The position numbers were made by a program, and so were the translations under genes. The notes under the pieces were generated by a model. That model was not told the origin of the DNA, searched no databases, and saw nothing but the letters and a program-made list of their open reading frames with translations. Shown here one piece after another: positions 1 to 64,000 of a stretch of DNA of 64,000 nucleotides. Numbering within the stretch: position 1 is the first letter of the stretch; each line of letters opens with the position of its first letter. The DNA comes from Betaproteobacteria bacterium (GTDB taxonomy: Bacteria > Bdellovibrionota_B > Oligoflexia > Silvanigrellales > Silvanigrellaceae): positions 1 to 64,000 of the forward strand of contig VGHE01000005.1 of the NCBI GenBank assembly GCA_016868315.1. Reading direction: 5' to 3'.

Positions 1-211
1 CCAGCTTGCCGCCGCTGGCCCAGGCCACAGCGCCGTGGATGGTGGTTTCGCTCACGCCGTTGCGGCGGTAGTCGACCAGCGGCTGCCAATCGACGTCGCG
101 CCCGGTGGGAATGCCTGGAATACGCTCGCCGAGAGGATCTTTCGGATAGAGATGTGCGCCCGGCGACATCGTCTGTGGCGAAGCCTCAGTTAAATTTTTG
201 TTCACACTCAT
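1..211 (-). CDS. Unidentified protein, N-terminal 70 codons only (runs off left edge)
   Basis: This is an open frame that starts with ATG at 209-211 and continues off the left edge. The start is supported by a GAGGAC ribosome-binding site (GAGG core) about 9 bases upstream on the minus strand. The visible N-terminus begins MSVNKNLTEASPQTMSPG, has no signal peptide or membrane segment, and includes the segments GERIPGIPTGRDVDWQPLVD and ETTIHGAVAWASGGKL. I do not recognise the family from this fragment. The coding part is GC-rich (rich in G/C third positions) compared with the AT-rich spacer beside it. It is transcribed divergently from the Msr fusion gene. The existence of the gene is fairly secure; its function is unknown. 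Confidence 0.7.
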   Translation of the reverse strand, partial: MSVNKNLTEASPQTMSPGAHLYPKDPLGERIPGIPTGRDVDWQPLVDYRRNGVSETTIHGAVAWASGGKL

Positions 212-489
212 ATGCGCATTGTCCTCTGTGGTCTTTTCTTTCACACGCGTTCATACCCTCGAAGGGCACTTGAGAGCAATTGAGAGAGCCCGCTCGGGAG
301 GGGAAACGCGGGCGAAGCACAAAACGATTTTTCTTTATTTTAAATTTAATATCTAATATTAGTATCTTACATATAAAATTCAGACATTAGAGCAAAGCCA
401 GAATTCCAAGCGTAGAATGACTCCGCAAGTGCCTCTGAACCCACGTGTGCGGGCCTCCAAAGCGACGTTCCAGGAAAAGGAAACGGAAG
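212..489. promoter_or_regulatory. Divergent intergenic region with AT-rich core and small palindrome
   Basis: This 278-bp spacer separates two divergent genes, so it should carry both promoters. Bases 330-385 are strongly AT-rich and contain several possible -10 elements (TAATAT, TATAAA types), and at 353-362 the 10-bp perfect palindrome CTAATATTAG. A short direct repeat TTGAGAG occurs at 270-276 and 280-286. I could not assign a single convincing -35/-10 pair. The stretch holds no gene I can support. Confidence 0.4.
477..481 (+). promoter_or_regulatory. Ribosome-binding site fixing the start of the SOUL-MsrBA gene
   Basis: AAGGA lies 8 bases before the ATG at 490-492. It favours that start over an in-frame ATG at 445, which would place a very basic, improbable leader in front of the signal peptide. 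Confidence 0.7.
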
Positions 490-2013
490 ATGAGACTTTA
501 CATTTTGATTGTCCTCGCAGCCCTCTTCTACAGGACAGAGACCATGGCGATTGAAGAACCAAAGTTTACCGACAAAGTTGAGTATAAGGATTTTGAGATC
601 CGTTCGTACGCACCCATTCTTGCCGCGCAAACCGAAGTGAGCGAAAGCTTTGATGATGCAGGTAACAAGGCATTTCGAGTGCTTGCCGATTTTATTTTTG
701 GCAACAACACGAGCCAAACGAAAATCAATATGACGGCTCCTGTCGTGCAAAAACCAGCGGCCTCGGAAAAAATCGCGATGACCGCACCGGTCACGCAAAG
801 CAAGGGTAGCAAAGGCTACGTGATTCAATTTACGATGCCTGCAACATACACCCGCGACACCCTTCCCAAACCCAATGACCCGCGTGTTCAGATTGTTGAA
901 ATTCCCGCACGCCGCATGGCTGTTTATAGCTATTCGGGCTCGTGGTCGGAGAGCCGCTACAGCGAAAAACTTGCAACATTCCGAGCGGCCCTTGCGCGCG
1001 AGAAAATTGTCACCACCGGCGAGCCTACTTTCGCACGCTTTAATTCTCCCTGGCAGTTGCCGTTTTTTCGCCGCAACGAAATTTGGTTCGAGGTGGCAAA
1101 CTTAAAAACACAGCTCACACCTGAGCAGTACCGTTGCACGCAAGAGAAAGGCACCGAGAAGCCGTTTGCCAACGCTTACTGGAACCACAAAGAAGATGGC
1201 ATTTACGTCGATATTGTGAGCGGAGAACCGCTCTTTTCTTCGCGTGCGAAATTTGATTCCGGCAGCGGTTGGCCGAGCTTCACTGAGCCTCTCAACGCAG
1301 CAGCCGTGCGCACCTTCACCGACACGTCGCACGGCATGGTGCGGCTTGAAGTCCGTTCCAAACGCGCCAACTCACACCTCGGTCATGTGTTCGATGATGG
1401 CCCTGGCCCCACCCGCGCACGCTATTGCATCAACTCAGCCTCACTCCGCTTTGTTCCTCTGCTGGCGCTCAAACAAGAAGGCTTAGGAATGTATCTGTTC
1501 GACTTCGCCGAGAAGCTGAATCTGCAAGTTGCGACCCTTGCAGGAGGCTGCTTCTGGGGATTGGAAAAACTCTTAGGCGAAATTCCAGGCGTGTTTGAAA
1601 CCCGCGTCGGCTACAGCGGCGGGCTCGATTTGCAGGCTGGTTATAATGATGTGCGCACGGGCAAAACTGGACACGCCGAAACGGTGCAGGTGCTTTTTGA
1701 TCCTAAAAAAGTAAGCTACGAAAAACTCCTCAAAACTTTTTTTAGCATCCACGATCCCACCACAGTGAATCGGCAAGGCAACGACATTGGAACGCAATAC
1801 CGTTCGGTGGTTTTCTACCACTCACCCGAGCAAAGAAAGACCGCCGAAAAGGTGATCGCACAAGTGGACGCAGCAAAGAAATGGCCTGGCAAGGTGGTCA
1901 CACAGGTGGAGGGCTTTGCTGGCTTTGCGCTCGGCGAAGCCGAGCACCAGAAGTACCTGACGAAAAATCCAGATGGATATACGTGTCACTTCGATCGCAA
2001 GTTTGGCTTTTGA
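490..2013 (+). CDS. Exported SOUL heme-binding / MsrB / MsrA fusion (peptide methionine sulfoxide reductase)
   Basis: This 507-residue protein has three joined modules. Residues 1-20 are a signal peptide. Residues about 25-200 are a SOUL/HBP heme-binding-like domain ([16 protein letters not shown], a C-terminal RRNEIWFEV). Residues about 207-325 are MsrB, reducing methionine-R-sulfoxide, with catalytic Cys313 in RYCINSAS. Residues about 345-507 are MsrA, reducing the S-epimer, with catalytic Cys354 in GCFWG, then GYSGG, TGHAE and [10 protein letters not shown]. The MsrB belongs to the zinc-free type: the metal-binding CxxC pairs are replaced ([22 protein letters not shown]). It also lacks the usual resolving Cys of the SGCGWPSF motif (SGSGWPSF here). 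Cys216 (YRC) could act instead, which is inference. An exported Msr would repair oxidised envelope proteins. The gene converges on the giant gene with 3 bases between stop codons. The MsrB and MsrA calls are very secure, SOUL is secure, and heme binding is inferred. Confidence 0.93.
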
Positions 2014-2016
2014 GGG

Positions 2017-5000
2017 TTAGGGCATCCGCACTTGGAAGTTCACAGCACTTCCGACCGTCTGCTCATCCGGCACGTCTTTTGCCTGCACAGCCAAGATCGT
2101 GTGAATTGTATTTGTTGCCAGTGCTGCTCCGGTCGCGTTGGGTGTGAAGCAGATGGAATCACCTGGCTCAAAAAGGGTCGCGCCAGTGGTAATGGCGGAG
2201 CAAGCGGCTCCATTCTTGCTTATTGTAACGCTACCATTGGTTATCGTCACTGAGGTAATGAGGAATTTCATCCGATCGACAGGTGTTTCGTTCACATCAT
2301 GCGCATCCGCGTGCGAGCGGAACTGTGTATATGGGATCGAAACAGGAACATTCTCCGTCTTGGAGCCCAACAACACAGGCCCCATGTAGGAGAATGTTGG
2401 ATCTTTTCCAGATGGATTGGTGCTCTTCAACGAGACACGAATTGATTTATCCGTAGCCGCAACACTCGTACTGTCGATCGCGGCGAACCTAAAGAGTTCT
2501 GTAGGTGTATTCAACGCGATTCCACCGGAGCTAAACGACTGATATGTCACAGTCTCACCTGGCGCAATAATCATCGTCGACGATGGAACGTAATTGTTAT
2601 AGCTCTGGCCGAGAGTTCCAGCCCATGCCGCGAGGCTTGTGCTGTTCTTCGTAAAGGTACCATTGGTCGCGCTCACCAAGTTCGCATTGATGTTGGTTAT
2701 GACAAGTGACACAGCAGAAGAATCTGTGTCATAGGCGCCTGACAAATTCTTCAGCTCTTCGTACGTCCAAGTGATTGTTCCAGCGCTTTTCACCACATTG
2801 TATGTAGGCGCCGATTCCGGATAGTTTCCAAAGTAAGCGGGCACAGCATCTGTACCAACGCTGATGGAAACCGAAACACGCGCTTGTGTTGTGCCCACGG
2901 CGTTGTCGTTGTCCAACACCGAGAGGCGCAACGCTGCATAACTTCCAACCACACCCGATGGCTGCACCCAGCAGAAGCTTTGACCGTTGGTGATTGTGGT
3001 GCCCGATGGATAGAATTCCGCAGCAGCTGGAACTGTGGCACAACTTCCTGAGGTTTGGCGGTAAACAGACTGACCACCCAACAATTCCTCGATACGGAAT
3101 TTCAACAGTGAATCGCCGTTCTCAACATCTTCGGCATTGAGATTAGTTGCCAGAGATGAGTGCGTGATTTCAAAGAACTTCGCATTTGGATAGCGGGTTG
3201 CATTTGTATAAGTGTAGCTCGAGAGATTTGTTGGTGCCGTATTGTATGCTCCAACAATCACGCTCACCTGCACAGCCGAACTGTCTGTTGTCAGGTCGGT
3301 TGCTTTCACCATAAATGCATTCAAAGTACCAGCCGCATTGGCCTCAGGGCGCCAGACGAGCTCATCGCCAGGACCAACAACGGGTGGGGTTATAGCCGAG
3401 CCCGTCGTCAAGTAGGTAGTGCCTTTGTAGGTCACAGAACCCGAACTGACCTGCCAAATCTTAAACTTGATTGGATCATTCTCAGAGTCGCTCGCGCCCG
3501 AAAGTAAGAGGAGATTATCATATGTAATCAGCTGGGCTCCATTCTCGGAAATTCCTGGAGATACGGTGAAGCCAGACACTGAAGGCGCTGTGTTACCTGC
3601 CGTCACCTGGATGTTGATGTCGACAACCGTATTGGAGAAATCAGTACCGTCATACAAGCGCACTTTCATGATGGTATAGGTGCCCAAAGCATTCACCGGT
3701 GGAGTCCAGTTGAGTTGTGTCCAAGTGTTGGTGTTGTCAGCACCCGACTGCACCAAGTACTTCATTGTGGTTGGGTCGGTTGGCGTTGGGTTGATTGTTG
3801 TGCCTGTGTTGTTGACTGCACGGAGAGTTCCAGATGGAACACTCTCGATACGGAATTTGATTCCGTGAGCATCGTTGACTCCGGGTTTTACACTCGTATT
3901 GACGTCGTATTCGCGGAAGTCGATTGCGCCGAAGATATCGGCATAGGTCATCGATTTACCGCCGGCAACATTGCGTGCCACGCTTGTCAGAGTTCCGCTT
4001 GTTGAGATAGCAACGGGTGGAGTGTTGAGGGCAGAAACCGTTGCCTTCACGTCAATTTCACTGCTCGACGCTCCCTCGGCGTCAACCACTTTGAGCTTGA
4101 AGAGTTGGAACAGCGGAACGGTGTTGACGTTCACATGTGCAGGAGGTGTCCAAATCACTTGGTCACCAGGATACATCGTGTGAGGAGCAGTCACTGCTGT
4201 AGCGACACCATTCACATAACGCGTGAGAGTGGAGCCGGCAGTGATACCCGTGCTGACATCGGTAAGGCGATATCCAAGAATTCCTGTGGAATCATCCGCA
4301 CTGGGGAAGGTTGTAAAGAGTTTGTCGTAGGTGATTGTGTAGGGCGTATTTTCCGGGACCCCGGAGATGATATTGGTTGAACTGGTGAAAGTTGGATCTT
4401 TGTTGATGTAGACCTTTACCTGAATAGGTGTGGCACTGGCAGCTGAGCCATCCCACGCCACAACTGTAAATGCATTTTGCAGACCCGTAACTCCCGCGGG
4501 TGGTACCCACTTATAATTTGTGTTGCTGACGATATCTTCATCAACAGTAATCGCATCTGCAGCAGCAGTTGTGCCATCACATGTCGCAGCAGAATTGAGA
4601 CACAAATAAGAGCCGGCAGTGACACTCTTCACTCGGAATTGCAGTGTCTTATTCGCAATCACTTCTTCTGCATCGAATGCGTCTGTGCGCTCTGTTCCCT
4701 GAGACATCTGGCTTGGATTACCGCGCAAGCTGTCATAGCTGAAAGTAAATGCGGTATTCTTAGCCCCACCCGTGAAGTCTTTCACATAGGTGAGAACTGG
4801 AACCTGATTGAGTCCTGCCACAAATGTTGCTTGCAGGGTGACTTCATTTGCCGAGTAGGCGGTGCCATCCCAACCGCGCACGGTGGCAAGGGTCACGGCA
4901 GAACCTGTGGTTGTGCTGGTTGGGATGACAACCATACTCTCGCCCGGAACCAATTGCGACTCTGCCACAGGTGTGCCGAGGTTCGCACCGGCCATCGCGA

Positions 5001-8000
5001 CCATTGTTGTGCCACCCTTCTTGATGCTGCCATTGGAAATCGAGGTCAATACAAACGTCACATACGTACTGTCGGTATCTGCTGGACTGAGCAAGGTTTG
5101 CAAAGTTGTGTAGCTCACCGTGAATGGCAACCTCACACCATAAGTGCTGCCCAATGAAATAGGTGTGGTTGCGGTGATGGTTGGTGCCGCATTCGAGCCC
5201 GTATCGATGTTCATACGCACGAGGCCTTGTGTCGGCGAGGACACATTGTTGCCATCGATCACTGTGAAACGAATGGCATCGACAATTCCTGTTTGATTGC
5301 TTGCAGGCAACCACCAGATGCTCTTACCCGTGATGACCTGTTTGTTTGAAGTGCTGTTGTAGTCGGTGGCACCTGCAAAGTTTCCGCTCGTGCCAATCTT
5401 CAACGATTGCCCGTTCGCCAACGATTCCACCTGCAAGATGAGTGCACTGTCGGCAGTTTCGTTGCCGTCTGTTGCTCCCAAACCAGTGCGCAAATCTGCG
5501 AACGTGACTTCCTTCCAAGCATTGCGGGTCACACTTGTCACAGTGAATGACCCAACGATGGTTGGTGCCGCATTGACAGATGTGACTGTGGCTCGCACCG
5601 TCACAACTTGAGCGTTATCAGCAGTTCCATCGCTTGCCTTCACCGTAAAGGCTGTTTGTGGGGTTGTTGCATCATTCAGTGCAGGACTCCAAACCATACT
5701 CTCTCCGGCGCTGAGATAGGTTGGATCTGGCAGTGTGCTTGCAGAGGTATAGGGCACTCCGCCAATGGTGAGAGTACCGCTGCTCACAGCTATAACCTTA
5801 TATTTCACAACCTGGCCATCGGCATCGGTAGCAGGAGCTGCGCTATTCAATGCGCTGTAGCTAATCGGCAACGCACCACTCTCTGCTACCGCCGTTGCGA
5901 GCGTAACAATGTGAGACGCACTCGAAACGGTGGCAGACCATGTGGGTGCTGCGTTTGAACTGTTCACCGTTACAACAATGTCCCAAGCGGTGTTCGAGAA
6001 GTCGGTTCCATCGAATGGACGAACAGTCATCACCGTGAAGGTTCCTTCCCCATTCACTGGCGGTTCCCAATACACACTGGTCAATGGGTTTGTTTGGCTA
6101 CCAACAGTGTTCACAAGTGTGTACATATTCGCGGTTGTTGTGGGGTTGATTTGGCTTGCAGCATTGTTACTGCCTGCAAAGAGCTTGCCCGACGCCACTC
6201 GTTCAATGCGATATGAAATAGCGCCCGACGTCGGTGTCCCACCAGCAAAGTCGAGGTCACTGATCTTACCGGAGAACAATCCATTGATTGTGCTGTAGCT
6301 ATAGGTTTGTGCTGCATTCTTCGCAATGCTCGTGAGTGCAGAGGGTGCCGAGGTAACCACAGGGAGGTCGTTGACCGCGGTGATGATAATTTGAACCTGG
6401 GTTGCAGGATCCGCAGGGAATGCACCCAAATCATCAATTGGTTTCACCTTAAACGCTGACTTGGCTCCCACTTCATCCGCGGGCGGTGTCCATTCCAGAC
6501 GGTCTGTGATTCCAAGCTGAGTCACACCTGCGGTGACCAAGTTGCCATTCATGCGCAATGTGCCCGTGTCGACTGCAGTGATCAGATACTTCACAGGACC
6601 AGACTGGTCATCGCTGTAGGGATAGTTGGTTCGCAACGTATCCCAAGTGATTGCATAAGGAATATCTTCCACGGCACCGGTCAGCGGTGTTGTGCTTGTA
6701 ATGCTTGGTGTGAGGTTCGTTGCCTTCAACCAGACGTACACAGGGATGGTCGTGACACTTTCTGCCGCACCATCGTAAACCACAACATCGAATGCATTGG
6801 TTCGACCCACAGCATCTGTGGGTGGAACCCACTTCAAGCTTGTTCCGGATGCCAATTCATAACCCGCGGCAAGGTAATCACCAGCTACGTTACATGCTGC
6901 AGAGCTTAAACAAAGCTTCGCACTTGCATTGATAGCCTTGATGCGGAATTTGAGCGTCTTGTTCGCAATCACTTCCTCTGTATCGTACGCATCGCTGCGC
7001 TGTGTGCCGTTGCCAATGCTTGGGTTCCCGCGCAGATCGTCGTAGCTAAAAATGAAGTCTTGATTCTTCGTTCCTGTTGTAAAGTCACGCACATAGGTCA
7101 GCGCAGGCACTGCATTGGCCACTGTGAAGGTTGCTTTCACAGTCACTTCCTTCGCAGCGGGTGAGTAAATTTGGTCATCCCAAGCGCGGAATTTGAAGAG
7201 ATCCTGCAGACTATTCAAGGTGATTCCGACCGATGGATACACCGTGATTGTTTCATTCGGTGAAACGAGGTTTGTTGCGAGTGGTGTCGGCGATGTATCG
7301 CTGGTCACAGTGACTGCACTCAACGAGCTTGTGCCCTTGGTTATTGTGGTCCCATTACTCAACGCTGTGATGACAAATGAAATTGCATCACCATCGGAAT
7401 CTGTCGCATTCGCAGCTGTCTTCAACTGCTCATAGGTCACTTGGATAGGTAAGCCACGACCACGTGATCCCAAGTCAAAGGCATTGTTCGTCGCACTCAA
7501 TGCAGGGGGGCTGTTTGCACCCGTATCGATATTCATGCGCACGGTTGCTTCTGTGCTCGAACTTACGTTGCCAGTGTCGACAACAACCACCTTGAAGGCA
7601 TCCAAAATGACGCCGCTTTGATTCAACGGTGGGAGCCAGTAGATGCTCTGAGTGCTTGTCACAACCTTGTTAGACGATGGATTGTATGCATTTGCAGCTG
7701 CATAGTTGTTGGGAACCCCAATTCTGAGTTCTTGTCCGCTGATCTTACTTGTAATGTTGAATTTCAGGGTGTTCACATTGGTGTCCTCGAGGTCGCTGAT
7801 GGACAGCGCCGAGGCCAATGCAGAGAAGGTGATCTCTTTTGCCGTGTTGCGGGTGACACTCGAAATTGTTGTTGTAGAGTTGGCAATTGTTGGTGCATTA
7901 TTCACTGCAGTCACATTCACCAACACAGCCACGGCACCCGATTTTGCATTGGTATTCGGTGCAGAGAGGGAAAGCGGGTCAGCAGCCTTCACGGTAAATG

Positions 8001-11000
8001 CAGCTGTGCCATTTGCAGCGGTGTTGGCGACGGGTGTCCACACCAAGGATTGTCCAGGCGCCAACACAGGTTCAGAACCAGCTGAGATGCTTGTCACAGC
8101 AGCTGCACCATTCACAGAAACGGAACCCGACTCAATCGAAACAATCTGGTAACTGAGAGCATCGCCATCCAAATCAGTTGCATTGATTTGATTGTGCAGG
8201 TTCGCATAGCTGATGGGCAGCGGCGTGTTTTCCGCTGTGTTTGTTGCAAAGGTGATTGTGGTTGTTGCGCCCACCGATGGTGCTGCGTTCGATGCAGCTA
8301 CGGTGACGTAAACATCTGTTGTTGTCGCAGCATAGTCTGTTCCATCATAAGCCCGCACGGTCATCAACTTAAATGTTCCAGATTCATTCGGAGCAACCCA
8401 GTAAATAGACGAAATGTTGCTCGAAGCTCCTGAGGGAGATTGCATGAGAGTGAACATTGAACTCGTGTTGGCAGACGGATTAATGGCTGCACCACCTGAT
8501 GCACTTCCAGCCGTCAGAGTGCCAATGCCGCTGAACGATTCAATGCGGTAGCTGATCGTTCCAGCGGAGATAGGGCCCGTAATATCGGGATCAGTGAGTG
8601 TGAACAATCCATTGATCGTTGCATAGCTGAAGGCTGCCCCTGCCCGCTTAGCTGGGCCATTCAGTGCACCCGATATAGCCGTGATGGCTGGCTGATTATT
8701 CACTGCGGTTACTAGAACAGTTGCAATCGCTTCAGTTGTTTCCTGACCACTTTGGTCGCGACCGACAACCCTGAACGCTTCCAGTGAATTGTTTAAATAA
8801 GCTCCCGGCACCCACGTCAGCGTGTCGTTGATGCCGACCGTTGTTGTCGTGCCGGTGACCGCGCTATTCGAGTAATTCTTATAAAGCGTACCATTCGCAT
8901 GAACGCTGGTGATTCTGTACTCAATTGGTGCCACTTGATCATCGGTTACGGGGATGCGGCTGCGCAAAGTGTCGTAGCTGATGTTGTAAGGAACATCCTC
9001 GTAGGCGCCCGTGAAGGTTGTCACCGCGCCAAGCACAGGAGTTGCATTGGTGTTGGCAACTTGCACATACACATCAATCGAAGTTGCGCTCTCCTGATTC
9101 TTCGCGTCGAGAGCCACAATACTGAAGGCCTTCAGTCGGCCAGTGAGTCCAGCCGCAGGTTTCCAGTAGAAGCCCGAGTTTGCACCAGAAGGTTCAATGA
9201 GTTGATTTGCAGATAAGAACGAGCTGGTGCACGCTGCATTAGAGCTGGCACAGAGCTTTCCGTTCACGCTGACTATTGCTTTAACTTTGAATCTCAGACT
9301 TTGCGTTGGCAACAATTCTTCTGCATCGAACGCATCGGTGCGTGCAGGTGTTCCACCACTGCGTAGGTCAGAATAAGAGAACGCAAATGACGCGTCTTTC
9401 ACCGCGCCAGTGAAGTCACGCACATAAGTAAGCAGTGGGATGTTGTCATTCAAAGGATCCGTGAAGGATGCTTGGACGGAGCCTTTCTTGACGGTGTTAC
9501 CCGCAGTTTGATTGACGTTATAAAGCTCACTATCATACGCCCGCACTTCAATCAGAGTTGTATTGGTTGCACCCGAAGCAGCCGAAGGAATCACGACCAC
9601 CGATTCATCGGGAGCGATTGTATTCGCACTCGTTGGAACACCGGGATCTGCTCCAGAGAAGGACACCGCTGCCATGCTGGTACTGCCCTTCTTCACAACA
9701 GCGTTTGAAATCGAGGTGATGACAAAGCTGATGTAGGGGCTGTCGCTGTCTTGTGCGCTCAGCTGGTTTTGCAGTTGTTGATAGGTAACAGTAAACGGCG
9801 TCCCTTGTGCCATCGTTCCCTTGTTGAGAACCAAGGCGTTATCCGCCGCAGAAATTGTGGGTGACACATTGCTGCCGGTCACAGGAACGCTCACATTGGC
9901 GATGTTCGCGGTTGACAATCCACCACCATCCACAGCTGTAACACGGAAAGCCACAAAGGTGGCGTTGCTTTGGTTTGCAGGTGGCAACCACCAGATGCTT
10001 TGGGTGCTTGAAACCGTATTGTTGATAACACCACCAACAACGGTGTTGAGTGTGACTGCGGCAGCTTCATTTCCACTTGTGAGGCCAATCTTCAATTGCT
10101 GTCCACTCACAAGTTGCTCAACTCTAAATGTGACGGTGAGAGGAGTTTCTGCGTCGGCAACGCCCAGGCCTGTGATGAGGTCGGCGTGGTCGATCTTCTT
10201 CCATGCATTGCGTGTTGCGTTCGTTGCTGTGAAGGCAGAATTCATCGTTGGTGGCTGGTTGGGCGCAGTGATTGGCGTTACATCTGCTTTCACAGCCAAC
10301 GCCGAGCCCGCACTCACATCGGTGCCATCATACAATTTCACTTGGAATGCACTGAGAGCGCTTGCACCCGTGCCTGAGGTGTTTCCTGGCTTCCACGTCA
10401 GGTTTTGACCCGGACCAAATGTGAGAGCCAAGCCCGACCCTGAGTACGTTGTACCATTGAGGATGATCTGGCCGGTTGTCACTTCCGTAATACGGAAGCT
10501 AATGGTTTCTTCCTCAGCGTCTGTTGCATTGCTGAGGTTCTTCAGTGTGTCATACGTAATCGGCAGTGCACCATTTTGATTGGTTGCAGATGCGAGCTTC
10601 AACTCGGTCACACCTGCGCCCCAAGCTGGTGCCGTATTCGCACCTGTGACAGTGACGTTGATCTCACGGGTTGTCGCTGAGGAACCAGTGCCATCATACG
10701 CAGCAACCACAAACGCAGTGAATGTGCCTGTTGCGTTCTTGGGTGGCTCCCAGAACACTTGGGTTGAACTGCTGGTTCCGTTACCGCCAGCATCCACAAG
10801 GACTGGAATACTCGCAGCCATGGTTGCCGAACTGGTATAATTCGGGAGAATTTGCGCTGCAGAATTATTGGCGCCCAGGTACAGCTTACCAGACGGAACA
10901 CCCACAATACGGAAGCTCACCTGATTTACGTTACTCAATTCACCGGTTGATGTGTCGACATCGAAGTCCTTCGCAACCACGAGACCAGTGCCATTGAGCT

Positions 11001-14000
11001 TGAAGACGTCGGCGAATGAGATGAGTTTGCCCACGTTCTTCGATGTGGTCGGAGTTGCTCCAGATCCTGCACTCAATGTTGGCAAATTGTTTACCGGAGC
11101 AACAATGACCTGCACTGTCTTCGTTTCAGTCACGACGCCTGAGCCATTCTTGCTGGTTGCTCCCGAACCATCGACGAGTGCAACTGTAAACGCATTAATC
11201 GTTCCGCTCGTCAGTGCATTTGGAACCCAGGTCAATACATCGCCGGGATTTACGGTTGGATATGGCGCTGTCAATGCACCCACATACTCTGTCGCGCCTT
11301 TGTACAATCTACCGTTCGCGGCTACCGAGCGGATCTGATATGTCAGCGGTGTCGCTTGATCATCCAAGCCTGGATAATTCGAAGCGAGCAACGCATAGCT
11401 GATATTGTAAGGAACGTCTTCCGAAGCTCCTGGCAGAGCTGTTCCAGCGCTCGAGAATTCAGGTTCACGAGTCACATTGACGTGAACTGTGATTGTAGTT
11501 CCGCTGGTGGCACCAAGGGCATCGACAGCTTCCACTGTGAATGCGCTCAAGCGACCCGAAGCCGATGCAACAGGAGTCCACTTCCAGCTTTCATTGGCTG
11601 CCAACTCGGCGTAAGCATTGCCCACAATAATCGATTGAGTTGCACCCGTGACGTCTTCGAGCACACCGCTGCTAATCGCGGTAACCTTGAATTTTAACGT
11701 TTTGCTCACTGCCGGAGATTCTTCTGGGTCGAGGGCGTCGGTGCGTTGGCTGCCATCTTTGATGCTCGGATTACCGCGGAAGTCGTCGTAGGTGAAGGTC
11801 AGCGATCCACCCTTCGCCACGCCTGAGAAATCTTTCACGTAGGTGAGAACAGGGGCTTGGTTCACCACTGTTAAATTAACTTTTACGGTTCCTGTGTTCG
11901 TTGAATATTTCTCGCCATCCCAGGCTTGAACCACGAGAGTGGTCTGCAATCCGGTGAGTCCCACGGCTGGGAAGATGACAATAGATTCGTTCGGTGCAAT
12001 CACCGCATTGGCGTTAGGCGCGAGATTTGTGGTTGTGTCAAACGACGCCATCGACTGTGAACCTTTCTTCACAGTACCGTTTGAGATCTCTTTGAGGACG
12101 AAATTGACAATCGTGCTATCGGAGTCTGTGAGAACGAACGACTGAGCAAGTTGGCTATAGCTAATAGTGACAGGCACATCCTGAGGAGAGTTCGCCAGAG
12201 TCATCACGCGCGATCCCGCATCGGCAGTAAACGCTGTGTTGCTCACAGTCGCACCCGTCAGAACAGGAGCAGCGCTTGAGGGTTCCAGATAGACACGAAT
12301 TTCTTTCGTTCCGACAGAGCCACCGCCATCCGCGTCGAAGACACGTATGGTCATCACTGTCATGGTGCCGGTGCGATTGTTGCCAGGCTTCCAGAAGACT
12401 TCTGTCAGTGTTGTGCTTCCATCTGCACTTGCGCTCACAAGCGATGGCATTGTTGAGAGATCCGCCGTATTCGGGGCAATAACAGCGCCATTCTCAGTGG
12501 TTCCCTTGTAAAGGGTGCCCTCTCCCAGACTTTCAATGCGATAACGCAAGCTCGAGGATGCTGTTTCAGCACCATCAGTACCGAGGCTCGAAAGGTCAGA
12601 GAATTTGAGCTGGAATCCAGTATTCTTCGCCAGTGCGGTGCCGCCCGCTGTAACGAGCGCCCCGCTGCCGTTGGTTCCAACAAATGTGGTCGCTGCCGCG
12701 GATACGAACGTGGGTAGATCGTTGACCGCATCCACAACCATCGACACCTGTTGCTGGCCTCCGTCCACAGCTTCATTGCCACTCTTGAGACCCGCAGTAT
12801 CTATGAGACGAATCTTAAACGCATTGATAGTCCCTGCCTGGTTGGCAGGTGGAATCCACGTCAGCGTCTCACCCGGCACAAGGGTTGCGGGTGAAGTGGT
12901 TGTGAGACCATTCAGCTGATTGGCTCCTTTAAACAAGGTACCAGTGGTAATGTTTGTGATTTGATATGTGAGTGGTGTGAGTTGGTCATCCTGACCCTGG
13001 TAATTCGCAGCCAATGCGCTGTATGAGATAACTACAGGCACATCTTCCTTCACAGCCGTAAAGGGAGTAACAGTAGTGAAGCTTGGCGCAGCATTTACCG
13101 GCGAGACAACGAACTTCACTTGAATTGCGTTTTCGCTCAGTGCTGCAGGCGTTGCGGTATCAACCGCACGCACACTGAAGCCCACCAAAGTACCCACCTG
13201 CCCGGCGGTTGGTTTCCAGCGGAATGTTTCACCGGGTTGGAGAGTGTATTCAGAAGCATCCGGCTCGCTACCACTGAGCTGTGTTTCAACACCACTCACC
13301 ACCTTAAACAGTTGACCGCTGAGAATGCTCGTGACTCGGAAGCCAACATTCGCAGAATCTTCAGCATCGAATGCATCGGTGCGCTGGCTGCCGTCGGTGA
13401 TTGCTGGATCACCGCGGAACTGACTGTAGGTGAAATCAACAGAACCGCCCGCCGCAATTCCGGTGAAGGGCTTCACGTAGGTCAAGAGCGGAACTTGGTT
13501 TTGTGCAATCAGGTTGACCTGAACAATTCCCAGGCCAGTTGTTCCATCTGAATATTTCTCGCCGTCGAACACGCGCACGCGGAAGAGCTCTGTGTTGTTG
13601 CCGGAAACAGCAGCTGCAGGAATGACAACAATCGATTCCGTATCGCCAATCACCGCTGTGTTCACAGGCGTGGTGCCTTCCGTTGCTATGGTTGCAGCAA
13701 GCTGCAGCGTGCCCTTTCTCAACGTTGCATTGGCTGTTGAAATATTGGTGATAACCAAAGGCAGGTAAGTGCCATCGGCATCCCGTGCATCGAATCCAGT
13801 TGCAGAGGCGAGATCGGAGTAGGTGATGATGAAGGGCACGCCTTGCGGCTTACTGCCGATATTCAAGGTCTTGTTGTTCGCACCAAGCGCCGTGTTGTTA
13901 ATTATTGGAGCCGCATTCGAACCAGTGACCGTCACTTGCACAAGGCCAACAGTGGCGCTTGAAAGGTTTGCTGTATCCACAGCTGTCACACGGAAAGCAT

Positions 14001-17000
14001 CAAAGGTGCCAATTTGGTTTGCCGGTGGCACCCAGAAGAGGTTCGTTGTGCTGCCAATGACGTTGTTTGCATCCGCGCCAGAAGTCACCAAAGCCACTGC
14101 ATTGGCATAGGTTGTCGTAGAACCCACGCGGATTGCTTGTCCGGAGGCAATGCCTTCAATGCGGATGCGCAGTAAACTGCGATCGGTCGATGGAGCTTTG
14201 GCATCTTCGTTATCTTGGAATGCAAGTCCATTCACAATATCCGCAAAGCTGATCATGACGGGTGTATTGCGTTCGTCGCCTGCAGGGTTCACTGTCAGCG
14301 TTGCGTTGGTGATCGTCGGAGCCTGATTCACCGCCGACACATTCACCTTCACGCTCATGCTGGCAGTCGAGAGATTATCCGCTGCAGCCTGATCATACGC
14401 CTGCACAGCAAAAGCCAATACAGCATTCGCGCCGGTGCCGGTTACATTGCTGTTGGGAATCCAGGTGATGAACTCACCGGGTTTCACGTACACAGGGGCA
14501 TTTGAGATGGTGTTGTTGTTGTAAACCGTACTTCCCACGCGGACTGTGCCTTTGTCGCTCACCGATGAGATGCGGAACCACAGCGGAGTTTGGTCAGCAT
14601 CGGCTGCGCCGCTTTGACCCAACAATGTGTCATAGGTGATTGCCAGCTGACCATTTTGAGAGGTGCCTGTCGGTAGGGTCACACTTGCATTGGCAATCAC
14701 GGGCTGAGCGTTGGCACCGGCGGTGACGTCCACCACTACGTTTGTGGTGGTTGCAGCGTAGTCGGTACCATCGTAGCCACGGATGGTAAACGCCACTTGT
14801 TCGCCCGTTGAACCGGGTGCAGGGCTCCAATATACCGTGTCGAGGGTTGAGTTGCCGTTGGCGCCCGTATTCACAATCAATGGCATCTGCACCGTGGGGT
14901 CGATCACCACACCGCCATCTGTTCGGCGCAGTGTGCCGGAAACCACGCGCTCAATGCGGTAGGAAATTTGTCCAGCCGCTAGCACGAAGGGCGATGCGAT
15001 ATCGTAATCTTTGTAAACAATCTTCGCCATGATGTTTGCATGGCTGATGGTTGCTACCGCTTTATTTGTTACGGAGGTTGCGAGCTTCAAGTTTGAATCG
15101 AGGAAAGGTGCATTGTTGATGGCATCTACATTCACCTGCACGGTGCGCGTCGATGCACTTACAGCAGTGTTGTCATCGATGGCCTCAATTGTGAAGGCGT
15201 TTTTCAATACTCCAGAATCATACAACTTGTGGGTATAGGTCAGAGTTTGCCCGAAGCCAAACTCAACATTCAGAGCAACGTTATCGAGGAGCTCTGTACC
15301 ACCCAAGAACAGCTTGCAACCTTCGGACGACTTACAGTCTGCATGTTTCGCCGTAATGCGGTACTTCACAGGTCCATTTTGGTCGTCGCTCACAGGATAA
15401 TTTTGTAATAGCAATTGGTAGGTGATGTTGAACGGAATATCTTCCTTCACCCCAGAAATCGCTGTTCCGGCCGTCGTGAAGGTCGGTGCAGTGTTCGGCT
15501 TGCTGTATTGGAAGTACACAGTCGCAGGTGTTGCACTCTCCAGCGTGCCATCCCACGCCACCACCGTGAAGGCCGCAAGACGGCCAACGGCATTAGCTGC
15601 AGGCGTCCAAGTGAATTTTCCGGCTGCATTATTTGAATCGTATTCAATGAACTCCCCAGCAACCATAGTATTGCCTGCTGGATTCTTCAGGGTACCGCTC
15701 AGGATCTGCTTGACTTTAAATTTCAGTGTCTTGTTCGCAACGGTTTCTTCCGCGTCAGAAGCATTGGTGCGTTGTGAGCCATCCGTAATCAGCGGATTGC
15801 CGCGGAATTGATCGTAGGTGAACTCAATTGCTGCGGGTGTTGCGCTTGAAACTCCACCGGTGAAATCTTTCACGTAGGTGAGGCCAGGCTGCTGATTCAC
15901 GGCCGTAATATCCGCCGTCACAGCCGCTGAAGAAGGTGATCCGCTCGCGTACACTGAACCATCCCACGCCGTCACGGTCATGATGCTCTGCGTGTTACCC
16001 GTGACACTCGCGCCCGGATAAATCACCAAGCTCTCGCCCTGACCAAGAATTGAAGCAGGAGTTGGAGCAGCGGATTTATCAACCGTTGTCACCATAGTTG
16101 TGCCGCTCTTCTTGATGGTTGCATTGGTAATTGAGGTCAGCACCAAACTCATCATCGCACTGTCGGTATCCGAGGCGCCGACAAGCGCTTTCAATTGGTC
16201 GTAACTCACCACAATCGGTGCACCCTGCATGAGGGTCGAAAGTCCCGTAATGGTGTTGAGGCTTGGGCTTGCCTTAGTCAACACAGGTGCTGCATTGCTG
16301 CCAGCAATTTTCACTTTCACTGTGCCAACCACGGCGGTGGCGGCGTTGTTTTGGTCTACTGCAATCACTTTGAAGGCTGTAAACGTTCCATCCAATCCTG
16401 CAGGTGGAACCCAGAAGAGGTTCTTGCCAGAGCCAATGTAGGCACTTGGAGGGGAGATGAGCGAAGCACTTGCGGCATCGGTGCCCGTACCCACCGAGAG
16501 ACCTTGACCCGATGTGATTTCGACAACCTGCAAGCGCATCAAGCTCTTGGTTGTTGAAGGCACATCTTCGAGGTCAGACACATTCAAGCCGTTGGTGGAT
16601 CCCACACAGCTATCACCTGTGGTCGCTGTTGTTCCGTTGACGATGGTATCGAAGCTGATGCGAATCACCTGATTGCGTGAGTTCGCACCCGCATCGCAGA
16701 GCATTTCGTTGCTTGCAGCTGCAAAGGTTGGCAGCTGATTCACGGCCGACACGTTCGCTTGCACCGTTAGAACATCTGCGGTCAGCGTTGCTTCGACACT
16801 GTCACGCGCTTTGACGGTAAACGCAGGGGAGGCATTGCCCTTCACATTTGTACGAGGAGTCCAGACAACCGTATCGCTCGCCTTGATCAGCACTCCCGGT
16901 GCAGCGACACCTGCAATGTTGGTAGAGTTGTAACTCTGTCCATTGACCTTCAATGAGCTGCCTACCTCAATGCTCTCAACCTTAAACCAGATGGGATCAT

Positions 17001-20000
17001 CATCTGCATCTGCAACGCCACTGAATGCCTTCAGGGTGTCGTAGGAGATGGGCAACTGACCATTTTGCGAAGTCCCTGCCGTTGGGCTGCCGCCCACCGT
17101 CGTGGTGCCAAGCACGAGAGTTTTGGCTGTCATCGTTGGTGTGCTGTTGGATGGCTTGATGGTGAGAACCACATTGACTGTCGAAGCAGAGAAATCGGTT
17201 CCATCGAAGCCGCGAATGGTCATGACGACTTGATCATTGACTGCATTGAGCGCGGGTGTCCAGTAAACACTCTCAAGCAAGGTGTCACCGTTCCCGCCTG
17301 TGCTCACAACACGTGGCATAGTGGTTGCATCGGTGTTCACTGGGGTAATCGCCGCACCACCAGCCGCCTTGCGCAGCGCACCCGAGCCCACACTTTCAAT
17401 GCGGAACGAAATGTCGGTTGTGGGCGACAAGTTGCTATTGGCAGAGAAATCCAAATCTCTGAACTTAATCGCATCGTAAATCATTTGATGCGTGATTGTG
17501 ACCGGCTGATTCTTAGCAAACTTGGTCGCATCTCCCGCCACGGGCAGAGGTGCAACAGCTGTAAGTTTATTAACATCGGCATTCGCAATGGTTGGGATGT
17601 CGTTTACAGGATCCACAACAATCTGAACATTCACGCTCGCACTTGCTACATTGGCATCGTCCACCGCTTCAAGCGTAAAGGCCTTGTAGAGGGTGGTTCC
17701 GGTTGCGCCTGAGTTGGCATTTGCAGCCGACGTCCAGATAACTGTATCGCCTGGGAGCAGCGTGAGTGGCGGAACCACAGCAACACCATTCTTTACCAAC
17801 GTGCCATCAGAACTATTGCGATCCTTGATGCGGTAGCGCAACGTGCTCGTGTAATCGTCGGCAAAGACGTACCTCGCAGCAAGCATGTCATAGCTAATAA
17901 TAAACGGCACATCTTCACGCGCACCGGTGAGTGCCGTTGAACTCACGAGTGTCGGTGCAGTGTTGGGTGCTGACACCACGAACTTCACAGGAAGCTGAGT
18001 TGTGCTTTCTGCGTTTGAAGAATCGTACGCCACCACACGGAAGCCTTCGATGATACCCGTTTGGCCGGCAGGTGGAGTCCAGCGGTATGTGTGTGTCGCA
18101 GATTCAGTGAAGCTGAACGTGTCCCCCACGCTCAATTCGGTCTCCGTGTTCGGCGCAGCAATCAGTACTTTGTGCAGAGCGCCGCTTGTCTTCGCCTTAA
18201 TACGGAATCTCAGCGTCTTGTTCGCAACAACTTCCTCAGCATCCCAAGCGTCGGTGCGCCCGTTGCCTGTTGTAAGAGCTGGGTTGCCGCGCAGCTGGTC
18301 GTAAGTGAAGGTGAACGCGACGTCTTTTGTTGCACCTATGAAGTCACGTACGTAGGTGAGCGCAGGAATTTGGTTGGTCGCCGTGAGGACAGCAACAATA
18401 GAACCTTCGGTTGTGTCGAGCGAATAGTTCTCACCATCCCAACCGCGAACCTTGAAGAGAGTTGTTGTTCCGCTTGCGGTCACAAGTCCGGCAGTTGGGA
18501 AAACAACGAGGCTTTCGTTAGGTGCAATGATCGATGTATTGAGCGGCACGGGTGTTGTAGGTGTGCTCGCAGCAACTGTTTCCAAGGTCATGAGGGTTTG
18601 ACCTTTGCGCACGATTGCATTTGGAGCTGCTGAGATCACGAATCCGCGGAAAGCTGAATCGGTGTCCTGCAAATTCATCGCTGCGCGCAGTTGTTCATAG
18701 GTCACAGTGAGAGGTTTACCTTGGGGCGATGAACCCAGGTCTAAGGTCGGAGTTGTGGCTGCGAGTACAGGCGGCACGTTGCTTCCGCTGCTAATATTCA
18801 CCTTAACAAGTGCCATTGCAGGGCTTGCGAGTCCACCATTGTCGACTGCTGTCACCTTGTACGCATCATAGATACCGGTTTGATTCACTGGTGGCTTCCA
18901 GTAAACAAACTTGCCCACACCAATCAGGCGATTCGCATCACTGAGTGGGCTTGTGTTGCTCAAGATATTCGCCTCGGTGGACTCATCTGTTGAGCCGACA
19001 CGAGCCTCGATCCCACCTGCGAGCTGCTCGATCCGAATCTTCATCACTGAACTTGTGAACACGTTGCTGTTTGCCGTGTTGTCTTCCACATCGCGGAGCT
19101 TCAATGCGGCTGCCAAATCAGCAAATGAGACTTTGTGATAGGTGTTGCGAACACCACCGGCCAGAGTCACCTCGGCTTCAACCATGCTCGGAGCCTGGTT
19201 GAGAGCATCCACTTTAACAGAAATAGTTGCTTCGTCAGACAACTGGGTGCCGTCAAAGGCCTTGACCTTAAAGGCAGGGCGCGTTGCACCAGCGTCATTT
19301 GCCTTAGGTCGCCACACCAGACTTTCACCCGGTCCTACATTGAGAGTTTGGCCAACGACGGATGTGTAAACCTGACCGCCAAAGGTGATGGAGGAATCGC
19401 CATCAACGCTCGTGATGCGGAATCTAATGACGTTTCCATCTGGATCGGTTGCGCCGGTTGTGCTCAACAGCGTGTCATAACTGACAGGCAGAGCGCCATT
19501 TTGCGAAGTTCCCGAAGTCCCTGCCGTTGTTCCTAGAGTAATGCTCGCGTTAGAGATGCTCGGAGCAGAGTCACCCGGATTCACCGAGATGCGCACATCA
19601 CGCGTAGTTGCGGCACACTCGGTGGCATCGCACGCACGCACGGTCATGACCAAGAATTCGCCTTCACCATTGAGAGGCGGTGTCCAGTTCACAGCTGAAA
19701 TATTGTTAATGCCATCAGCTCCGCTGGCAACAATCATCGGTTTGCTCACAGCAGGGTTAACAGCCTGACCCGCATTGGTCGAACCGCGAACAAGTGTTCC
19801 GCCACCGATGGTTTCAATGCGATACGAAACTGCATCTGTATCGAGATCGGTTGTAGGAATCTTGCTTGCCAACAGCGTGTGATCGATAGCCACACCACCG
19901 CTCACATTCTTCGCAACAGCACTGAATGCAACACTGTTCTGATAGGTAGGCGCGTCGTTCACAGCAGCGAGAGTCGATTCAACCGATTTGGTCGACGCCG

Positions 20001-23000
20001 ATTCCAGAGCACCCGCACCAGTGCCGTCGAGGAGACTCAAATCAAAGAGCTTAAAGCGTGTTGTACCGGCAATGCCCGAGTTCTGATCTGCTGGAGGTGT
20101 CCACACCAAGTAATCGCCGGGCATCACAATCGCTTCGGTCGAGGGAACTCCACCCGCACCAGCGGTGAGAGTCGTGCCATTGAAGGCCAAGCTGCCCTGA
20201 AGACCAGTGAGTGATTTAACCTTGTAACCAAGCACGCTGGTGTTGTCGTCGAGGCCTGGATACGCGGTCGCCAGCATAGAGTATGTGATGACCAATGGGA
20301 CATCTTCCTTCGCACCACTCAGGAAAGAATTGGTGAGGAATGTGGGCTGTTGATTGCTGTTGCTCACATTGATGTACACGGGAATTGCCACAGCACTCTG
20401 CTGATTCGCGGCATCCTCAGCTTTGATCTTGAAGGCAAGAATACGGCCGGTTGCACCCGTCGGTGGATTCCATTCTAAGTTCTCCGAAGGCGCAATCACG
20501 AGTCCTGGAGCAGCTCCTGTAAAGGTTGTACCGCTGCGCTTGAGATTCGCATTGGTTGCAATGTCGGTGACGCTGAACTTCAGAGTCTTGCTGATCGATG
20601 GATTTTCTTCTGCATCAAAGGCATCTGTTCTTTGGCTGCCATCATTGATGCTTGGGTTTCCGCGCAGGTCGTCGTAGCTGAAGAGGAATGCGGTGTCTTT
20701 CACAGCACCCATAAAGTCACGCACGCGTGTGAGAGTTGGGAACTGATTTACCGCTGCAAGGGTCACCGAAACCGTAGCCGGCTGTGATGAATAATTCACA
20801 CCATCCCAACCGCGCACCTGCATAATCTGAGTGGTGCTGGTGAGGCCAGCGGTTGGCAGATAGGTGATGGTTTCGTATTTTTCGAAGCGATTCGTGGCGA
20901 GCGGTGTTCCCGAGGCTGGCCATGCCATCGCACTCAAAGTGCTACCACCCTTCATCAGCGTACCGCCCGAGATATTGGTGATGACAAAGCTCACCCAGGG
21001 GCTGTCGGAATCGGCCAAACCAAGTTCGGTCTTCAAGTCGTCGAACGTAATTGTGTACTTGGTGTCTTGCACACCATTCGCATAGGTCTTGCTTGCAGTG
21101 CTCAAGCTCGGTGGCACATTGCTGCCCGAGAGACTCATCTTCACTGTTGCAGTCATCGGGCTAGTCAGCGGTGTTGCATTGGTATCCACAACGACCACAC
21201 GGAACGCATGCACGATTGTGTCGGTGGCATCTGCTGGTGGCTCCCAGAAGAACTTAGTTTGACCGGCAGTTGCGCTGATGATCGTGTTGGCATTGCTTGC
21301 AACATCCGTTTTCTTGCTCGCATCGAAGGAATCGCTCACATACAGGTTACCATAAAGAACCTGTGTGACCTTGAGTTTGACGTTGTTGTATCGCGAAGCC
21401 AGCAGCGCTCCAGGATCGACATTTTCGAGATCCTTCACTTGCAGAGCGTCCGCCAAATCAACAAAAGTCTTCTCGACCTTTGTATTGAGAGTGCCTGCAA
21501 AGGTTGTTGACGCATTCAAGCTCGGTGCTTGGTTTTCGGCCGTGACCTTCACGCTCACAACAGATTCGCTCGATGGCAAGACTCCATCGAAGGCACGCAC
21601 TCGGAATGCCAGAACGTTATCCCCTGTGGCGTTCGCAGCTGGACGCCACACCAACCAGCCGCCAGGGCCAACGGTGGGAAGCGTACCTGGTACGCCCACG
21701 GCCGTGAGTGTCGTCGCGCCAGTGGTGAGGGTTCCGCTTTCGAGATACGAGATTTGGAAGGTCAGCGGATTGCCGTCAGCATCGGTCGCACCGGTCTTCG
21801 CTAGCAACGTGTCGTAGCTCACCACCGCCGCGCCGTTTTGAATGGCTGCATTGGTTCCACCGGTTCCATCGCTTGTGAATGCCGCGTTGGCCACTGCGGG
21901 GGCTGCATTGGTTGGATTTACGGAAATATTCACTTGAACTGCACTCGAAGCGTAATCAGAGCCATCGTAGGCACGGACAGTCATGACTGTGAAGTTGCCA
22001 AAACTGTTGTTATCGGGCTCCCAAGTGAGCGAGGTCACAGCGCCGGTTTTGCTCAGCAGAGGCATGCTGTTTGCGGTATTGATGAGGTTGCCCGCATTGA
22101 TAGCTGAACCCGTGTACAGCTTACCCGCACCAACACTCTCAACCCGGTACTGAATTTGATCGGTTGTGCTTTCCTGGTCAAAAACCTGAATCTTATTCTT
22201 CAGCGTATCGAATGAAATCTGTAAACCACCCGCAGGGTTCTTATTGATAGCATCGAGCGCCAAGGTTGCCGTGTGGATTGGAATATCATTTACATTTGTG
22301 ACATCGGCTCTCACAACCTGCTGGTCGTCACTGACCTTTCCATCACTGTCTTTGACCTTCACAGTCACCACGTCGAGTGCCGAACCGAATTGATTCGCCG
22401 GTGGTGTCCAAATAAGGCTTTCACCCGGAGCGAGTTCTTGCGGAAGATTGGCAGCAAGAACGCTGCTCAATGAGCCCGCTGCATTTTTCTTTTGATAGGT
22501 CGCACTGGTGGGTGGCAACGCGACAATCACATATTTCAGCACACTGCCTTCTGCGTCGGCACCCGGATAATTCGCACGGAGCATGTCATAGCTGATGCTA
22601 AATTGAATATCTTCATAGGCACCGGTCAACGTAGTTCCCGCTGCAAGCGTGGGTGTTGCATTTGCCTTGGTGAGATTGAAATGAACATTGATCGGAACGA
22701 CACTTTCCCTTTCTGTTCCGCCGCCAGCATTCTCCATGTAGGCAACAACAGTGAAGCCCAAGACGCGACCAAACGCAGTTACCGGAGCATCGAAAGTGAA
22801 TGAGTCACCGGGGCTCATGATGCCGTTGACACCAACCGCAACGCCGCCTTTTTTGAGCGAGCTTGCAGTTGTCTCAGCTTTCAGCCTAAACTTTAAGCGA
22901 TTGCTTGGAGTTTCATCTACGCTTGCTGCGTCGCTCTTGTTTTTGAGATCTTCATAGGTGAATGTAAATGTTTGAGCTTGATTGAGTCCCGTAAAGTCGC

Positions 23001-26000
23001 TGATGCTTGTCAGCGTTGGAGTTGCGTACACACGCCCCAAATCCAAGCGCACAATGGCTTCGCTTGAATAATTTTCGCCATCCCAAGCTCGCACACGCAG
23101 AACCTCGAGATCCGTGCCAAACTTCGAGGCCTCAGGAATATAGAGGAATTCTTCACCCACTCCGAGAAGTTGATTCTTTGTGGCATCGGGAAGTGTGCCA
23201 GGTGCATTGAGTTGCGCCTCAACGGTTCCTGAACCTCGTCTGAGCGAACCATTGGATATTTTGGTAACAACATACGAGCGTGCCGCAGAATCCGTATCTT
23301 GAATGGGCAGAATGCTTTGCAGATTTTGATAGGTGATTCGGTACGGCTGGCCTTGCAAGCCTGCTGTCGCGAGTTTCACATCCGAGAGTGCCGTTCCTCC
23401 TGCAGTCAGAGCCATGAGTGGAGCGATATTTGCGCCCGACACGGTCACTGAAACCGTCGCAATTGAAGCGGTGCGCAAGCCTGCAACATCGACCGCACTC
23501 ACCTTAAATGCCACTTGTTCGCCGGTGACGTTGAGATTGGGTGTCCAAACAAATTCATCAAGATTGCCGATCTCTTGACCAACGCTCGTCGACTGCGCAG
23601 CGCCGCCATTGGCCTTGTATTGAAGTGTTCCGCTCACTTTGTCTTCAATGCGGAACTTGAGTGCCGTTGTAGCATCGTCGACGTCCGCGAGCGAGAGCAA
23701 GCTTGCAAGGGAGGCGTGTGTGATGGTCAAAGCCTGATTGCGACCTGCTGTATATGCCACCGCACTTGCCATTGCTGGGGGCTGATTCACTTTATCGACC
23801 TTCACATGCACTGTTGCTGTGTTGAGCGAAACATCGGCGTTGTCATAGGCCACGAAGCGGAAGGCTGCGAGGCCTGTGTTATTCGAGTTGGTGTTTGTTG
23901 CCGGAGTCCACAGGATGAACTCACCCGGACTCAATGTGCGGTTGCTGTCGGTCAAACTGCCGACCGTTGAATACACAGTTCCATTCGGCATGGTCAGCGA
24001 GCCGCCATCCAGATGGGTGAAGCGCAAGTAGAGGGGCGTAAGGTCGCTGTCTTTCGCATTCGAAAGTGCCAGCAAATCGGTGTGCGAGATGCGCAAGGGT
24101 ACGTTCTGTTGGGTGCCTGCGCTCACATTGGTGTTGGCAAAGGTTGCCACGCCCAACACAATATTAACATCCGACGCAGGCGTACCCGCAGGATTCGAGC
24201 TCAGTGTTGGGGCGGCGTTCGTGCCGTTGACAAAAATCTTCACTTCGCGGGAAGTCGGGCTACATGCCGTTGCATCACACGCACGCACGGTCATCATTAA
24301 AAATTCGCCTGTGACGTTCAGCGGTGGTGTCCAGTTCACTGAAGCGAGTCGGGTGTTGCCGTTGGCGCTCGCAGAAACAAGCCGTGGCATCAGGTCGGCA
24401 TCTGTTGCAACAATGGTGTCGCCCACGGTGCCAGCGGAAACCTTCTTCAACACTCCGGAGCCAATGGATTCGATACGGAACTCAATCGCATTGTTTTCCA
24501 AATCTGTGGTTGGAATAGCTGCGAGAACATCGGCGTAAAGAATTTCCTGGCCGCCCGCCTTGTTCTTGGTTGTGCCTGTTGCGGACAACACACGGGTGGT
24601 ACTCGCGCCATAATCGGGTGCATCATTCACACCAACAATATCAATCTTCACGAGCCGCGACTCACTGCTCACCGCACCGGCAGCATCCTTGAGTCTTACA
24701 TCAAAGAGATCCTTCGCCAGCCCCTCCATATTGAGAGGTGGTGTCCATTGGATGTAATCGCCTGGGTTGAGGTCAACCGCCATCGCACCTGTGCTGAGTG
24801 TTGTTGTACCTGCACCGCTCACTTTCTTGTAAGCGCCATTCGATGCTGGAACATTAACAATCTGGTAAGTCAAAGCACCCGTCTCAGCATCAATGCCCGG
24901 ATAATTTGCTGCGAGCTGGTTGTAGCTGAGCACAAAAGGCGTGTCTTCAATCGCAGACGCAATCGGAGTATCCGCGCCCGCCAAATTAACAAACTTCGGC
25001 TCGCCATTGACCCGGTTGGTATTGAAGTTAACCGCAACTCTGCTCACGCTTTCTTTCGAGTTTGCACCATTGTCTTGGTAGGCACTCACGGTAAAGCCGT
25101 AAACGCGTCCAAACGCACCCTTGTTCGGTGTCCAGCGAATCTCATCACCAGGCTTAATGAAGACGTCTGTTGCAAGCGATGTAACAGTGGCAAAGCTCAC
25201 ACCACCCGACGCTTTTCTTTCAATCAAAGAACCGACGAGCGCGCCGCCACTTTGTGCGTTGTAGCTGGGTTCAAGCGCAGTGACTTTGAACCACAGTTTG
25301 TTATCTGCTGTTTCATCCGCATTCGAAACCACCGCATTGTTGCGCAGGGTGTCGTAGCTGAAGGTATAGGGTTGATCTTGTGTGAGGCCACTGAGATCAC
25401 CAATGCTCGTGAGAACCGGCGTCGTGTAAACGCGGTTGAAGGTCACATTAACAATCGATTCGCTCGAGAACGATATCCCGTCGTAGGCGCGCACTCGGAA
25501 AATTTCTGTGAGCCCAACCATTGAGGAATCGGGTTCGAAGAGCAACGATTCACCCACAGAGAGAATGTGGTTGAGTGCGGCGTCGGGTGCATTTCCAGGA
25601 GCAGTGAGGTGAGCAGTCACCTGCACTCCACCTTTGTAGAGTTTGCCAGATGCGTTGATCTTGGTAATCACAAACTGCTTGGTCGCTGAGTCGGCATCAT
25701 CAATCGTCAGCGGCGAAGCGTTGGTTTGCAGCGTTGTGTAGGTCAACAACACAGGTTGGCGTTGATTGATGCCAGTGAAGTTTGTTGATGTATTTGCAAG
25801 TGTGGGCGGAATATTGTTGCCGGACACAAGCACCTTGACGTCCGCTATGGTCGCCGAGCGCAAGCCATCTTTGTCTTCCATGCTCACACGGAAGGCCACT
25901 TGTTCACCGGTCACATTGGTGGGTGGTGTCCAAACCAACTTTTCACCCGAGACCACGAAGTTCTGGGCTGAGTTGCCCACAACAATCGTCTTGTCCGCAT

Positions 26001-29000
26001 TGGCGCTGGTTTTACCTTTGAGCGAGCCACTGACCACTTCCTCAACTCGCATCTTCATGCTGGCATTGTAAGTTTTTGCCCCGCTCACGGTTGTTACATC
26101 TTCAGCATCTACAACCGTCAATTGGTCAGCCAACGATTGGAATGTAACTTCCAGTGGCACGCTCAGAGCTGCACTCACGTAACGGCCAGTTGTGAGTGTC
26201 ACACCTGAACTCAGACTTGGCGGCTGGTTCACAGCATCCACCTTCACTTTTACGGTGGCCACCTCAAGCGAATTATCCGCATTGTCGTAAGCCACGAAGC
26301 GGAATGCAGGAAGACCTGTCGCGTCGGAGTTTGTATTTGCTGCTGGAGTCCAAACAATTGCTTCGCCTGGGCTCAACAACCGGTTGGGTGAGAGCGTACC
26401 CACCGAGGATAGAGTTGTGCCGTTCGGCAGAGTGATTGTTCCACCATCGAGATGCGTCAGGTTAATGTACAATGGAGTGCCGTCGACGTCGGCTGCATTT
26501 GCGAGAGCCAAAAGGTCTGCTTGTGTGATGCGCAGAGGCACATTCTGTTTTGTTCCGAGGCTCATGCCGGAGACACCCAAAACAAGATTGACATTTGCAG
26601 CTGCACCGCCAAGCGTCGCGCTCAAAGTTGGCTTGTCGTTTGTGCCATCGACCTGAATCTTTATGTCACGTGTTTCAGAGCTACAATTATTGGCATCGCA
26701 AATCCGCACTTTCATCACTGTAAACAGGCCAATGGCGTTCGCAGGAGGAGTCCAATTGAAGGTGTCATACTTCTTATTGGGAACATCTGGCGCAGACGCA
26801 AAACGCGGCATGTCTTCAACATTCGCAAGAGAGGTGACAACCGTTCCTCCATTGCCCGCGCCCATGCGCAAAGTACCGGAGCCAACGCCTTCCACTCGAT
26901 ATTCGATATTATTGAGCTCAACATCGCTTCCTGGAACAGCCGTCGACAGCTGTGAGAAGAGAATATCGCGGCCGCCAATCACATTCTTTGCGGTATTCTG
27001 AGCCAACTGAAGCGATGCACCCGCGGTATACGTAGGTGCGTCGTTCAAAGCGGCGACATAAGCTTGCACCGATCGTGTTCCGGCGTTTCCACCATTATCA
27101 ACGCTCGGTGAGCCCTCGGGATCTTTCAATCGAACCGTGAAAATGTCGACGGGCAAATTGCCAGAGCCGCTGGTGTTATTCGGACGTGTTGTTCCGTTCA
27201 CATTCAGTGGTGGTGTCCAGATAATGCTATCTCCGGGCACGATATCCAATGGTAAATTACCCGAAGTGATGGTTTGGAGGCCGGCCAATCCACTCTTCTT
27301 GTATGTGCCCACATTCGGCATCGACATAATCTGGTATGTGACTGTTCCCGACTCAATGTCTTCGCCTGGATAGTTGGTCAATAGATTGTTGTAAGTAATG
27401 ACATAAGGAACATCTTCAACCGCGTCGGCAAAAATAGTACCCGCAGCAGTAAATTGCGGAGCAGTGTTCACTTTGGTTGCGTTGAAAATCACGGGTACAC
27501 TCGCAACACTTTCCTGAACATTCGCAGCATCAGGAGCTGAAGGAACGAAATAAGCTGTCACTGCAAAGCCTACAACTTTGCCGTAGGTACCGGCTGCAGG
27601 AATCCAAGCAATGCGATCGGTGGATTCAATGTAAGTATCTGAAGTTAAGACAGGGAGAGCTAATTCGGCTGCACCCGTTGTTCCCAAGGGAACCTTCTTC
27701 AAATCTCCACTCGCCGAGATGCTCTTGATCTTGAATTTAAGCTTATTGGTTGAGGTTTCGTCGGAATCTTCGGCATCAGTCTTTGTGCGAAGCTCGTCGT
27801 ATGTGAAATAGAATGTTTGGCCTTGCGTTTGGCCGGTAAATTCATTGACTTTGGTGAGTGTTGGAATCTTATATTGAGCTTTCAGATCAATCGAAACTGT
27901 CGCTTCATCCGTGTATGCGCTGCCATCGTAACCACGCACCTTGAGGAACGGCACAACACCCTTGGTTGTCGATGTCGGAATAAAGAAGACTTCCTGACCT
28001 TCATCAATAACCTGCAATTCGCTCGTGGGAGCAAAAACCGGAGCGGTGCCGTGCGCAGTGACGGTTTGAGAGCCTTTGCGTAGAGTCCCGCCTGCAATTC
28101 CCGTAATTACAAACTGACGCACAGAAGAATCGGTATCACGCAAGCCAAGGCCAATATTTAGGTCGAGCGGATCTGTCAGGTCGGCAAATTGAATACGAAC
28201 CGTCTCACCTTGTTTGTAATCAACCTCAACGCCCGAAACTTTACGATTCGGCAAAGGTAACGTGTACCGCGCTAGTGTCGGTGAAGCGTTGCTGCCACTG
28301 ATTAACATGGTCACTGTTGCAATCGTCGAGGAAGACAGTCGTTTAATGGGATCAGAACTATCAGTTGCATAGGTCTTACCGCTGTCCTTCACACTTAACT
28401 TAAATGCAACTTGTGAGCCCACAACATTGGTTGGAGGAGTCCAAACAAAGCTTTCACCAGGTTTAACTTCTCCACCCACAGTGAGGCCAGACGTGTTGCC
28501 GCCCGAGAGAAGCTGAAGCTGGCCACTGACCACTTCTTCAATCACAAAAGCCATATTTGCATCATAAGTCTTTATGGTCGTGCCAGTGACGTCCTCAAGG
28601 TCAGCAACACTCAGCTGGCCCGCAAGACTTTCAAAAGTCACCGTTTTCGTCACGGGCGTAGGGCCGCTGTTGCGATTCGCGGTCAATGTGACAGCAGAGC
28701 TGAGTGTTGGAGCTTGGTTGCGGCCATTCACAACCACAGTCACAGTCGCCGTGAGATCAGATTGATCTTGGTTGTCGAAAGCTCGGAACTTGAATGCAGC
28801 CAAGCCCGTTGTAGCATTCGCACTCTTGGTATTTGTCGTTGGAGTCCATGTGAAATAATCACCAGGACCAATTAAGCGCGGCGTTGAAAGTACACCAAGC
28901 GAACTCACGACTGAACCATCGGCGAAGGTCAGCGAACCGCCATCCAAGCTTGTGATGTTGAATTTGGTTGGTGTTTGATCGACGTCCGAAACCTGCGAGG

Positions 29001-32000
29001 TTTTGAGCAACGTTTCGTGGTTAATGACCAAAGGAACATTCTGCTGCGTGCCCACAGAAGCAGTACCACCCGCTCCCAAAATTGTCGTTCCCAACGTGAT
29101 GCTCGTTACATTCAGAATAGGCTTATCGTTGATACCATTGCGTTGAATCTTCACAAGCTGTGTGATCGGTGAACAATCTGTTGCATCACATGCACGAACT
29201 GTCATGACAGTGAGTTCGCCTGTCACATTCACAGGTGGAGTCCAGGTCAATGTATCGAATTTAGCACTTGCTCCCCCGGGAGTTTGCACAACTCGTGTGC
29301 TCAATGGAACAACCGGATTTGCACCACCGGTCAGTGTTCCTGAGCCAACGGATTCAATACGATATTCAACCGCATCATTATCAGCATCCGTCACAGGAAG
29401 AGCTGTTTTGACCTGCTCGTAAGTTACAGCCAACGTCGCAGTCTGCTTGTTCGTGGATGGCAAGTTCACGATCGGCGTACCATACAACGGCACATCATTC
29501 ACAGCCGCAATATTTACCAGAACGTCGCGTGTCGCAGTGCTCACACCACCATTGTCGTCAATGAGCCGCACGGTGAACGCCACGGTTGCGGCAGCCCCGC
29601 CCGGCTTGTTGTTTAAGTTGCGATTCAGAGGTGGAGTCCAGAGAACACTTTCACCCGGACGAATCACAGTGAGACTTCCTGCGGTGATGGCTGTATTACC
29701 CTTAAACCACGATAGCCCATCGCCCAGGCCAACAATCTGATAGCCCAAAATTCCAGATTCAAGATCTGTACCGGCCAAACCTGCGCTGGCAAAGAGATCC
29801 TGATAAGAGATGTAGAATGGGCTGTCTTCCGAGGCACCGGAGAGGGTGTTGCCCGCGTTCAGGAAAGTCGGGAGGCTGTTCACAGGATTCACTTGCACAC
29901 GCACGGTCAGAGGGGTCATGGAGACCGCATCGCTTGAGTCCAGTGCAACGATGTTAAACGCAGGCAGAAGACCGCTCTTGGTTCCAACTTCTTCCCATTG
30001 ATACGTTTTGCCATGTTCAAGAACGCTATTTTCGACCAGGTTCGTTGGGTTGAAGGCTGAACATGCGGATGTCGTGCATTCTTTCAGAGTTCCATAAACA
30101 TCGTTCGAACCAATCTTAACAATCTTAAATCTCAAACGCTTCGTTGTATCAGATGGCGCATTGGTTTCCTCAAAGTCAGCCGCGTTTGTCAGATTGCGCA
30201 GAGTGGTGAAATCAAATTTGAATGATGTATTGAGGCTTGCAGAACCCTGAGTTGCAGGGCCCAAATTCGACACACTCGTAAGAGTCGGAATTTGGTTCTG
30301 TGCATCGATCTTCACCTGAATGGTGCGTTCAGCAGAGTATGCCAACGCATCAAATGCCTGCACCCGAATGAATTCAACCGCGGTGCCGGTGACCGTGAGG
30401 TTGGGCAAGAACACAACCGTCTCGTTTGGATTGATGAGCGCCGAGCCGGAGGGCGAAACGGTCGGTGCCGTGGTATGCGCAACCATCGCAACCGAACCTT
30501 TGTACAAAGTCCCGTTCGCAATCGAAGTCACCATCAGCGGCACTGAATTTGCAGCGCCATCGGGATCCTGCGCACTCACTGCAGAACGCAGTTCTTCGTA
30601 GGTGAAGGCTTTGGGAGCACCCTGGGTCATCTTCAGCGCATCTGCCAACACAACCGGATTCGTTGCACCGATGGTGGGGGCCTGATTGCTTCCGGTGACC
30701 AACACGTAGACCTTCGCAACTTCGGCGCTTGCCAAGTAGGGTGATGCCACTTCAATCACTCGAACAGTGAAAGCTTCGAAGTTGTTGGTCGCATTAACAG
30801 GAGGATTCCACGTCAGTTTGTTGTTTGTTGAATTAAGAGTGTTGTTCGATGCTGACAGATTCGTTTGGGAACCCGTGGGGCCAATTTGAATTGCAGCGGA
30901 ACCACTGAGCTGGGATTCAATCTTGAAAGACAAATTCTGATAGCGCGTCGTGAGGTCGGAAACCGCACCACTCACAGTTTCATCCGCAACACCGAGCTTG
31001 CTCATCAAATCGCCAAAGTCAATCGTCAACGCTGTGTTGCGATTGGTTGCATAAGTGTAGGAATCGTTCATCGTTGGCGCTTGGTTCGCCTGGCTCACAT
31101 CCATTGTCAAAGTGATTTCTGAAGTGGAGTAATCGAGCCCGTCATAGGCTTTCACCTTCAGCACTTCAACCGCCGTGCCAGCGTCGGTGGGCGTGTAAAC
31201 AAGCTGGCCACCAGGCGAGAGCACGGCCGAATTGTTCGGTGACGCGCTGCCGGTGTAAGGCACCACAGCATTCAATCCATTTTTCCAACTGCCTTTGGGA
31301 ACAGCGGTGACGACATAGCTCACAACCGAGCTATCACTGTCGTTCAAAGAAGACTGCAGCAACGCATCGAGGTTTGTGTAGGTGAGAGTTACAGGTATGT
31401 TTTGTGTTGCCAGCACAGCCGCGGGACTTGCACCTGCAGTGGTCCAAGGAACCGTGATGCTTGCATTCGTTCCGAGGCTCGCTTTGAACAGAGGCTTGAA
31501 GTTTTCGCCATTGACAATTGATACAGACACAACCGCGGTGGTTGGGCTCACCAATTGCTCACTATCCACAACACTCACCTGGAATGCGGCAAAGGGTCCG
31601 CCTTTGGCATTGGTGGGAGGATACCAATACACTGTGTCGCCAGTTGAAATAGTCTTATTCACACTGTCAACAGGAATTGCGGAGGCTTCGCCGGTCGAGC
31701 CATACTTCAGGTTCTGACCAGACATGCGTGTGTCGATGCGCAGCTTCACAGCGTCGTAATAGGTTCCTGCAGCAGCGGCGGAAGCTGGCTTCGCACCCGT
31801 AATGTCCTCAACATCGGTCACGTTGAGGCTGTGCGCCAGCTCTTTAAAGGTCATGGCGAAGACTTGGTTGCGAGTTGCGCCCGTGAAGGTTGTTGCCGCA
31901 TCGAGTGCCGGTGCTTGATTGACAGAGTCCACTTTTACCCGAAGGGTTGCAAACGAAGTCGATTCTTCCGCATTGTCCCACGCCACAAACTCAAAGGCCG

Positions 32001-35000
32001 AGAACACGCTGTCGGTTGCGGCAGCACTGTTCACGTTCGCCTCAGGGGTCCAAGTGAAGTACTCACCAGGGCTCAACACAACCGGCTGGATAAGATTGCC
32101 AACACCGTCCTTGGCACTTGCAGAATTCACTGTGCGACTACCGTAAATAACAGTACCACTCAGGATCTTCTTAATTCTGAAGTACAATGGAGTTTGATCG
32201 GTGTCGGCAGAACCCGATTTTTCAAGCAGCAAGCTGTGCGAGATCACGACTGGAGTGTTTTCCACTGTTCCAGTTGTTCCAGCCGTCACTCCGAGCGAAA
32301 TCGTGCTGACAGCGAGAGTCGGTTTCGCATTATTACCACTCACCGTCGCACGCAATTCAACCGTGCTCACCGAGAAATCGGTGCCATCGAATGCGCGCAG
32401 GGTTGCAATGACAAAAGTTCCGGTGGCGTTCAGCGGTGGAACCCAGAAGAGGCTCTGACCACTGTAGGCCGAACTGCCTGTACCGCTCAGGCGAACGAAT
32501 TGTTTTGGATTCAGCGCAGCACCTGAGTTAATGAGGGTCGCCACATTCGAGGCTGCCGCACTTGTTCCGAGGTACAGGGTACCTGAATTCACACTCTCAA
32601 CTTGATATTGAAGGGCATCGTTCTCTTGGTCGGTGACCTGCACAAATCCATTGCTGGTGTTGTTCTTTAGCTGCGCCCAAGTGATCGTGATGCCCGCATT
32701 CGTGCCAGGGTTTTTGCTCGCTGCGAATTCTTGGGTTGCACCAAACACAGGTGCATCGTTCACAGCTGCTGTGAGCACTTTTACGGTCTTCTGTGTTGCA
32801 TCGCCACTGGCAAGGCCGGCATCATCCACTAATTGAACCTTGAACGCCTCTAATCCGTTCGTGGCTTCGTTGGCATGCAATGCAGGTGTCCAGGTGATGT
32901 ATTGACCCGGTTGCAGTACCTCAACAAACGTTCCGCTAGCACTTGTGTAAACAGTGCCAGATGAGGTTCGCAGCGAACCTGTCTGTACCTGTGTAATCTT
33001 GTAGCTCAGCACTCCACTTTCAACATCTGTGCCACCGTAGTTTGTGGTCAGCATTTGGTGAGAGATTACAAACGGAATATCTTCGCTCGCACCGGCGAGA
33101 GGTGTGTCGGTTGCAGCAAAGGTAGGAGCTGTGTTGGTCGGCGCAATTTGAACATACACTGGGATTGGAGCAACACTTTCCAAGGCAGGAGATCCAGCAT
33201 CGACAGCCATAATACTAAACGCATTCAAGCGACCGCTGGCATTCACCGGAGCTTTCCATGTGATAGTTTCGCCAACCGCGATGTCGTAACCAATGGGAAG
33301 CGGGTCGAGTGCCGAAATTGCACCATCGACTTTACGTGCCAAAGTGCCCGAGGTAATCGCCTTTATGCGGAACTTCAATTGAGTTGTGCTGCCAGCGAGT
33401 GTTTCTTCAAAGTCAGACGCATCGGTCAGCGCACGCAAATTAGCGTAAGTGAATTCTTTGGTGACATTGTTTAAAGTGTTTTCAACGCCACCCGTGATGT
33501 CGTTTACATACGAAAGCAGTGGAATTTGGTTCTTCTTGGCAATCTTCACATTCACCGGAGCCGTGACTGTCGAATAGCCTGAGTTAGATGCATCGAGCGT
33601 GCCATCAAACGCACGGACATTGAACAATGCATAGGGCGTAGCATCATCTCCGACGTTTGCATTGGGAATAAAGACAACAGTCTCACCGGGGACTATGAGC
33701 GAAGATGATGGAGGCGCCGAGAGATCGGTGTAAGCCGTCATCGTCGTGGAGCCCTTCTTGAGAAGACCCTTCGATGTATCGATGCTGGTGACGACAAACG
33801 AGAAATAAGCTGGGCTGAAATCTGCATCGTTTGCATTCAAATAAGCTTTAATCGCATCATAGCTGATGGAATAAGGCTGACTCTGAGTTCCAACCGTTGG
33901 TAGGAACGTGCCCGCTGCAGCAGCTGTTAGCGTGGGTGCTGTGTTGGCATCGCCATTGACCGTCACTGTCACCTTGCCCACCTGAGTGCTACCCAGTGAG
34001 CTGCCGTCGAGTGCAATCATATAAACAGCATCAAACAAGCCGGTTGCGTTCGTAGGTGGTTTCCAGAACAAACTTTGAGTCGAGGCAATCTCGTTGTTGT
34101 TGATGGGATCATACAAAGCCGCAGCAGCCGATGCCGTTGCCTGACTCGTGCCTCCACCCGAGGATGTACCAATGCGGATCTCAAGGCCTCCGAGTTGTTT
34201 CTCAATACGGAACTTGATTGGGCTGCCTGCAAAATTCGTTGTTCCCACAGGTGCGTTTTCGCGGTCGACAACATTCAAGCTCGTTGCACCCGTCGCAAGC
34301 TGGGCAAATGTAATTTCACGTTCAACATTGCGAGAGGTGATGTAATGAGCCGAAGGACTGATAGTTGGTGCTTGATTGACTTTGGGTATAAGCAGTTTCA
34401 CCAACACCGATTGCTCAGAATAAGCTGAGCCGTCGAAAGCAAACACTTCCATGATGGTGTATGGGTTTGAGTCGTGAGCAGCATTGGCATTCGGATTAAA
34501 CACCACCGACTCACCCGCGGCAATCACCGAGCTCGCATTGGGAGCAAGGCTGCCACCTGCACTTGCAAACGGAACAATCGACACTCCACCCTTCTTAAGG
34601 GACCCGTTCGAAACACTCTTGACAACAAAAGCAAGATAGTCGTTGTCGGTTTTGTTTGAGTTCAACTGGCTAAAGAGATAATCGTAGCTCAAAGTGTAGG
34701 GAGTATTTTCTGCACCGTTCACTCCCAGTTGTTTCTCAACAACATTCGCAGTTCCGGTTGCAGTAAAACCAGCTCCAATAATGGGTCTCTGATTGTCGCC
34801 ATAAACAGTGATCTTGACCCGCGCACTGGTTGCACTCGGACGATTGTCGCTATCAATTACCGACACAGTGAACGCATCAAAGGTTGTTCCGTTGAGAGCG
34901 TTGTTGGGTGAAGTCCAAACAAACTTCGAACCATTCACAACAAGATTGTTACTGCTGGTCACAGCAGAACGCACACCACCAGAACTTTCAATCTGCAAGC

Positions 35001-38000
35001 TGCCACCTGCAAAAACTTCATCGATGCGGAAAGTTAACTTCGTCTTGTCGGTGAGATCTTCAACATCTGAAACAATCAGCTTATCGAACAACTCAGAGTG
35101 GGTAATCACCTTATCTTGATTGCGATCTGCTCCGTCTGAGGTGCTGCTCTTGAATTCATACTGAGCAGCCAGTGTGGGTGCTTGATTCACAACCTGCACC
35201 TTGACAACCACCGTGGCTCTCGCGTTGGCCCCTGTCGATTCGAGCGCATTATCCCAAGCAGCCAATTCGAAGGCATTTTGATCGCCATTGAGATTCGCGT
35301 CGGGAGTCCAGGTGATGTATTCGCCGGGGCCAACCGTCACGGGAGTCACCAGATCACCCGAGCCATCCACAGCACTGCTACTGTTCACAGTGCGTGCACC
35401 AAAGACAATCGTACCACTCAAACGTTTCTTAATACGGAAGAACACAGGAGTTTGGTCAGAATCCGCAGCACCCGAGCCATTCAAGAGTGTGCCATGGCTA
35501 ATCACCAATGGAACGTTTTCTTGGGTTGCGGGTGCAGCATTTGTGCCCAAGGTGAACGTGGTTACTGAAAGCGTGGGCGCTGCATTTCCACCCGTTACAT
35601 TGACACGAATTTGCGCTGCCGTTGCCGAGAAGTCTGTTCCATCGAAGGCGCGCACCACGGCGACAAGATATTCACCGGTTCCATTCTGTGGCGGAACCCA
35701 GAAGAGTTTGTCGTTCGTGTAGGTTGTTGGGGAATTTGTCGACTTGAGGCGCACCAACTGCTGAGGACTTGCGGCCTGACCTGAAGTTAAAAGCGACGCA
35801 ACCGAAGGCGATGATGCGTTTGCACCGAAGTACAGGCTGCCATCGCCGACACTCTCAATCACATACTCACGCAACGAGATGACGCTATCCACATCATTGA
35901 TTTTCAACTTGCCAGTAGATGCATCCGAGAGTGTGCTCCAACTGATTTCAATTCCAGTGTTCTTCGCTGTGGTGTGAAGATCCGATGTCCCCAGAGATGG
36001 GGCATCATTGATTGGAGCAACAAGAACCTCAACCACTTTCGCTGGCAATGTTACACTCGCAAGACCACCGCCATCCACAACCTCAATCGTAAACGCCGCC
36101 TGTTTGTTGGTCGCATGGCTTGTGTTTGCGGGCGGAATCCACGTGACGTACTCACCTGGCCTCACCACTTCCAGAAGTCCACTCGCTGCCGTGTAGGTTC
36201 CGGTTGATGTTTTGAGTGTGCCAGAGGAGACTCCGGTGATTCTATAGTTCAGAACGCTCGATTCGACATCGAGCCCGGGGTAAGAATTCATCAACATTTG
36301 GTGTGAAACAATGAACGGAATGTCTTCCTGAGCACCAGCCAATGGACCAACGGCGCCCGCAGTAAACTCGGGGGCAGTGTTGGTCGGGTCAACCTGAATA
36401 TGCACAGGTATCACCGCAACACTCTCTGTGTCGTCCGCCGTTCCAGCGGTGGCATCCAAACCTCTGTCGCGCGCTACAACGCTAAAGACATTGAAGCGAC
36501 CTGTACCATTGAGCGGAGCTGTCCATTTGATCGTATCACCACTGGCGATATCATCACCCGCAATCATCACCGCTTTGTTGCGCGTGTTGTCTGCTGAATT
36601 ACTTCTTTCCAAAGTTTGTGTTGTGATGGCCTTCACGACAAAGCGGACTGTCTTGGCATTTGCTGCTTCTTCGAAATCAGCCATATCCGTGAGAGCACGC
36701 AGTTCATCGTATGTGACCGCTTTAGAGAAATTGCCTGAAATATTTTCAACACCACCGGTGATGTCATTCACATAGGTAAGCGTTGGAGCTTGATTGATGG
36801 CAACAAAATTAATTTTGACTGCAGCGTTTGCGTTGTAAGTGATCGCATTGCGAGTCTCATCCGTTGAATATTCAAGACCATCAAAAGCACGCACGGTAAA
36901 TGCATCTGTGATTCCTGAAACACTCGCAACCGGAATAAAGACCACCGACTCCCCAGGCGCAATCACCGCGGTGCCATCGGGTGATCCCGTGCCGGTGTAG
37001 GCGGTCATTGTTGTACCACCCTTCCTCAGGACTCCCTTCGTGGTGTCAATGGTTCTTACAACAAACGAGAACCACGATGGCGTGAAATCTTCATCATTTG
37101 CGTTGAGGTAAGTTCTCAAAGCATCGTAGGTCACAATGAAAGGTCGGCCTTGCTGACCCTGTTGTGTCAATGCAGGATTTGCTGCCTGCAAGACAGGTTT
37201 GGTGTTGCTGCCATTGATATTGACCAACACCTTTGACCTGTCGCTGGTTTCGAGTCCGGCGAGGTCCACAGCAGCAACTTCGAACATTTCTTTAAGGCCG
37301 CTGACGTTCTGCGGTGGTGTCCAGAACAAGCTTTGGGTTGGGCCGAGGAACTTATTTGAAGAGCCGAAGCTCGTTGCTGCCGCTGCCGCCGTCGCAATCG
37401 CGGCGTCGGTGCTTGCGGTCGCTGCAGTACCGATCTTCAAGGCTTGCCCTTCAAGCATGCGTTCAACGCGCAACTTCATGTCTTTGAAGTCAGGAGTTGC
37501 TGCATTGCAGTCGGGCACATCTTCGCGGTCACACACGCGCAGGTCTTTGGCCAAGGTTTCGAATTTGATTTCAACGATGCGGTTGCGAACACCGGCATAC
37601 GTAAACGTGCGCTGATTACCGGACGCAATCGCAACATTAAAGTATGGAGCTTGATTCAATGCATTGACCATCACGCTCAACACAGCGGTGTTGTCGGAAA
37701 GGTCTTTGTTGTCGGTTGCCTTAAATTCAAAGGCCTGTTGTTCCACTGAATTCTTGCTTGCAAGAGCTGCGGGGGTCCAAGTGATGAATTCGCCCTCACG
37801 AAGCGTCAGGGGCGTATCAATGTTTCCTACGAAGGAAACAACCCGGGTTCCGTAGGTGATTTTACCGCCATTGAGCTTGGTGATCCGAAACGACAGCGGG
37901 GTTTGATCAGAATCTGTTGCGCCCGACCAGCTGAGCAAATCAGCATGCGTGATAACACGTGGCAGACCTTCGTCGGTACCAACAGTTCCTGCCGTACCTC

Positions 38001-41000
38001 CTGACACGCCAAGTTGGATGAGCCGCAGTGTGTTTACCGGCATCTGATTTGAAACAATCACGGGCTTCGCGTTGCTGCCATCCACAAACACCCGCACATC
38101 TGCGGTACTGACTGTTGTTTGCAGGTCTGCATCCAGTGCACGCACAACAAACGCTATGTATGTGCCGGTTGTATTGAGCGGCGGAATCCAGAACACGTCG
38201 GTTCCACTGGTTGCGCTTGAACCGGATGGAACGATTGTGATGGTTTGCTGCTGGCCCGTGATGTCGGGCGAGCTTTCCAGGGTTCCAAGTTTCAATTGCC
38301 CTACACCAACCGCTTCAATGCGGTACACGATACTTTCGGGCGCAGTTTCAACATCCGAGACTGGCAATGCAGCTCGCAGATTGGTATGGGAAATAACCAT
38401 TCCAGTGTTCTTGGTGCCATCCAGCGTGAGCTGAGGAGAACCAAACACAGGTGTGTCATTCACCGAGGCAACTATAATGCTCACTGGATGCGCAACAGCA
38501 GTGAGTCCAGCAGCATCGGCGACCTGAATCGAGAACGCGCTACCCACGGTGTCTTTCACATTGTTTCCTGCAGCGACCCAGGTGAGCTGCTCGCCCGGTT
38601 TCAGGGTGAAGGGCAAATTCGCAGGTCCGAGTGTGAGCGCGGCAGTCTTCAATTGACCTTTCGTTGAGTCAATAGACGTGATGCGATAATTCAATGTGTT
38701 CGACTCGACATCTATGGCAGGAAGAGCAGCAGCCAGCATGCCATGGGTCACAATAAACGGCGTGTCTTCCAATGCTCCCGTGAGAACTGCAGCAGGCGAG
38801 GCCGAAGTGTAAAGCGGAGCGCTGTTGTTGTAAGTCACGTCGAAATAAACAGGTAGTGTTTGTGCACTCTCTGCCCGACCCGTTGGGATGGCAGGGAAAG
38901 TGCCATCGGCGTTGCGTAAGCCCGCATCCTGCGCAACCACACTGAAGGGGCTGAAACGGCCACTTTGATTTTGCGAGGCATCAGGAGTCCAGCTCAGGCC
39001 CGTTGATGCGGTCCCATCGCCGTTGCTGAGCACATCGGTGGGTTCAATTGGGTCGCCCACGTTGAGGACTGTTGCTCCACGCTTGATGGTCCCGCCACCC
39101 AAGGATTTAATCACAAATCGAAGATTTTTGGGACTCGCAGGTTCTTCATAATCCTGTGCATCGCTCGCGTTGCGCACATCGTTATACGTGAAGGGAATTG
39201 CTCCAGGAACGGGGAGTGTTGTTGAGCCCGTAGACACCCGCGATGTTGCCTTCGCTATTGCTGCAATGCTTGTGAGCGTTGGAACCTGATTTATTGGGTT
39301 TAGAGTTATTTTAACAATCGCTTCAGTTGCAGAGTAAGCAGCACCATCAAAGGCACGCACTTTAAAAAGCGTTTGCGTGCCAACGAGATTGCTTGCTGGG
39401 ATAAATGTCATCGATTCGGTTGGAGCTAAAACAGCCGTCGCCGGTGCGGTGAGTGGAATGCCAGTGAAGGCTGTCATTGGAACACTGCCTTTGCGCAACG
39501 CTCCTTTACTCGAATCGATATTTGTCAAAACAAGTTGGATGAAGGTGCCGTCGGTGTCAGTCAAATTCAATGCCGACTGTGCCGCGAGATCGCTGTACTT
39601 GATTTCGTAGGATGCATTCTGCACACCATTAGCAATGGTGAACTCGGGTGCAGCAGCATCGGCAGCAATCTTCGGAGCCGCATTGGTGCCAGCAACAGAG
39701 ACAACCACCTTGCCCACTGTTAAACCAGCCAAGCCGGCGCTGTCTTTAACACTCACCGTGAACGCATCAAAACTGGTGGCGATGTTTTGCGAAGGAAGCC
39801 AGTAAACACTTTTGCCTTCAATCAATTCGAAGGCATCGAATGCGGAGAGACTTTCGAAGCCTGAGGTCACACCCTCGTTGCCAATCTTGAGGCTCTGCCC
39901 ACCAAGCATCTGTTCAATACGGAAGCTCACTTTACAGTGTGGCTTTCCGGTTGGGCAGCAGGTCGGTGTCTCGGCGCCTGTGCACACAGATAGGCCAGCA
40001 ACATCTTCTGCGTCGGTGGTTCCCAAACCGCTCGCCAGATCTTTGTGTTTGATTTCCAACCATTGATTGCGTTGGCCATTGGTATTTGTGTACAGCGGTG
40101 AGACTTGCGGCCGCTGATTTTGCGCATTGACCTGCACGTTGATGGTTGCGGGTGAACCCGCTGAATAGAGTTGCCCATCATACGCATAAACCTTCAACAC
40201 CGCAGTCGCGCCTGTTGCAGTGCTCACAGGCGTGAACAAAATCGTTTCACCAACGTCGACCAATCCAGATGCCAGCGGCGGAGTGTTTGTGCTGGTAAAT
40301 TTCGCCAAATTAGTTGTGCCTTTGCGTGCCGTACCGTTTGTGATGTCGTGAAGCACAAACTTCACAACACCCGTATTGTCGGGATCCTGAGCACCGGTCG
40401 CGGCCAAGAGCTGAGCATAGGTGATTGTAAAAGGTGTGTTTTGTGTCGCAGTTGTGAAGGCCGACGTTGCCGGCGCAAGGTTCGCAATGGTGGGAACTTG
40501 ATTGCTTCCGCTGACCTTTACACTCACTTTCGCCAAATAGTTGCTGGGCATTTCCTCGGAATCAACAACACGCACAGTGAACGCTTCAACCGTCTCTGCC
40601 AGATTTGTGGGTGGCTGCCAGAACAGGCTCTTGCCTGGGATCAGGGCAAAGTTATCCGAGGCGAATGCCGTTGCTGCGGAGACGTTTGATGCAGAGTTTA
40701 TTGGGGTCGATGATCCAATCTTGAGTGATTGCCCCGAGAGTAATCCCTCAACATGAAGTTTCAGCTTGCTAAAGTCAGCGGTATAGTCTTCAACATCGTT
40801 GATCTGCAGCTTGGTCGCAAGGTCTTCAAAGGTTATTTCAAGAAGCTCATTGCGTGCTACGCTCGTATTACGCACCACACCAGCATCCACCACTCGCGCA
40901 GCATCATAAGTGACCGCTGTGAGCATGGTGGGAGGCTGGTTAACGGGAGCCAAATCCAAGGTCACCACACCCACTTCGCTTGAATACATGCTGCCGTCGT

Positions 41001-44000
41001 AGGCACGCACTTGGAAGAGTTCGCGCAAACCATTCACATTGAGTTTTGGTTGAACCGTGATGGTCTCTCCGGGGGCAATCAATACAGTTGGGATTGCCGT
41101 CACCGTATCCAGAACACCTGCATTACAATCGTTACTCGCGTTTTGCGGCTGAAGTACGAGTGCGCCCTTGCGAATGCTCTCAACCGCAATCACATTATTT
41201 GCGCCAGCAGTAGGGTTCTGCACACCTGTGATGTTTGCACAGCTAATAACAAACTGCACCAAGCTGCTATCGGCGTCGCTCGGATTGAAGGCTGTTTTTA
41301 GGTCATCGTAAGAAATTTGGAACGCAGTGTTTTCGCGTGCTGGATTTGTTGCTGTTCCGAGTAACTTTTTCGTTGCGGCAGTCAAAACAGGGCGCTCAGT
41401 GCTGTTGTAAACTTTAATGTTTACTGCACCCAGGTTTGCACTTGTCGTCAGCTCAGAATCGATTGCGCTGACCCGGAACGCCTGAAAGGTACCGACTGTG
41501 TTTGCAGGCGGCATCCAGAAAAGATACTGATTTTGATTTACCACCCGAATGCTGTTGTTCAGTAACGTTGCGGCCGTTGGGCTCGTCGTGCTGCCAACCT
41601 TGACCCACTGCCCAGAAAGAACATCTTCAACACGCAGCTTCATTGCGGTGTATTTAGTAATATCAGCAGTTTCGTTATCCTCAAGGTCACGCACATCGAG
41701 TTGTTTCATCAGGTCTTTGACTTGGATCATAAAGACAGCGTTGCGTGCCACCGCGCCGGCGGGTGCCGGATTAGGTGGATTATAGAACGGTGTCTCAAAA
41801 GTATAATTCTGTGCAAGAGTCGGCGGCTGATTCACTGGCGTGATTTTCACGCTGACAGCTGCTTTTACGAGAGAACTTTCAATGCCGTCGAACGCACGGA
41901 ATTCAAATGCCAATGGAGTTCCTTTTGCATCAGCTCCGCTCGCATCTGGCCGCCAACTAAAACGCTCGCCCGGGCCAACCACTGGCGCAGGATTCAAGTC
42001 GCCTGCAGCATCGGGTGAATCTTTTGTGTATGAGATGTTGTTGATCGTCAGTGTACCGCTGCGAACCTTTGTGAACCTAAACGACACGGCTGTTTGATCG
42101 GGGTCAGACGCGCCTGTCTGTGCCAAAAGCGTATCGTATGAAACATACATCGACGAGTTTTGGTAGGTGCCGGTCGTACCCGCATCCACACCGAGTGTCA
42201 CGAGGCGATCTGTCGCAGGTGAGGCCGAGGCTGCGATCACAGGCTTAGCATTGCTGCCCGTGACATTCACGCGCACCACTGCAGTTGAAACGCTGAAGTC
42301 AATGCCGTCGTAAACGCGCACAACCATCACAGGCATTTCACCAATCGCGTTGAGTGGCGGTACCCAGGTCAGTTTCTCGCCCTCGTTGTCTGCAGGGTTT
42401 GCCCTCGATTGAAAGATAAAGGCACGCTTTGGAACCAACCCACCGACGCTGTTTGGGTCCAGAGGTAGGCTGTTGACATCAACACCGTTGAGGAAAAGCT
42501 GGCCGGACTCAACCGATTCAACCCGGAACGAGAGTGCGCTGATGTTCGCTGCATCAACGTCAACATTATTCAGGATGGAATCCAAGAGAACGCTTCTCAT
42601 GTGTTCCCAAGAGATCTCATAGGCTGGTGATGTCTGGTTCTGCGCAGCATTGCTGCCCAACTTCGCAGACGCCACTTTGAACTTAGGCTGGTCGTTAACG
42701 CTTATAATATTCACGCTTGCTGTTCGGGCTATCTGAGCACCATTCGTACCAGCAGCGTCCACATGCTTATACGAGAAAATCGATTGCACTCCGTTGATGT
42801 TCAACGAAGGCCGATAGGTTAAAAATTGGCCAGGCTCAAGGAACACACCCGTATTGATATCACTTGTTGTGAGCTTGATCGCACCCTTCCAAATTTCGCC
42901 CGCGCTTCCCAAACTCTCAATCTTGAAGCGAATAGGCTCTGCCTCAACGTCACTTGCAGGGTCAGAAGCAAACATCATGTCATAACTAATCACATATGGC
43001 AGGTCTTCCATGGGGGAACCAATGGACACCGGCGTCGTATTTGTTGCAACAGGCACATCGTTCGTGGGCCTCACGTTGACAACCAACGGCAATGAGACTG
43101 CGCTCTCTCCGCATTGGTCATCTACCGCAATAATTCGGAACGCTTCGAGCTTCCCGAATTGGTTTTGAGCTGGTGTCCATGTGATGGAATCGCCATTGGG
43201 GGTGTTCGTATCACCGGGATAGAGGAACTGGTTGCGGGTTTCACCGCACGGTACGGTGCCCACCGTCATGTTTGCATTGAACACGTAGCTCTGTGTTCCC
43301 GCGCTCTGCGAGACAATTTTGAAGCGCACCTTTTGAGTGCCTTGGCCACTCTCAACATCTGAAAGGTCTGTAAGCGAGAGCAGCTTGGCATAGGTGATTG
43401 TCAGCGGCGCGTCTTCATCGGTTGCATATGAGCCAGTTGTTGCACCTTCCAGAGTGTTGATGCGAGTCAACACAGGGATGGTGTTCACCGGCGTGAAAAT
43501 AGCGCTAATCGTTGCCGATTCATGGGTCTGAGGTGTTCCCAAGGGGTTGGCTGTCGTGACCGAAGTCGGCGCCGCAGTTTGTGAATAAAATTCTCCATCC
43601 CACGCGCGCACCGTGAAAATCGGCAACGTCCCGTTGAGATTCGCTGTTGGAACAAAGGTCACCGATTCATTGGGCGAAACGAGCGCCTGAGATATGGGTG
43701 CTCCTGAGCCTGCATCGGGCACAATGGTCTGAGTACCCTTGCGCAGGGTGCCGTTGCTGACCGAGGAAACTACAAATGAGAACCACACGTCGCTATCGCG
43801 ATCGGATACTCCCAGCGCTGCTTTGATTTGATCATAAGAGATCGTTAGGCCTTCGTTTTCAGCCTTCGTAGCCGCAGTCCATGTTGGCACGGTAATCATT
43901 GGCCGATACTTGCTGTTGTCCACATCAACTTGAACCAATGCCGTGGTCTGGCTCGAGCGCGCTACTCCAGCACTATCGGTTCCATTGTCGATGGCAGTCA

Positions 44001-47000
44001 CAACAAATGCGTCGAAACGACCGGTTACATTGTTCGGAGGTTTCCAAAACAACCTTTTGCCTGGGCCGAGAATATTGGTGGTGGGATCATTTGTGTTAAC
44101 AGAAATCGAAGTTGCGCTAGCCCATGTCGATGTGGAATTGCCAATCTTCATGCCCAGACCACCGCGAATCTGGCTGATCTGGATCTTCATATTTGCGTAA
44201 TTACCGGCAACAGCAACATCTTCGTTGTCTTTAATATCAAGCGCGGCAGCCAAATCCTCAAAACTGACAAAGTAATCGGGCTCATTGTTTGAGTTCGAAT
44301 TGCGCTGTGCCACTTTGCTTGCTTCGGTAGCGAACGAACTCGAGACTACGGATGTTTTGAGTGTTGGAGGAAGATTCACGCCCGCCACGGAAATCGCAAC
44401 TGTTCCCTTGGCGGCCACGTCCGAATAACCCGCACCGTCGTAGATTCGGAAATTAAACACATTGATGGTGCCCTTCGAATCCGCTTCTGCGAGCGAAGCC
44501 GAGGGAATGACCGTGAGAGTTTCGCCTGGTGCCAAGACTGACACTGCGGGTGCGCTTGCAGGTGATGCATTTGTGTCAGCATCCACAAACGCGCTCAACG
44601 CAACAGAGCCTTTTTGAAGTGTCCAGCCTGTTGTGATGTTGGTTATAACTACAGCGCGCCAGTCGCTATCCGTGTCTGCAACATTGTAGTGCGTTTTCAT
44701 GTCATCATAGCTGATTGTAAACGGTGCATACTGCAAAGCCGCGGGAACAATCGGAAGCGGGTTTGCGTTCGTGGCCATCGTCGGAAGCTTATTAGACCCC
44801 GTCACAACCACCCGCACAAGCGCTGAGTTGGCGCTTGCCAAGTTACCGCTGTCGATCATCGTTACCGTGAAGGCATCAAAGGTTCCAACGCCGTTTCTGA
44901 TTGGGCTCCAGTACAGGTTCTCGCCCGCCTTGAGCTCGTTGTTGTTTGCCGAGAAATCGACCGCAGTGCCAGACGCAGCGCCAATTTTCAATTCCTGGCC
45001 AGAGAGCCTATTGTCTATACGGAATTTCACATTCGCTGTGTTGTTTTGATCTTCAACATCGGTAAATCCGAGCTTAGTGATAAGGGTTGAAAAGGGAATC
45101 TCGAACTGTTTGTTGCGCTCGTTGAAGTTGCCAGCTGCAGCCAAACCATCCGCACCTGCACTCAACGTTGTGCTTGCGTTGATTTTGGGTGCTTGGTTCA
45201 CACGGTCAATCCAGATCCTGACAGTTGCAACGGGTGATGTACTGAGCCCCGCAACTGGTAGAGTGGCACTCGCATCGGCAGCGTTGTCGGTGGCAACAAC
45301 CTTAAATGCAGCGCGTGGTGCGGCAGGGTTTGTGAGTTCGCTGTGAGTTTCGCTCCTTGGCTTCCATATGAAGCGCTCACCGGGTCCAACAACCGGGACA
45401 GGGTTTGTAACGACTGTACCGTTTGTTGAACTGATAAATGTGATGGCCGAATTGCTCACCTCGAATGTGTTGTTGCCAACAGTCAATGTTCCTTCTGTCA
45501 ACTCGGTGAAACGGAAATAAACAGGCTGGTCATCCGGATCCACCGCACCCAGCGCGGAAACCAAAGCTGAATGCTCGATGTAGGTCGGAACATTCTGTTT
45601 GGTCAGCCCTGCTCCTTGCGTGCCCAGGGAAACTCCTCCCGCAGACAGCACACCGGCACTGAAGGTGGGCTTTTGATTGTTGCCTGTAATGCTCACAACC
45701 ACAGGCACGGCTTGCGCGCTATATGCCTCTGGGTTTTGTGCATCCACAACGCGCACGAGCATCACCGTGAATTCACCGAGCGCGTTGCGCGGTGGCTCCC
45801 AGCGGAGGATATCCGAAGTGGAATCGAGGCTGTCGGTATTTGCCGAAATCACGCGTGGCCGCGTCGTCTGGTCGGCCGCATTCGGGCTGTTCGAAGCACT
45901 CCCCATCCGAACGACGCCTGCATTCACATTCTCAATAATATACTGAATTGTATCTGTGTTTGTTGTTTCGACGTCTGCAACCGGTATTGCCGCCTTCAGA
46001 TCCGAATATTTAAATATGAAGGCCGTATTCTGAGCTGCATCTTTCCAGCTGCTTGAGCCGGTATCGAAGGCTTGCAGCTGATATTTTGCTTTGGGCGTAA
46101 TCATTGGCGAATCATTCACCGCTGCAACTATCACATCCACATTCTTGCTCACGCTCAGATTATTTCCTGCGTTCGAGGAGTCTTTGATTTGCAGTGTAAA
46201 CGCTGCGGATTGCAACGCGTTGGCATTCAGCGCTGGCGTCCACTCAAATGTTTCGCCCGGGAGGAGTTCGAGAGCGGTGCCAGGATTATAGGTCACAGCA
46301 CCTTTTTTGAAGACGGCGCAATTCGAGCTACACGCGGGTACATTGATGCGATATGCAAGAGCTCCAGGCTCTTTTGAAGAATCAAAACCTGCCGCATTCG
46401 GTTCATCCGAAAGCATCTTATAACTGATAATGAACGGAGTGTCCTCAACTGCGCCACTGAACAGAGCCGTGTTCGCATTGGAGAATTGTGGTTGATCGTT
46501 GACAGAATTCACTGTCACTTGCACTGGGAGTTCTGTGACACTCTCGCCACCTTCGCTATCACGCGCAACAATTGTGAAAGCTGTTAAGACGCCGTTGGCG
46601 TCAGTATCGGGTGTCCAGCAGTAGTCGTTGGAAACACTTGCAGTCGCGATAATGTCTTCCACAAAACTCGCCGAATAGTTCGCAGCTGTACATGCTAAAG
46701 CAGGGTCAATCTTCTTCTTCAGCGAACCACTCACAACACTCTTGACGCGGAACACCAGTGTTTGTGTTCCCTGCCCGACCTCAATATCCGATTCATCTGT
46801 TAGTGCGGCGAGTTTTTCGTAATCAAACACCAATGGAACATCTTCACTGATTGCATCCCCACCCTTAAATTCGGGAATCTGACTCATCAGGGGAACCTGA
46901 TTGACAGGTGCTAAGCTCAGCCGAACTGTCGCTTCACCAATCGAGTAGCCACGGCTTCCTGAAATAATGCCATCGCCACTGTCCACCGTGCCATCGAAAG

Positions 47001-50000
47001 CACGGACTTTGAACATAACCGGTGCACCGTTGGTATTATTTAGGTTCGCATTGGGCATAAAGACAAGAGTCTCGTTCTCACCCACTCGCGAGGCTGCAGG
47101 TGCTTCAGTTGTCGTTCCCGTGAAAGGAGTCACCGTCGAGCCATTCTTTTTCAAAGTTCCGTTTTGCACATCGACATCGGTGATGACAAACCAAGTTGTG
47201 TCGCTGTCTGGGTCGAGCGCAAGAGCAGTTTCATTTTTCAGTGTTGCCCACGTCACCAAATACGGTTCGTTTTCCTTCGCACCGTTGGCGCTGCCCAACG
47301 TGATATCGGTGATTCCAAGAACAGGTCGAACATTAAAGCCCGTGACATCGAAGCGATAAAGCCCCGTGCTCGCACTGTAGAGAGCATTTGTGGGGTTGTT
47401 GAGAACATTTCCGCTTCCATCGGTTGCCACCACGCCTGAACGGTCGCGCGCCGAAGCACGGAAACCAGCAACAACGCCGGTGAAGTTGCGGGGCGGAGTC
47501 CAGAAGAGATATTCACCTGGTGCCAATGGGACTCCATTGCCTATTTCGCTCGCTCCTACACCCGATTGATTTGTTCCCTTTCTCAAGGAACCAGCGACGA
47601 TCTCTTCAACTCTGAATCGAATGTTCGCATATTTAATCGCAGGGTCACTCGATGTTGTGATGACATCCTGCGGATCGGGATCCGTCACGTCGAGATGCTG
47701 TGCTAACTCATAGAATGAAACGGCAAGTTCGGTGTTTCTTGTGGCTGCGCGAGGCGCTGTATTTTGCGCGAGCAGCGCAGGTGGCTGATTGACCGGCGAC
47801 ACATTAACTTTGACTTCGCAGTTGCTCGATGCTCCCTGGTTGTCATACGCACGAATCACAATTGCATCACGTGCCTGTGCGCCTGTACCAAACACCTGTG
47901 CAGGTGGTGTCCAGACAATTCTCTCGCCTGGGCTCACGAGCAAAGGCGAGCCATACTGCTGCGCCGTGCTATAGGTTGTGTTTCCGACTTTCAGTGAACC
48001 GGCTTTTAACTCAACGATCTGGAAGTAGAGCGGAGTTTCATCTTGGTCTGCTGCACCAGATGCTGCAAGGAGCGTATCATAGCTGACTTCCAGTGGAACA
48101 TTCTGGGTGGTGCCGACGGTCGCAGGTTCAACACCCAAGGTGATATTCGCCTTGATGGTTGGCGGGTAGTTCGACCCTGCGACATTGATTTTAACATCGC
48201 GCGTGGTTGCGGTGAGGTCACCATTTTTGTCGCGCGCGCGCAGGGTCATAATCGTGTAATCGCCGGTCGCATTTTTGGGCGGCGTCCAGTTGAGTTCGGT
48301 GACGTTGTTGCCATTCGAATTTGCCGACAACAAAACGGCTTTGTTCGGTGCCGCAATCAAAGTGACATCGTCCCCATTGGCCGCGCTGCCCAGCACCAAC
48401 TTTCCTGAGTTTACACTCTCAATCACATATTCGATTTCGTTTTGCGTGTTTTCAACATCCGTCACAGGCAAAATCGCTGCAATCTGCGCGAAGGTAATCA
48501 CTCTTGCTTCATTCTTATTCGCACCACCGATGAGGAGACCAGAAGAGGCATTAGGAAGCACAGCCGTGGGCGCAGCATTTGTGAAGCGTGGTTGATCAGG
48601 AACCGCATCGACCTGAGCCTGAACGACCTGCGACGCAACACTTTCGCGCGGCGTTTGGTTTGTGTCCCGCAACTTCACGGTAAAGACGTTGAGCAGACCA
48701 TTTGCCGTGAAATTCTGATTTTCCGGTGGCGTCCAGGTGACACGCTCCCCTGGAAAGATGAACACGGGCGGAATAACAACATCATTGCCCTTCTTCACGC
48801 TTCCGGCCACGTTGACAGCCGTGATCACATAGGTCAGGGTTTCACCCGATTCAACGTCCGTTCCGGGATAAGAATTCTTCAAAGCTTCATAGCTGATCAC
48901 GTGCGGAATATCTTCACGGGCGCCTGTCAGGTAACCTACGTTCGGTGCAACAACAGCGGCAAATTCGGGAGCGTTGTTGAATGATGCCGTCTCAATATAG
49001 ACAGGTATGGGCTGGTCGCTTTCTCCACCATCCACATCCAAAGCAACGATGCTAAAGGCATTGAGAAGACCATTGGCATTGAGAGCTGGTCTCCAGCTCA
49101 AGCCGGTTCCGGTTGTACCATCGCCATTGCTCAATGTATCTGAGGGCGTGATCTCAGCACCAGCCACAAGCTCTGTTGAACCACGGAAAAGCTTACCGCT
49201 GTTGATACTGACCACTTTAAATTTAAGCGTTGGGGTATTTACAGGCTCTTCCAAATCATATTCATCGGTCGCTTTGCTGCGCAGGTTCAAGTAATTGAAT
49301 GGGTAGTTTTCGTTCTGATTTGCACCTTCCAGCTTTGAAATAGCAGTCAGCCTTGGACGCTGGTTCACGCGCTCGAGCTTAATTGTAATGGTCGCCTGTT
49401 TGGTGTTGTCTGAGGCAACTTGGCCATCCCAAGCCAGCACTGTAAAAATTGGAATGTTGTTGTTTCCAGCGTTCACACTGTTTAAGAACTGCGTCGGGAT
49501 GTAGGTTAAGGTTTCATTCAGGTTAAATAAGTTTACTGTAGGATTAACATTCTGAATTGTTGGGTCAGCCACAGGCAACAGCTTCTTCGCTCCGACCTTC
49601 AATTCACCGTTCGATATAGAGGTAATCACCAACGAAGCCACGGCATCATCATCGTCGAGAACCCCAAGCCCTGTAATCGCGGCAGAAAGATCGGCAAAGG
49701 TGATCTGGAACGGCTGGTCTTGCTTACCCGTATCAAAGTGTTTGGAGAAGCTTGTAAGGCGCGGAGCGATATTGCTCCCAGACACAGTCACCTGAACTGT
49801 GCCGAGCGCAGAACTGGGGCGGTTGTTACTATCCACAACTCGCGCGCTGAATGCAGCAAAAGTGAGGACACCATTGTAGGGCGGCTTCCAATAGATCGCC
49901 TCCCCCTGATTCAAAGTGGTGTCTGTAGGCTGCTGCACTGCTTCGGGGTCAGCGCCTCGGGTTAGAATCTTGAGATACTGTCCACTGAGCTGGTTAATCT

Positions 50001-53000
50001 CAAATTTCACAGCGCTATACTTGTCTGCAGATGTATCACTCGGGTTGATATCTTCAACATCGCCCACATTCAGAGCCGCTGCCAGTTCATCAAATGTAAT
50101 TTCGTAAACTTGATTGCGCAGTGCATCAGCGAAAAGTGCCGTGTTGTTCGAAGTTGGAGCTTGGTTTACGGGTGTTACATTAACTTTCACCAAGGTCTTC
50201 GGGTTTCGCGTTGAGACGTCAATGTTGTCGTAGGCCTCGATTCTAAACGCGCTCAATGCAGCACCATCTACGCCACGCGCCTCCTGTGCTGGAGTCCAAG
50301 TCACCTTTTCTCCCGGACCAATCTTTGGAAGCTCAGCCAATGCTCCCGCTGTGTTGAAAATCTGGTTTCCAACACGCAGGGTACCGCTCTCAAGGTGAGT
50401 AAAGCGGAAATAGATTGTCGTGAGGTCGGTATCTGAAGCTTGAGACTTCTGAAGAAGAGTCTCATAGGAAATAGTCATAGGCGTGTTCTGATACGTTCCC
50501 TCACCCGGAGACGCACTGCTTCCCAGAGTAAAATCTGCATTAATTTGTGGAACGGCGTTGGAACCATTCACACGTATTTTCAGTTCAATGGGCTGCGCCG
50601 AGAAGTCGATTCCATCGTAAGCGCGCAGCGTCATGACCGTGAAGTTCTGTTCTGCAGCGTTTTGAGGTGGAGTCCAAATTAATTCCTTTGCAAGGATTGA
50701 ACCATCGCGGGTGCCATCTGTCGCAGCAATAAATGGCTTTGTGGTGAGCGTGGATGCATCTTTATCATCGGCATTTGGAATAACAAGTGTCAGCGTTCCC
50801 GAGCCAACACTCTCAATCCGATACTCCATCGCATTTGCCGCAGTCTCGTCGCTGAGCAGTGGCACTTTTTGAACAATATCTGCAAAACTTATGGGGAAGT
50901 TTGTATTCTTCTGTGCATTATTCATCCACACAGGAGAAGCAACATTGAATACAGGTACGTCGTTAATGGGAGCAACCAAGACCTGTACGGGTATTGCCAC
51001 AGGGCTATCGACCACTCCATCGTTCACAAGGGCATTGAACGCCGTTAGTGTGCCATGTACGTTCGTGGGAGGAGTCCAAGTCCAGCTTTCACCTGGCAAT
51101 AGCAGAGCCTCTGGTGTGTTTGGCTGAACTTGGATGCCGTTGCGCTTGAGAACACCTACACCTGCAGATTCAAATTTGAATCTCAATAGGTTGCCGTCTG
51201 CATCTGTGGGAGCACCCGCAGAGAAGAGCGCATCGTAGCGAATAACAAATGCTTCATCTTCTAGTGCGCCAGGAAGCACATCAATAACTCTCTGGTTACC
51301 AGCAACCTTCCCAAGCACTGGCACATCATTCACTGCATCCACATTCACTGTCACGGGCACCGAAACAGGGCTTAAACCCTTGATTGTGTCGCCATCGAAC
51401 GCCCGAACAGCAAAGGCTCGCAGTGAACCGTAGCTATGAAGCGGAGCCATCCAGCGCCATGAAGCGGTACCACCCGAACAGGATCCTAAAATATCGCCCT
51501 GCCCGCTCGTGACTTCCTTCCAAACTCCCGCATCCTGATACTGGAGTGAACCAGTTTTCAAAGTCGGGTCAAACTTGAAGCAGATGGTATCGTTGTCGAG
51601 GTCTGTTGCCTGTGTCGCTGCCATGAGTTTCGCAACTGTGACCTCGTAAAATTCATCTTCACGAGCGAAGTCGGTTTGAACCGCAGGAGCAATCACGGCG
51701 ATAGGAAGAATCGGAGTGTTGTTGATAGTTGGTGGTCTGTTGCGGCGCTCGAGGTTAACCCGAATTTTGATTTTCCCGAGCTTGTTCGTATTAGCGTTGT
51801 CTTCGCTGTAGGCGTTGCCATCGAAAGCGCGCACTTCAAACGCATCGCTTCCATCCGATGGATCTGCATCAAATTTATTTGTAGGTGGATTCCACAGCAA
51901 TGTTTCGCCCGGGCCGAACAAAATTGGTGAGCTCACAAGATTGGTTCCCTTGTAGAGCGTACCGGTCAGAGCAGCCGAAACCTCAAAACGAATTGTGCTG
52001 TTCTCAGCATCTACAGCGCCAGTGTTGGTGAGAAGCTGTGAGTATGTGATTGTGTATGGCAGATCCTGCTGACCACCAGTCAAAGGTGCGGGCGTATTGG
52101 AAGCGAATGTGGGCGCCGAGTTGAACCCGCTCACATTGAACCGGAGAACAGCGGTACCGACACTCGCAAGCCCTTGGTTGTCGATTGCACGCAGCCTTAC
52201 GCCATTTGAAAAAGTGCTAGCGTTGGCATCGAAGTAGTCGAGCGGAGGTGTCCAAACTAGCTTTTCGCACAGACCAATTGTGCCACCAGGTGCCAAAGAA
52301 ACAGCCGCACCCGCTGCATCGAGTTTACTCACGGAACCACGAAGAACATCAACCAACTCAAAAGTGGCATTGGGGGCAGCTGGGCATCCCGTCACGTTGT
52401 TTGCAGCAATCTGCACGTTTTCAACATCTGCGTACCCCAGCAGGGAAGCGATTTCATTGTGAGGCACTGCAGTTGCAGAGTTCTTGGCCACACCGCCTCG
52501 GTCTGCAACCAAAGCAATTGAAGGCGCATCATTCACCGCTGCAATATTCACTTCAACTTGCGCTGCGGCTGAACTCTCAAGCGCGCCGTCGTATGCCCAC
52601 ACAGACACTGCAACGAGGTTGCCGTTCACGTGTTGTGGCGCCTGCCAGACCAGCGACTCACCAGGAAGCAAACGAACCTTGCTCCCGAGTGCAACCAGAT
52701 TTCCGTTTTTGCGCAAGGTTCCCACAGCCGCACCGTTGCCATCGGCAACCGGAGCAACCTGGAAATCCAGAGAAGCAGTGTCAACATCGCTTGTGTAGCT
52801 GTTGTCGACCATCAATGCCTTACGAAGGGCATCGAAGGTCAGCACGAATGGAACGTCTTCCTGTGCGCCAGTCAATCGGTAATTTGCAGCAGGTTCTCCT
52901 GCGGGTAGAGCCAAAACAGGCGCATCATTAACAGCAGCTAACTGCAGAACCACGGGTGCGCTCGCTGCACTTAGCAAACCACCCAGAGCATTTTCATCGC

Positions 53001-56000
53001 GCACACGAACGGTGAAGGCAACCAAATCTCCTGAAGCATCTTTGGGTGGCAGCCATTCGATGCTGGCTGTGGCGCGTGTGATTTCTGCACCCGCATTAAC
53101 CTTGATACCATCGACCCACAGCTCAGATTCCTGCAGAATCGAACCCACCACAAACCGGTGACTGGCGTTCGCCGCCACACTCACCACTGCGTCATCAACA
53201 TCCGTTATGGTGCTCGCAAGATAAATTTGTTCGAACGAGAGAGTCACCGCGGTATCTTCCGAGAGTGCAGCACCCGTGGAGTTCTTGTTGAGCTTCTCAA
53301 TTTTGGTGAGCAAGGGTTCATCATTGACCGCAGGAACATTGAACTTAACAGGCACAAACTTATTCGCATCAAAACCCATACCCAACGCAGCACTGTCAGC
53401 AAGGCCATCCGACACGGATACCTTGAAGCCTTCCACCGCTGCTCCCGATGCGTTCAATGCGGGCGTCCAGGTCAGAACATCGCCGGGTCTGACGAAAATC
53501 CCAGGAGCAGCAAGATCATTTTGCTGCACCAGGTCGGTTCCCTTTAGGAGCGTACCTGAAACCAATTGCTGAATACGGAAAACGAGCACGTTGTTGTCAA
53601 CGTCTGCCGCATTGGAAAGTCCCTTGAGCTCATCGTAGGTCACAACGAACGGAGCATCTTCATGCTCAACATATGCTCCGTTGCTGTCCACCGCAGGCTG
53701 CACGGTTTGGATTTGAGTGAGCGTGGGTGCAGTGTTGGGGCGAGCACCAACATCAAAGCGGTAATAAGCTACACCATCACTCTTAGTGGTCATCACGTCG
53801 ACCGCAGAAACCCGCAGTGCAGCAAGAATACCACTTCCGCTTGGGTTGGCAGGAGCTGTCCACACCCAGCTTTCATTAGGAGCGAGCGTGGTTACACCAC
53901 CAACAACCACATCCCCGTTCTTTCTGAGCACACCTGCTTCAACTTTCTCAATCACAATAACCGGCTTCGCACGGCCAAAGCAGGTTGCGCAGTTTCTATA
54001 TACCTCTGGGACTTGATCGCTGCTTTCAGGATCGGAAAGTTCCAAGTCTGCTGCCATCTTCTCGTAGGTCAAAACATAGTCCGTACCCGCCATGACGGGA
54101 ACTGCACCTGAATTTTCAGCCTGTGATCTGAAAGACGGCGGCTGGTTGATAGCAACAACATCAAAATTGACCGCAACCTTTCCGGTCGAGGCGAGCGCAC
54201 CATCCCACGCTTCAACCGTGAAGCCCTGGACTTGGCGACTGTAATGCCGCACTGGAGGAGTCCAGACCCACACATCGCCAGGTCCAAACACGGCATTCTG
54301 TGCAAGCGCTGTATTGCTGCCGAGAGGATACACAGCTTCACCACCGGTGCCCTGCACACTCACGAGCCGGAAGCGCAAGTTCGTGTTGTCCACATCCCGC
54401 ATGTTGGATTTGGCAACGAGCTCTTCAAACTTAATTTCGAAAGCGTTGCCTTCCACCGCACCGGGGAACGCCGAAATATTCGAAACAATCGGCTTGTCGT
54501 TCTCTGCAGCGATATCGAAGGCGACCTTGGTTTCCAGGGCGCTCGACTCCGAACCATCGAATGCTTGCACTTTAAATGCAGCAATGTTGCTTCCAGACAC
54601 GTCTTGCGAAGGTGTCCAGAGCACGGTTTCACTCGGACCAACAATTCCACCCGCGGAGAAAATCGAGCCGTCGGCGCGTGTCATGATACCTTGAGAAATT
54701 TCTGTAATCCTGAAGCTCAGCGCATTTAGGTCGGAATCCGCAGCCTGAGTGATTTCTTTCAGGCGACCATTTGTGAGTGTATAAACAGTGTCTTCAACAG
54801 CGTCCGTGACAATCGCATTCGCCACCACAGTCGGTGCATCGTTCACAGGCACAACTGACACATTGACTGCTGTTGCTGTTCCGGATTCAAAATCACCGTC
54901 GTAAGCCACAACACTGAAGGGGCTCAGCAAACCATTGGCATTCGCTGTGGGGTTCCACACCACAAATTCGCCGGGGCCAATCAACGAGCCAACGGAGAGT
55001 TCTTGTCCGGCCTTAAATGAACGGCCGTTGTTGAGGTTTGTGATCTTGAAGTAGACCTGGCCCGTGTCGCGGTCACTTAAGTCAGACGCTGAACGGATAT
55101 CTTCATAGGTTATAATTTGTGGTGTATCTTCGCGCCCACCTTGCAGCGTGCGGATAGAAGACATGGTTGGCGGTTCGTTCGCACCCTGCACATAAACAGT
55201 GACATCAACAGAGCGCGGTGTGAGCGCGTCTCCAAGAAGCACGGTGAGCTTGAACGCCTTCTGGCCATCGCGCGCCATGGGAGGTGGGCTCCACTCCACG
55301 AGTTCGCCAGGAACCCAGAGCGCACCCTGGTACATCTTCACGCCACCCTTGCGCAAATCACCGCCGTAAATTGAACTGATGAGGAAGCGCGTGCGCGCAG
55401 CCTCTTCCTGCGTGAAGTTGAGTTGCAGCAACACGTCGTTGAAGTTCACTGGCAAGCTGCGGTTATACACACCACCAAAGAGGGTGATTTGCCGCAATGA
55501 AGGCTCTTCCTGAATGACCTTCACAGTTGACATAACCGGATCCGCAAACGTCTTCTGAACGGATTGCGCGAGCGTGTCCTTCTGCTCTTGTGTTACGGTC
55601 GTTCCCAAACCGGCAATAATACCTGCCGACAAACCCGCCTTGGCATCCGTGAGCACCTGTGCAGAGAGAGAGGTGGCGCTCAAGCCATCGACGATCTTTG
55701 TGGCAATTAACTTCACTGCGGTGGTGAGTTTTTCAGCTTGAAGTCCTAATGAGGGCAGCTGCGAAGAAACCGCTGTTGCAACGGTTTTGGAGACTTCATT
55801 CGCTGTCTTTTCCGAACTCGCACCCGACGACAAACCGGCCGCAATCGCTGCAACAGCATCAACGAGCTGGTTGTCTGAGACCTTGAGTGTTCCGAGATAC
55901 GCCACCGACTTCTCGGCCACTTCTTTCATCACCTCAGGCAGTGTGACATTGGTGATGCCGCTTGCAGAGAGGTTGCGACCCACTTCAGTCATCGATGCCT

Positions 56001-56502: not shown

Positions 56503-56683
56503 TCAAATGAACCCTCTGCTTTCCCATCGTCGGTCATGCTGGGAAAAGAATTGAGGGCAAAAATGTCCGGCAACGTCGGGGTTTCGACGGGGTGTCAAAT
56601 TCAACAAGAAGGCTCTGTTATGTGGACAACATTGCATCAAACGACTACAGTGCGGCGCAAACAAACTCTGGGATATTAGCTAG
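56503..56683. promoter_or_regulatory. Divergent intergenic region upstream of the giant gene and the aldehyde dehydrogenase
   Basis: This 181-bp spacer must hold the promoters of both divergent genes. A 7-bp inverted repeat, TTTCCCA (520-526) and TGGGAAA (540-546), with a 13-base loop sits just upstream of the giant gene's ribosome-binding site. A second small inverted repeat, CGTCG/CGACG, lies at 56574-56589. A TTGACA-like element on the minus strand is at 56593-56598, without a clear -10 partner. No gene is visible here. Confidence 0.4.
56520..56546 (-). promoter_or_regulatory. Possible 5' UTR hairpin in front of the giant gene
   Basis: In the giant-gene transcript, TTTCCCA and TGGGAAA can pair as a 7-bp stem with a 13-nt loop, ending 3 bases before the GAGGGT ribosome-binding site. 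It could tune translation of an extremely costly protein, which is inference. Confidence 0.35.
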
Positions 56684-58135
56684 ATGCAAACATTGAAAAA
56701 CTTCATCAACGGCCAATTCACTGACCCTCTGTCAAAGCGCTGGCTCGATGTCGAAAATCCTGCAAGAGGCCGAATTTACGCCCAATGTCCAAATTCCGAC
56801 GCTGCAGATATTTCTTTGGCGGTTGAGGCAGCGAGAAGATCCTTTCCAGCCTGGAAGGCACTTGGTGAAGACAAGCGCGCGGCGTATCTCCTGAAAGTTG
56901 CAGATATTCTTGAAAAACGAATGGATGAATTCGCCGAAGCCGAATCGCGCGACCAGGGCAAACCTGTGAGTCTTGCCCGAAGTATGGATATTTCCAGGGC
57001 TACTGCGAATTTCCGTTTTTTTGCGACACGGCTCCAGCACACCGAGGAAAAGGCCTTCAAAAGCTCCGAGCACGTCCTCCACTACACAGAACGTTCCCCC
57101 CTCGGAGTGGTTGGGCTTATCACCCCATGGAATCTGCCCCTCTACCTGCTGACCTGGAAAATCGCCCCCGCCATTGCCTTTGGCAATACGGTTGTTTGCA
57201 AACCCTCTGAAATCACACCTCTGACTGCATTTATGCTGTGCGATGTACTGAACGAAGCCGGTTTACCGCCCGGAGTGGTGAATATGGTGTTTGGTGATGG
57301 TCCAAGCGCAGGGCAAGCGCTGGTAGAACACAAAAACGTGAGAGCGATTTCCTTCACCGGAGGCACAAAAACCGGTGCACACCTTGCCACCACTGCCGCA
57401 CCGCTTTTCAAAAAGCTCAGCTTAGAGCTCGGCGGAAAGAACCCGAACATTATTTTTGAAGATGCTGACTTGGCGACTGCCGTGCAGGTTTCTGTGCGCT
57501 CGAGCTTCTTAAATCAAGGTGAAATCTGCTTATGCGGCTCGCGTATCTATGTTCAAAAATCGGTTTATGAAAAATTCTTAGAAGGCTTTGTGGAGCAAAC
57601 CAAAAAATTCAAGGTGGGCGACCCAAGCCACTCCGAAACCCGCATGGGAGCTCTGGTGAGTGCATCACACCTCGCGAAGGTTGATTCCTATGTGAAGCTC
57701 GCGGTGGCTGATGGTGGCCGAATTTTATGTGGTGGCAAGCGCGCCCGCCTCGAGGGCGAATGCGCACATGGTTATTTTTACGAACCCACAATTCTGGTGA
57801 ATGTTCCGCACCACAGCAGAGCCATACAGGAAGAGATTTTCGGACCCGTTGTTACGGTCACACCTTTTGAAACGGAAGCCGAAGCTATCGCGCTGGCGAA
57901 TGAGCCTGAGTATGGTCTTTCCGCCTCGCTGTGGACTGAGAATCTTTCACGCGCACACCGCGTGGCGCGCGCTGTTGAAGCCGGAATTGTGTGGGTCAAT
58001 GGTTGGCTGCTGCGCGACCTCCGGGTTCCCTTTGGCGGGATGAAAGCATCCGGACTTGGGCGTGAAGGTGGCGACTGGTCACACGAGTTCTACACAGAAA
58101 CAAAAGACATCTGCATTCAACTGCGCCACTCCTGA
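56684..58135 (+). CDS. 2-aminomuconic semialdehyde dehydrogenase-like aldehyde dehydrogenase
   Basis: This 483-residue cytoplasmic NAD(P)-dependent aldehyde dehydrogenase is of normal family length. Visible active-site elements are Asn150 in TPWN, Lys173 in KPSE, the SFTGG loop near 225, general base Glu248 in LELGGK and nucleophile Cys282 in NQGEICLCGSR. The GEICLC motif and the C-terminal WLLRDLRVPFGG are typical of the 2-hydroxymuconic/2-aminomuconic semialdehyde dehydrogenase group (ALDH8A1-like). That group oxidises the ring-cleavage semialdehyde in kynurenine or 2-aminophenol degradation. The next gene, 14 bases downstream, resembles 2-aminomuconate deaminase, the following step, which supports this substrate. 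The ribosome-binding site is weak. The ALDH call is certain and the substrate is inferred from motif and context. 2-Hydroxymuconic semialdehyde is the main alternative. Confidence 0.88.
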   Translation: MQTLKNFINGQFTDPLSKRWLDVENPARGRIYAQCPNSDAADISLAVEAARRSFPAWKALGEDKRAAYLLKVADILEKRMDEFAEAESRDQGKPVSLARSMDISRATANFRFFATRLQHTEEKAFKSSEHVLHYTERSPLGVVGLITPWNLPLYLLTWKIAPAIAFGNTVVCKPSEITPLTAFMLCDVLNEAGLPPGVVNMVFGDGPSAGQALVEHKNVRAISFTGGTKTGAHLATTAAPLFKKLSLELGGKNPNIIFEDADLATAVQVSVRSSFLNQGEICLCGSRIYVQKSVYEKFLEGFVEQTKKFKVGDPSHSETRMGALVSASHLAKVDSYVKLAVADGGRILCGGKRARLEGECAHGYFYEPTILVNVPHHSRAIQEEIFGPVVTVTPFETEAEAIALANEPEYGLSASLWTENLSRAHRVARAVEAGIVWVNGWLLRDLRVPFGGMKASGLGREGGDWSHEFYTETKDICIQLRHS

Positions 58136-58149
58136 AAGAGAGTCTAAGC

Positions 58150-58599
58150 ATGAGCACACATTCTCCGAAAAATGCGATTTCTATTTTCTCAGATGTGGCA
58201 CCGGAAGCTGTTGGCTCATATCCGCACGCCAAACAATTCGGTGACCTCCTTTTTGTGTCCGGTATCGGACCCCGTGAACGTGGCAAGAAGGAGATTCCAG
58301 GGGTAACACTCGCACCCGATGGTTCGGTGCTGAGCTACGATATCGAGATTCAAACCCGTTCGGTCATTGAAAACATCCGCAGCATTCTGAACGCCGCAGG
58401 CTGCGACCTTGCGGATATTATCGATGCGCAGTGTTTTCTCACTGACATCAAAAAAGACTTCAAAAAGTTCAATTCCGTTTATGCGGAATACTTTAACGCA
58501 CAAACGGGTCCGAGCCGAACCACCATTGGTGTCACCGGCCTTCCCACTCCAATTGCAGTCGAAATCAAGGTGATTGCAAAAGCAAAAAGCCCCGCATGA
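58150..58599 (+). CDS. RidA/YjgF-family protein, probable 2-aminomuconate deaminase
   Basis: This 149-residue RidA-fold protein normally forms trimers. Its motifs GSYPHAKQFGDLLFVSGIGP, DIEIQTRSVIENI and GPSRTTIGVTGLPTPIAVEI include the conserved Arg of the GPSRTT segment. The YPH opening and the DIEIQTRSVIENIRSIL segment fit the 2-aminomuconate deaminase subgroup (AmnD/NbaF-like) better than generic enamine deaminase RidA. The gene follows the aldehyde dehydrogenase by 14 bases, so the product of one enzyme would be the substrate of the next: aminomuconate to 4-oxalocrotonate plus ammonia. A purine-rich AGAGAG precedes the ATG. The stop codon lies inside a rho-independent terminator. No upstream pathway genes (dioxygenase, decarboxylase) are in the window. 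Family is certain; specific activity is inferred. Confidence 0.85.
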   Translation: MSTHSPKNAISIFSDVAPEAVGSYPHAKQFGDLLFVSGIGPRERGKKEIPGVTLAPDGSVLSYDIEIQTRSVIENIRSILNAAGCDLADIIDAQCFLTDIKKDFKKFNSVYAEYFNAQTGPSRTTIGVTGLPTPIAVEIKVIAKAKSPA

Positions 58600-58610
58600 G
58601 CGGGGCTTTT
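58585..58610. terminator. Bidirectional rho-independent terminator
   Basis: The stem GCCCCGC (58589-58595) and GCGGGGC (58600-58606) encloses a 4-base ATGA loop, flanked by AAAA and TTTT. It overlaps the stop codon of the RidA gene. The flanking runs make it work on both strands, so it can also end the convergent rpmG transcript, whose stop is 29 bases away. Confidence 0.93.
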
Positions 58611-58638
58611 CTTTGAGCACTGACTTTGAAACTCAAAA

Positions 58639-58803
58639 TTAAATTTTGGCTTCGCGGTGCAGGATGTGCTTCTTTGTGAACTTGCAGTATTTCTTCAGTT
58701 CAATTTTCTTCGTGGTTGTCTTCTTGTTCTTGTCAGTTACGTAAACGGATCCCGTAGGTTTACCTTTTTCGTCGATACCAACAAGCTTGATAAGCTCGCG
58801 CAT
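58639..58803 (-). CDS. rpmG: 50S ribosomal protein L33
   Basis: This 54-residue gene encodes [20 protein letters not shown]...[23 protein letters not shown], the L33 pattern with the TKKHxLxxEAKI ending. L33 sits near the exit site of the large ribosomal subunit. It has a single Cys rather than the CxxC pairs of zinc-ribbon L33, so it is the zinc-independent form. An AAGGAG ribosome-binding site lies 8 bases before the ATG. Its usual neighbours (rpmB, or tRNA-Trp, secE, nusG) are absent here. Confidence 0.97.
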
Positions 58804-58883
58804 TGTTCACTCCTTTAAGACCGGCATATCAGAGAGCCTCACAGCACTCGCTGCCGGACATCCTCTCTGTTGAAAGCTCAACC

Positions 58884-58912
58884 GTGATAATGAGAGAGAC
58901 TCGATCCGTCAA
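58884..58912 (-). promoter_or_regulatory. Probable sigma-70-type promoter of rpmG
   Basis: On the minus strand TTGACG (58907-58912) and TATCAC (58884-58889) are separated by 17 bases. The -35 box abuts the stop codon of the upstream lipoprotein gene, and the start codon lies about 80 bases downstream. The -10 match is imperfect. Confidence 0.5.
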
Positions 58913-58915
58913 GCC

Positions 58916-59662
58916 TCATTTGAGGTCGGAATTGCGCCCGGTGGCCGCAGGCCGGTAGCTCTCGACCGGAGCCCAGCTGACAGGCTGAGAGCCCGACTGT
59001 AATGACTGAACATTTTCAGCACCACTGGGCTGCCCGACACTGCGCAGGAGCCCCACACAATCGCCGCCACCAGGTAAACCTGCCCGTCCGCTCGGGTGGG
59101 TCACCCAACGGCAGCCCTGAGCCTCGTTGGCCAGGCAGACCTCACGGTTGCTTCTGAAGCTCCGGCAGGTGTTGCCCGCTGGCTGGGCTTGTGGCGCATC
59201 CTTGGGTTGTGTGTCGGCGACTACTTTTTCAAAAGGCTGGGCGCTCTCGCAGGCCTGGCGGTGTTCGGATTTGACGATCAGCTTTTGTTTTCCGGTCGCG
59301 CCGACCACGCGCAGGAACGCAGGAAAGCGGCCGTTTGGATACACGTTGGCCTCAAGACCGCACGGAATGAAAAGGTCGCGCTCCTCGTTCGAGGGTTGAA
59401 AAGCTTCACCGCAGGGAACGTCGTTGCAACGGTAAATCACCTTGAAGCGGAGCGGGTCACGTGCCGCCAACTGAGGTGCAATGCGGAATCCCCCGTTGCG
59501 TGAATCGCCTGCGGCTGCGCTCACCTCACTCTCGCTGCTCAGGGTGTTCCCTTTGTTCTTGCAGCCAATCAATGCTCCAACTAGCAAACAAGAAAAAGCG
59601 ACTGCGCCTTTCCAAGCGAATCTCAAGGACAACACGGCAGCAATCGAAGCACGCAATTTCAT
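58916..59662 (-). CDS. Cys-rich lipoprotein of unknown function
   Basis: This 248-residue protein has a long basic-hydrophobic signal ending in a standard lipobox LIGC (Cys34). The mature part has repeated Cys motifs (YRCNDVPCGEAF, FIPCGLEANVYPNG, TCRSFRSNREVC, GCRWVTHP) and a low-complexity Gln/Ser/Pro-rich tail. I do not recognise a family. Its ATG overlaps the TGA of the upstream lipoprotein-hydrolase gene by four bases (ATGA at 59659-59662), so translation is probably coupled and the products may act together. A GAGGT site lies inside the upstream gene. No terminator separates it from rpmG. Confidence 0.8.
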   Translation of the reverse strand: MKLRASIAAVLSLRFAWKGAVAFSCLLVGALIGCKNKGNTLSSESEVSAAAGDSRNGGFRIAPQLAARDPLRFKVIYRCNDVPCGEAFQPSNEERDLFIPCGLEANVYPNGRFPAFLRVVGATGKQKLIVKSEHRQACESAQPFEKVVADTQPKDAPQAQPAGNTCRSFRSNREVCLANEAQGCRWVTHPSGRAGLPGGGDCVGLLRSVGQPSGAENVQSLQSGSQPVSWAPVESYRPAATGRNSDLK

Positions 59663-60708
59663 TCCGGCGACCTCAAAGCGTACGCAAATGGTGTAAAGTT
59701 GTAGGTTCCATAGCCGAAGATGTTGCGTTCATGGATGAAATCCTGGTTGTCTGTCACCCAGCCAATTCCCGCACGCTGATTCGACCAGCCATAGAACATG
59801 TACGTATGTGCAGGATAACCCGGATAACGCGCATCATCTTCTGTCAGAACAACATCGCCAGGCTGCAAATTGTTTGCAGATGTGATTTTGTTCCAGCCTA
59901 AACGCTCTTGCAGATATTGAGCAAACGGTTTGGTGACCAGCGAAACCGACTCACCGTTAATATAACCTGACAACGGTACGGCCGTACCTGACCGACGCAG
60001 TGCGGTGCTCATGAACGCCACACAACCATTGCGCCGACCCGCAGGATAAAAAGTCAGTACTTCATCGAACACGTCATCGTAGTTGGCACGCACGCCGTAG
60101 AATCCAAGCAATTTGCGGTTTGCGGCACCACCACGAGAGATCTGAGGCAAGAACGAAGCATTCCAGCGCATGGTTTCGCAGGTGCTCCCGCCACCACGAG
60201 CACGACACTGCTCTACGTCTCTGACCTTGAAAGGGCCATAGACCTCGTTGCCCTCAATACAACCCTGACGCGCCGAGTCATACTGCGCACCGCGTGGGCA
60301 GTTCTCGCTCAAACGCACTCGTGCAGCGAAGCGTCTTTCCCAACGAGAACTCCCGCACGCAGCATCGCCCCCACCATACTTCTTGCAGAGCGCTATCATT
60401 GTGCGGGTGAATGGTCCCAAGGCCTGCGTCTCGGTTACACACAGTTTCTCGCTGGGCGAATACCAGGAGCCTGTTGGACAAAAAATTGCATCGGGAGTTG
60501 TGCGAGCAGCAATGCCACTTGTATTTTGGCTCTTGTTGTCGTCGGCTACAGAAGATTTTGCCTTGGCCTGCATGCTTTGCTGATCAGAATTTTTCTCGGC
60601 CGCACTTTGTGCAAGAGTCTCAGCAACTGCGTTCAAATCAGTTTCTGCTTCACCGCAGGCTACGAGAGAAGATAAAGACACCATCATGAGAGCAAGAATT
60701 CTGCCCAT
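59659..60708 (-). CDS. Lipoprotein with two Cys-rich repeats and a putative NlpC/P60- or CHAP-like cysteine hydrolase domain
   Basis: The start is taken at 60708 because GGAGGT (60715-60720) is 6 bases before it. An in-frame ATG 15 bases further up overlaps that site. The 349-residue protein has lipobox LVAC (Cys18) and then a low-complexity linker. Two tandem Cys-rich repeats follow at about 77-127 and 137-186, each reading CPxGxxY...C...GPF...C...GGG..xC...RW. The C-terminal domain (about 200-349) has NGCVAFMSTALRRSG (candidate nucleophile Cys229), PGDVVLTEDD, YPAHTYMFYGW (candidate His301) and WVTDN. The order Cys, PGD, His is that of papain-fold peptidoglycan or amide hydrolases, so wall remodelling is likely. 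This is inference because the domain is diverged. It is the first gene of a coupled pair. Confidence 0.75.
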   Translation of the reverse strand: MGRILALMMVSLSSLVACGEAETDLNAVAETLAQSAAEKNSDQQSMQAKAKSSVADDNKSQNTSGIAARTTPDAIFCPTGSWYSPSEKLCVTETQALGPFTRTMIALCKKYGGGDAACGSSRWERRFAARVRLSENCPRGAQYDSARQGCIEGNEVYGPFKVRDVEQCRARGGGSTCETMRWNASFLPQISRGGAANRKLLGFYGVRANYDDVFDEVLTFYPAGRRNGCVAFMSTALRRSGTAVPLSGYINGESVSLVTKPFAQYLQERLGWNKITSANNLQPGDVVLTEDDARYPGYPAHTYMFYGWSNQRAGIGWVTDNQDFIHERNIFGYGTYNFTPFAYALRSPE

Positions 60709-60897
60709 GCGTCGACCTCCCACATCAAACGAAGAAACGCTTTAAACAAACGATTGTGCGCTTTTTCAGGAGACTCCTGATCGCAACTTACGCAGGATTC
60801 ATGAGGTGCGGAGTGTTTCGTTCGAGAGTTGACACGGAAAAAAAATCATCGAGACTGTTGATGAACCAAAAACAGTATTTATTTCGGGAGTGTTTTC
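60709..60897. promoter_or_regulatory. Divergent regulatory region between lipoprotein operon and glutathione peroxidase
   Basis: This 189-bp spacer holds the 15-bp palindrome at 60766-60780. A plus-strand TTGACA at 60829-60834 could be a -35 box for the peroxidase gene, although no good -10 follows at 16-18 bases. GGGAG at 60886-60890 is the peroxidase ribosome-binding site. I see no gene here. Confidence 0.4.
60766..60780. promoter_or_regulatory. 15-bp perfect palindrome, candidate operator
   Basis: TCAGGAG-A-CTCCTGA has 7-base arms around one central base. The one-base centre makes an RNA hairpin poor, so a dimeric repressor or activator site between the two divergent units is the better reading. 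Confidence 0.45.
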
Positions 60898-61494
60898 GTG
60901 AAAAACTTGTTCAGATTTTTTTCTTTTGGATTTATTTTGACGTCTGCGGATTGCCTTGCCAAACCAAACTTACCTTCACCAGCCACTGCAGTTTCTGCAC
61001 GGCATTTTCACAACCTTTCCGCTGAAGATATCAACGGAAAGCCAACTCTTTTCAGCGAATACAAAGGCAAGGTTGTTCTTGTTGTGAATACGGCATCGCA
61101 GTGCGGATACACGTCACAATACAGGGGTCTTGAAGCTCTCTATCAAAAACACAAAAGCAAAGGTTTTGTCGTACTCGGCTTTCCTTCGAACGATTTCGGT
61201 GGTCAGGAGCCGGGCAGCAATGCTGAAGTGAAGAAGTTTTGTGAGCTGAAATTCAAAGTAACGTTTCCGATGTTCTCTAAGGCCAACGTCACATCCATTC
61301 CACGTTCGCCGGTATACGAATTCCTAAGTGTGCAGAATCCAAATGCAGAAACTCGCAAAACACCCCAGTGGAATTTCTGGAAATTCCTAGTCGATAAAAG
61401 CGGAAATGTGATGAACGCGTTCCCAAGTTCAACTGAACCTGATTCCGCAGAAGTGAATGCAGCAGTTGAGAAACTGCTCACAGCAAAAAAATAA
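60898..61494 (+). CDS. Exported glutathione peroxidase-family thiol peroxidase
   Basis: This 198-residue protein starts at GTG 60898, with GGGAG seven bases before. Residues 1-21 are a signal peptide (cleavage about CLA/KP). The glutathione-peroxidase fold follows with peroxidatic Cys69 (NTASQCGYTS), Gln103 (GFPSNDFGGQEPGSN), and Trp158 and Asn159 (QWNFWKFLVDKSG), the conserved tetrad. Cys115 (KFCELKF) is the likely resolving Cys, as in thioredoxin-dependent members. It has Cys, not selenocysteine. It reduces peroxides and is probably periplasmic. It converges on the aspartase gene with five bases between stop codons. Confidence 0.93.
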   Translation: MKNLFRFFSFGFILTSADCLAKPNLPSPATAVSARHFHNLSAEDINGKPTLFSEYKGKVVLVVNTASQCGYTSQYRGLEALYQKHKSKGFVVLGFPSNDFGGQEPGSNAEVKKFCELKFKVTFPMFSKANVTSIPRSPVYEFLSVQNPNAETRKTPQWNFWKFLVDKSGNVMNAFPSSTEPDSAEVNAAVEKLLTAKK

Positions 61495-61499
61495 TACTC

Positions 61500-63350
61500 T
61501 CACGAATTGGAGAGCATATTTTCTGGGCGCAGAAGGTTTTCGAGTTTTTCGCGGCTCAAGAGTTTGTGTTCAAGCACAAGGTCGAACACACTGCGCCCGG
61601 TTTCTAGAGCCTCTTTGGCAATTCGGGTTGAATTTTCATATCCGATATGCGGATTCAACGCGGTCACAAGACCGATGCTGTTTTCAACATAACGCCGACA
61701 CACTTCCGGATTCGCGGTAATTCCAGAAACGCATAATCGACTCAGAGTCTTTATTGCACGAGGCAGCATCTGCATAGACTGGAAGAGATTGAAAACAATA
61801 ACGGGCTCCATGACGTTCAACTGGAGCTGACCAGCCTCTGCAGCAAGCGTAATAGTGAGATCGTTGCCAATCACCTGGAAAGCCACCTGATTCACGACTT
61901 CGGGAATGACTGGGTTCACCTTGCCCGGCATGATACTTGATCCGGGCTGCATGGGTGGAAGGTTGATTTCACCGAGACCACAGCGCGGGCCACTTGAGAG
62001 CAAACGCAGGTCGTTACAAATCTTGCTGAGCTTGGTTGCGAGGCGCTTCAAGATTCCGGAAAAAAGAACAAACGAGCCGGTATCGGGGGTGGCCTCAATT
62101 AGATTTGCAGAGCTGACAAGCTTAAATCCGGTCACATGATTCAGATGAATGAGTGCCTTGGCTCGGTATTCCGGGTGCGCCGTAATGCCGGTACCAATCG
62201 CCGTGCCGCCGAGGTTCACCTCGAGGAACAAGCGCGCAGCATCTTGAAGGCGCATGATGTCCTCTTCCAAATTAACGCGAAACGCCTCAAATTCCTGACC
62301 GAGGGTCATGGGCACTGCATCTTGGAGCTGCGTACGCCCCATCTTCACAACAGAGGAAAATTCACCCGCCTTCTTAGCCAACGCTCCACACAACTCTGCC
62401 AAAGCATCAATCAAAGTCGGGAGCGCGTGCAGAATCGCAACGCGCACTGCCGTGGGATAGGCATCGTTTGTGGATTGCCCCAAGTTCACGTGGTTGTTTG
62501 GATGAATCTTTTTGTAGTCACCTTTTTTAAAGCCTGCAATCTCAAGGGCACGGTTCGCGATGACCTCGTTGGCGTTCATGTTGGTCGAAGTGCCGGCACC
62601 GCCCTGAATTACATCAACTACAAACTGCTCGTGCCAATGCCCTGCGATGATTTCATCGCAAGCTCTGCACACAGGCTCACAGATATCAGCCGATAAAAGC
62701 CCCAAATCCCGGTTGGCCAATGCGGCAGCCTTTTTCACTTCTGCCAGTGCACGTATAAGCGACGGAAAGCCTCGCAGAGTCACGCCAGTAATATTGAAAT
62801 TCTCGCACGCACGAAGTGTTTGGACACCAAAATAAGCTTCCGCAGGAACCTCGCGCTCGCCCAATAAATCGTGCTCGTGACGCGTTTTTCCGGAGCTATA
62901 GATGGACGACAGCAGGCCGCGGTTGCCTGCACCTTGAATGCGGCTGAAAATGTATGAGGCAATATTATGCTGAATCTTAGCGGCAAGAGCTGGCTGCTCG
63001 GATTGCATTTTGAGAAACGATTCACGACGCAAAAGCATGAACTCAACATCGGTGAGTGCTGTGGCCGTGGCCTGATGCAGAGTTCCGTCTTTCATGAGTG
63101 AAGCTTCTCCCATGAACTGACCGGGACCATAGAGTGTGGTTTTCTCATCCCAATCCACACTGCCCAACTGCGCCTGCAGCTCAACACGCCCTGACACAAT
63201 AATTCGCAGGCGATCGCGTGTTGCACCGGGAGAGTAAATCGTTTCGCCGACCTTGCTCGAACTTTTCTGAATATAGGTTTTCAGAGTTTTGAGTTCACCA
63301 GGGGTGAGATCTGCAAAAATAGACAGGCCGGAAAGAGTGGTGTCGGACAT
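61500..63350 (-). CDS. aspA: Aspartate ammonia-lyase with N-terminal cyclic-nucleotide-binding-like domain
   Basis: This 616-residue protein starts at ATG 63348-63350, where a GGAG site is 8 bases upstream. An upstream in-frame start lacks one and would overlap the PilZ gene. Residues about 8-138 form a CRP-like beta-barrel (FMGEASLMKDG) with trailing helix, without a helix-turn-helix. In its phosphate cassette the usual Arg is replaced (LHQATATA). Residues about 156-612 align along their whole length with E. coli aspartase: DLLGEREVPAEAYFGVQTLR, QGGAGTSTNMNANEV, GRTQLQDAVPMTLGQEF and the GSSIMPGKVNPV signature loop carrying the catalytic Ser (about 469). The enzyme converts aspartate to fumarate and ammonia. 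The normal length is about 470-480, so the extra 150 residues are the fused sensor. It follows the PilZ gene by 31 bases and is probably co-transcribed with it. Confidence 0.92.
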   Translation of the reverse strand: MSDTTLSGLSIFADLTPGELKTLKTYIQKSSSKVGETIYSPGATRDRLRIIVSGRVELQAQLGSVDWDEKTTLYGPGQFMGEASLMKDGTLHQATATALTDVEFMLLRRESFLKMQSEQPALAAKIQHNIASYIFSRIQGAGNRGLLSSIYSSGKTRHEHDLLGEREVPAEAYFGVQTLRACENFNITGVTLRGFPSLIRALAEVKKAAALANRDLGLLSADICEPVCRACDEIIAGHWHEQFVVDVIQGGAGTSTNMNANEVIANRALEIAGFKKGDYKKIHPNNHVNLGQSTNDAYPTAVRVAILHALPTLIDALAELCGALAKKAGEFSSVVKMGRTQLQDAVPMTLGQEFEAFRVNLEEDIMRLQDAARLFLEVNLGGTAIGTGITAHPEYRAKALIHLNHVTGFKLVSSANLIEATPDTGSFVLFSGILKRLATKLSKICNDLRLLSSGPRCGLGEINLPPMQPGSSIMPGKVNPVIPEVVNQVAFQVIGNDLTITLAAEAGQLQLNVMEPVIVFNLFQSMQMLPRAIKTLSRLCVSGITANPEVCRRYVENSIGLVTALNPHIGYENSTRIAKEALETGRSVFDLVLEHKLLSREKLENLLRPENMLSNS

Positions 63351-63381
63351 GAGTTCGTCTCCGCTGGGAAGACCAACAGTC

Positions 63382-64000
63382 CTACACAGATTCTGCGGTT
63401 TGAACAAGTTTAATGAAAGCCCGCAGAGCCGCATCGAGCTCGCTTGTCACCTCGGTGAACTGAAAGCCAATACGGTAGAAGTTCTCGCGCATTTGCATTT
63501 CGTCGGAACTCGGCAAGAGCTTCAAACGGTTGGCAACGATACGCTGGAGATCGTTGTAATTGCCTTGCATCACGGCTGAGGTGGTTTTCTTGGTCCAGCG
63601 CACCGAAACATGCACAGCGATCGGCGCTGTGCTGGGGAGAAACAAATGCGCCTTGAGCTCGTCTTCATCGGCTCGGAACAGGTCTGCCACCGCCGCATAG
63701 CGTGTAAAGCAAGCCACTCCACCGAGACTCACGTCATCGAGCCGCACTCGCGCCGATGATGAGGTTTCGTCGCGCAAGAAGCGCGGGATAAAGGGAGAGT
63801 CAAAACGCTCCAACTCGATCCGGCGATCAGGAAACTCTAGAAATGCCGCGCACGAGATGGGTACCCGAAAACGCGAATTCGTGCGTCGCTCGAATGCTAC
63901 GAGTTTCTCAGGGATAGCAAGCAAGATTTTACCTGGTACGCGCTGCTTGATTTTGGAGACGAACACAATCTTCTTCGACAGCAGAATGAATTCGATACGC
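63382..64000 (-). CDS. PilZ-domain (YcgR-like) protein, 5' end beyond the right edge
   Basis: The frame is open to the right edge, so the true start lies outside. A GTG at 63966 is only an internal codon option. The visible 200-odd residues begin with a beta-rich segment (EFILLSKKIVFVSKI, ILLAIPEKLVAFERR) like the N-terminal flagellar-brake domain of YcgR. A PilZ domain follows with both c-di-GMP contacts: ERRTNSRFRV (RRxxxR) and DDVSLGG (DxSxxG). The C-terminus (FYRIGFQFTEV...LDAALRAFIKLVQ) matches the PilZ end. The expected role is c-di-GMP-responsive control of motility or surface structures. It lies 31 bases before the cNMP-aspartase gene. Confidence 0.85.
   Translation of the reverse strand, partial: RIEFILLSKKIVFVSKIKQRVPGKILLAIPEKLVAFERRTNSRFRVPISCAAFLEFPDRRIELERFDSPFIPRFLRDETSSSARVRLDDVSLGGVACFTRYAAVADLFRADEDELKAHLFLPSTAPIAVHVSVRWTKKTTSAVMQGNYNDLQRIVANRLKLLPSSDEMQMRENFYRIGFQFTEVTSELDAALRAFIKLVQTAESV

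Follow-up and report, generated by a model that had tools for sequence, protein, structure and literature searches.

The usual picture of a giant bacterial repeat protein is that of a single domain present in many copies. The bacterial cadherin-like or tandem-95 proteins (NF012211, Cadherin_4, Cadherin_5, and Big_9) have VNDxP junctions together with ED, DxD, WTP, and DG motifs in common with the giant protein described here, while the calcium linker of cadherins comprises a Glu at the domain base, DRE, DXNDN, DXD, and an XDX top motif (PMC5120219, PMC5115871). In the RTX adhesins MpIBP, MhLap, and SiiE, very long tandem beta-sandwich extenders on the Gram-negative surface, linker calcium gives rigidity (PMC7493085). 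Protocadherin-15, cadherin-23, and CELSR1 mix calcium and calcium-free linkers, and the calcium-free EC9-10 joint of protocadherin-15 bends and may give elasticity (PMC5120219). The titin A-band, in which Ig and Fn3 domains of a muscle protein are ordered in 7- and 11-domain super-repeats, shows that position rather than adjacency can predict similarity (PMC10665226); its register is thought to reflect the periodicity of the thick filament. Work on why super-repeats exist has centered on titin and nebulin; the locus described here allows the question to be tested independently. In a limited literature search, neither this giant protein nor any bacterial six-domain super-repeat was described, and no tandem-95 member with a six-type super-repeat was found.

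The giant gene and its product

The window, i.e., the whole stretch of 64,000 nucleotides that was analyzed, comes from a freshwater bacterium related to Silvanigrella. It contains a 54.5-kb gene (2017..56502, minus strand, as for all features below), a single ORF of 18161 aa with no internal stop, whose product has a computed mass of about 1.9 MDa and pI of 4.7. Because the frame is open over 54 kb and dN is far below dS in the N-terminus (0.14 vs. about 1.9; dS is saturated in the domains), the gene is under purifying selection. A lipoprotein signal comes first in the protein, followed by a helical region and then by an uninterrupted run of 133 cadherin-like domains (D1-D133) of ~134 aa each, as delimited by a self-trained HMM run on the giant protein.

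The signal peptide, read from the sequence, covers aa 1-22 (56437..56502) up to the lipobox Cys (LYFG followed by CEES), and it identifies the giant protein as a predicted bacterial lipoprotein. Cys-Glu-Glu-Ser is kept in G001 and G002, two further genomes of the genus, and the lipobox Cys is thus common to three species; in G001 the gene lies at the end of a contig, which covers no more than the N-terminus and 13 domains. The Ala-rich helical region (aa 23-328; 55519..56436) was modeled by AF2 from 2 sequences as about 12 helices, with a pLDDT of 70-88 across much of aa 31-320. A fold assignment for this region was dropped, since the whole-model mean pLDDT was low (59) and the top Foldseek matches were mostly designed helical repeats. 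A motif scan of the giant protein found 0 LPxTG sortase anchors, and the 0 GGxGxDxxx matches in 18161 aa rule out identity as an RTX adhesin.

Judging from profile matches and the modeled fold, the giant protein belongs with the bacterial cadherin-like/tandem-95 repeat proteins. The D1-D12 region matched Cadherin_4 (55 bits, cut-off 25.1) and Cadherin_5 (48.6 bits, cut-off 26.5), as well as NF012211 at 63.3 bits, below its cut-off of 90. Unlike tandem-95 proteins, the hexad domains of the modeled cycle stayed below cut-off (15.1 bits for the hexad query); 7/12 hexads matched Cadherin_4 at E<0.1, with a best value of 3e-8. The AF2 model of cycle 11 (18382-20754; pLDDT 84) consists of six beta-sandwich domains, whose inter-domain angles are not fixed by the model (pTM 0.36). 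Its best structural neighbors were cadherin-23, protocadherin-15, and CELSR1 (Z up to 9.1), while no solved relative was significant by sequence, where only a weak cadherin match (E 0.013) was obtained. The Foldseek matches also included GhpA, which forms grappling hooks in the predatory bacterium Aureispira. This giant surface protein, too, is built from beta-sandwich domains in tandem and, judged from the residue ranges of its entries, has at least about 5000 aa, but no sign of hook formation or predation was seen here.

Order of the domain types

A sequence-only reading of this DNA had proposed that the domains recur as A-B-C-D-E-F, with specific junction motifs. This recurrence is real and far beyond chance. 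From D13 onward, the domains sort into six types, about 120 of them in this order, and over D13-D133 the mean domain-pair score was 154 at lag 6 (z +21, 2000 order shuffles) and 126 at lag 12 (z +13, same shuffles), compared with 59-61 at lags 1, 3, and 5 (z about -5) and 80-82 at lags 2 and 4; neighboring domains did not group together. The best match was of the same type for 119/119 domains, identity being 32-36% within types and 21-26% across types, and the grammar was obeyed in 117/118 domain successions. The ML tree recovered six clades, as expected by that reading (SH-aLRT 72-98), four of which were pure for typed domains, the other two admitting only 1 and 3 divergent domains. Similarity by position rather than by neighborhood is the architecture of titin, a likeness of design and not homology; no sequence relation to titin was found.

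The order had been placed across 2020-51741. It actually begins at D13 (window about 50970): D1-D12 (50971..55518; HMM, tree, and Pfam matches) are cadherin-like/tandem-95 domains outside the hexad order, D12 being B-like and D11 not in the A clade, and the last two domains, D132 and D133, are divergent. Tree and typing define an incomplete first cycle C-D-E-F (D13-D16; 49372..50970). Domain typing then gives cycle 1 (D17-D22, ABCDEF; 46909..49371), cycle 2 (D23-D30, ABCDEF+EF; 43492..46908), cycle 3 (D31-D40, ABCDEF+EF+EF; 39298..43491), cycle 4 (D41-D46, ABCDEF; 36802..39297), cycle 5 (D47-D54, ABCDEF+EF; 33538..36801), cycle 6 (D55-D62, ABCDEF+EF; 30304..33537), and the seven regular ABCDEF cycles 7-13 (D63-D104; 13507..30303; A starts at 30303, 27879, 25434, 23034, 20754, 18381, and 15903). 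Cycle 14 is ABCF, without D and E (D105-D108; 11869..13506), cycles 15-17 are regular again (D109-D126; 4816..11868; A starts at 11868, 9453, and 7122), and cycle 18, assigned by tree and typing, runs ABCDE and ends in two F-like domains that are divergent (D127-D133; 2020..4815).

Counted from A, the 17 full cycles comprise 6, 8, 10, 6, 8, 8, 6, 6, 6, 6, 6, 6, 6, 4, 6, 6, and 6 domains, i.e., twelve of six, three of eight, one of ten, and one of four, an even number in every case; the extra domains of long cycles are E-F pairs, and the four-domain cycle lacks D-E. A strict period of 2.28-2.50 kb therefore describes 12/17 cycles (2280-2496 bp), the other five measuring 1638, 3234, 3264, 3417, and 4194 bp. 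The junction motifs proved to be majority rules rather than strict ones: C starts with xVND in 79% and E with VNQ in about 67-70%, F starts with GSN in most, and the start of B is variable. Type-specific residues are 70-98% conserved over 18-23 diverged cycles in two species, and one position is ED in the B-type and RN in the E-type.

Putative calcium joints

We refer to a Glu at the base of domain n (Glu20) plus an Asp in the n/n+1 junction as the calcium-type pair, and to this pair plus DxD at the top of n+1 as the full cadherin-like set. Of the canonical set of five cadherin motifs, the joints show only the base Glu, DxD, and part of the ND linker; nothing like the acidic DRE motif was recognized, and DXNDN lacks its first D and its last N. 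Because DxD occurs in all types, it does not discriminate between joints. Glu20 and the Asp of the next junction occurred together at 22 joints and Asp without Glu at only 2 (Fisher p 3.5e-12), while Glu and Asp did not covary in the wrong-side control (odds ratio 0.9). The covariation held when residues were shuffled within junction class only (p 0.00015) and was repeated in G002, these p-values being optimistic because common ancestry, of the cycles and of both species, makes the junctions non-independent. The Glu20-Asp pair ranked 5th of 432,651 cross-junction residue pairs.

Within the hexad, the calcium-type motif, as judged from the residues, survives mainly at B/C. In both genomes taken together, the pair was present at 31/40 B/C joints vs. 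6/224 other hexad joints, and Glu, ND, and DXD were all present at 29/40 B/C joints and 12/23 joints of D1-D12, but rarely elsewhere. Most other hexad types have Lys, Arg, or Gln in place of the Glu. A representative putative calcium joint is the B/C junction AVNDAPT between D88, which has the paired ED motif, and D89 (19945..19965). While tandem-95 proteins share these motifs, the ND/ED pair has been lost here at five of six joints. The array also differs from the RTX adhesins, for which the calcium motif would be expected in essentially all linkers: Glu, Asp, and DxD coincide by sequence at only 19/132 window joints, there are no RTX nonapeptides, and the N-terminus is that of a lipoprotein. 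Joints without calcium are exceptional in non-classical cadherins, whereas most joints of this array would be of that kind, with a calcium joint once per cycle. The array could serve as a natural series in which to ask how a joint changes when a single calcium ligand is lost. The view that each of the six types does something different gains partial support, since the conserved residues differ by type and B/C alone routinely keeps Glu/Asp, but the binding role suggested for them does not.

Growth of the array and probable role of the fibre

The congener G002 has the same six-type grammar, with 23 cycles vs. 18 in the window. Its gene is split over four contigs with frame breaks; the contig order was inferred, and no overlapping ends that would prove it were found between these contigs. 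In a concatenated A-B-C-D tree of the cycles of both genomes, win07-g2_08, win10-g2_11, win11-g2_12, win12-g2_13, win13-g2_14, and win18-g2_23 formed one-to-one pairs with starred support, and win15-g2_16 and win01-g2_01 were paired with weaker support. Cycles win04-06 correspond to g2_04-07, win16 groups with three G002 cycles (one inner branch having low support), and win17 has three tandem G002 co-orthologs, which makes whole-cycle copy-number change directly visible. Together, these groupings account for the five extra G002 cycles, which are consistent with tandem copying of whole cycles. The lengths of the first three cycles agree between the two genomes (6, 8, and 10 domains), while the G002 counterpart of cycle 14 (ABCF) is a full ABCDEF. 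On the inferred contig order, this collinear pairing indicates that the hexad cycle is an ancient unit of orthology and amplification that predates the separation of the two species and changes copy number as a whole. Two-domain units were also gained and lost alongside whole cycles (extra E-F pairs, D-E loss). The result is a hierarchy of domain within cycle within array, a titin-like layout for which the limited literature search gave no bacterial precedent, and the two related genomes show its copy-number history cycle by cycle.

These results bear out the proposal that an ancestral six-domain block was amplified while each position kept its identity. Recent simple duplication is ruled out, as that proposal also held, by the near absence of within-gene DNA self-similarity (>70% over 150 bp) and by the orthology of cycles between species. 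A strict dyad ancestry of the six types was not upheld, the tree giving no firm position for A or B; the even types B, D, and F are closer among themselves (scores 69-93), and a C-E group is supported. The array would have grown through recombination between cycles that stayed in register, following an earlier phase in which there were fewer types.

We consider it probable, from sequence and model, that the protein is an outer-membrane-type lipoprotein forming a six-type cadherin-like extender fibre with one putative calcium joint per six domains. The fibre would most likely be long and extracellular, and D1-D12 would be ancestral-type domains, about half of whose joints keep the cadherin-like set. 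Each type would be fixed chiefly by contact with its fixed neighbors, making the array a chain of unlike joints. As the Glu/Asp set is kept mainly at B/C, one calcium-stiffened joint may alternate with five calcium-independent ones, and this recurring stiff joint could impose a periodic mechanical pattern. Cadherin and Ig domains measure about 4-4.5 nm each, so that a chain of 133 domains would be about 0.5-0.6 micrometre long along its contour.

The six types might instead be a fossil of gene growth, in which a hexad block that arose by chance was multiplied; the differences between types would then reflect descent, and their positions would have no function. Unequal crossing-over between cycles would keep the register automatically, two-domain gains and losses are tolerated, and same-type identity is just 32-36%. 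We regard this as unlikely, however, because the strongly kept type-specific residues (B-type ED, E-type RN) and the covariation across joints point to position-specific constraint. Somewhat less likely still is a titin- or nebulin-like ruler, where each hexad position has its own binding site for a partner of periodic structure (an S-layer, a polysaccharide, or another fibre) that attaches about every 25 nm; the preservation of six types and the same logic in the titin A-band, where equal super-repeat positions are more alike than neighbors (PMC10665226), agree with it, but the strongest analyzed type-specific signals lie at positions expected near joints (20-21, 3, and 39-42), and cycles of 4, 8, or 10 domains would spoil an exact pitch. 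Although the protein has an N-terminal lipobox, and neither a signal for surface export nor secretion genes were recognized in the window, a periplasmic cable that stays at the inner side of the outer membrane and runs along the cell, where it would space the envelope or act as a scaffold for length, is improbable, since giant cadherin-like repeats are typical of surface proteins (PMC11573180) and a half-micrometre acidic fibre would be unusual in the periplasm.

Within the extender-fibre reading, we tentatively entertain a bacterial titin-type hierarchical design, in which surface fibre mechanics may be set by the six-letter order and kept across species by in-register whole-cycle duplication. 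Each cycle would then contain a single calcium-locked joint, the other five having mostly replaced the Glu (by Lys, Arg, or Gln). Among 58 genomes of the phylum, the hexad was confined to the genus of the window, and two others gave weak single-domain matches.

Six-type order of the giant protein

The giant gene (window 2017-56502, minus strand) is a single open frame of 18,161 codons in a source genome of 3.24 Mb in 27 contigs. Because the adjoining aldehyde dehydrogenase gene is 84% identical to its counterpart in an uncultured Silvanigrella MAG, the source organism is placed among the relatives of Silvanigrella (Bdellovibrionota, Oligoflexia). The product (1.9 MDa and pI 4.7, computed from the sequence) carries a lipoprotein signal at its N-terminus, and two congeners conserve the Cys of this signal. 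Next come an Ala-rich helical region (aa 23-328) and, up to the C-terminus, 133 contiguous cadherin-like domains (D1-D133).

The domains were detected with an HMM trained on regex-cut segments, and all 133 were compared pairwise. The sequence-only reading had proposed that domains recur in the order A-B-C-D-E-F, and this was confirmed from D13 onward: domains six apart had a mean score of 154 versus 78 in shuffled order (z +21), with lags 1, 3, and 5 five standard deviations below expectation and lags 2 and 4 near it or slightly higher. The maximum-likelihood domain tree showed six clades (SH-aLRT 98, 97, 93, 82, 79, and 72-86), and neighboring domains clearly did not group together. All 119 typed domains had their best match within their own type (119/119), a result partly built in since the types came from clustering. 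The domain ordering, which obeys an A-B-C-D-E-F-(A or E) rule in 117 of 118 successions, is independent evidence for this hexad.

The order held, but the regular length did not: successive cycles, each starting at A, comprise 6, 8, 10, 6, 8, 8, 6 (seven times), 4, 6, 6, and 6 domains. These numbers are even throughout; surplus domains are E-F pairs in every case, and the four-domain cycle is without D-E. D1-D12 lie outside the six-type order; they mostly retain the ancestral motifs of the family, and their region has the profile scores of ordinary bacterial cadherin-like domains.

Residues at the domain joints

When all 301 domain segments are aligned, positions 20-21 (the ED of the family) differ by type: B has E (97%) and D (92%), C has K (81%) and N (86%), E has R (90%) and N (98%), D has Q/E-N, F has Q-N/G, and A has K/Q-N/D, while D1-D12 have mainly ED. 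The cadherin calcium site combines three elements: the base Glu of domain n, the DXD of domain n+1, and a motif in the linker (PMC5120219, PMC5115871). In a weak profile match to CELSR1, the base Glu of CELSR1 was aligned with this ED and its linker with the junction Asn of the array. If the joint is cadherin-like, Glu20 of domain n should covary with the Asp of the n/n+1 junction, not with that of the preceding junction. Both residues occurred together in 22 cases and Asp without Glu in 2 (Fisher p 3.5e-12), and the odds ratio was 0.9 for the junction before the domain. Under shuffling within junction classes the pair remained associated in the window (p 0.00015) and in the congener G002 (p 0.00035, not independent), and the wrong-side control was flat. 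A blind scan ranked the pair fifth among 432,651 residue pairs. Within the hexad, the complete motif set was found at 29 of 40 B/C joints and almost nowhere else, which suggests one putative calcium-type joint per cycle.

Lys20 of A covaries with the presence of an additional Asp in B, within its DxD loop (window 6/6, G002 10/10); a salt bridge replacing the putative calcium would fit this pair. The covariation runs in blocks of adjacent cycles, and few events may lie behind it. Along the chain, cycles 2, 3, 5, and 6 have Glu as residue 20 of A, cycles 7-10 have Gln, and from cycle 11 onward Lys predominates; the following B domain shows a parallel switch to DD in its DxD loop. A Cys-x4-Cys motif (ACDATxC or a variant of it) recurs at one loop in four C-type domains (D65, D71, D77, and D89), a possible type-specific disulfide; the protein has 46 Cys in all.

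Comparison with G002

The array was confined to the window's genus in the phylum genome sample. G002 has about 167 domains on four contigs (168 segments, since a frame break splits one B domain) with the same grammar, and D1-D13 are one-to-one reciprocal best hits. In a tree of concatenated A-B-C-D blocks, the cycles of G002 fall beside those of the window and are collinear with them; the placements of win07, 10, 11, 12, 13, and 18 have starred support. Window cycles win17 and win16 each group with three G002 cycles, and win04-06 correspond to g2_04-07; these matches account for the difference between 23 cycles in G002 and 18 in the window. Three G002 cycles in tandem correspond to the D121-D126 cycle, with which they share 64-66% identity (68-71% among themselves), and the cycles flanking D121-D126 have one-to-one matches (63% and 51%). 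Either G002 gained the extra cycles or the window lineage lost them. Neighboring window cycles around D121-D126 share only about 40% identity, and the cycles are therefore older than the species split. The C-terminal cycles (D115-D128) are the hexads best conserved between the two species, with many domains 60-74% identical, and middle cycles are near 40-50%. The G002 giant gene has four reading-frame changes inside contigs (L103, L105, and L106), representing either sequencing error or real breakage.

Possible function and genomic setting

An AF2 model of one cycle, built from 12 window sequences, gave six beta-sandwich domains (pLDDT 84, pTM 0.36), with domain angles that are not trustworthy. 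Its best VIA-align matches were cadherin-23, CELSR1, and protocadherin-15 (Z 8-9), and its Foldseek matches included titin Ig tandems as well as GhpA of Aureispira. We consider the protein most likely to be an extender fibre on the cell surface, 0.5-0.6 micrometre long, whose stiffness would vary periodically; the lipobox points to lipid anchoring, and surface exposure would follow the habits of the family. As a rival, the six types may be a neutral fossil of gene growth. Another is a ruler of the titin kind, paired with a periodic partner. A periplasmic cable is the remaining rival to the surface fibre. The domain family and giant size are of known kinds (PMC11573180); a limited literature search found no bacterial description of a six-type super-repeat with a type-coded joint, an absence that is no proof of novelty.

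Convergent with the giant gene, at a gap of 3 bases, is an ORF (445-2013, plus strand) fusing a SOUL haem-binding domain, MsrB (SelR), and MsrA (PMSR). On the minus strand, a gene pair (58916-60723) encodes small secreted or lipoprotein-like products without family assignment, the upstream gene having a CBM_14-like stretch scoring below the cut-off, and 61500-63434 encodes a lyase of the aspartase/fumarase type that carries a cyclic-nucleotide-binding domain at its N-terminus, an unusual fusion. Elsewhere in this genome, contig 1 encodes a further Big_9-type protein of about 2450 aa (L111:3377-10738, minus strand), and contig 14 carries a second giant frame of cadherin/Big_9 type (L110:1-10984; 3660 aa, still open where the contig begins), in which a 3022-bp segment is present twice, 4503 bp apart and 99.7% identical; either the segment was duplicated very recently or the assembly produced the second copy.

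What the first reader, a model, noticed from the sequence alone, without database searches (positions are those of the whole stretch)
30298..44376. Cycle length changes only in domain pairs: E-F expansions
Four of the 19 cycles carry one or two additional E-F pairs (six, eight or ten domains), all in the 30-44 kb part of the gene. No single extra domain was seen. E-F therefore looks like an autonomous duplication or assembly unit.
Basis: seen in the sequence. Interest (0 to 1): 0.75.

Follow-up and report, generated by a model that had tools for sequence, protein, structure and literature searches.

The report
Giant cadherin-like protein, paired domain changes
An 18,161-residue bacterial surface-type protein is a chain of 133 cadherin-like domains in a repeating six-type cycle whose length really does change only by even numbers of domains, but a related species shows that the extra E-F pairs are old parts of inherited eight- and ten-domain cycles rather than freely jumping two-domain units.

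Summary
ORF 2017-56502(-) encodes 18,161 aa: a lipoprotein-type N-terminus, a ~320-aa helical region, then 133 contiguous cadherin-like domains. From d13 on they follow a six-type cycle A-F. Held-out HMMs place all 120 typed domains, and the ten extra domains are all E or F. Four of 19 cycles carry extra E-F pairs (8, 10, 8, 8 domains). A congener carries an orthologue in four contigs (168 detected domains). It has the same leading 4-6-8-10 order, and all species differences are even (10, 2, 12, 6, 6 domains) with no type mismatch. Parity is conserved: 0 same-parity neighbours in 274 typed junctions. The 'autonomous E-F unit' reading is only partly supported. Extra pairs predate the species split, are not measurably closer to the adjacent pair than to others, and group by register (EF1 with EF1, EF2 with EF2); a D-E pair was lost elsewhere. 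My best reading: what is kept is alternation of two junction classes, predicted calcium-holding (even to odd) and calcium-poor Gly-Ser (odd to even), combined with in-phase block recombination. The closest analogue is titin's 6- and 10-Ig super-repeats.

The parts
2017..56502 (-). 18,161-aa ORF (1.90 MDa), giant cadherin-like repeat protein
55543..56502 (-). N-terminal region: signal peptide with Cys22 (orthologue VVSGC lipobox), then an all-helical region unique to the genus
   Evidence: no Pfam match
50965..55539 (-). domains d1-d12, conserved one-to-one in both congeners, not in the A-F cycle
49366..50964 (-). cycle 1, partial: C-D-E-F (d13-16)
46903..49365 (-). cycle 2, six domains (d17-22)
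43486..46902 (-). cycle 3, eight domains (d23-30), extra pair d29E-d30F at 43486-44370
39292..43485 (-). cycle 4, ten domains (d31-40), extra pairs d37-38 and d39-40 at 39292-40941
   Evidence: conserved in the congener
36796..39291 (-). cycle 5, six domains (d41-46), probably a former eight-domain cycle; a 10-domain difference from the congener lies here
33532..36795 (-). cycle 6, eight domains (d47-54), extra pair d53E-d54F at 33532-34377
30298..33531 (-). cycle 7, eight domains (d55-62), extra pair d61E-d62F at 30298-31086
   Evidence: orthologous to G071-072
13501..30297 (-). cycles 8-14, seven six-domain cycles (d63-104)
11863..13500 (-). cycle 15, four domains A-B-C-F (d105-108): a D-E pair is missing relative to the congener
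2404..11862 (-). cycles 16-19, four six-domain cycles (d109-132)
2020..2403 (-). d133, divergent terminal domain

Best explanation
The gene encodes a very long, lipid-anchored filament of 133 cadherin-like domains. SHOWN: six domain types in a fixed cycle; strict odd (A, C, E) / even (B, D, F) alternation; all cycle-length variants and all differences from the congener even-numbered; the extra E-F pairs of cycles 4 and 7 older than the species split. INFERRED from statistics: a zone of eight- and ten-domain cycles was created early by one or a few E-F gains, and the eight-domain cycle then multiplied and shrank as a block by in-phase recombination, as whole six-domain cycles were recently duplicated in the congener. 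INFERRED mechanism for the even-number rule: the chain alternates two junction classes. Even-to-odd junctions (B|C, D|E, F|A, F|E) mostly keep an acidic position that corresponds in order to a cadherin calcium ligand, with N[DQ]xP linkers. Odd-to-even junctions, clearest at C|D and E|F, carry Lys/Arg at the first ligand position, mostly lack the second acid, and have Gly-Ser linkers. A|B is intermediate. Gaining or losing a pair joins two junctions of one class and keeps the alternation; a single-domain change would put two domains of one class together. Function (inferred): an extended adhesive or spacer filament, up to about half a micrometre at an assumed ~4 nm per domain, with alternating stiff and flexible joints.
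For: Typing and cycle. Zero same-parity neighbours in 119 (window) and 155 (congener) typed junctions. Profile comparison: the four best type pairs are same-parity (B-D, D-F, C-E, A-E), and E-F is the weakest. Orthologue architecture. Domain-array alignment with only even indels (10, 2, 12, 6, 6) and no type mismatch; alternative settings merge or split events, all even. Dyad tree and register test. No recent E-F duplication at DNA level. Junctions: Gly at the second-last linker residue after C/E in 30/42 against 3/77 elsewhere; acid84 and K/R20 alternate in both species, and the extra E and F domains nearly all obey the same code. AF2 model of C-D-E-F has pLDDT 91, with PDB matches to cadherin ectodomains. 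Ca-free cadherin linkers bend: PMC5120219, PMC8325961.
Against: Few independent sub-cycle events exist (about four), so evenness alone is weak statistics (about 1 in 16). Junction p-values count paralogues as independent; only six types stand behind them. Type A fits the odd class poorly, and d1-d12 do not alternate significantly (p=0.10). AU tests do not reject local duplication of each extra pair, nor one clade of all extra pairs. Calcium ligands were assigned by order along the domain, not from coordinates, and AF2 gives no ions.
Confidence: 0.58

Rival explanations
1. The even-number rule is only a by-product of recombination. Unequal exchange between like DNA stretches (same domain type or same junction class) keeps phase, and no structural selection against odd numbers is needed.
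For: All DNA matches between domains are same-type (26 of 26). Recent congener changes are whole 6- or 12-domain cycles. Block duplication of several domains, two being commonest overall, is the usual mode (PMC1553488).
Against: Same-type exchange explains whole cycles, but not the D-E loss or the E-F gains, which join different types (C|F, F|E). No cross-type DNA match was detected by blastn, so homology alone would hardly pick those joints today; the ancient state is unknown.
Confidence: 0.3
2. Avoidance of misfolding between like neighbours: a single-domain duplication would place two domains of one type side by side, which is selected against, while duplicating a pair keeps neighbours dissimilar.
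For: Neighbours average 24-29% identity, maximum about 41%, like titin's I27-I28 (24%, PMC4660218). E and F are the least similar type pair. The idea has been proposed for titin six-Ig blocks (PMC12241362).
Against: It does not forbid losing a single domain or inserting a different type, and neither is seen. Another cadherin-repeat protein of the congener has neighbours 50-64% identical.
Confidence: 0.3
3. One reading: E-F is an autonomous unit that duplicated locally and independently in each expanded cycle.
For: All gains are E-F. W037 and W039 are each other's best scorers within the window. AU tests do not exclude ancient local origins.
Against: Not sister in the best tree; extra pairs are shared with the congener at matching positions. 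Same-register grouping, no excess similarity of adjacent pairs, ordinary E-F coherence, and the D-E loss.
Confidence: 0.12
4. Assembly or typing artefact.
For: Repeats are prone to misassembly; the congener orthologue is in four contigs with four frame shifts.
Against: One open frame of 54 kb with diverged repeats. The leading 6-8-10 order recurs in an independent assembly. Held-out typing is unambiguous.
Confidence: 0.02

Closest known systems
Titin/connectin middle-Ig 6-Ig and 10-Ig super-repeats and A-band D/C-zone super-repeats (PMC12241362, PMC10665226)
   Same: Tandem beta-sandwich domains in ordered types; super-repeats of more than one even length (6 and 10 Ig) in zones; copy number changes by blocks between species.
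   Different: Ig/FnIII domains of a eukaryotic muscle protein, intron-bearing, no shared ancestry shown; here cadherin-like domains in one uninterrupted bacterial ORF, plus eight- and four-domain cycles.
Tandem-95 / Cadherin_4 / Cadherin_5 repeat proteins of bacteria
   Same: Domain family (Pfam above gathering) and NxAP linkers.
   Different: NCBIfam tandem-95 scores of the pieces are below its cut-off; a six-type cycle of diverged domains instead of an array of alike repeats such as those on congener contigs C46/C33.
Giant calcium-dependent adhesins: MpAFP region II (PMC4083281), LapA/BapP-type RTX adhesins (PMC12153261)
   Same: Very long chains of calcium-type beta-sandwich extender domains.
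   Different: MpAFP has about 120 identical repeats (abstract). This protein has a lipoprotein-type N-terminus, no GGxGxD repeats and diverged domains.
Long metazoan cadherins (PCDH15, CDH23, DN-cadherin)
   Same: Cadherin fold; mixture of predicted calcium-bound and calcium-free linkers.
   Different: In those proteins calcium-free linkers sit at particular places; here predicted linker classes alternate with domain parity.

Membership tests
Bacterial cadherin-like domains (Pfam Cadherin_4 PF17803, Cadherin_5 PF17892) | Score above the gathering cut-off | tested here: met
   47.7 vs 25.1 and 39.8 vs 26.5 in the N-terminal 1000 aa; 28.7 and 27.8 in a 2000-aa middle piece
Bacterial cadherin-like domains (Pfam Cadherin_4 PF17803, Cadherin_5 PF17892) | Cadherin-type beta-sandwich fold | tested here: met
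   AF2 pLDDT 91 for C-D-E-F; Foldseek E 2.8e-13 to C-cadherin; VIA-align Z about 8 (rmsd 8-11 over 275-370 residues, several domains at once) to CELSR1, PCDH15 and CDH23
tandem-95 repeat protein (NF012211) | Whole-protein score of 90 bits or more | tested here: inconclusive
   41.8 and 75.2 bits for pieces; the whole protein exceeds the tool's length limit
RTX adhesin (type I secreted) | GGxGxD nonapeptide repeats | tested here: not met
   0 occurrences in 18,161 aa
Lipoprotein | Signal peptide ending in a lipobox Cys | tested here: inconclusive
   Cys22 conserved in three orthologues; window YFGC is atypical, congener VSGC is typical; read by eye, no predictor run
Titin-type super-repeat architecture (works-like only) | Ordered domain types in super-repeats of several lengths arranged in zones | tested here: met
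Titin-type super-repeat architecture (works-like only) | Homology to titin Ig/FnIII domains | tested here: inconclusive
   No sequence match to titin in the PDB; a titin I-band chain is a fold-level match only, at TM 0.23

The most novel reading that the evidence does not exclude
A parity rule written into the chain: alternating calcium-clamped and calcium-free junctions make the domain pair the quantum of length change in a half-micrometre bacterial cadherin filament, so that evolution can lengthen or shorten it only in steps of two.
Probability: 0.3. Interest if true: 0.68.

Novelty: new variant of a known kind. Interest (0 to 1): 0.45.

Why it matters
Hierarchical super-repeats with zones of different cycle length are known from titin, where they follow muscle architecture. 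Finding the same layout in a single bacterial ORF, with a comparable congener, gives a second case in which to ask why repeat proteins grow by blocks. It also turns the question into one about junctions: two linker classes alternate with parity, which can be tested with two- and three-domain fragments.

Tried and rejected
Tandem Repeats Finder finds no array: the repeats are too diverged. A search for recent E-F duplication at DNA level found only short patches (69-93% identity) between same-type domains. AU tests of local duplication and of one clade for all extra pairs rejected nothing; three further tests did not finish. Hybrid check of d108: not a D/F chimera over the middle and C-terminal parts; the first 40 residues are uninformative. 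A sequence search of the PDB gave nothing meaningful. A parity test of d1-d12 gave only a trend (p=0.10). Searches for the repeat region in 55 other genomes of the class gave nothing. The third congener (G001) is cut off at its contig end after 13 domains.
Full report
WHAT IS THERE. The window lies on contig C5 of a 3.24 Mb genome. Its main feature is one ORF on the minus strand, 2017-56502, of 18,161 aa and 1.90 MDa. It starts with a signal peptide ending in Cys22. The congener has a textbook VSGC at the same place, and the Cys is conserved in all three orthologues. A ~320-aa region follows that AlphaFold2 models as eleven helices (pLDDT 75 from three sequences) and that Pfam does not know. 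An iterative HMM seeded from the N-x-A-P linkers then finds 133 domains end to end, up to the last residues. Pfam calls Cadherin_4 and Cadherin_5. A four-domain model (C-D-E-F, pLDDT 91) matches cadherin ectodomains. Close relatives named in the databases are a freshwater 'uncultured Silvanigrella sp.' MAG and a 'Proteobacteria' MAG.

THE OBSERVATION. Average identity between domains i and i+k peaks at k=6 (0.335; mean 0.25), and the even lags exceed the odd ones. Unsupervised clustering gives six types from d13 on. Type HMMs built without the extra domains, with leave-one-out for the rest, assign every one of d13-d132 to the expected type. The ten extra domains are E or F, alternating. Its F domain is F-like through the middle and C-terminal parts, so it is not an obvious D/F chimera.

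A SECOND SPECIES. The N-terminal region finds orthologues in the two other genomes of the genus. G001 breaks off after 13 domains. In G002 the orthologue runs through four contigs, whose domain phase fits at each break: d1-d12 one-to-one, then 4, 6, 8, 10, 8, 8, 8, 8 and six-domain cycles to the end. That is 168 detected domains; the contig order is inferred, and whole cycles hidden between contigs cannot be excluded. Aligning the two domain arrays gives differences of 10, 2, 12, 6 and 6 domains, with no type mismatch under five gap settings. Some settings split 10 into 8+2 or merge 6+6; all stay even. The two-domain difference is the D-E pair missing from cycle 15. The 10-domain difference falls in cycles 5-6, inside the expanded zone, where the window has a six-domain cycle. 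No member of the class outside the genus matches the repeat region.

HOW OLD ARE THE EXTRA PAIRS? In a tree of 54 E-F pairs the extra pair of window cycle 7 is sister to the extra pair of congener cycle 8 (100/98), and the first pairs of the same cycles are sisters (100/96). The three pairs of the ten-domain cycle each pair with their positional orthologue (81-92% bootstrap). So these pairs existed before the species split. The only pair of window cycle 5 is sister to the second pair of cycle 6 (100/86), which fits loss of a first pair. The tree is weak at depth: AU tests reject neither local duplication of any cycle nor a single clade of all extra pairs. Two tests that do not use the tree help. 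Adjacent pairs in a cycle are no more alike than other pairs of the zone (p=0.31 and 0.22). In the eight-domain cycles, first pairs resemble first pairs and second resemble second (p=0.0025; 0.013 without orthologue pairs). Eight-domain cycles therefore probably multiplied as blocks. Coevolution across E|F (Mantel 0.51) is not stronger than across other junctions (B|C 0.69, C|D 0.68). Within the zone it is lowest across D|E (0.15, n=11, not significant), the place where pairs come and go.

WHY ONLY EVEN NUMBERS? The six types fall into two classes. The best profile matches are B-D, D-F, C-E and A-E, and the worst is E-F. Type A is the least clear member. In 274 typed junctions of two species there is no odd|odd or even|even neighbour. 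Residues at the junctions follow the classes. After C and E the chain ends in a Gly-Ser type linker (30/42 against 3/77 elsewhere); E and A mostly start with NQ, C with ND. Four acidic positions occur in the same order along the domain as the cadherin calcium ligands XEX, DXD, DXE and XDX (motif set as given in PMC5120219; order in cadherins from general knowledge). The DXD-like and XDX-like Asp are nearly invariant in all types, except that the second DXD residue is acidic in only half of B. The XEX-like position is Glu in every B but Lys or Arg in most C and E; the DXE-like acid is present in 83-100% of B, D and F before C, E and A, and in only 10-52% of A, C and E. Odd-to-even junctions thus look calcium-poor and even-to-odd junctions more calcium-competent, with B|C the most canonical. 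The extra domains nearly all obey the same code. This assignment is by order and not by coordinates, and the counts are not independent, because the domains are paralogues.

SYNTHESIS. What is conserved is the alternation. A pair inserted at an even|odd junction (E-F) or removed between two odd|even junctions (D-E) preserves it; a single domain would not. Rivals are plain in-phase recombination, which explains the six- and twelve-domain changes but not the C|F and F|E joints, and avoidance of like neighbours, as proposed for titin's six-Ig blocks (PMC12241362). Neighbours here are 24-29% identical on average (two ways of aligning), near the 24% of titin's I27-I28 (PMC4660218). However, another cadherin-repeat protein of the congener tolerates neighbours of 50-64% identity. 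Independent sub-cycle events number about four, so evenness by itself is weak evidence; the class alternation and the junction residues carry most of the weight.

KNOWN OR NEW. Duplication of several domains at once is the rule in repeat proteins, and two is the commonest unit overall (PMC1553488). Titin has super-repeats of 6 and 10 Ig domains whose number varies between vertebrates (PMC12241362). The phenomenon is therefore of a known kind. A bacterial cadherin-like chain with a six-type cycle, zones of different cycle length and alternating junction classes was not found in the papers searched, and I file it as a new variant. Function is inferred only: a long, lipid-anchored adhesive or spacer filament. 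At an assumed ~4 nm per domain its contour would be about 0.5 micrometre.

Noticed in passing
L063 (G002 contig C46) and L064 (contig C33): The congener has another cadherin-repeat protein whose neighbouring domains are all alike (50-64% identity, regular spacing), in contrast with the six-type cycle here.
   Followed up: partly
L058, L060, L061: The G002 orthologue shows four frame shifts within otherwise intact domains; sequencing error or real decay cannot be told apart.
   Followed up: no
L061 (G145-G162 in the joined array): A six-domain cycle is present three times at about 53-83% identity, matching the single d121-126 of the window: recent whole-cycle amplification near the C-terminal end.
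   Followed up: partly
window 445-2013 (+): Fusion of SOUL heme-binding, SelR and PMSR domains (methionine sulfoxide repair) next to the giant gene.
   Followed up: no
window 61500-63434 (-): Fumarase-type lyase fused to an N-terminal cyclic-nucleotide-binding domain.
   Followed up: no
window 55543-56502 (-): All-helical N-terminal region (eleven helices, 64-80% identical among congeners) with no Pfam match; only weak matches outside the genus.
   Followed up: partly
all B domains, e.g. window 48580-48978: Every B domain (41 of 41 in two species) has Glu in the 'KED' motif and is mostly followed by an NDxP linker: the most canonical calcium-type junction in each cycle.
   Followed up: partly
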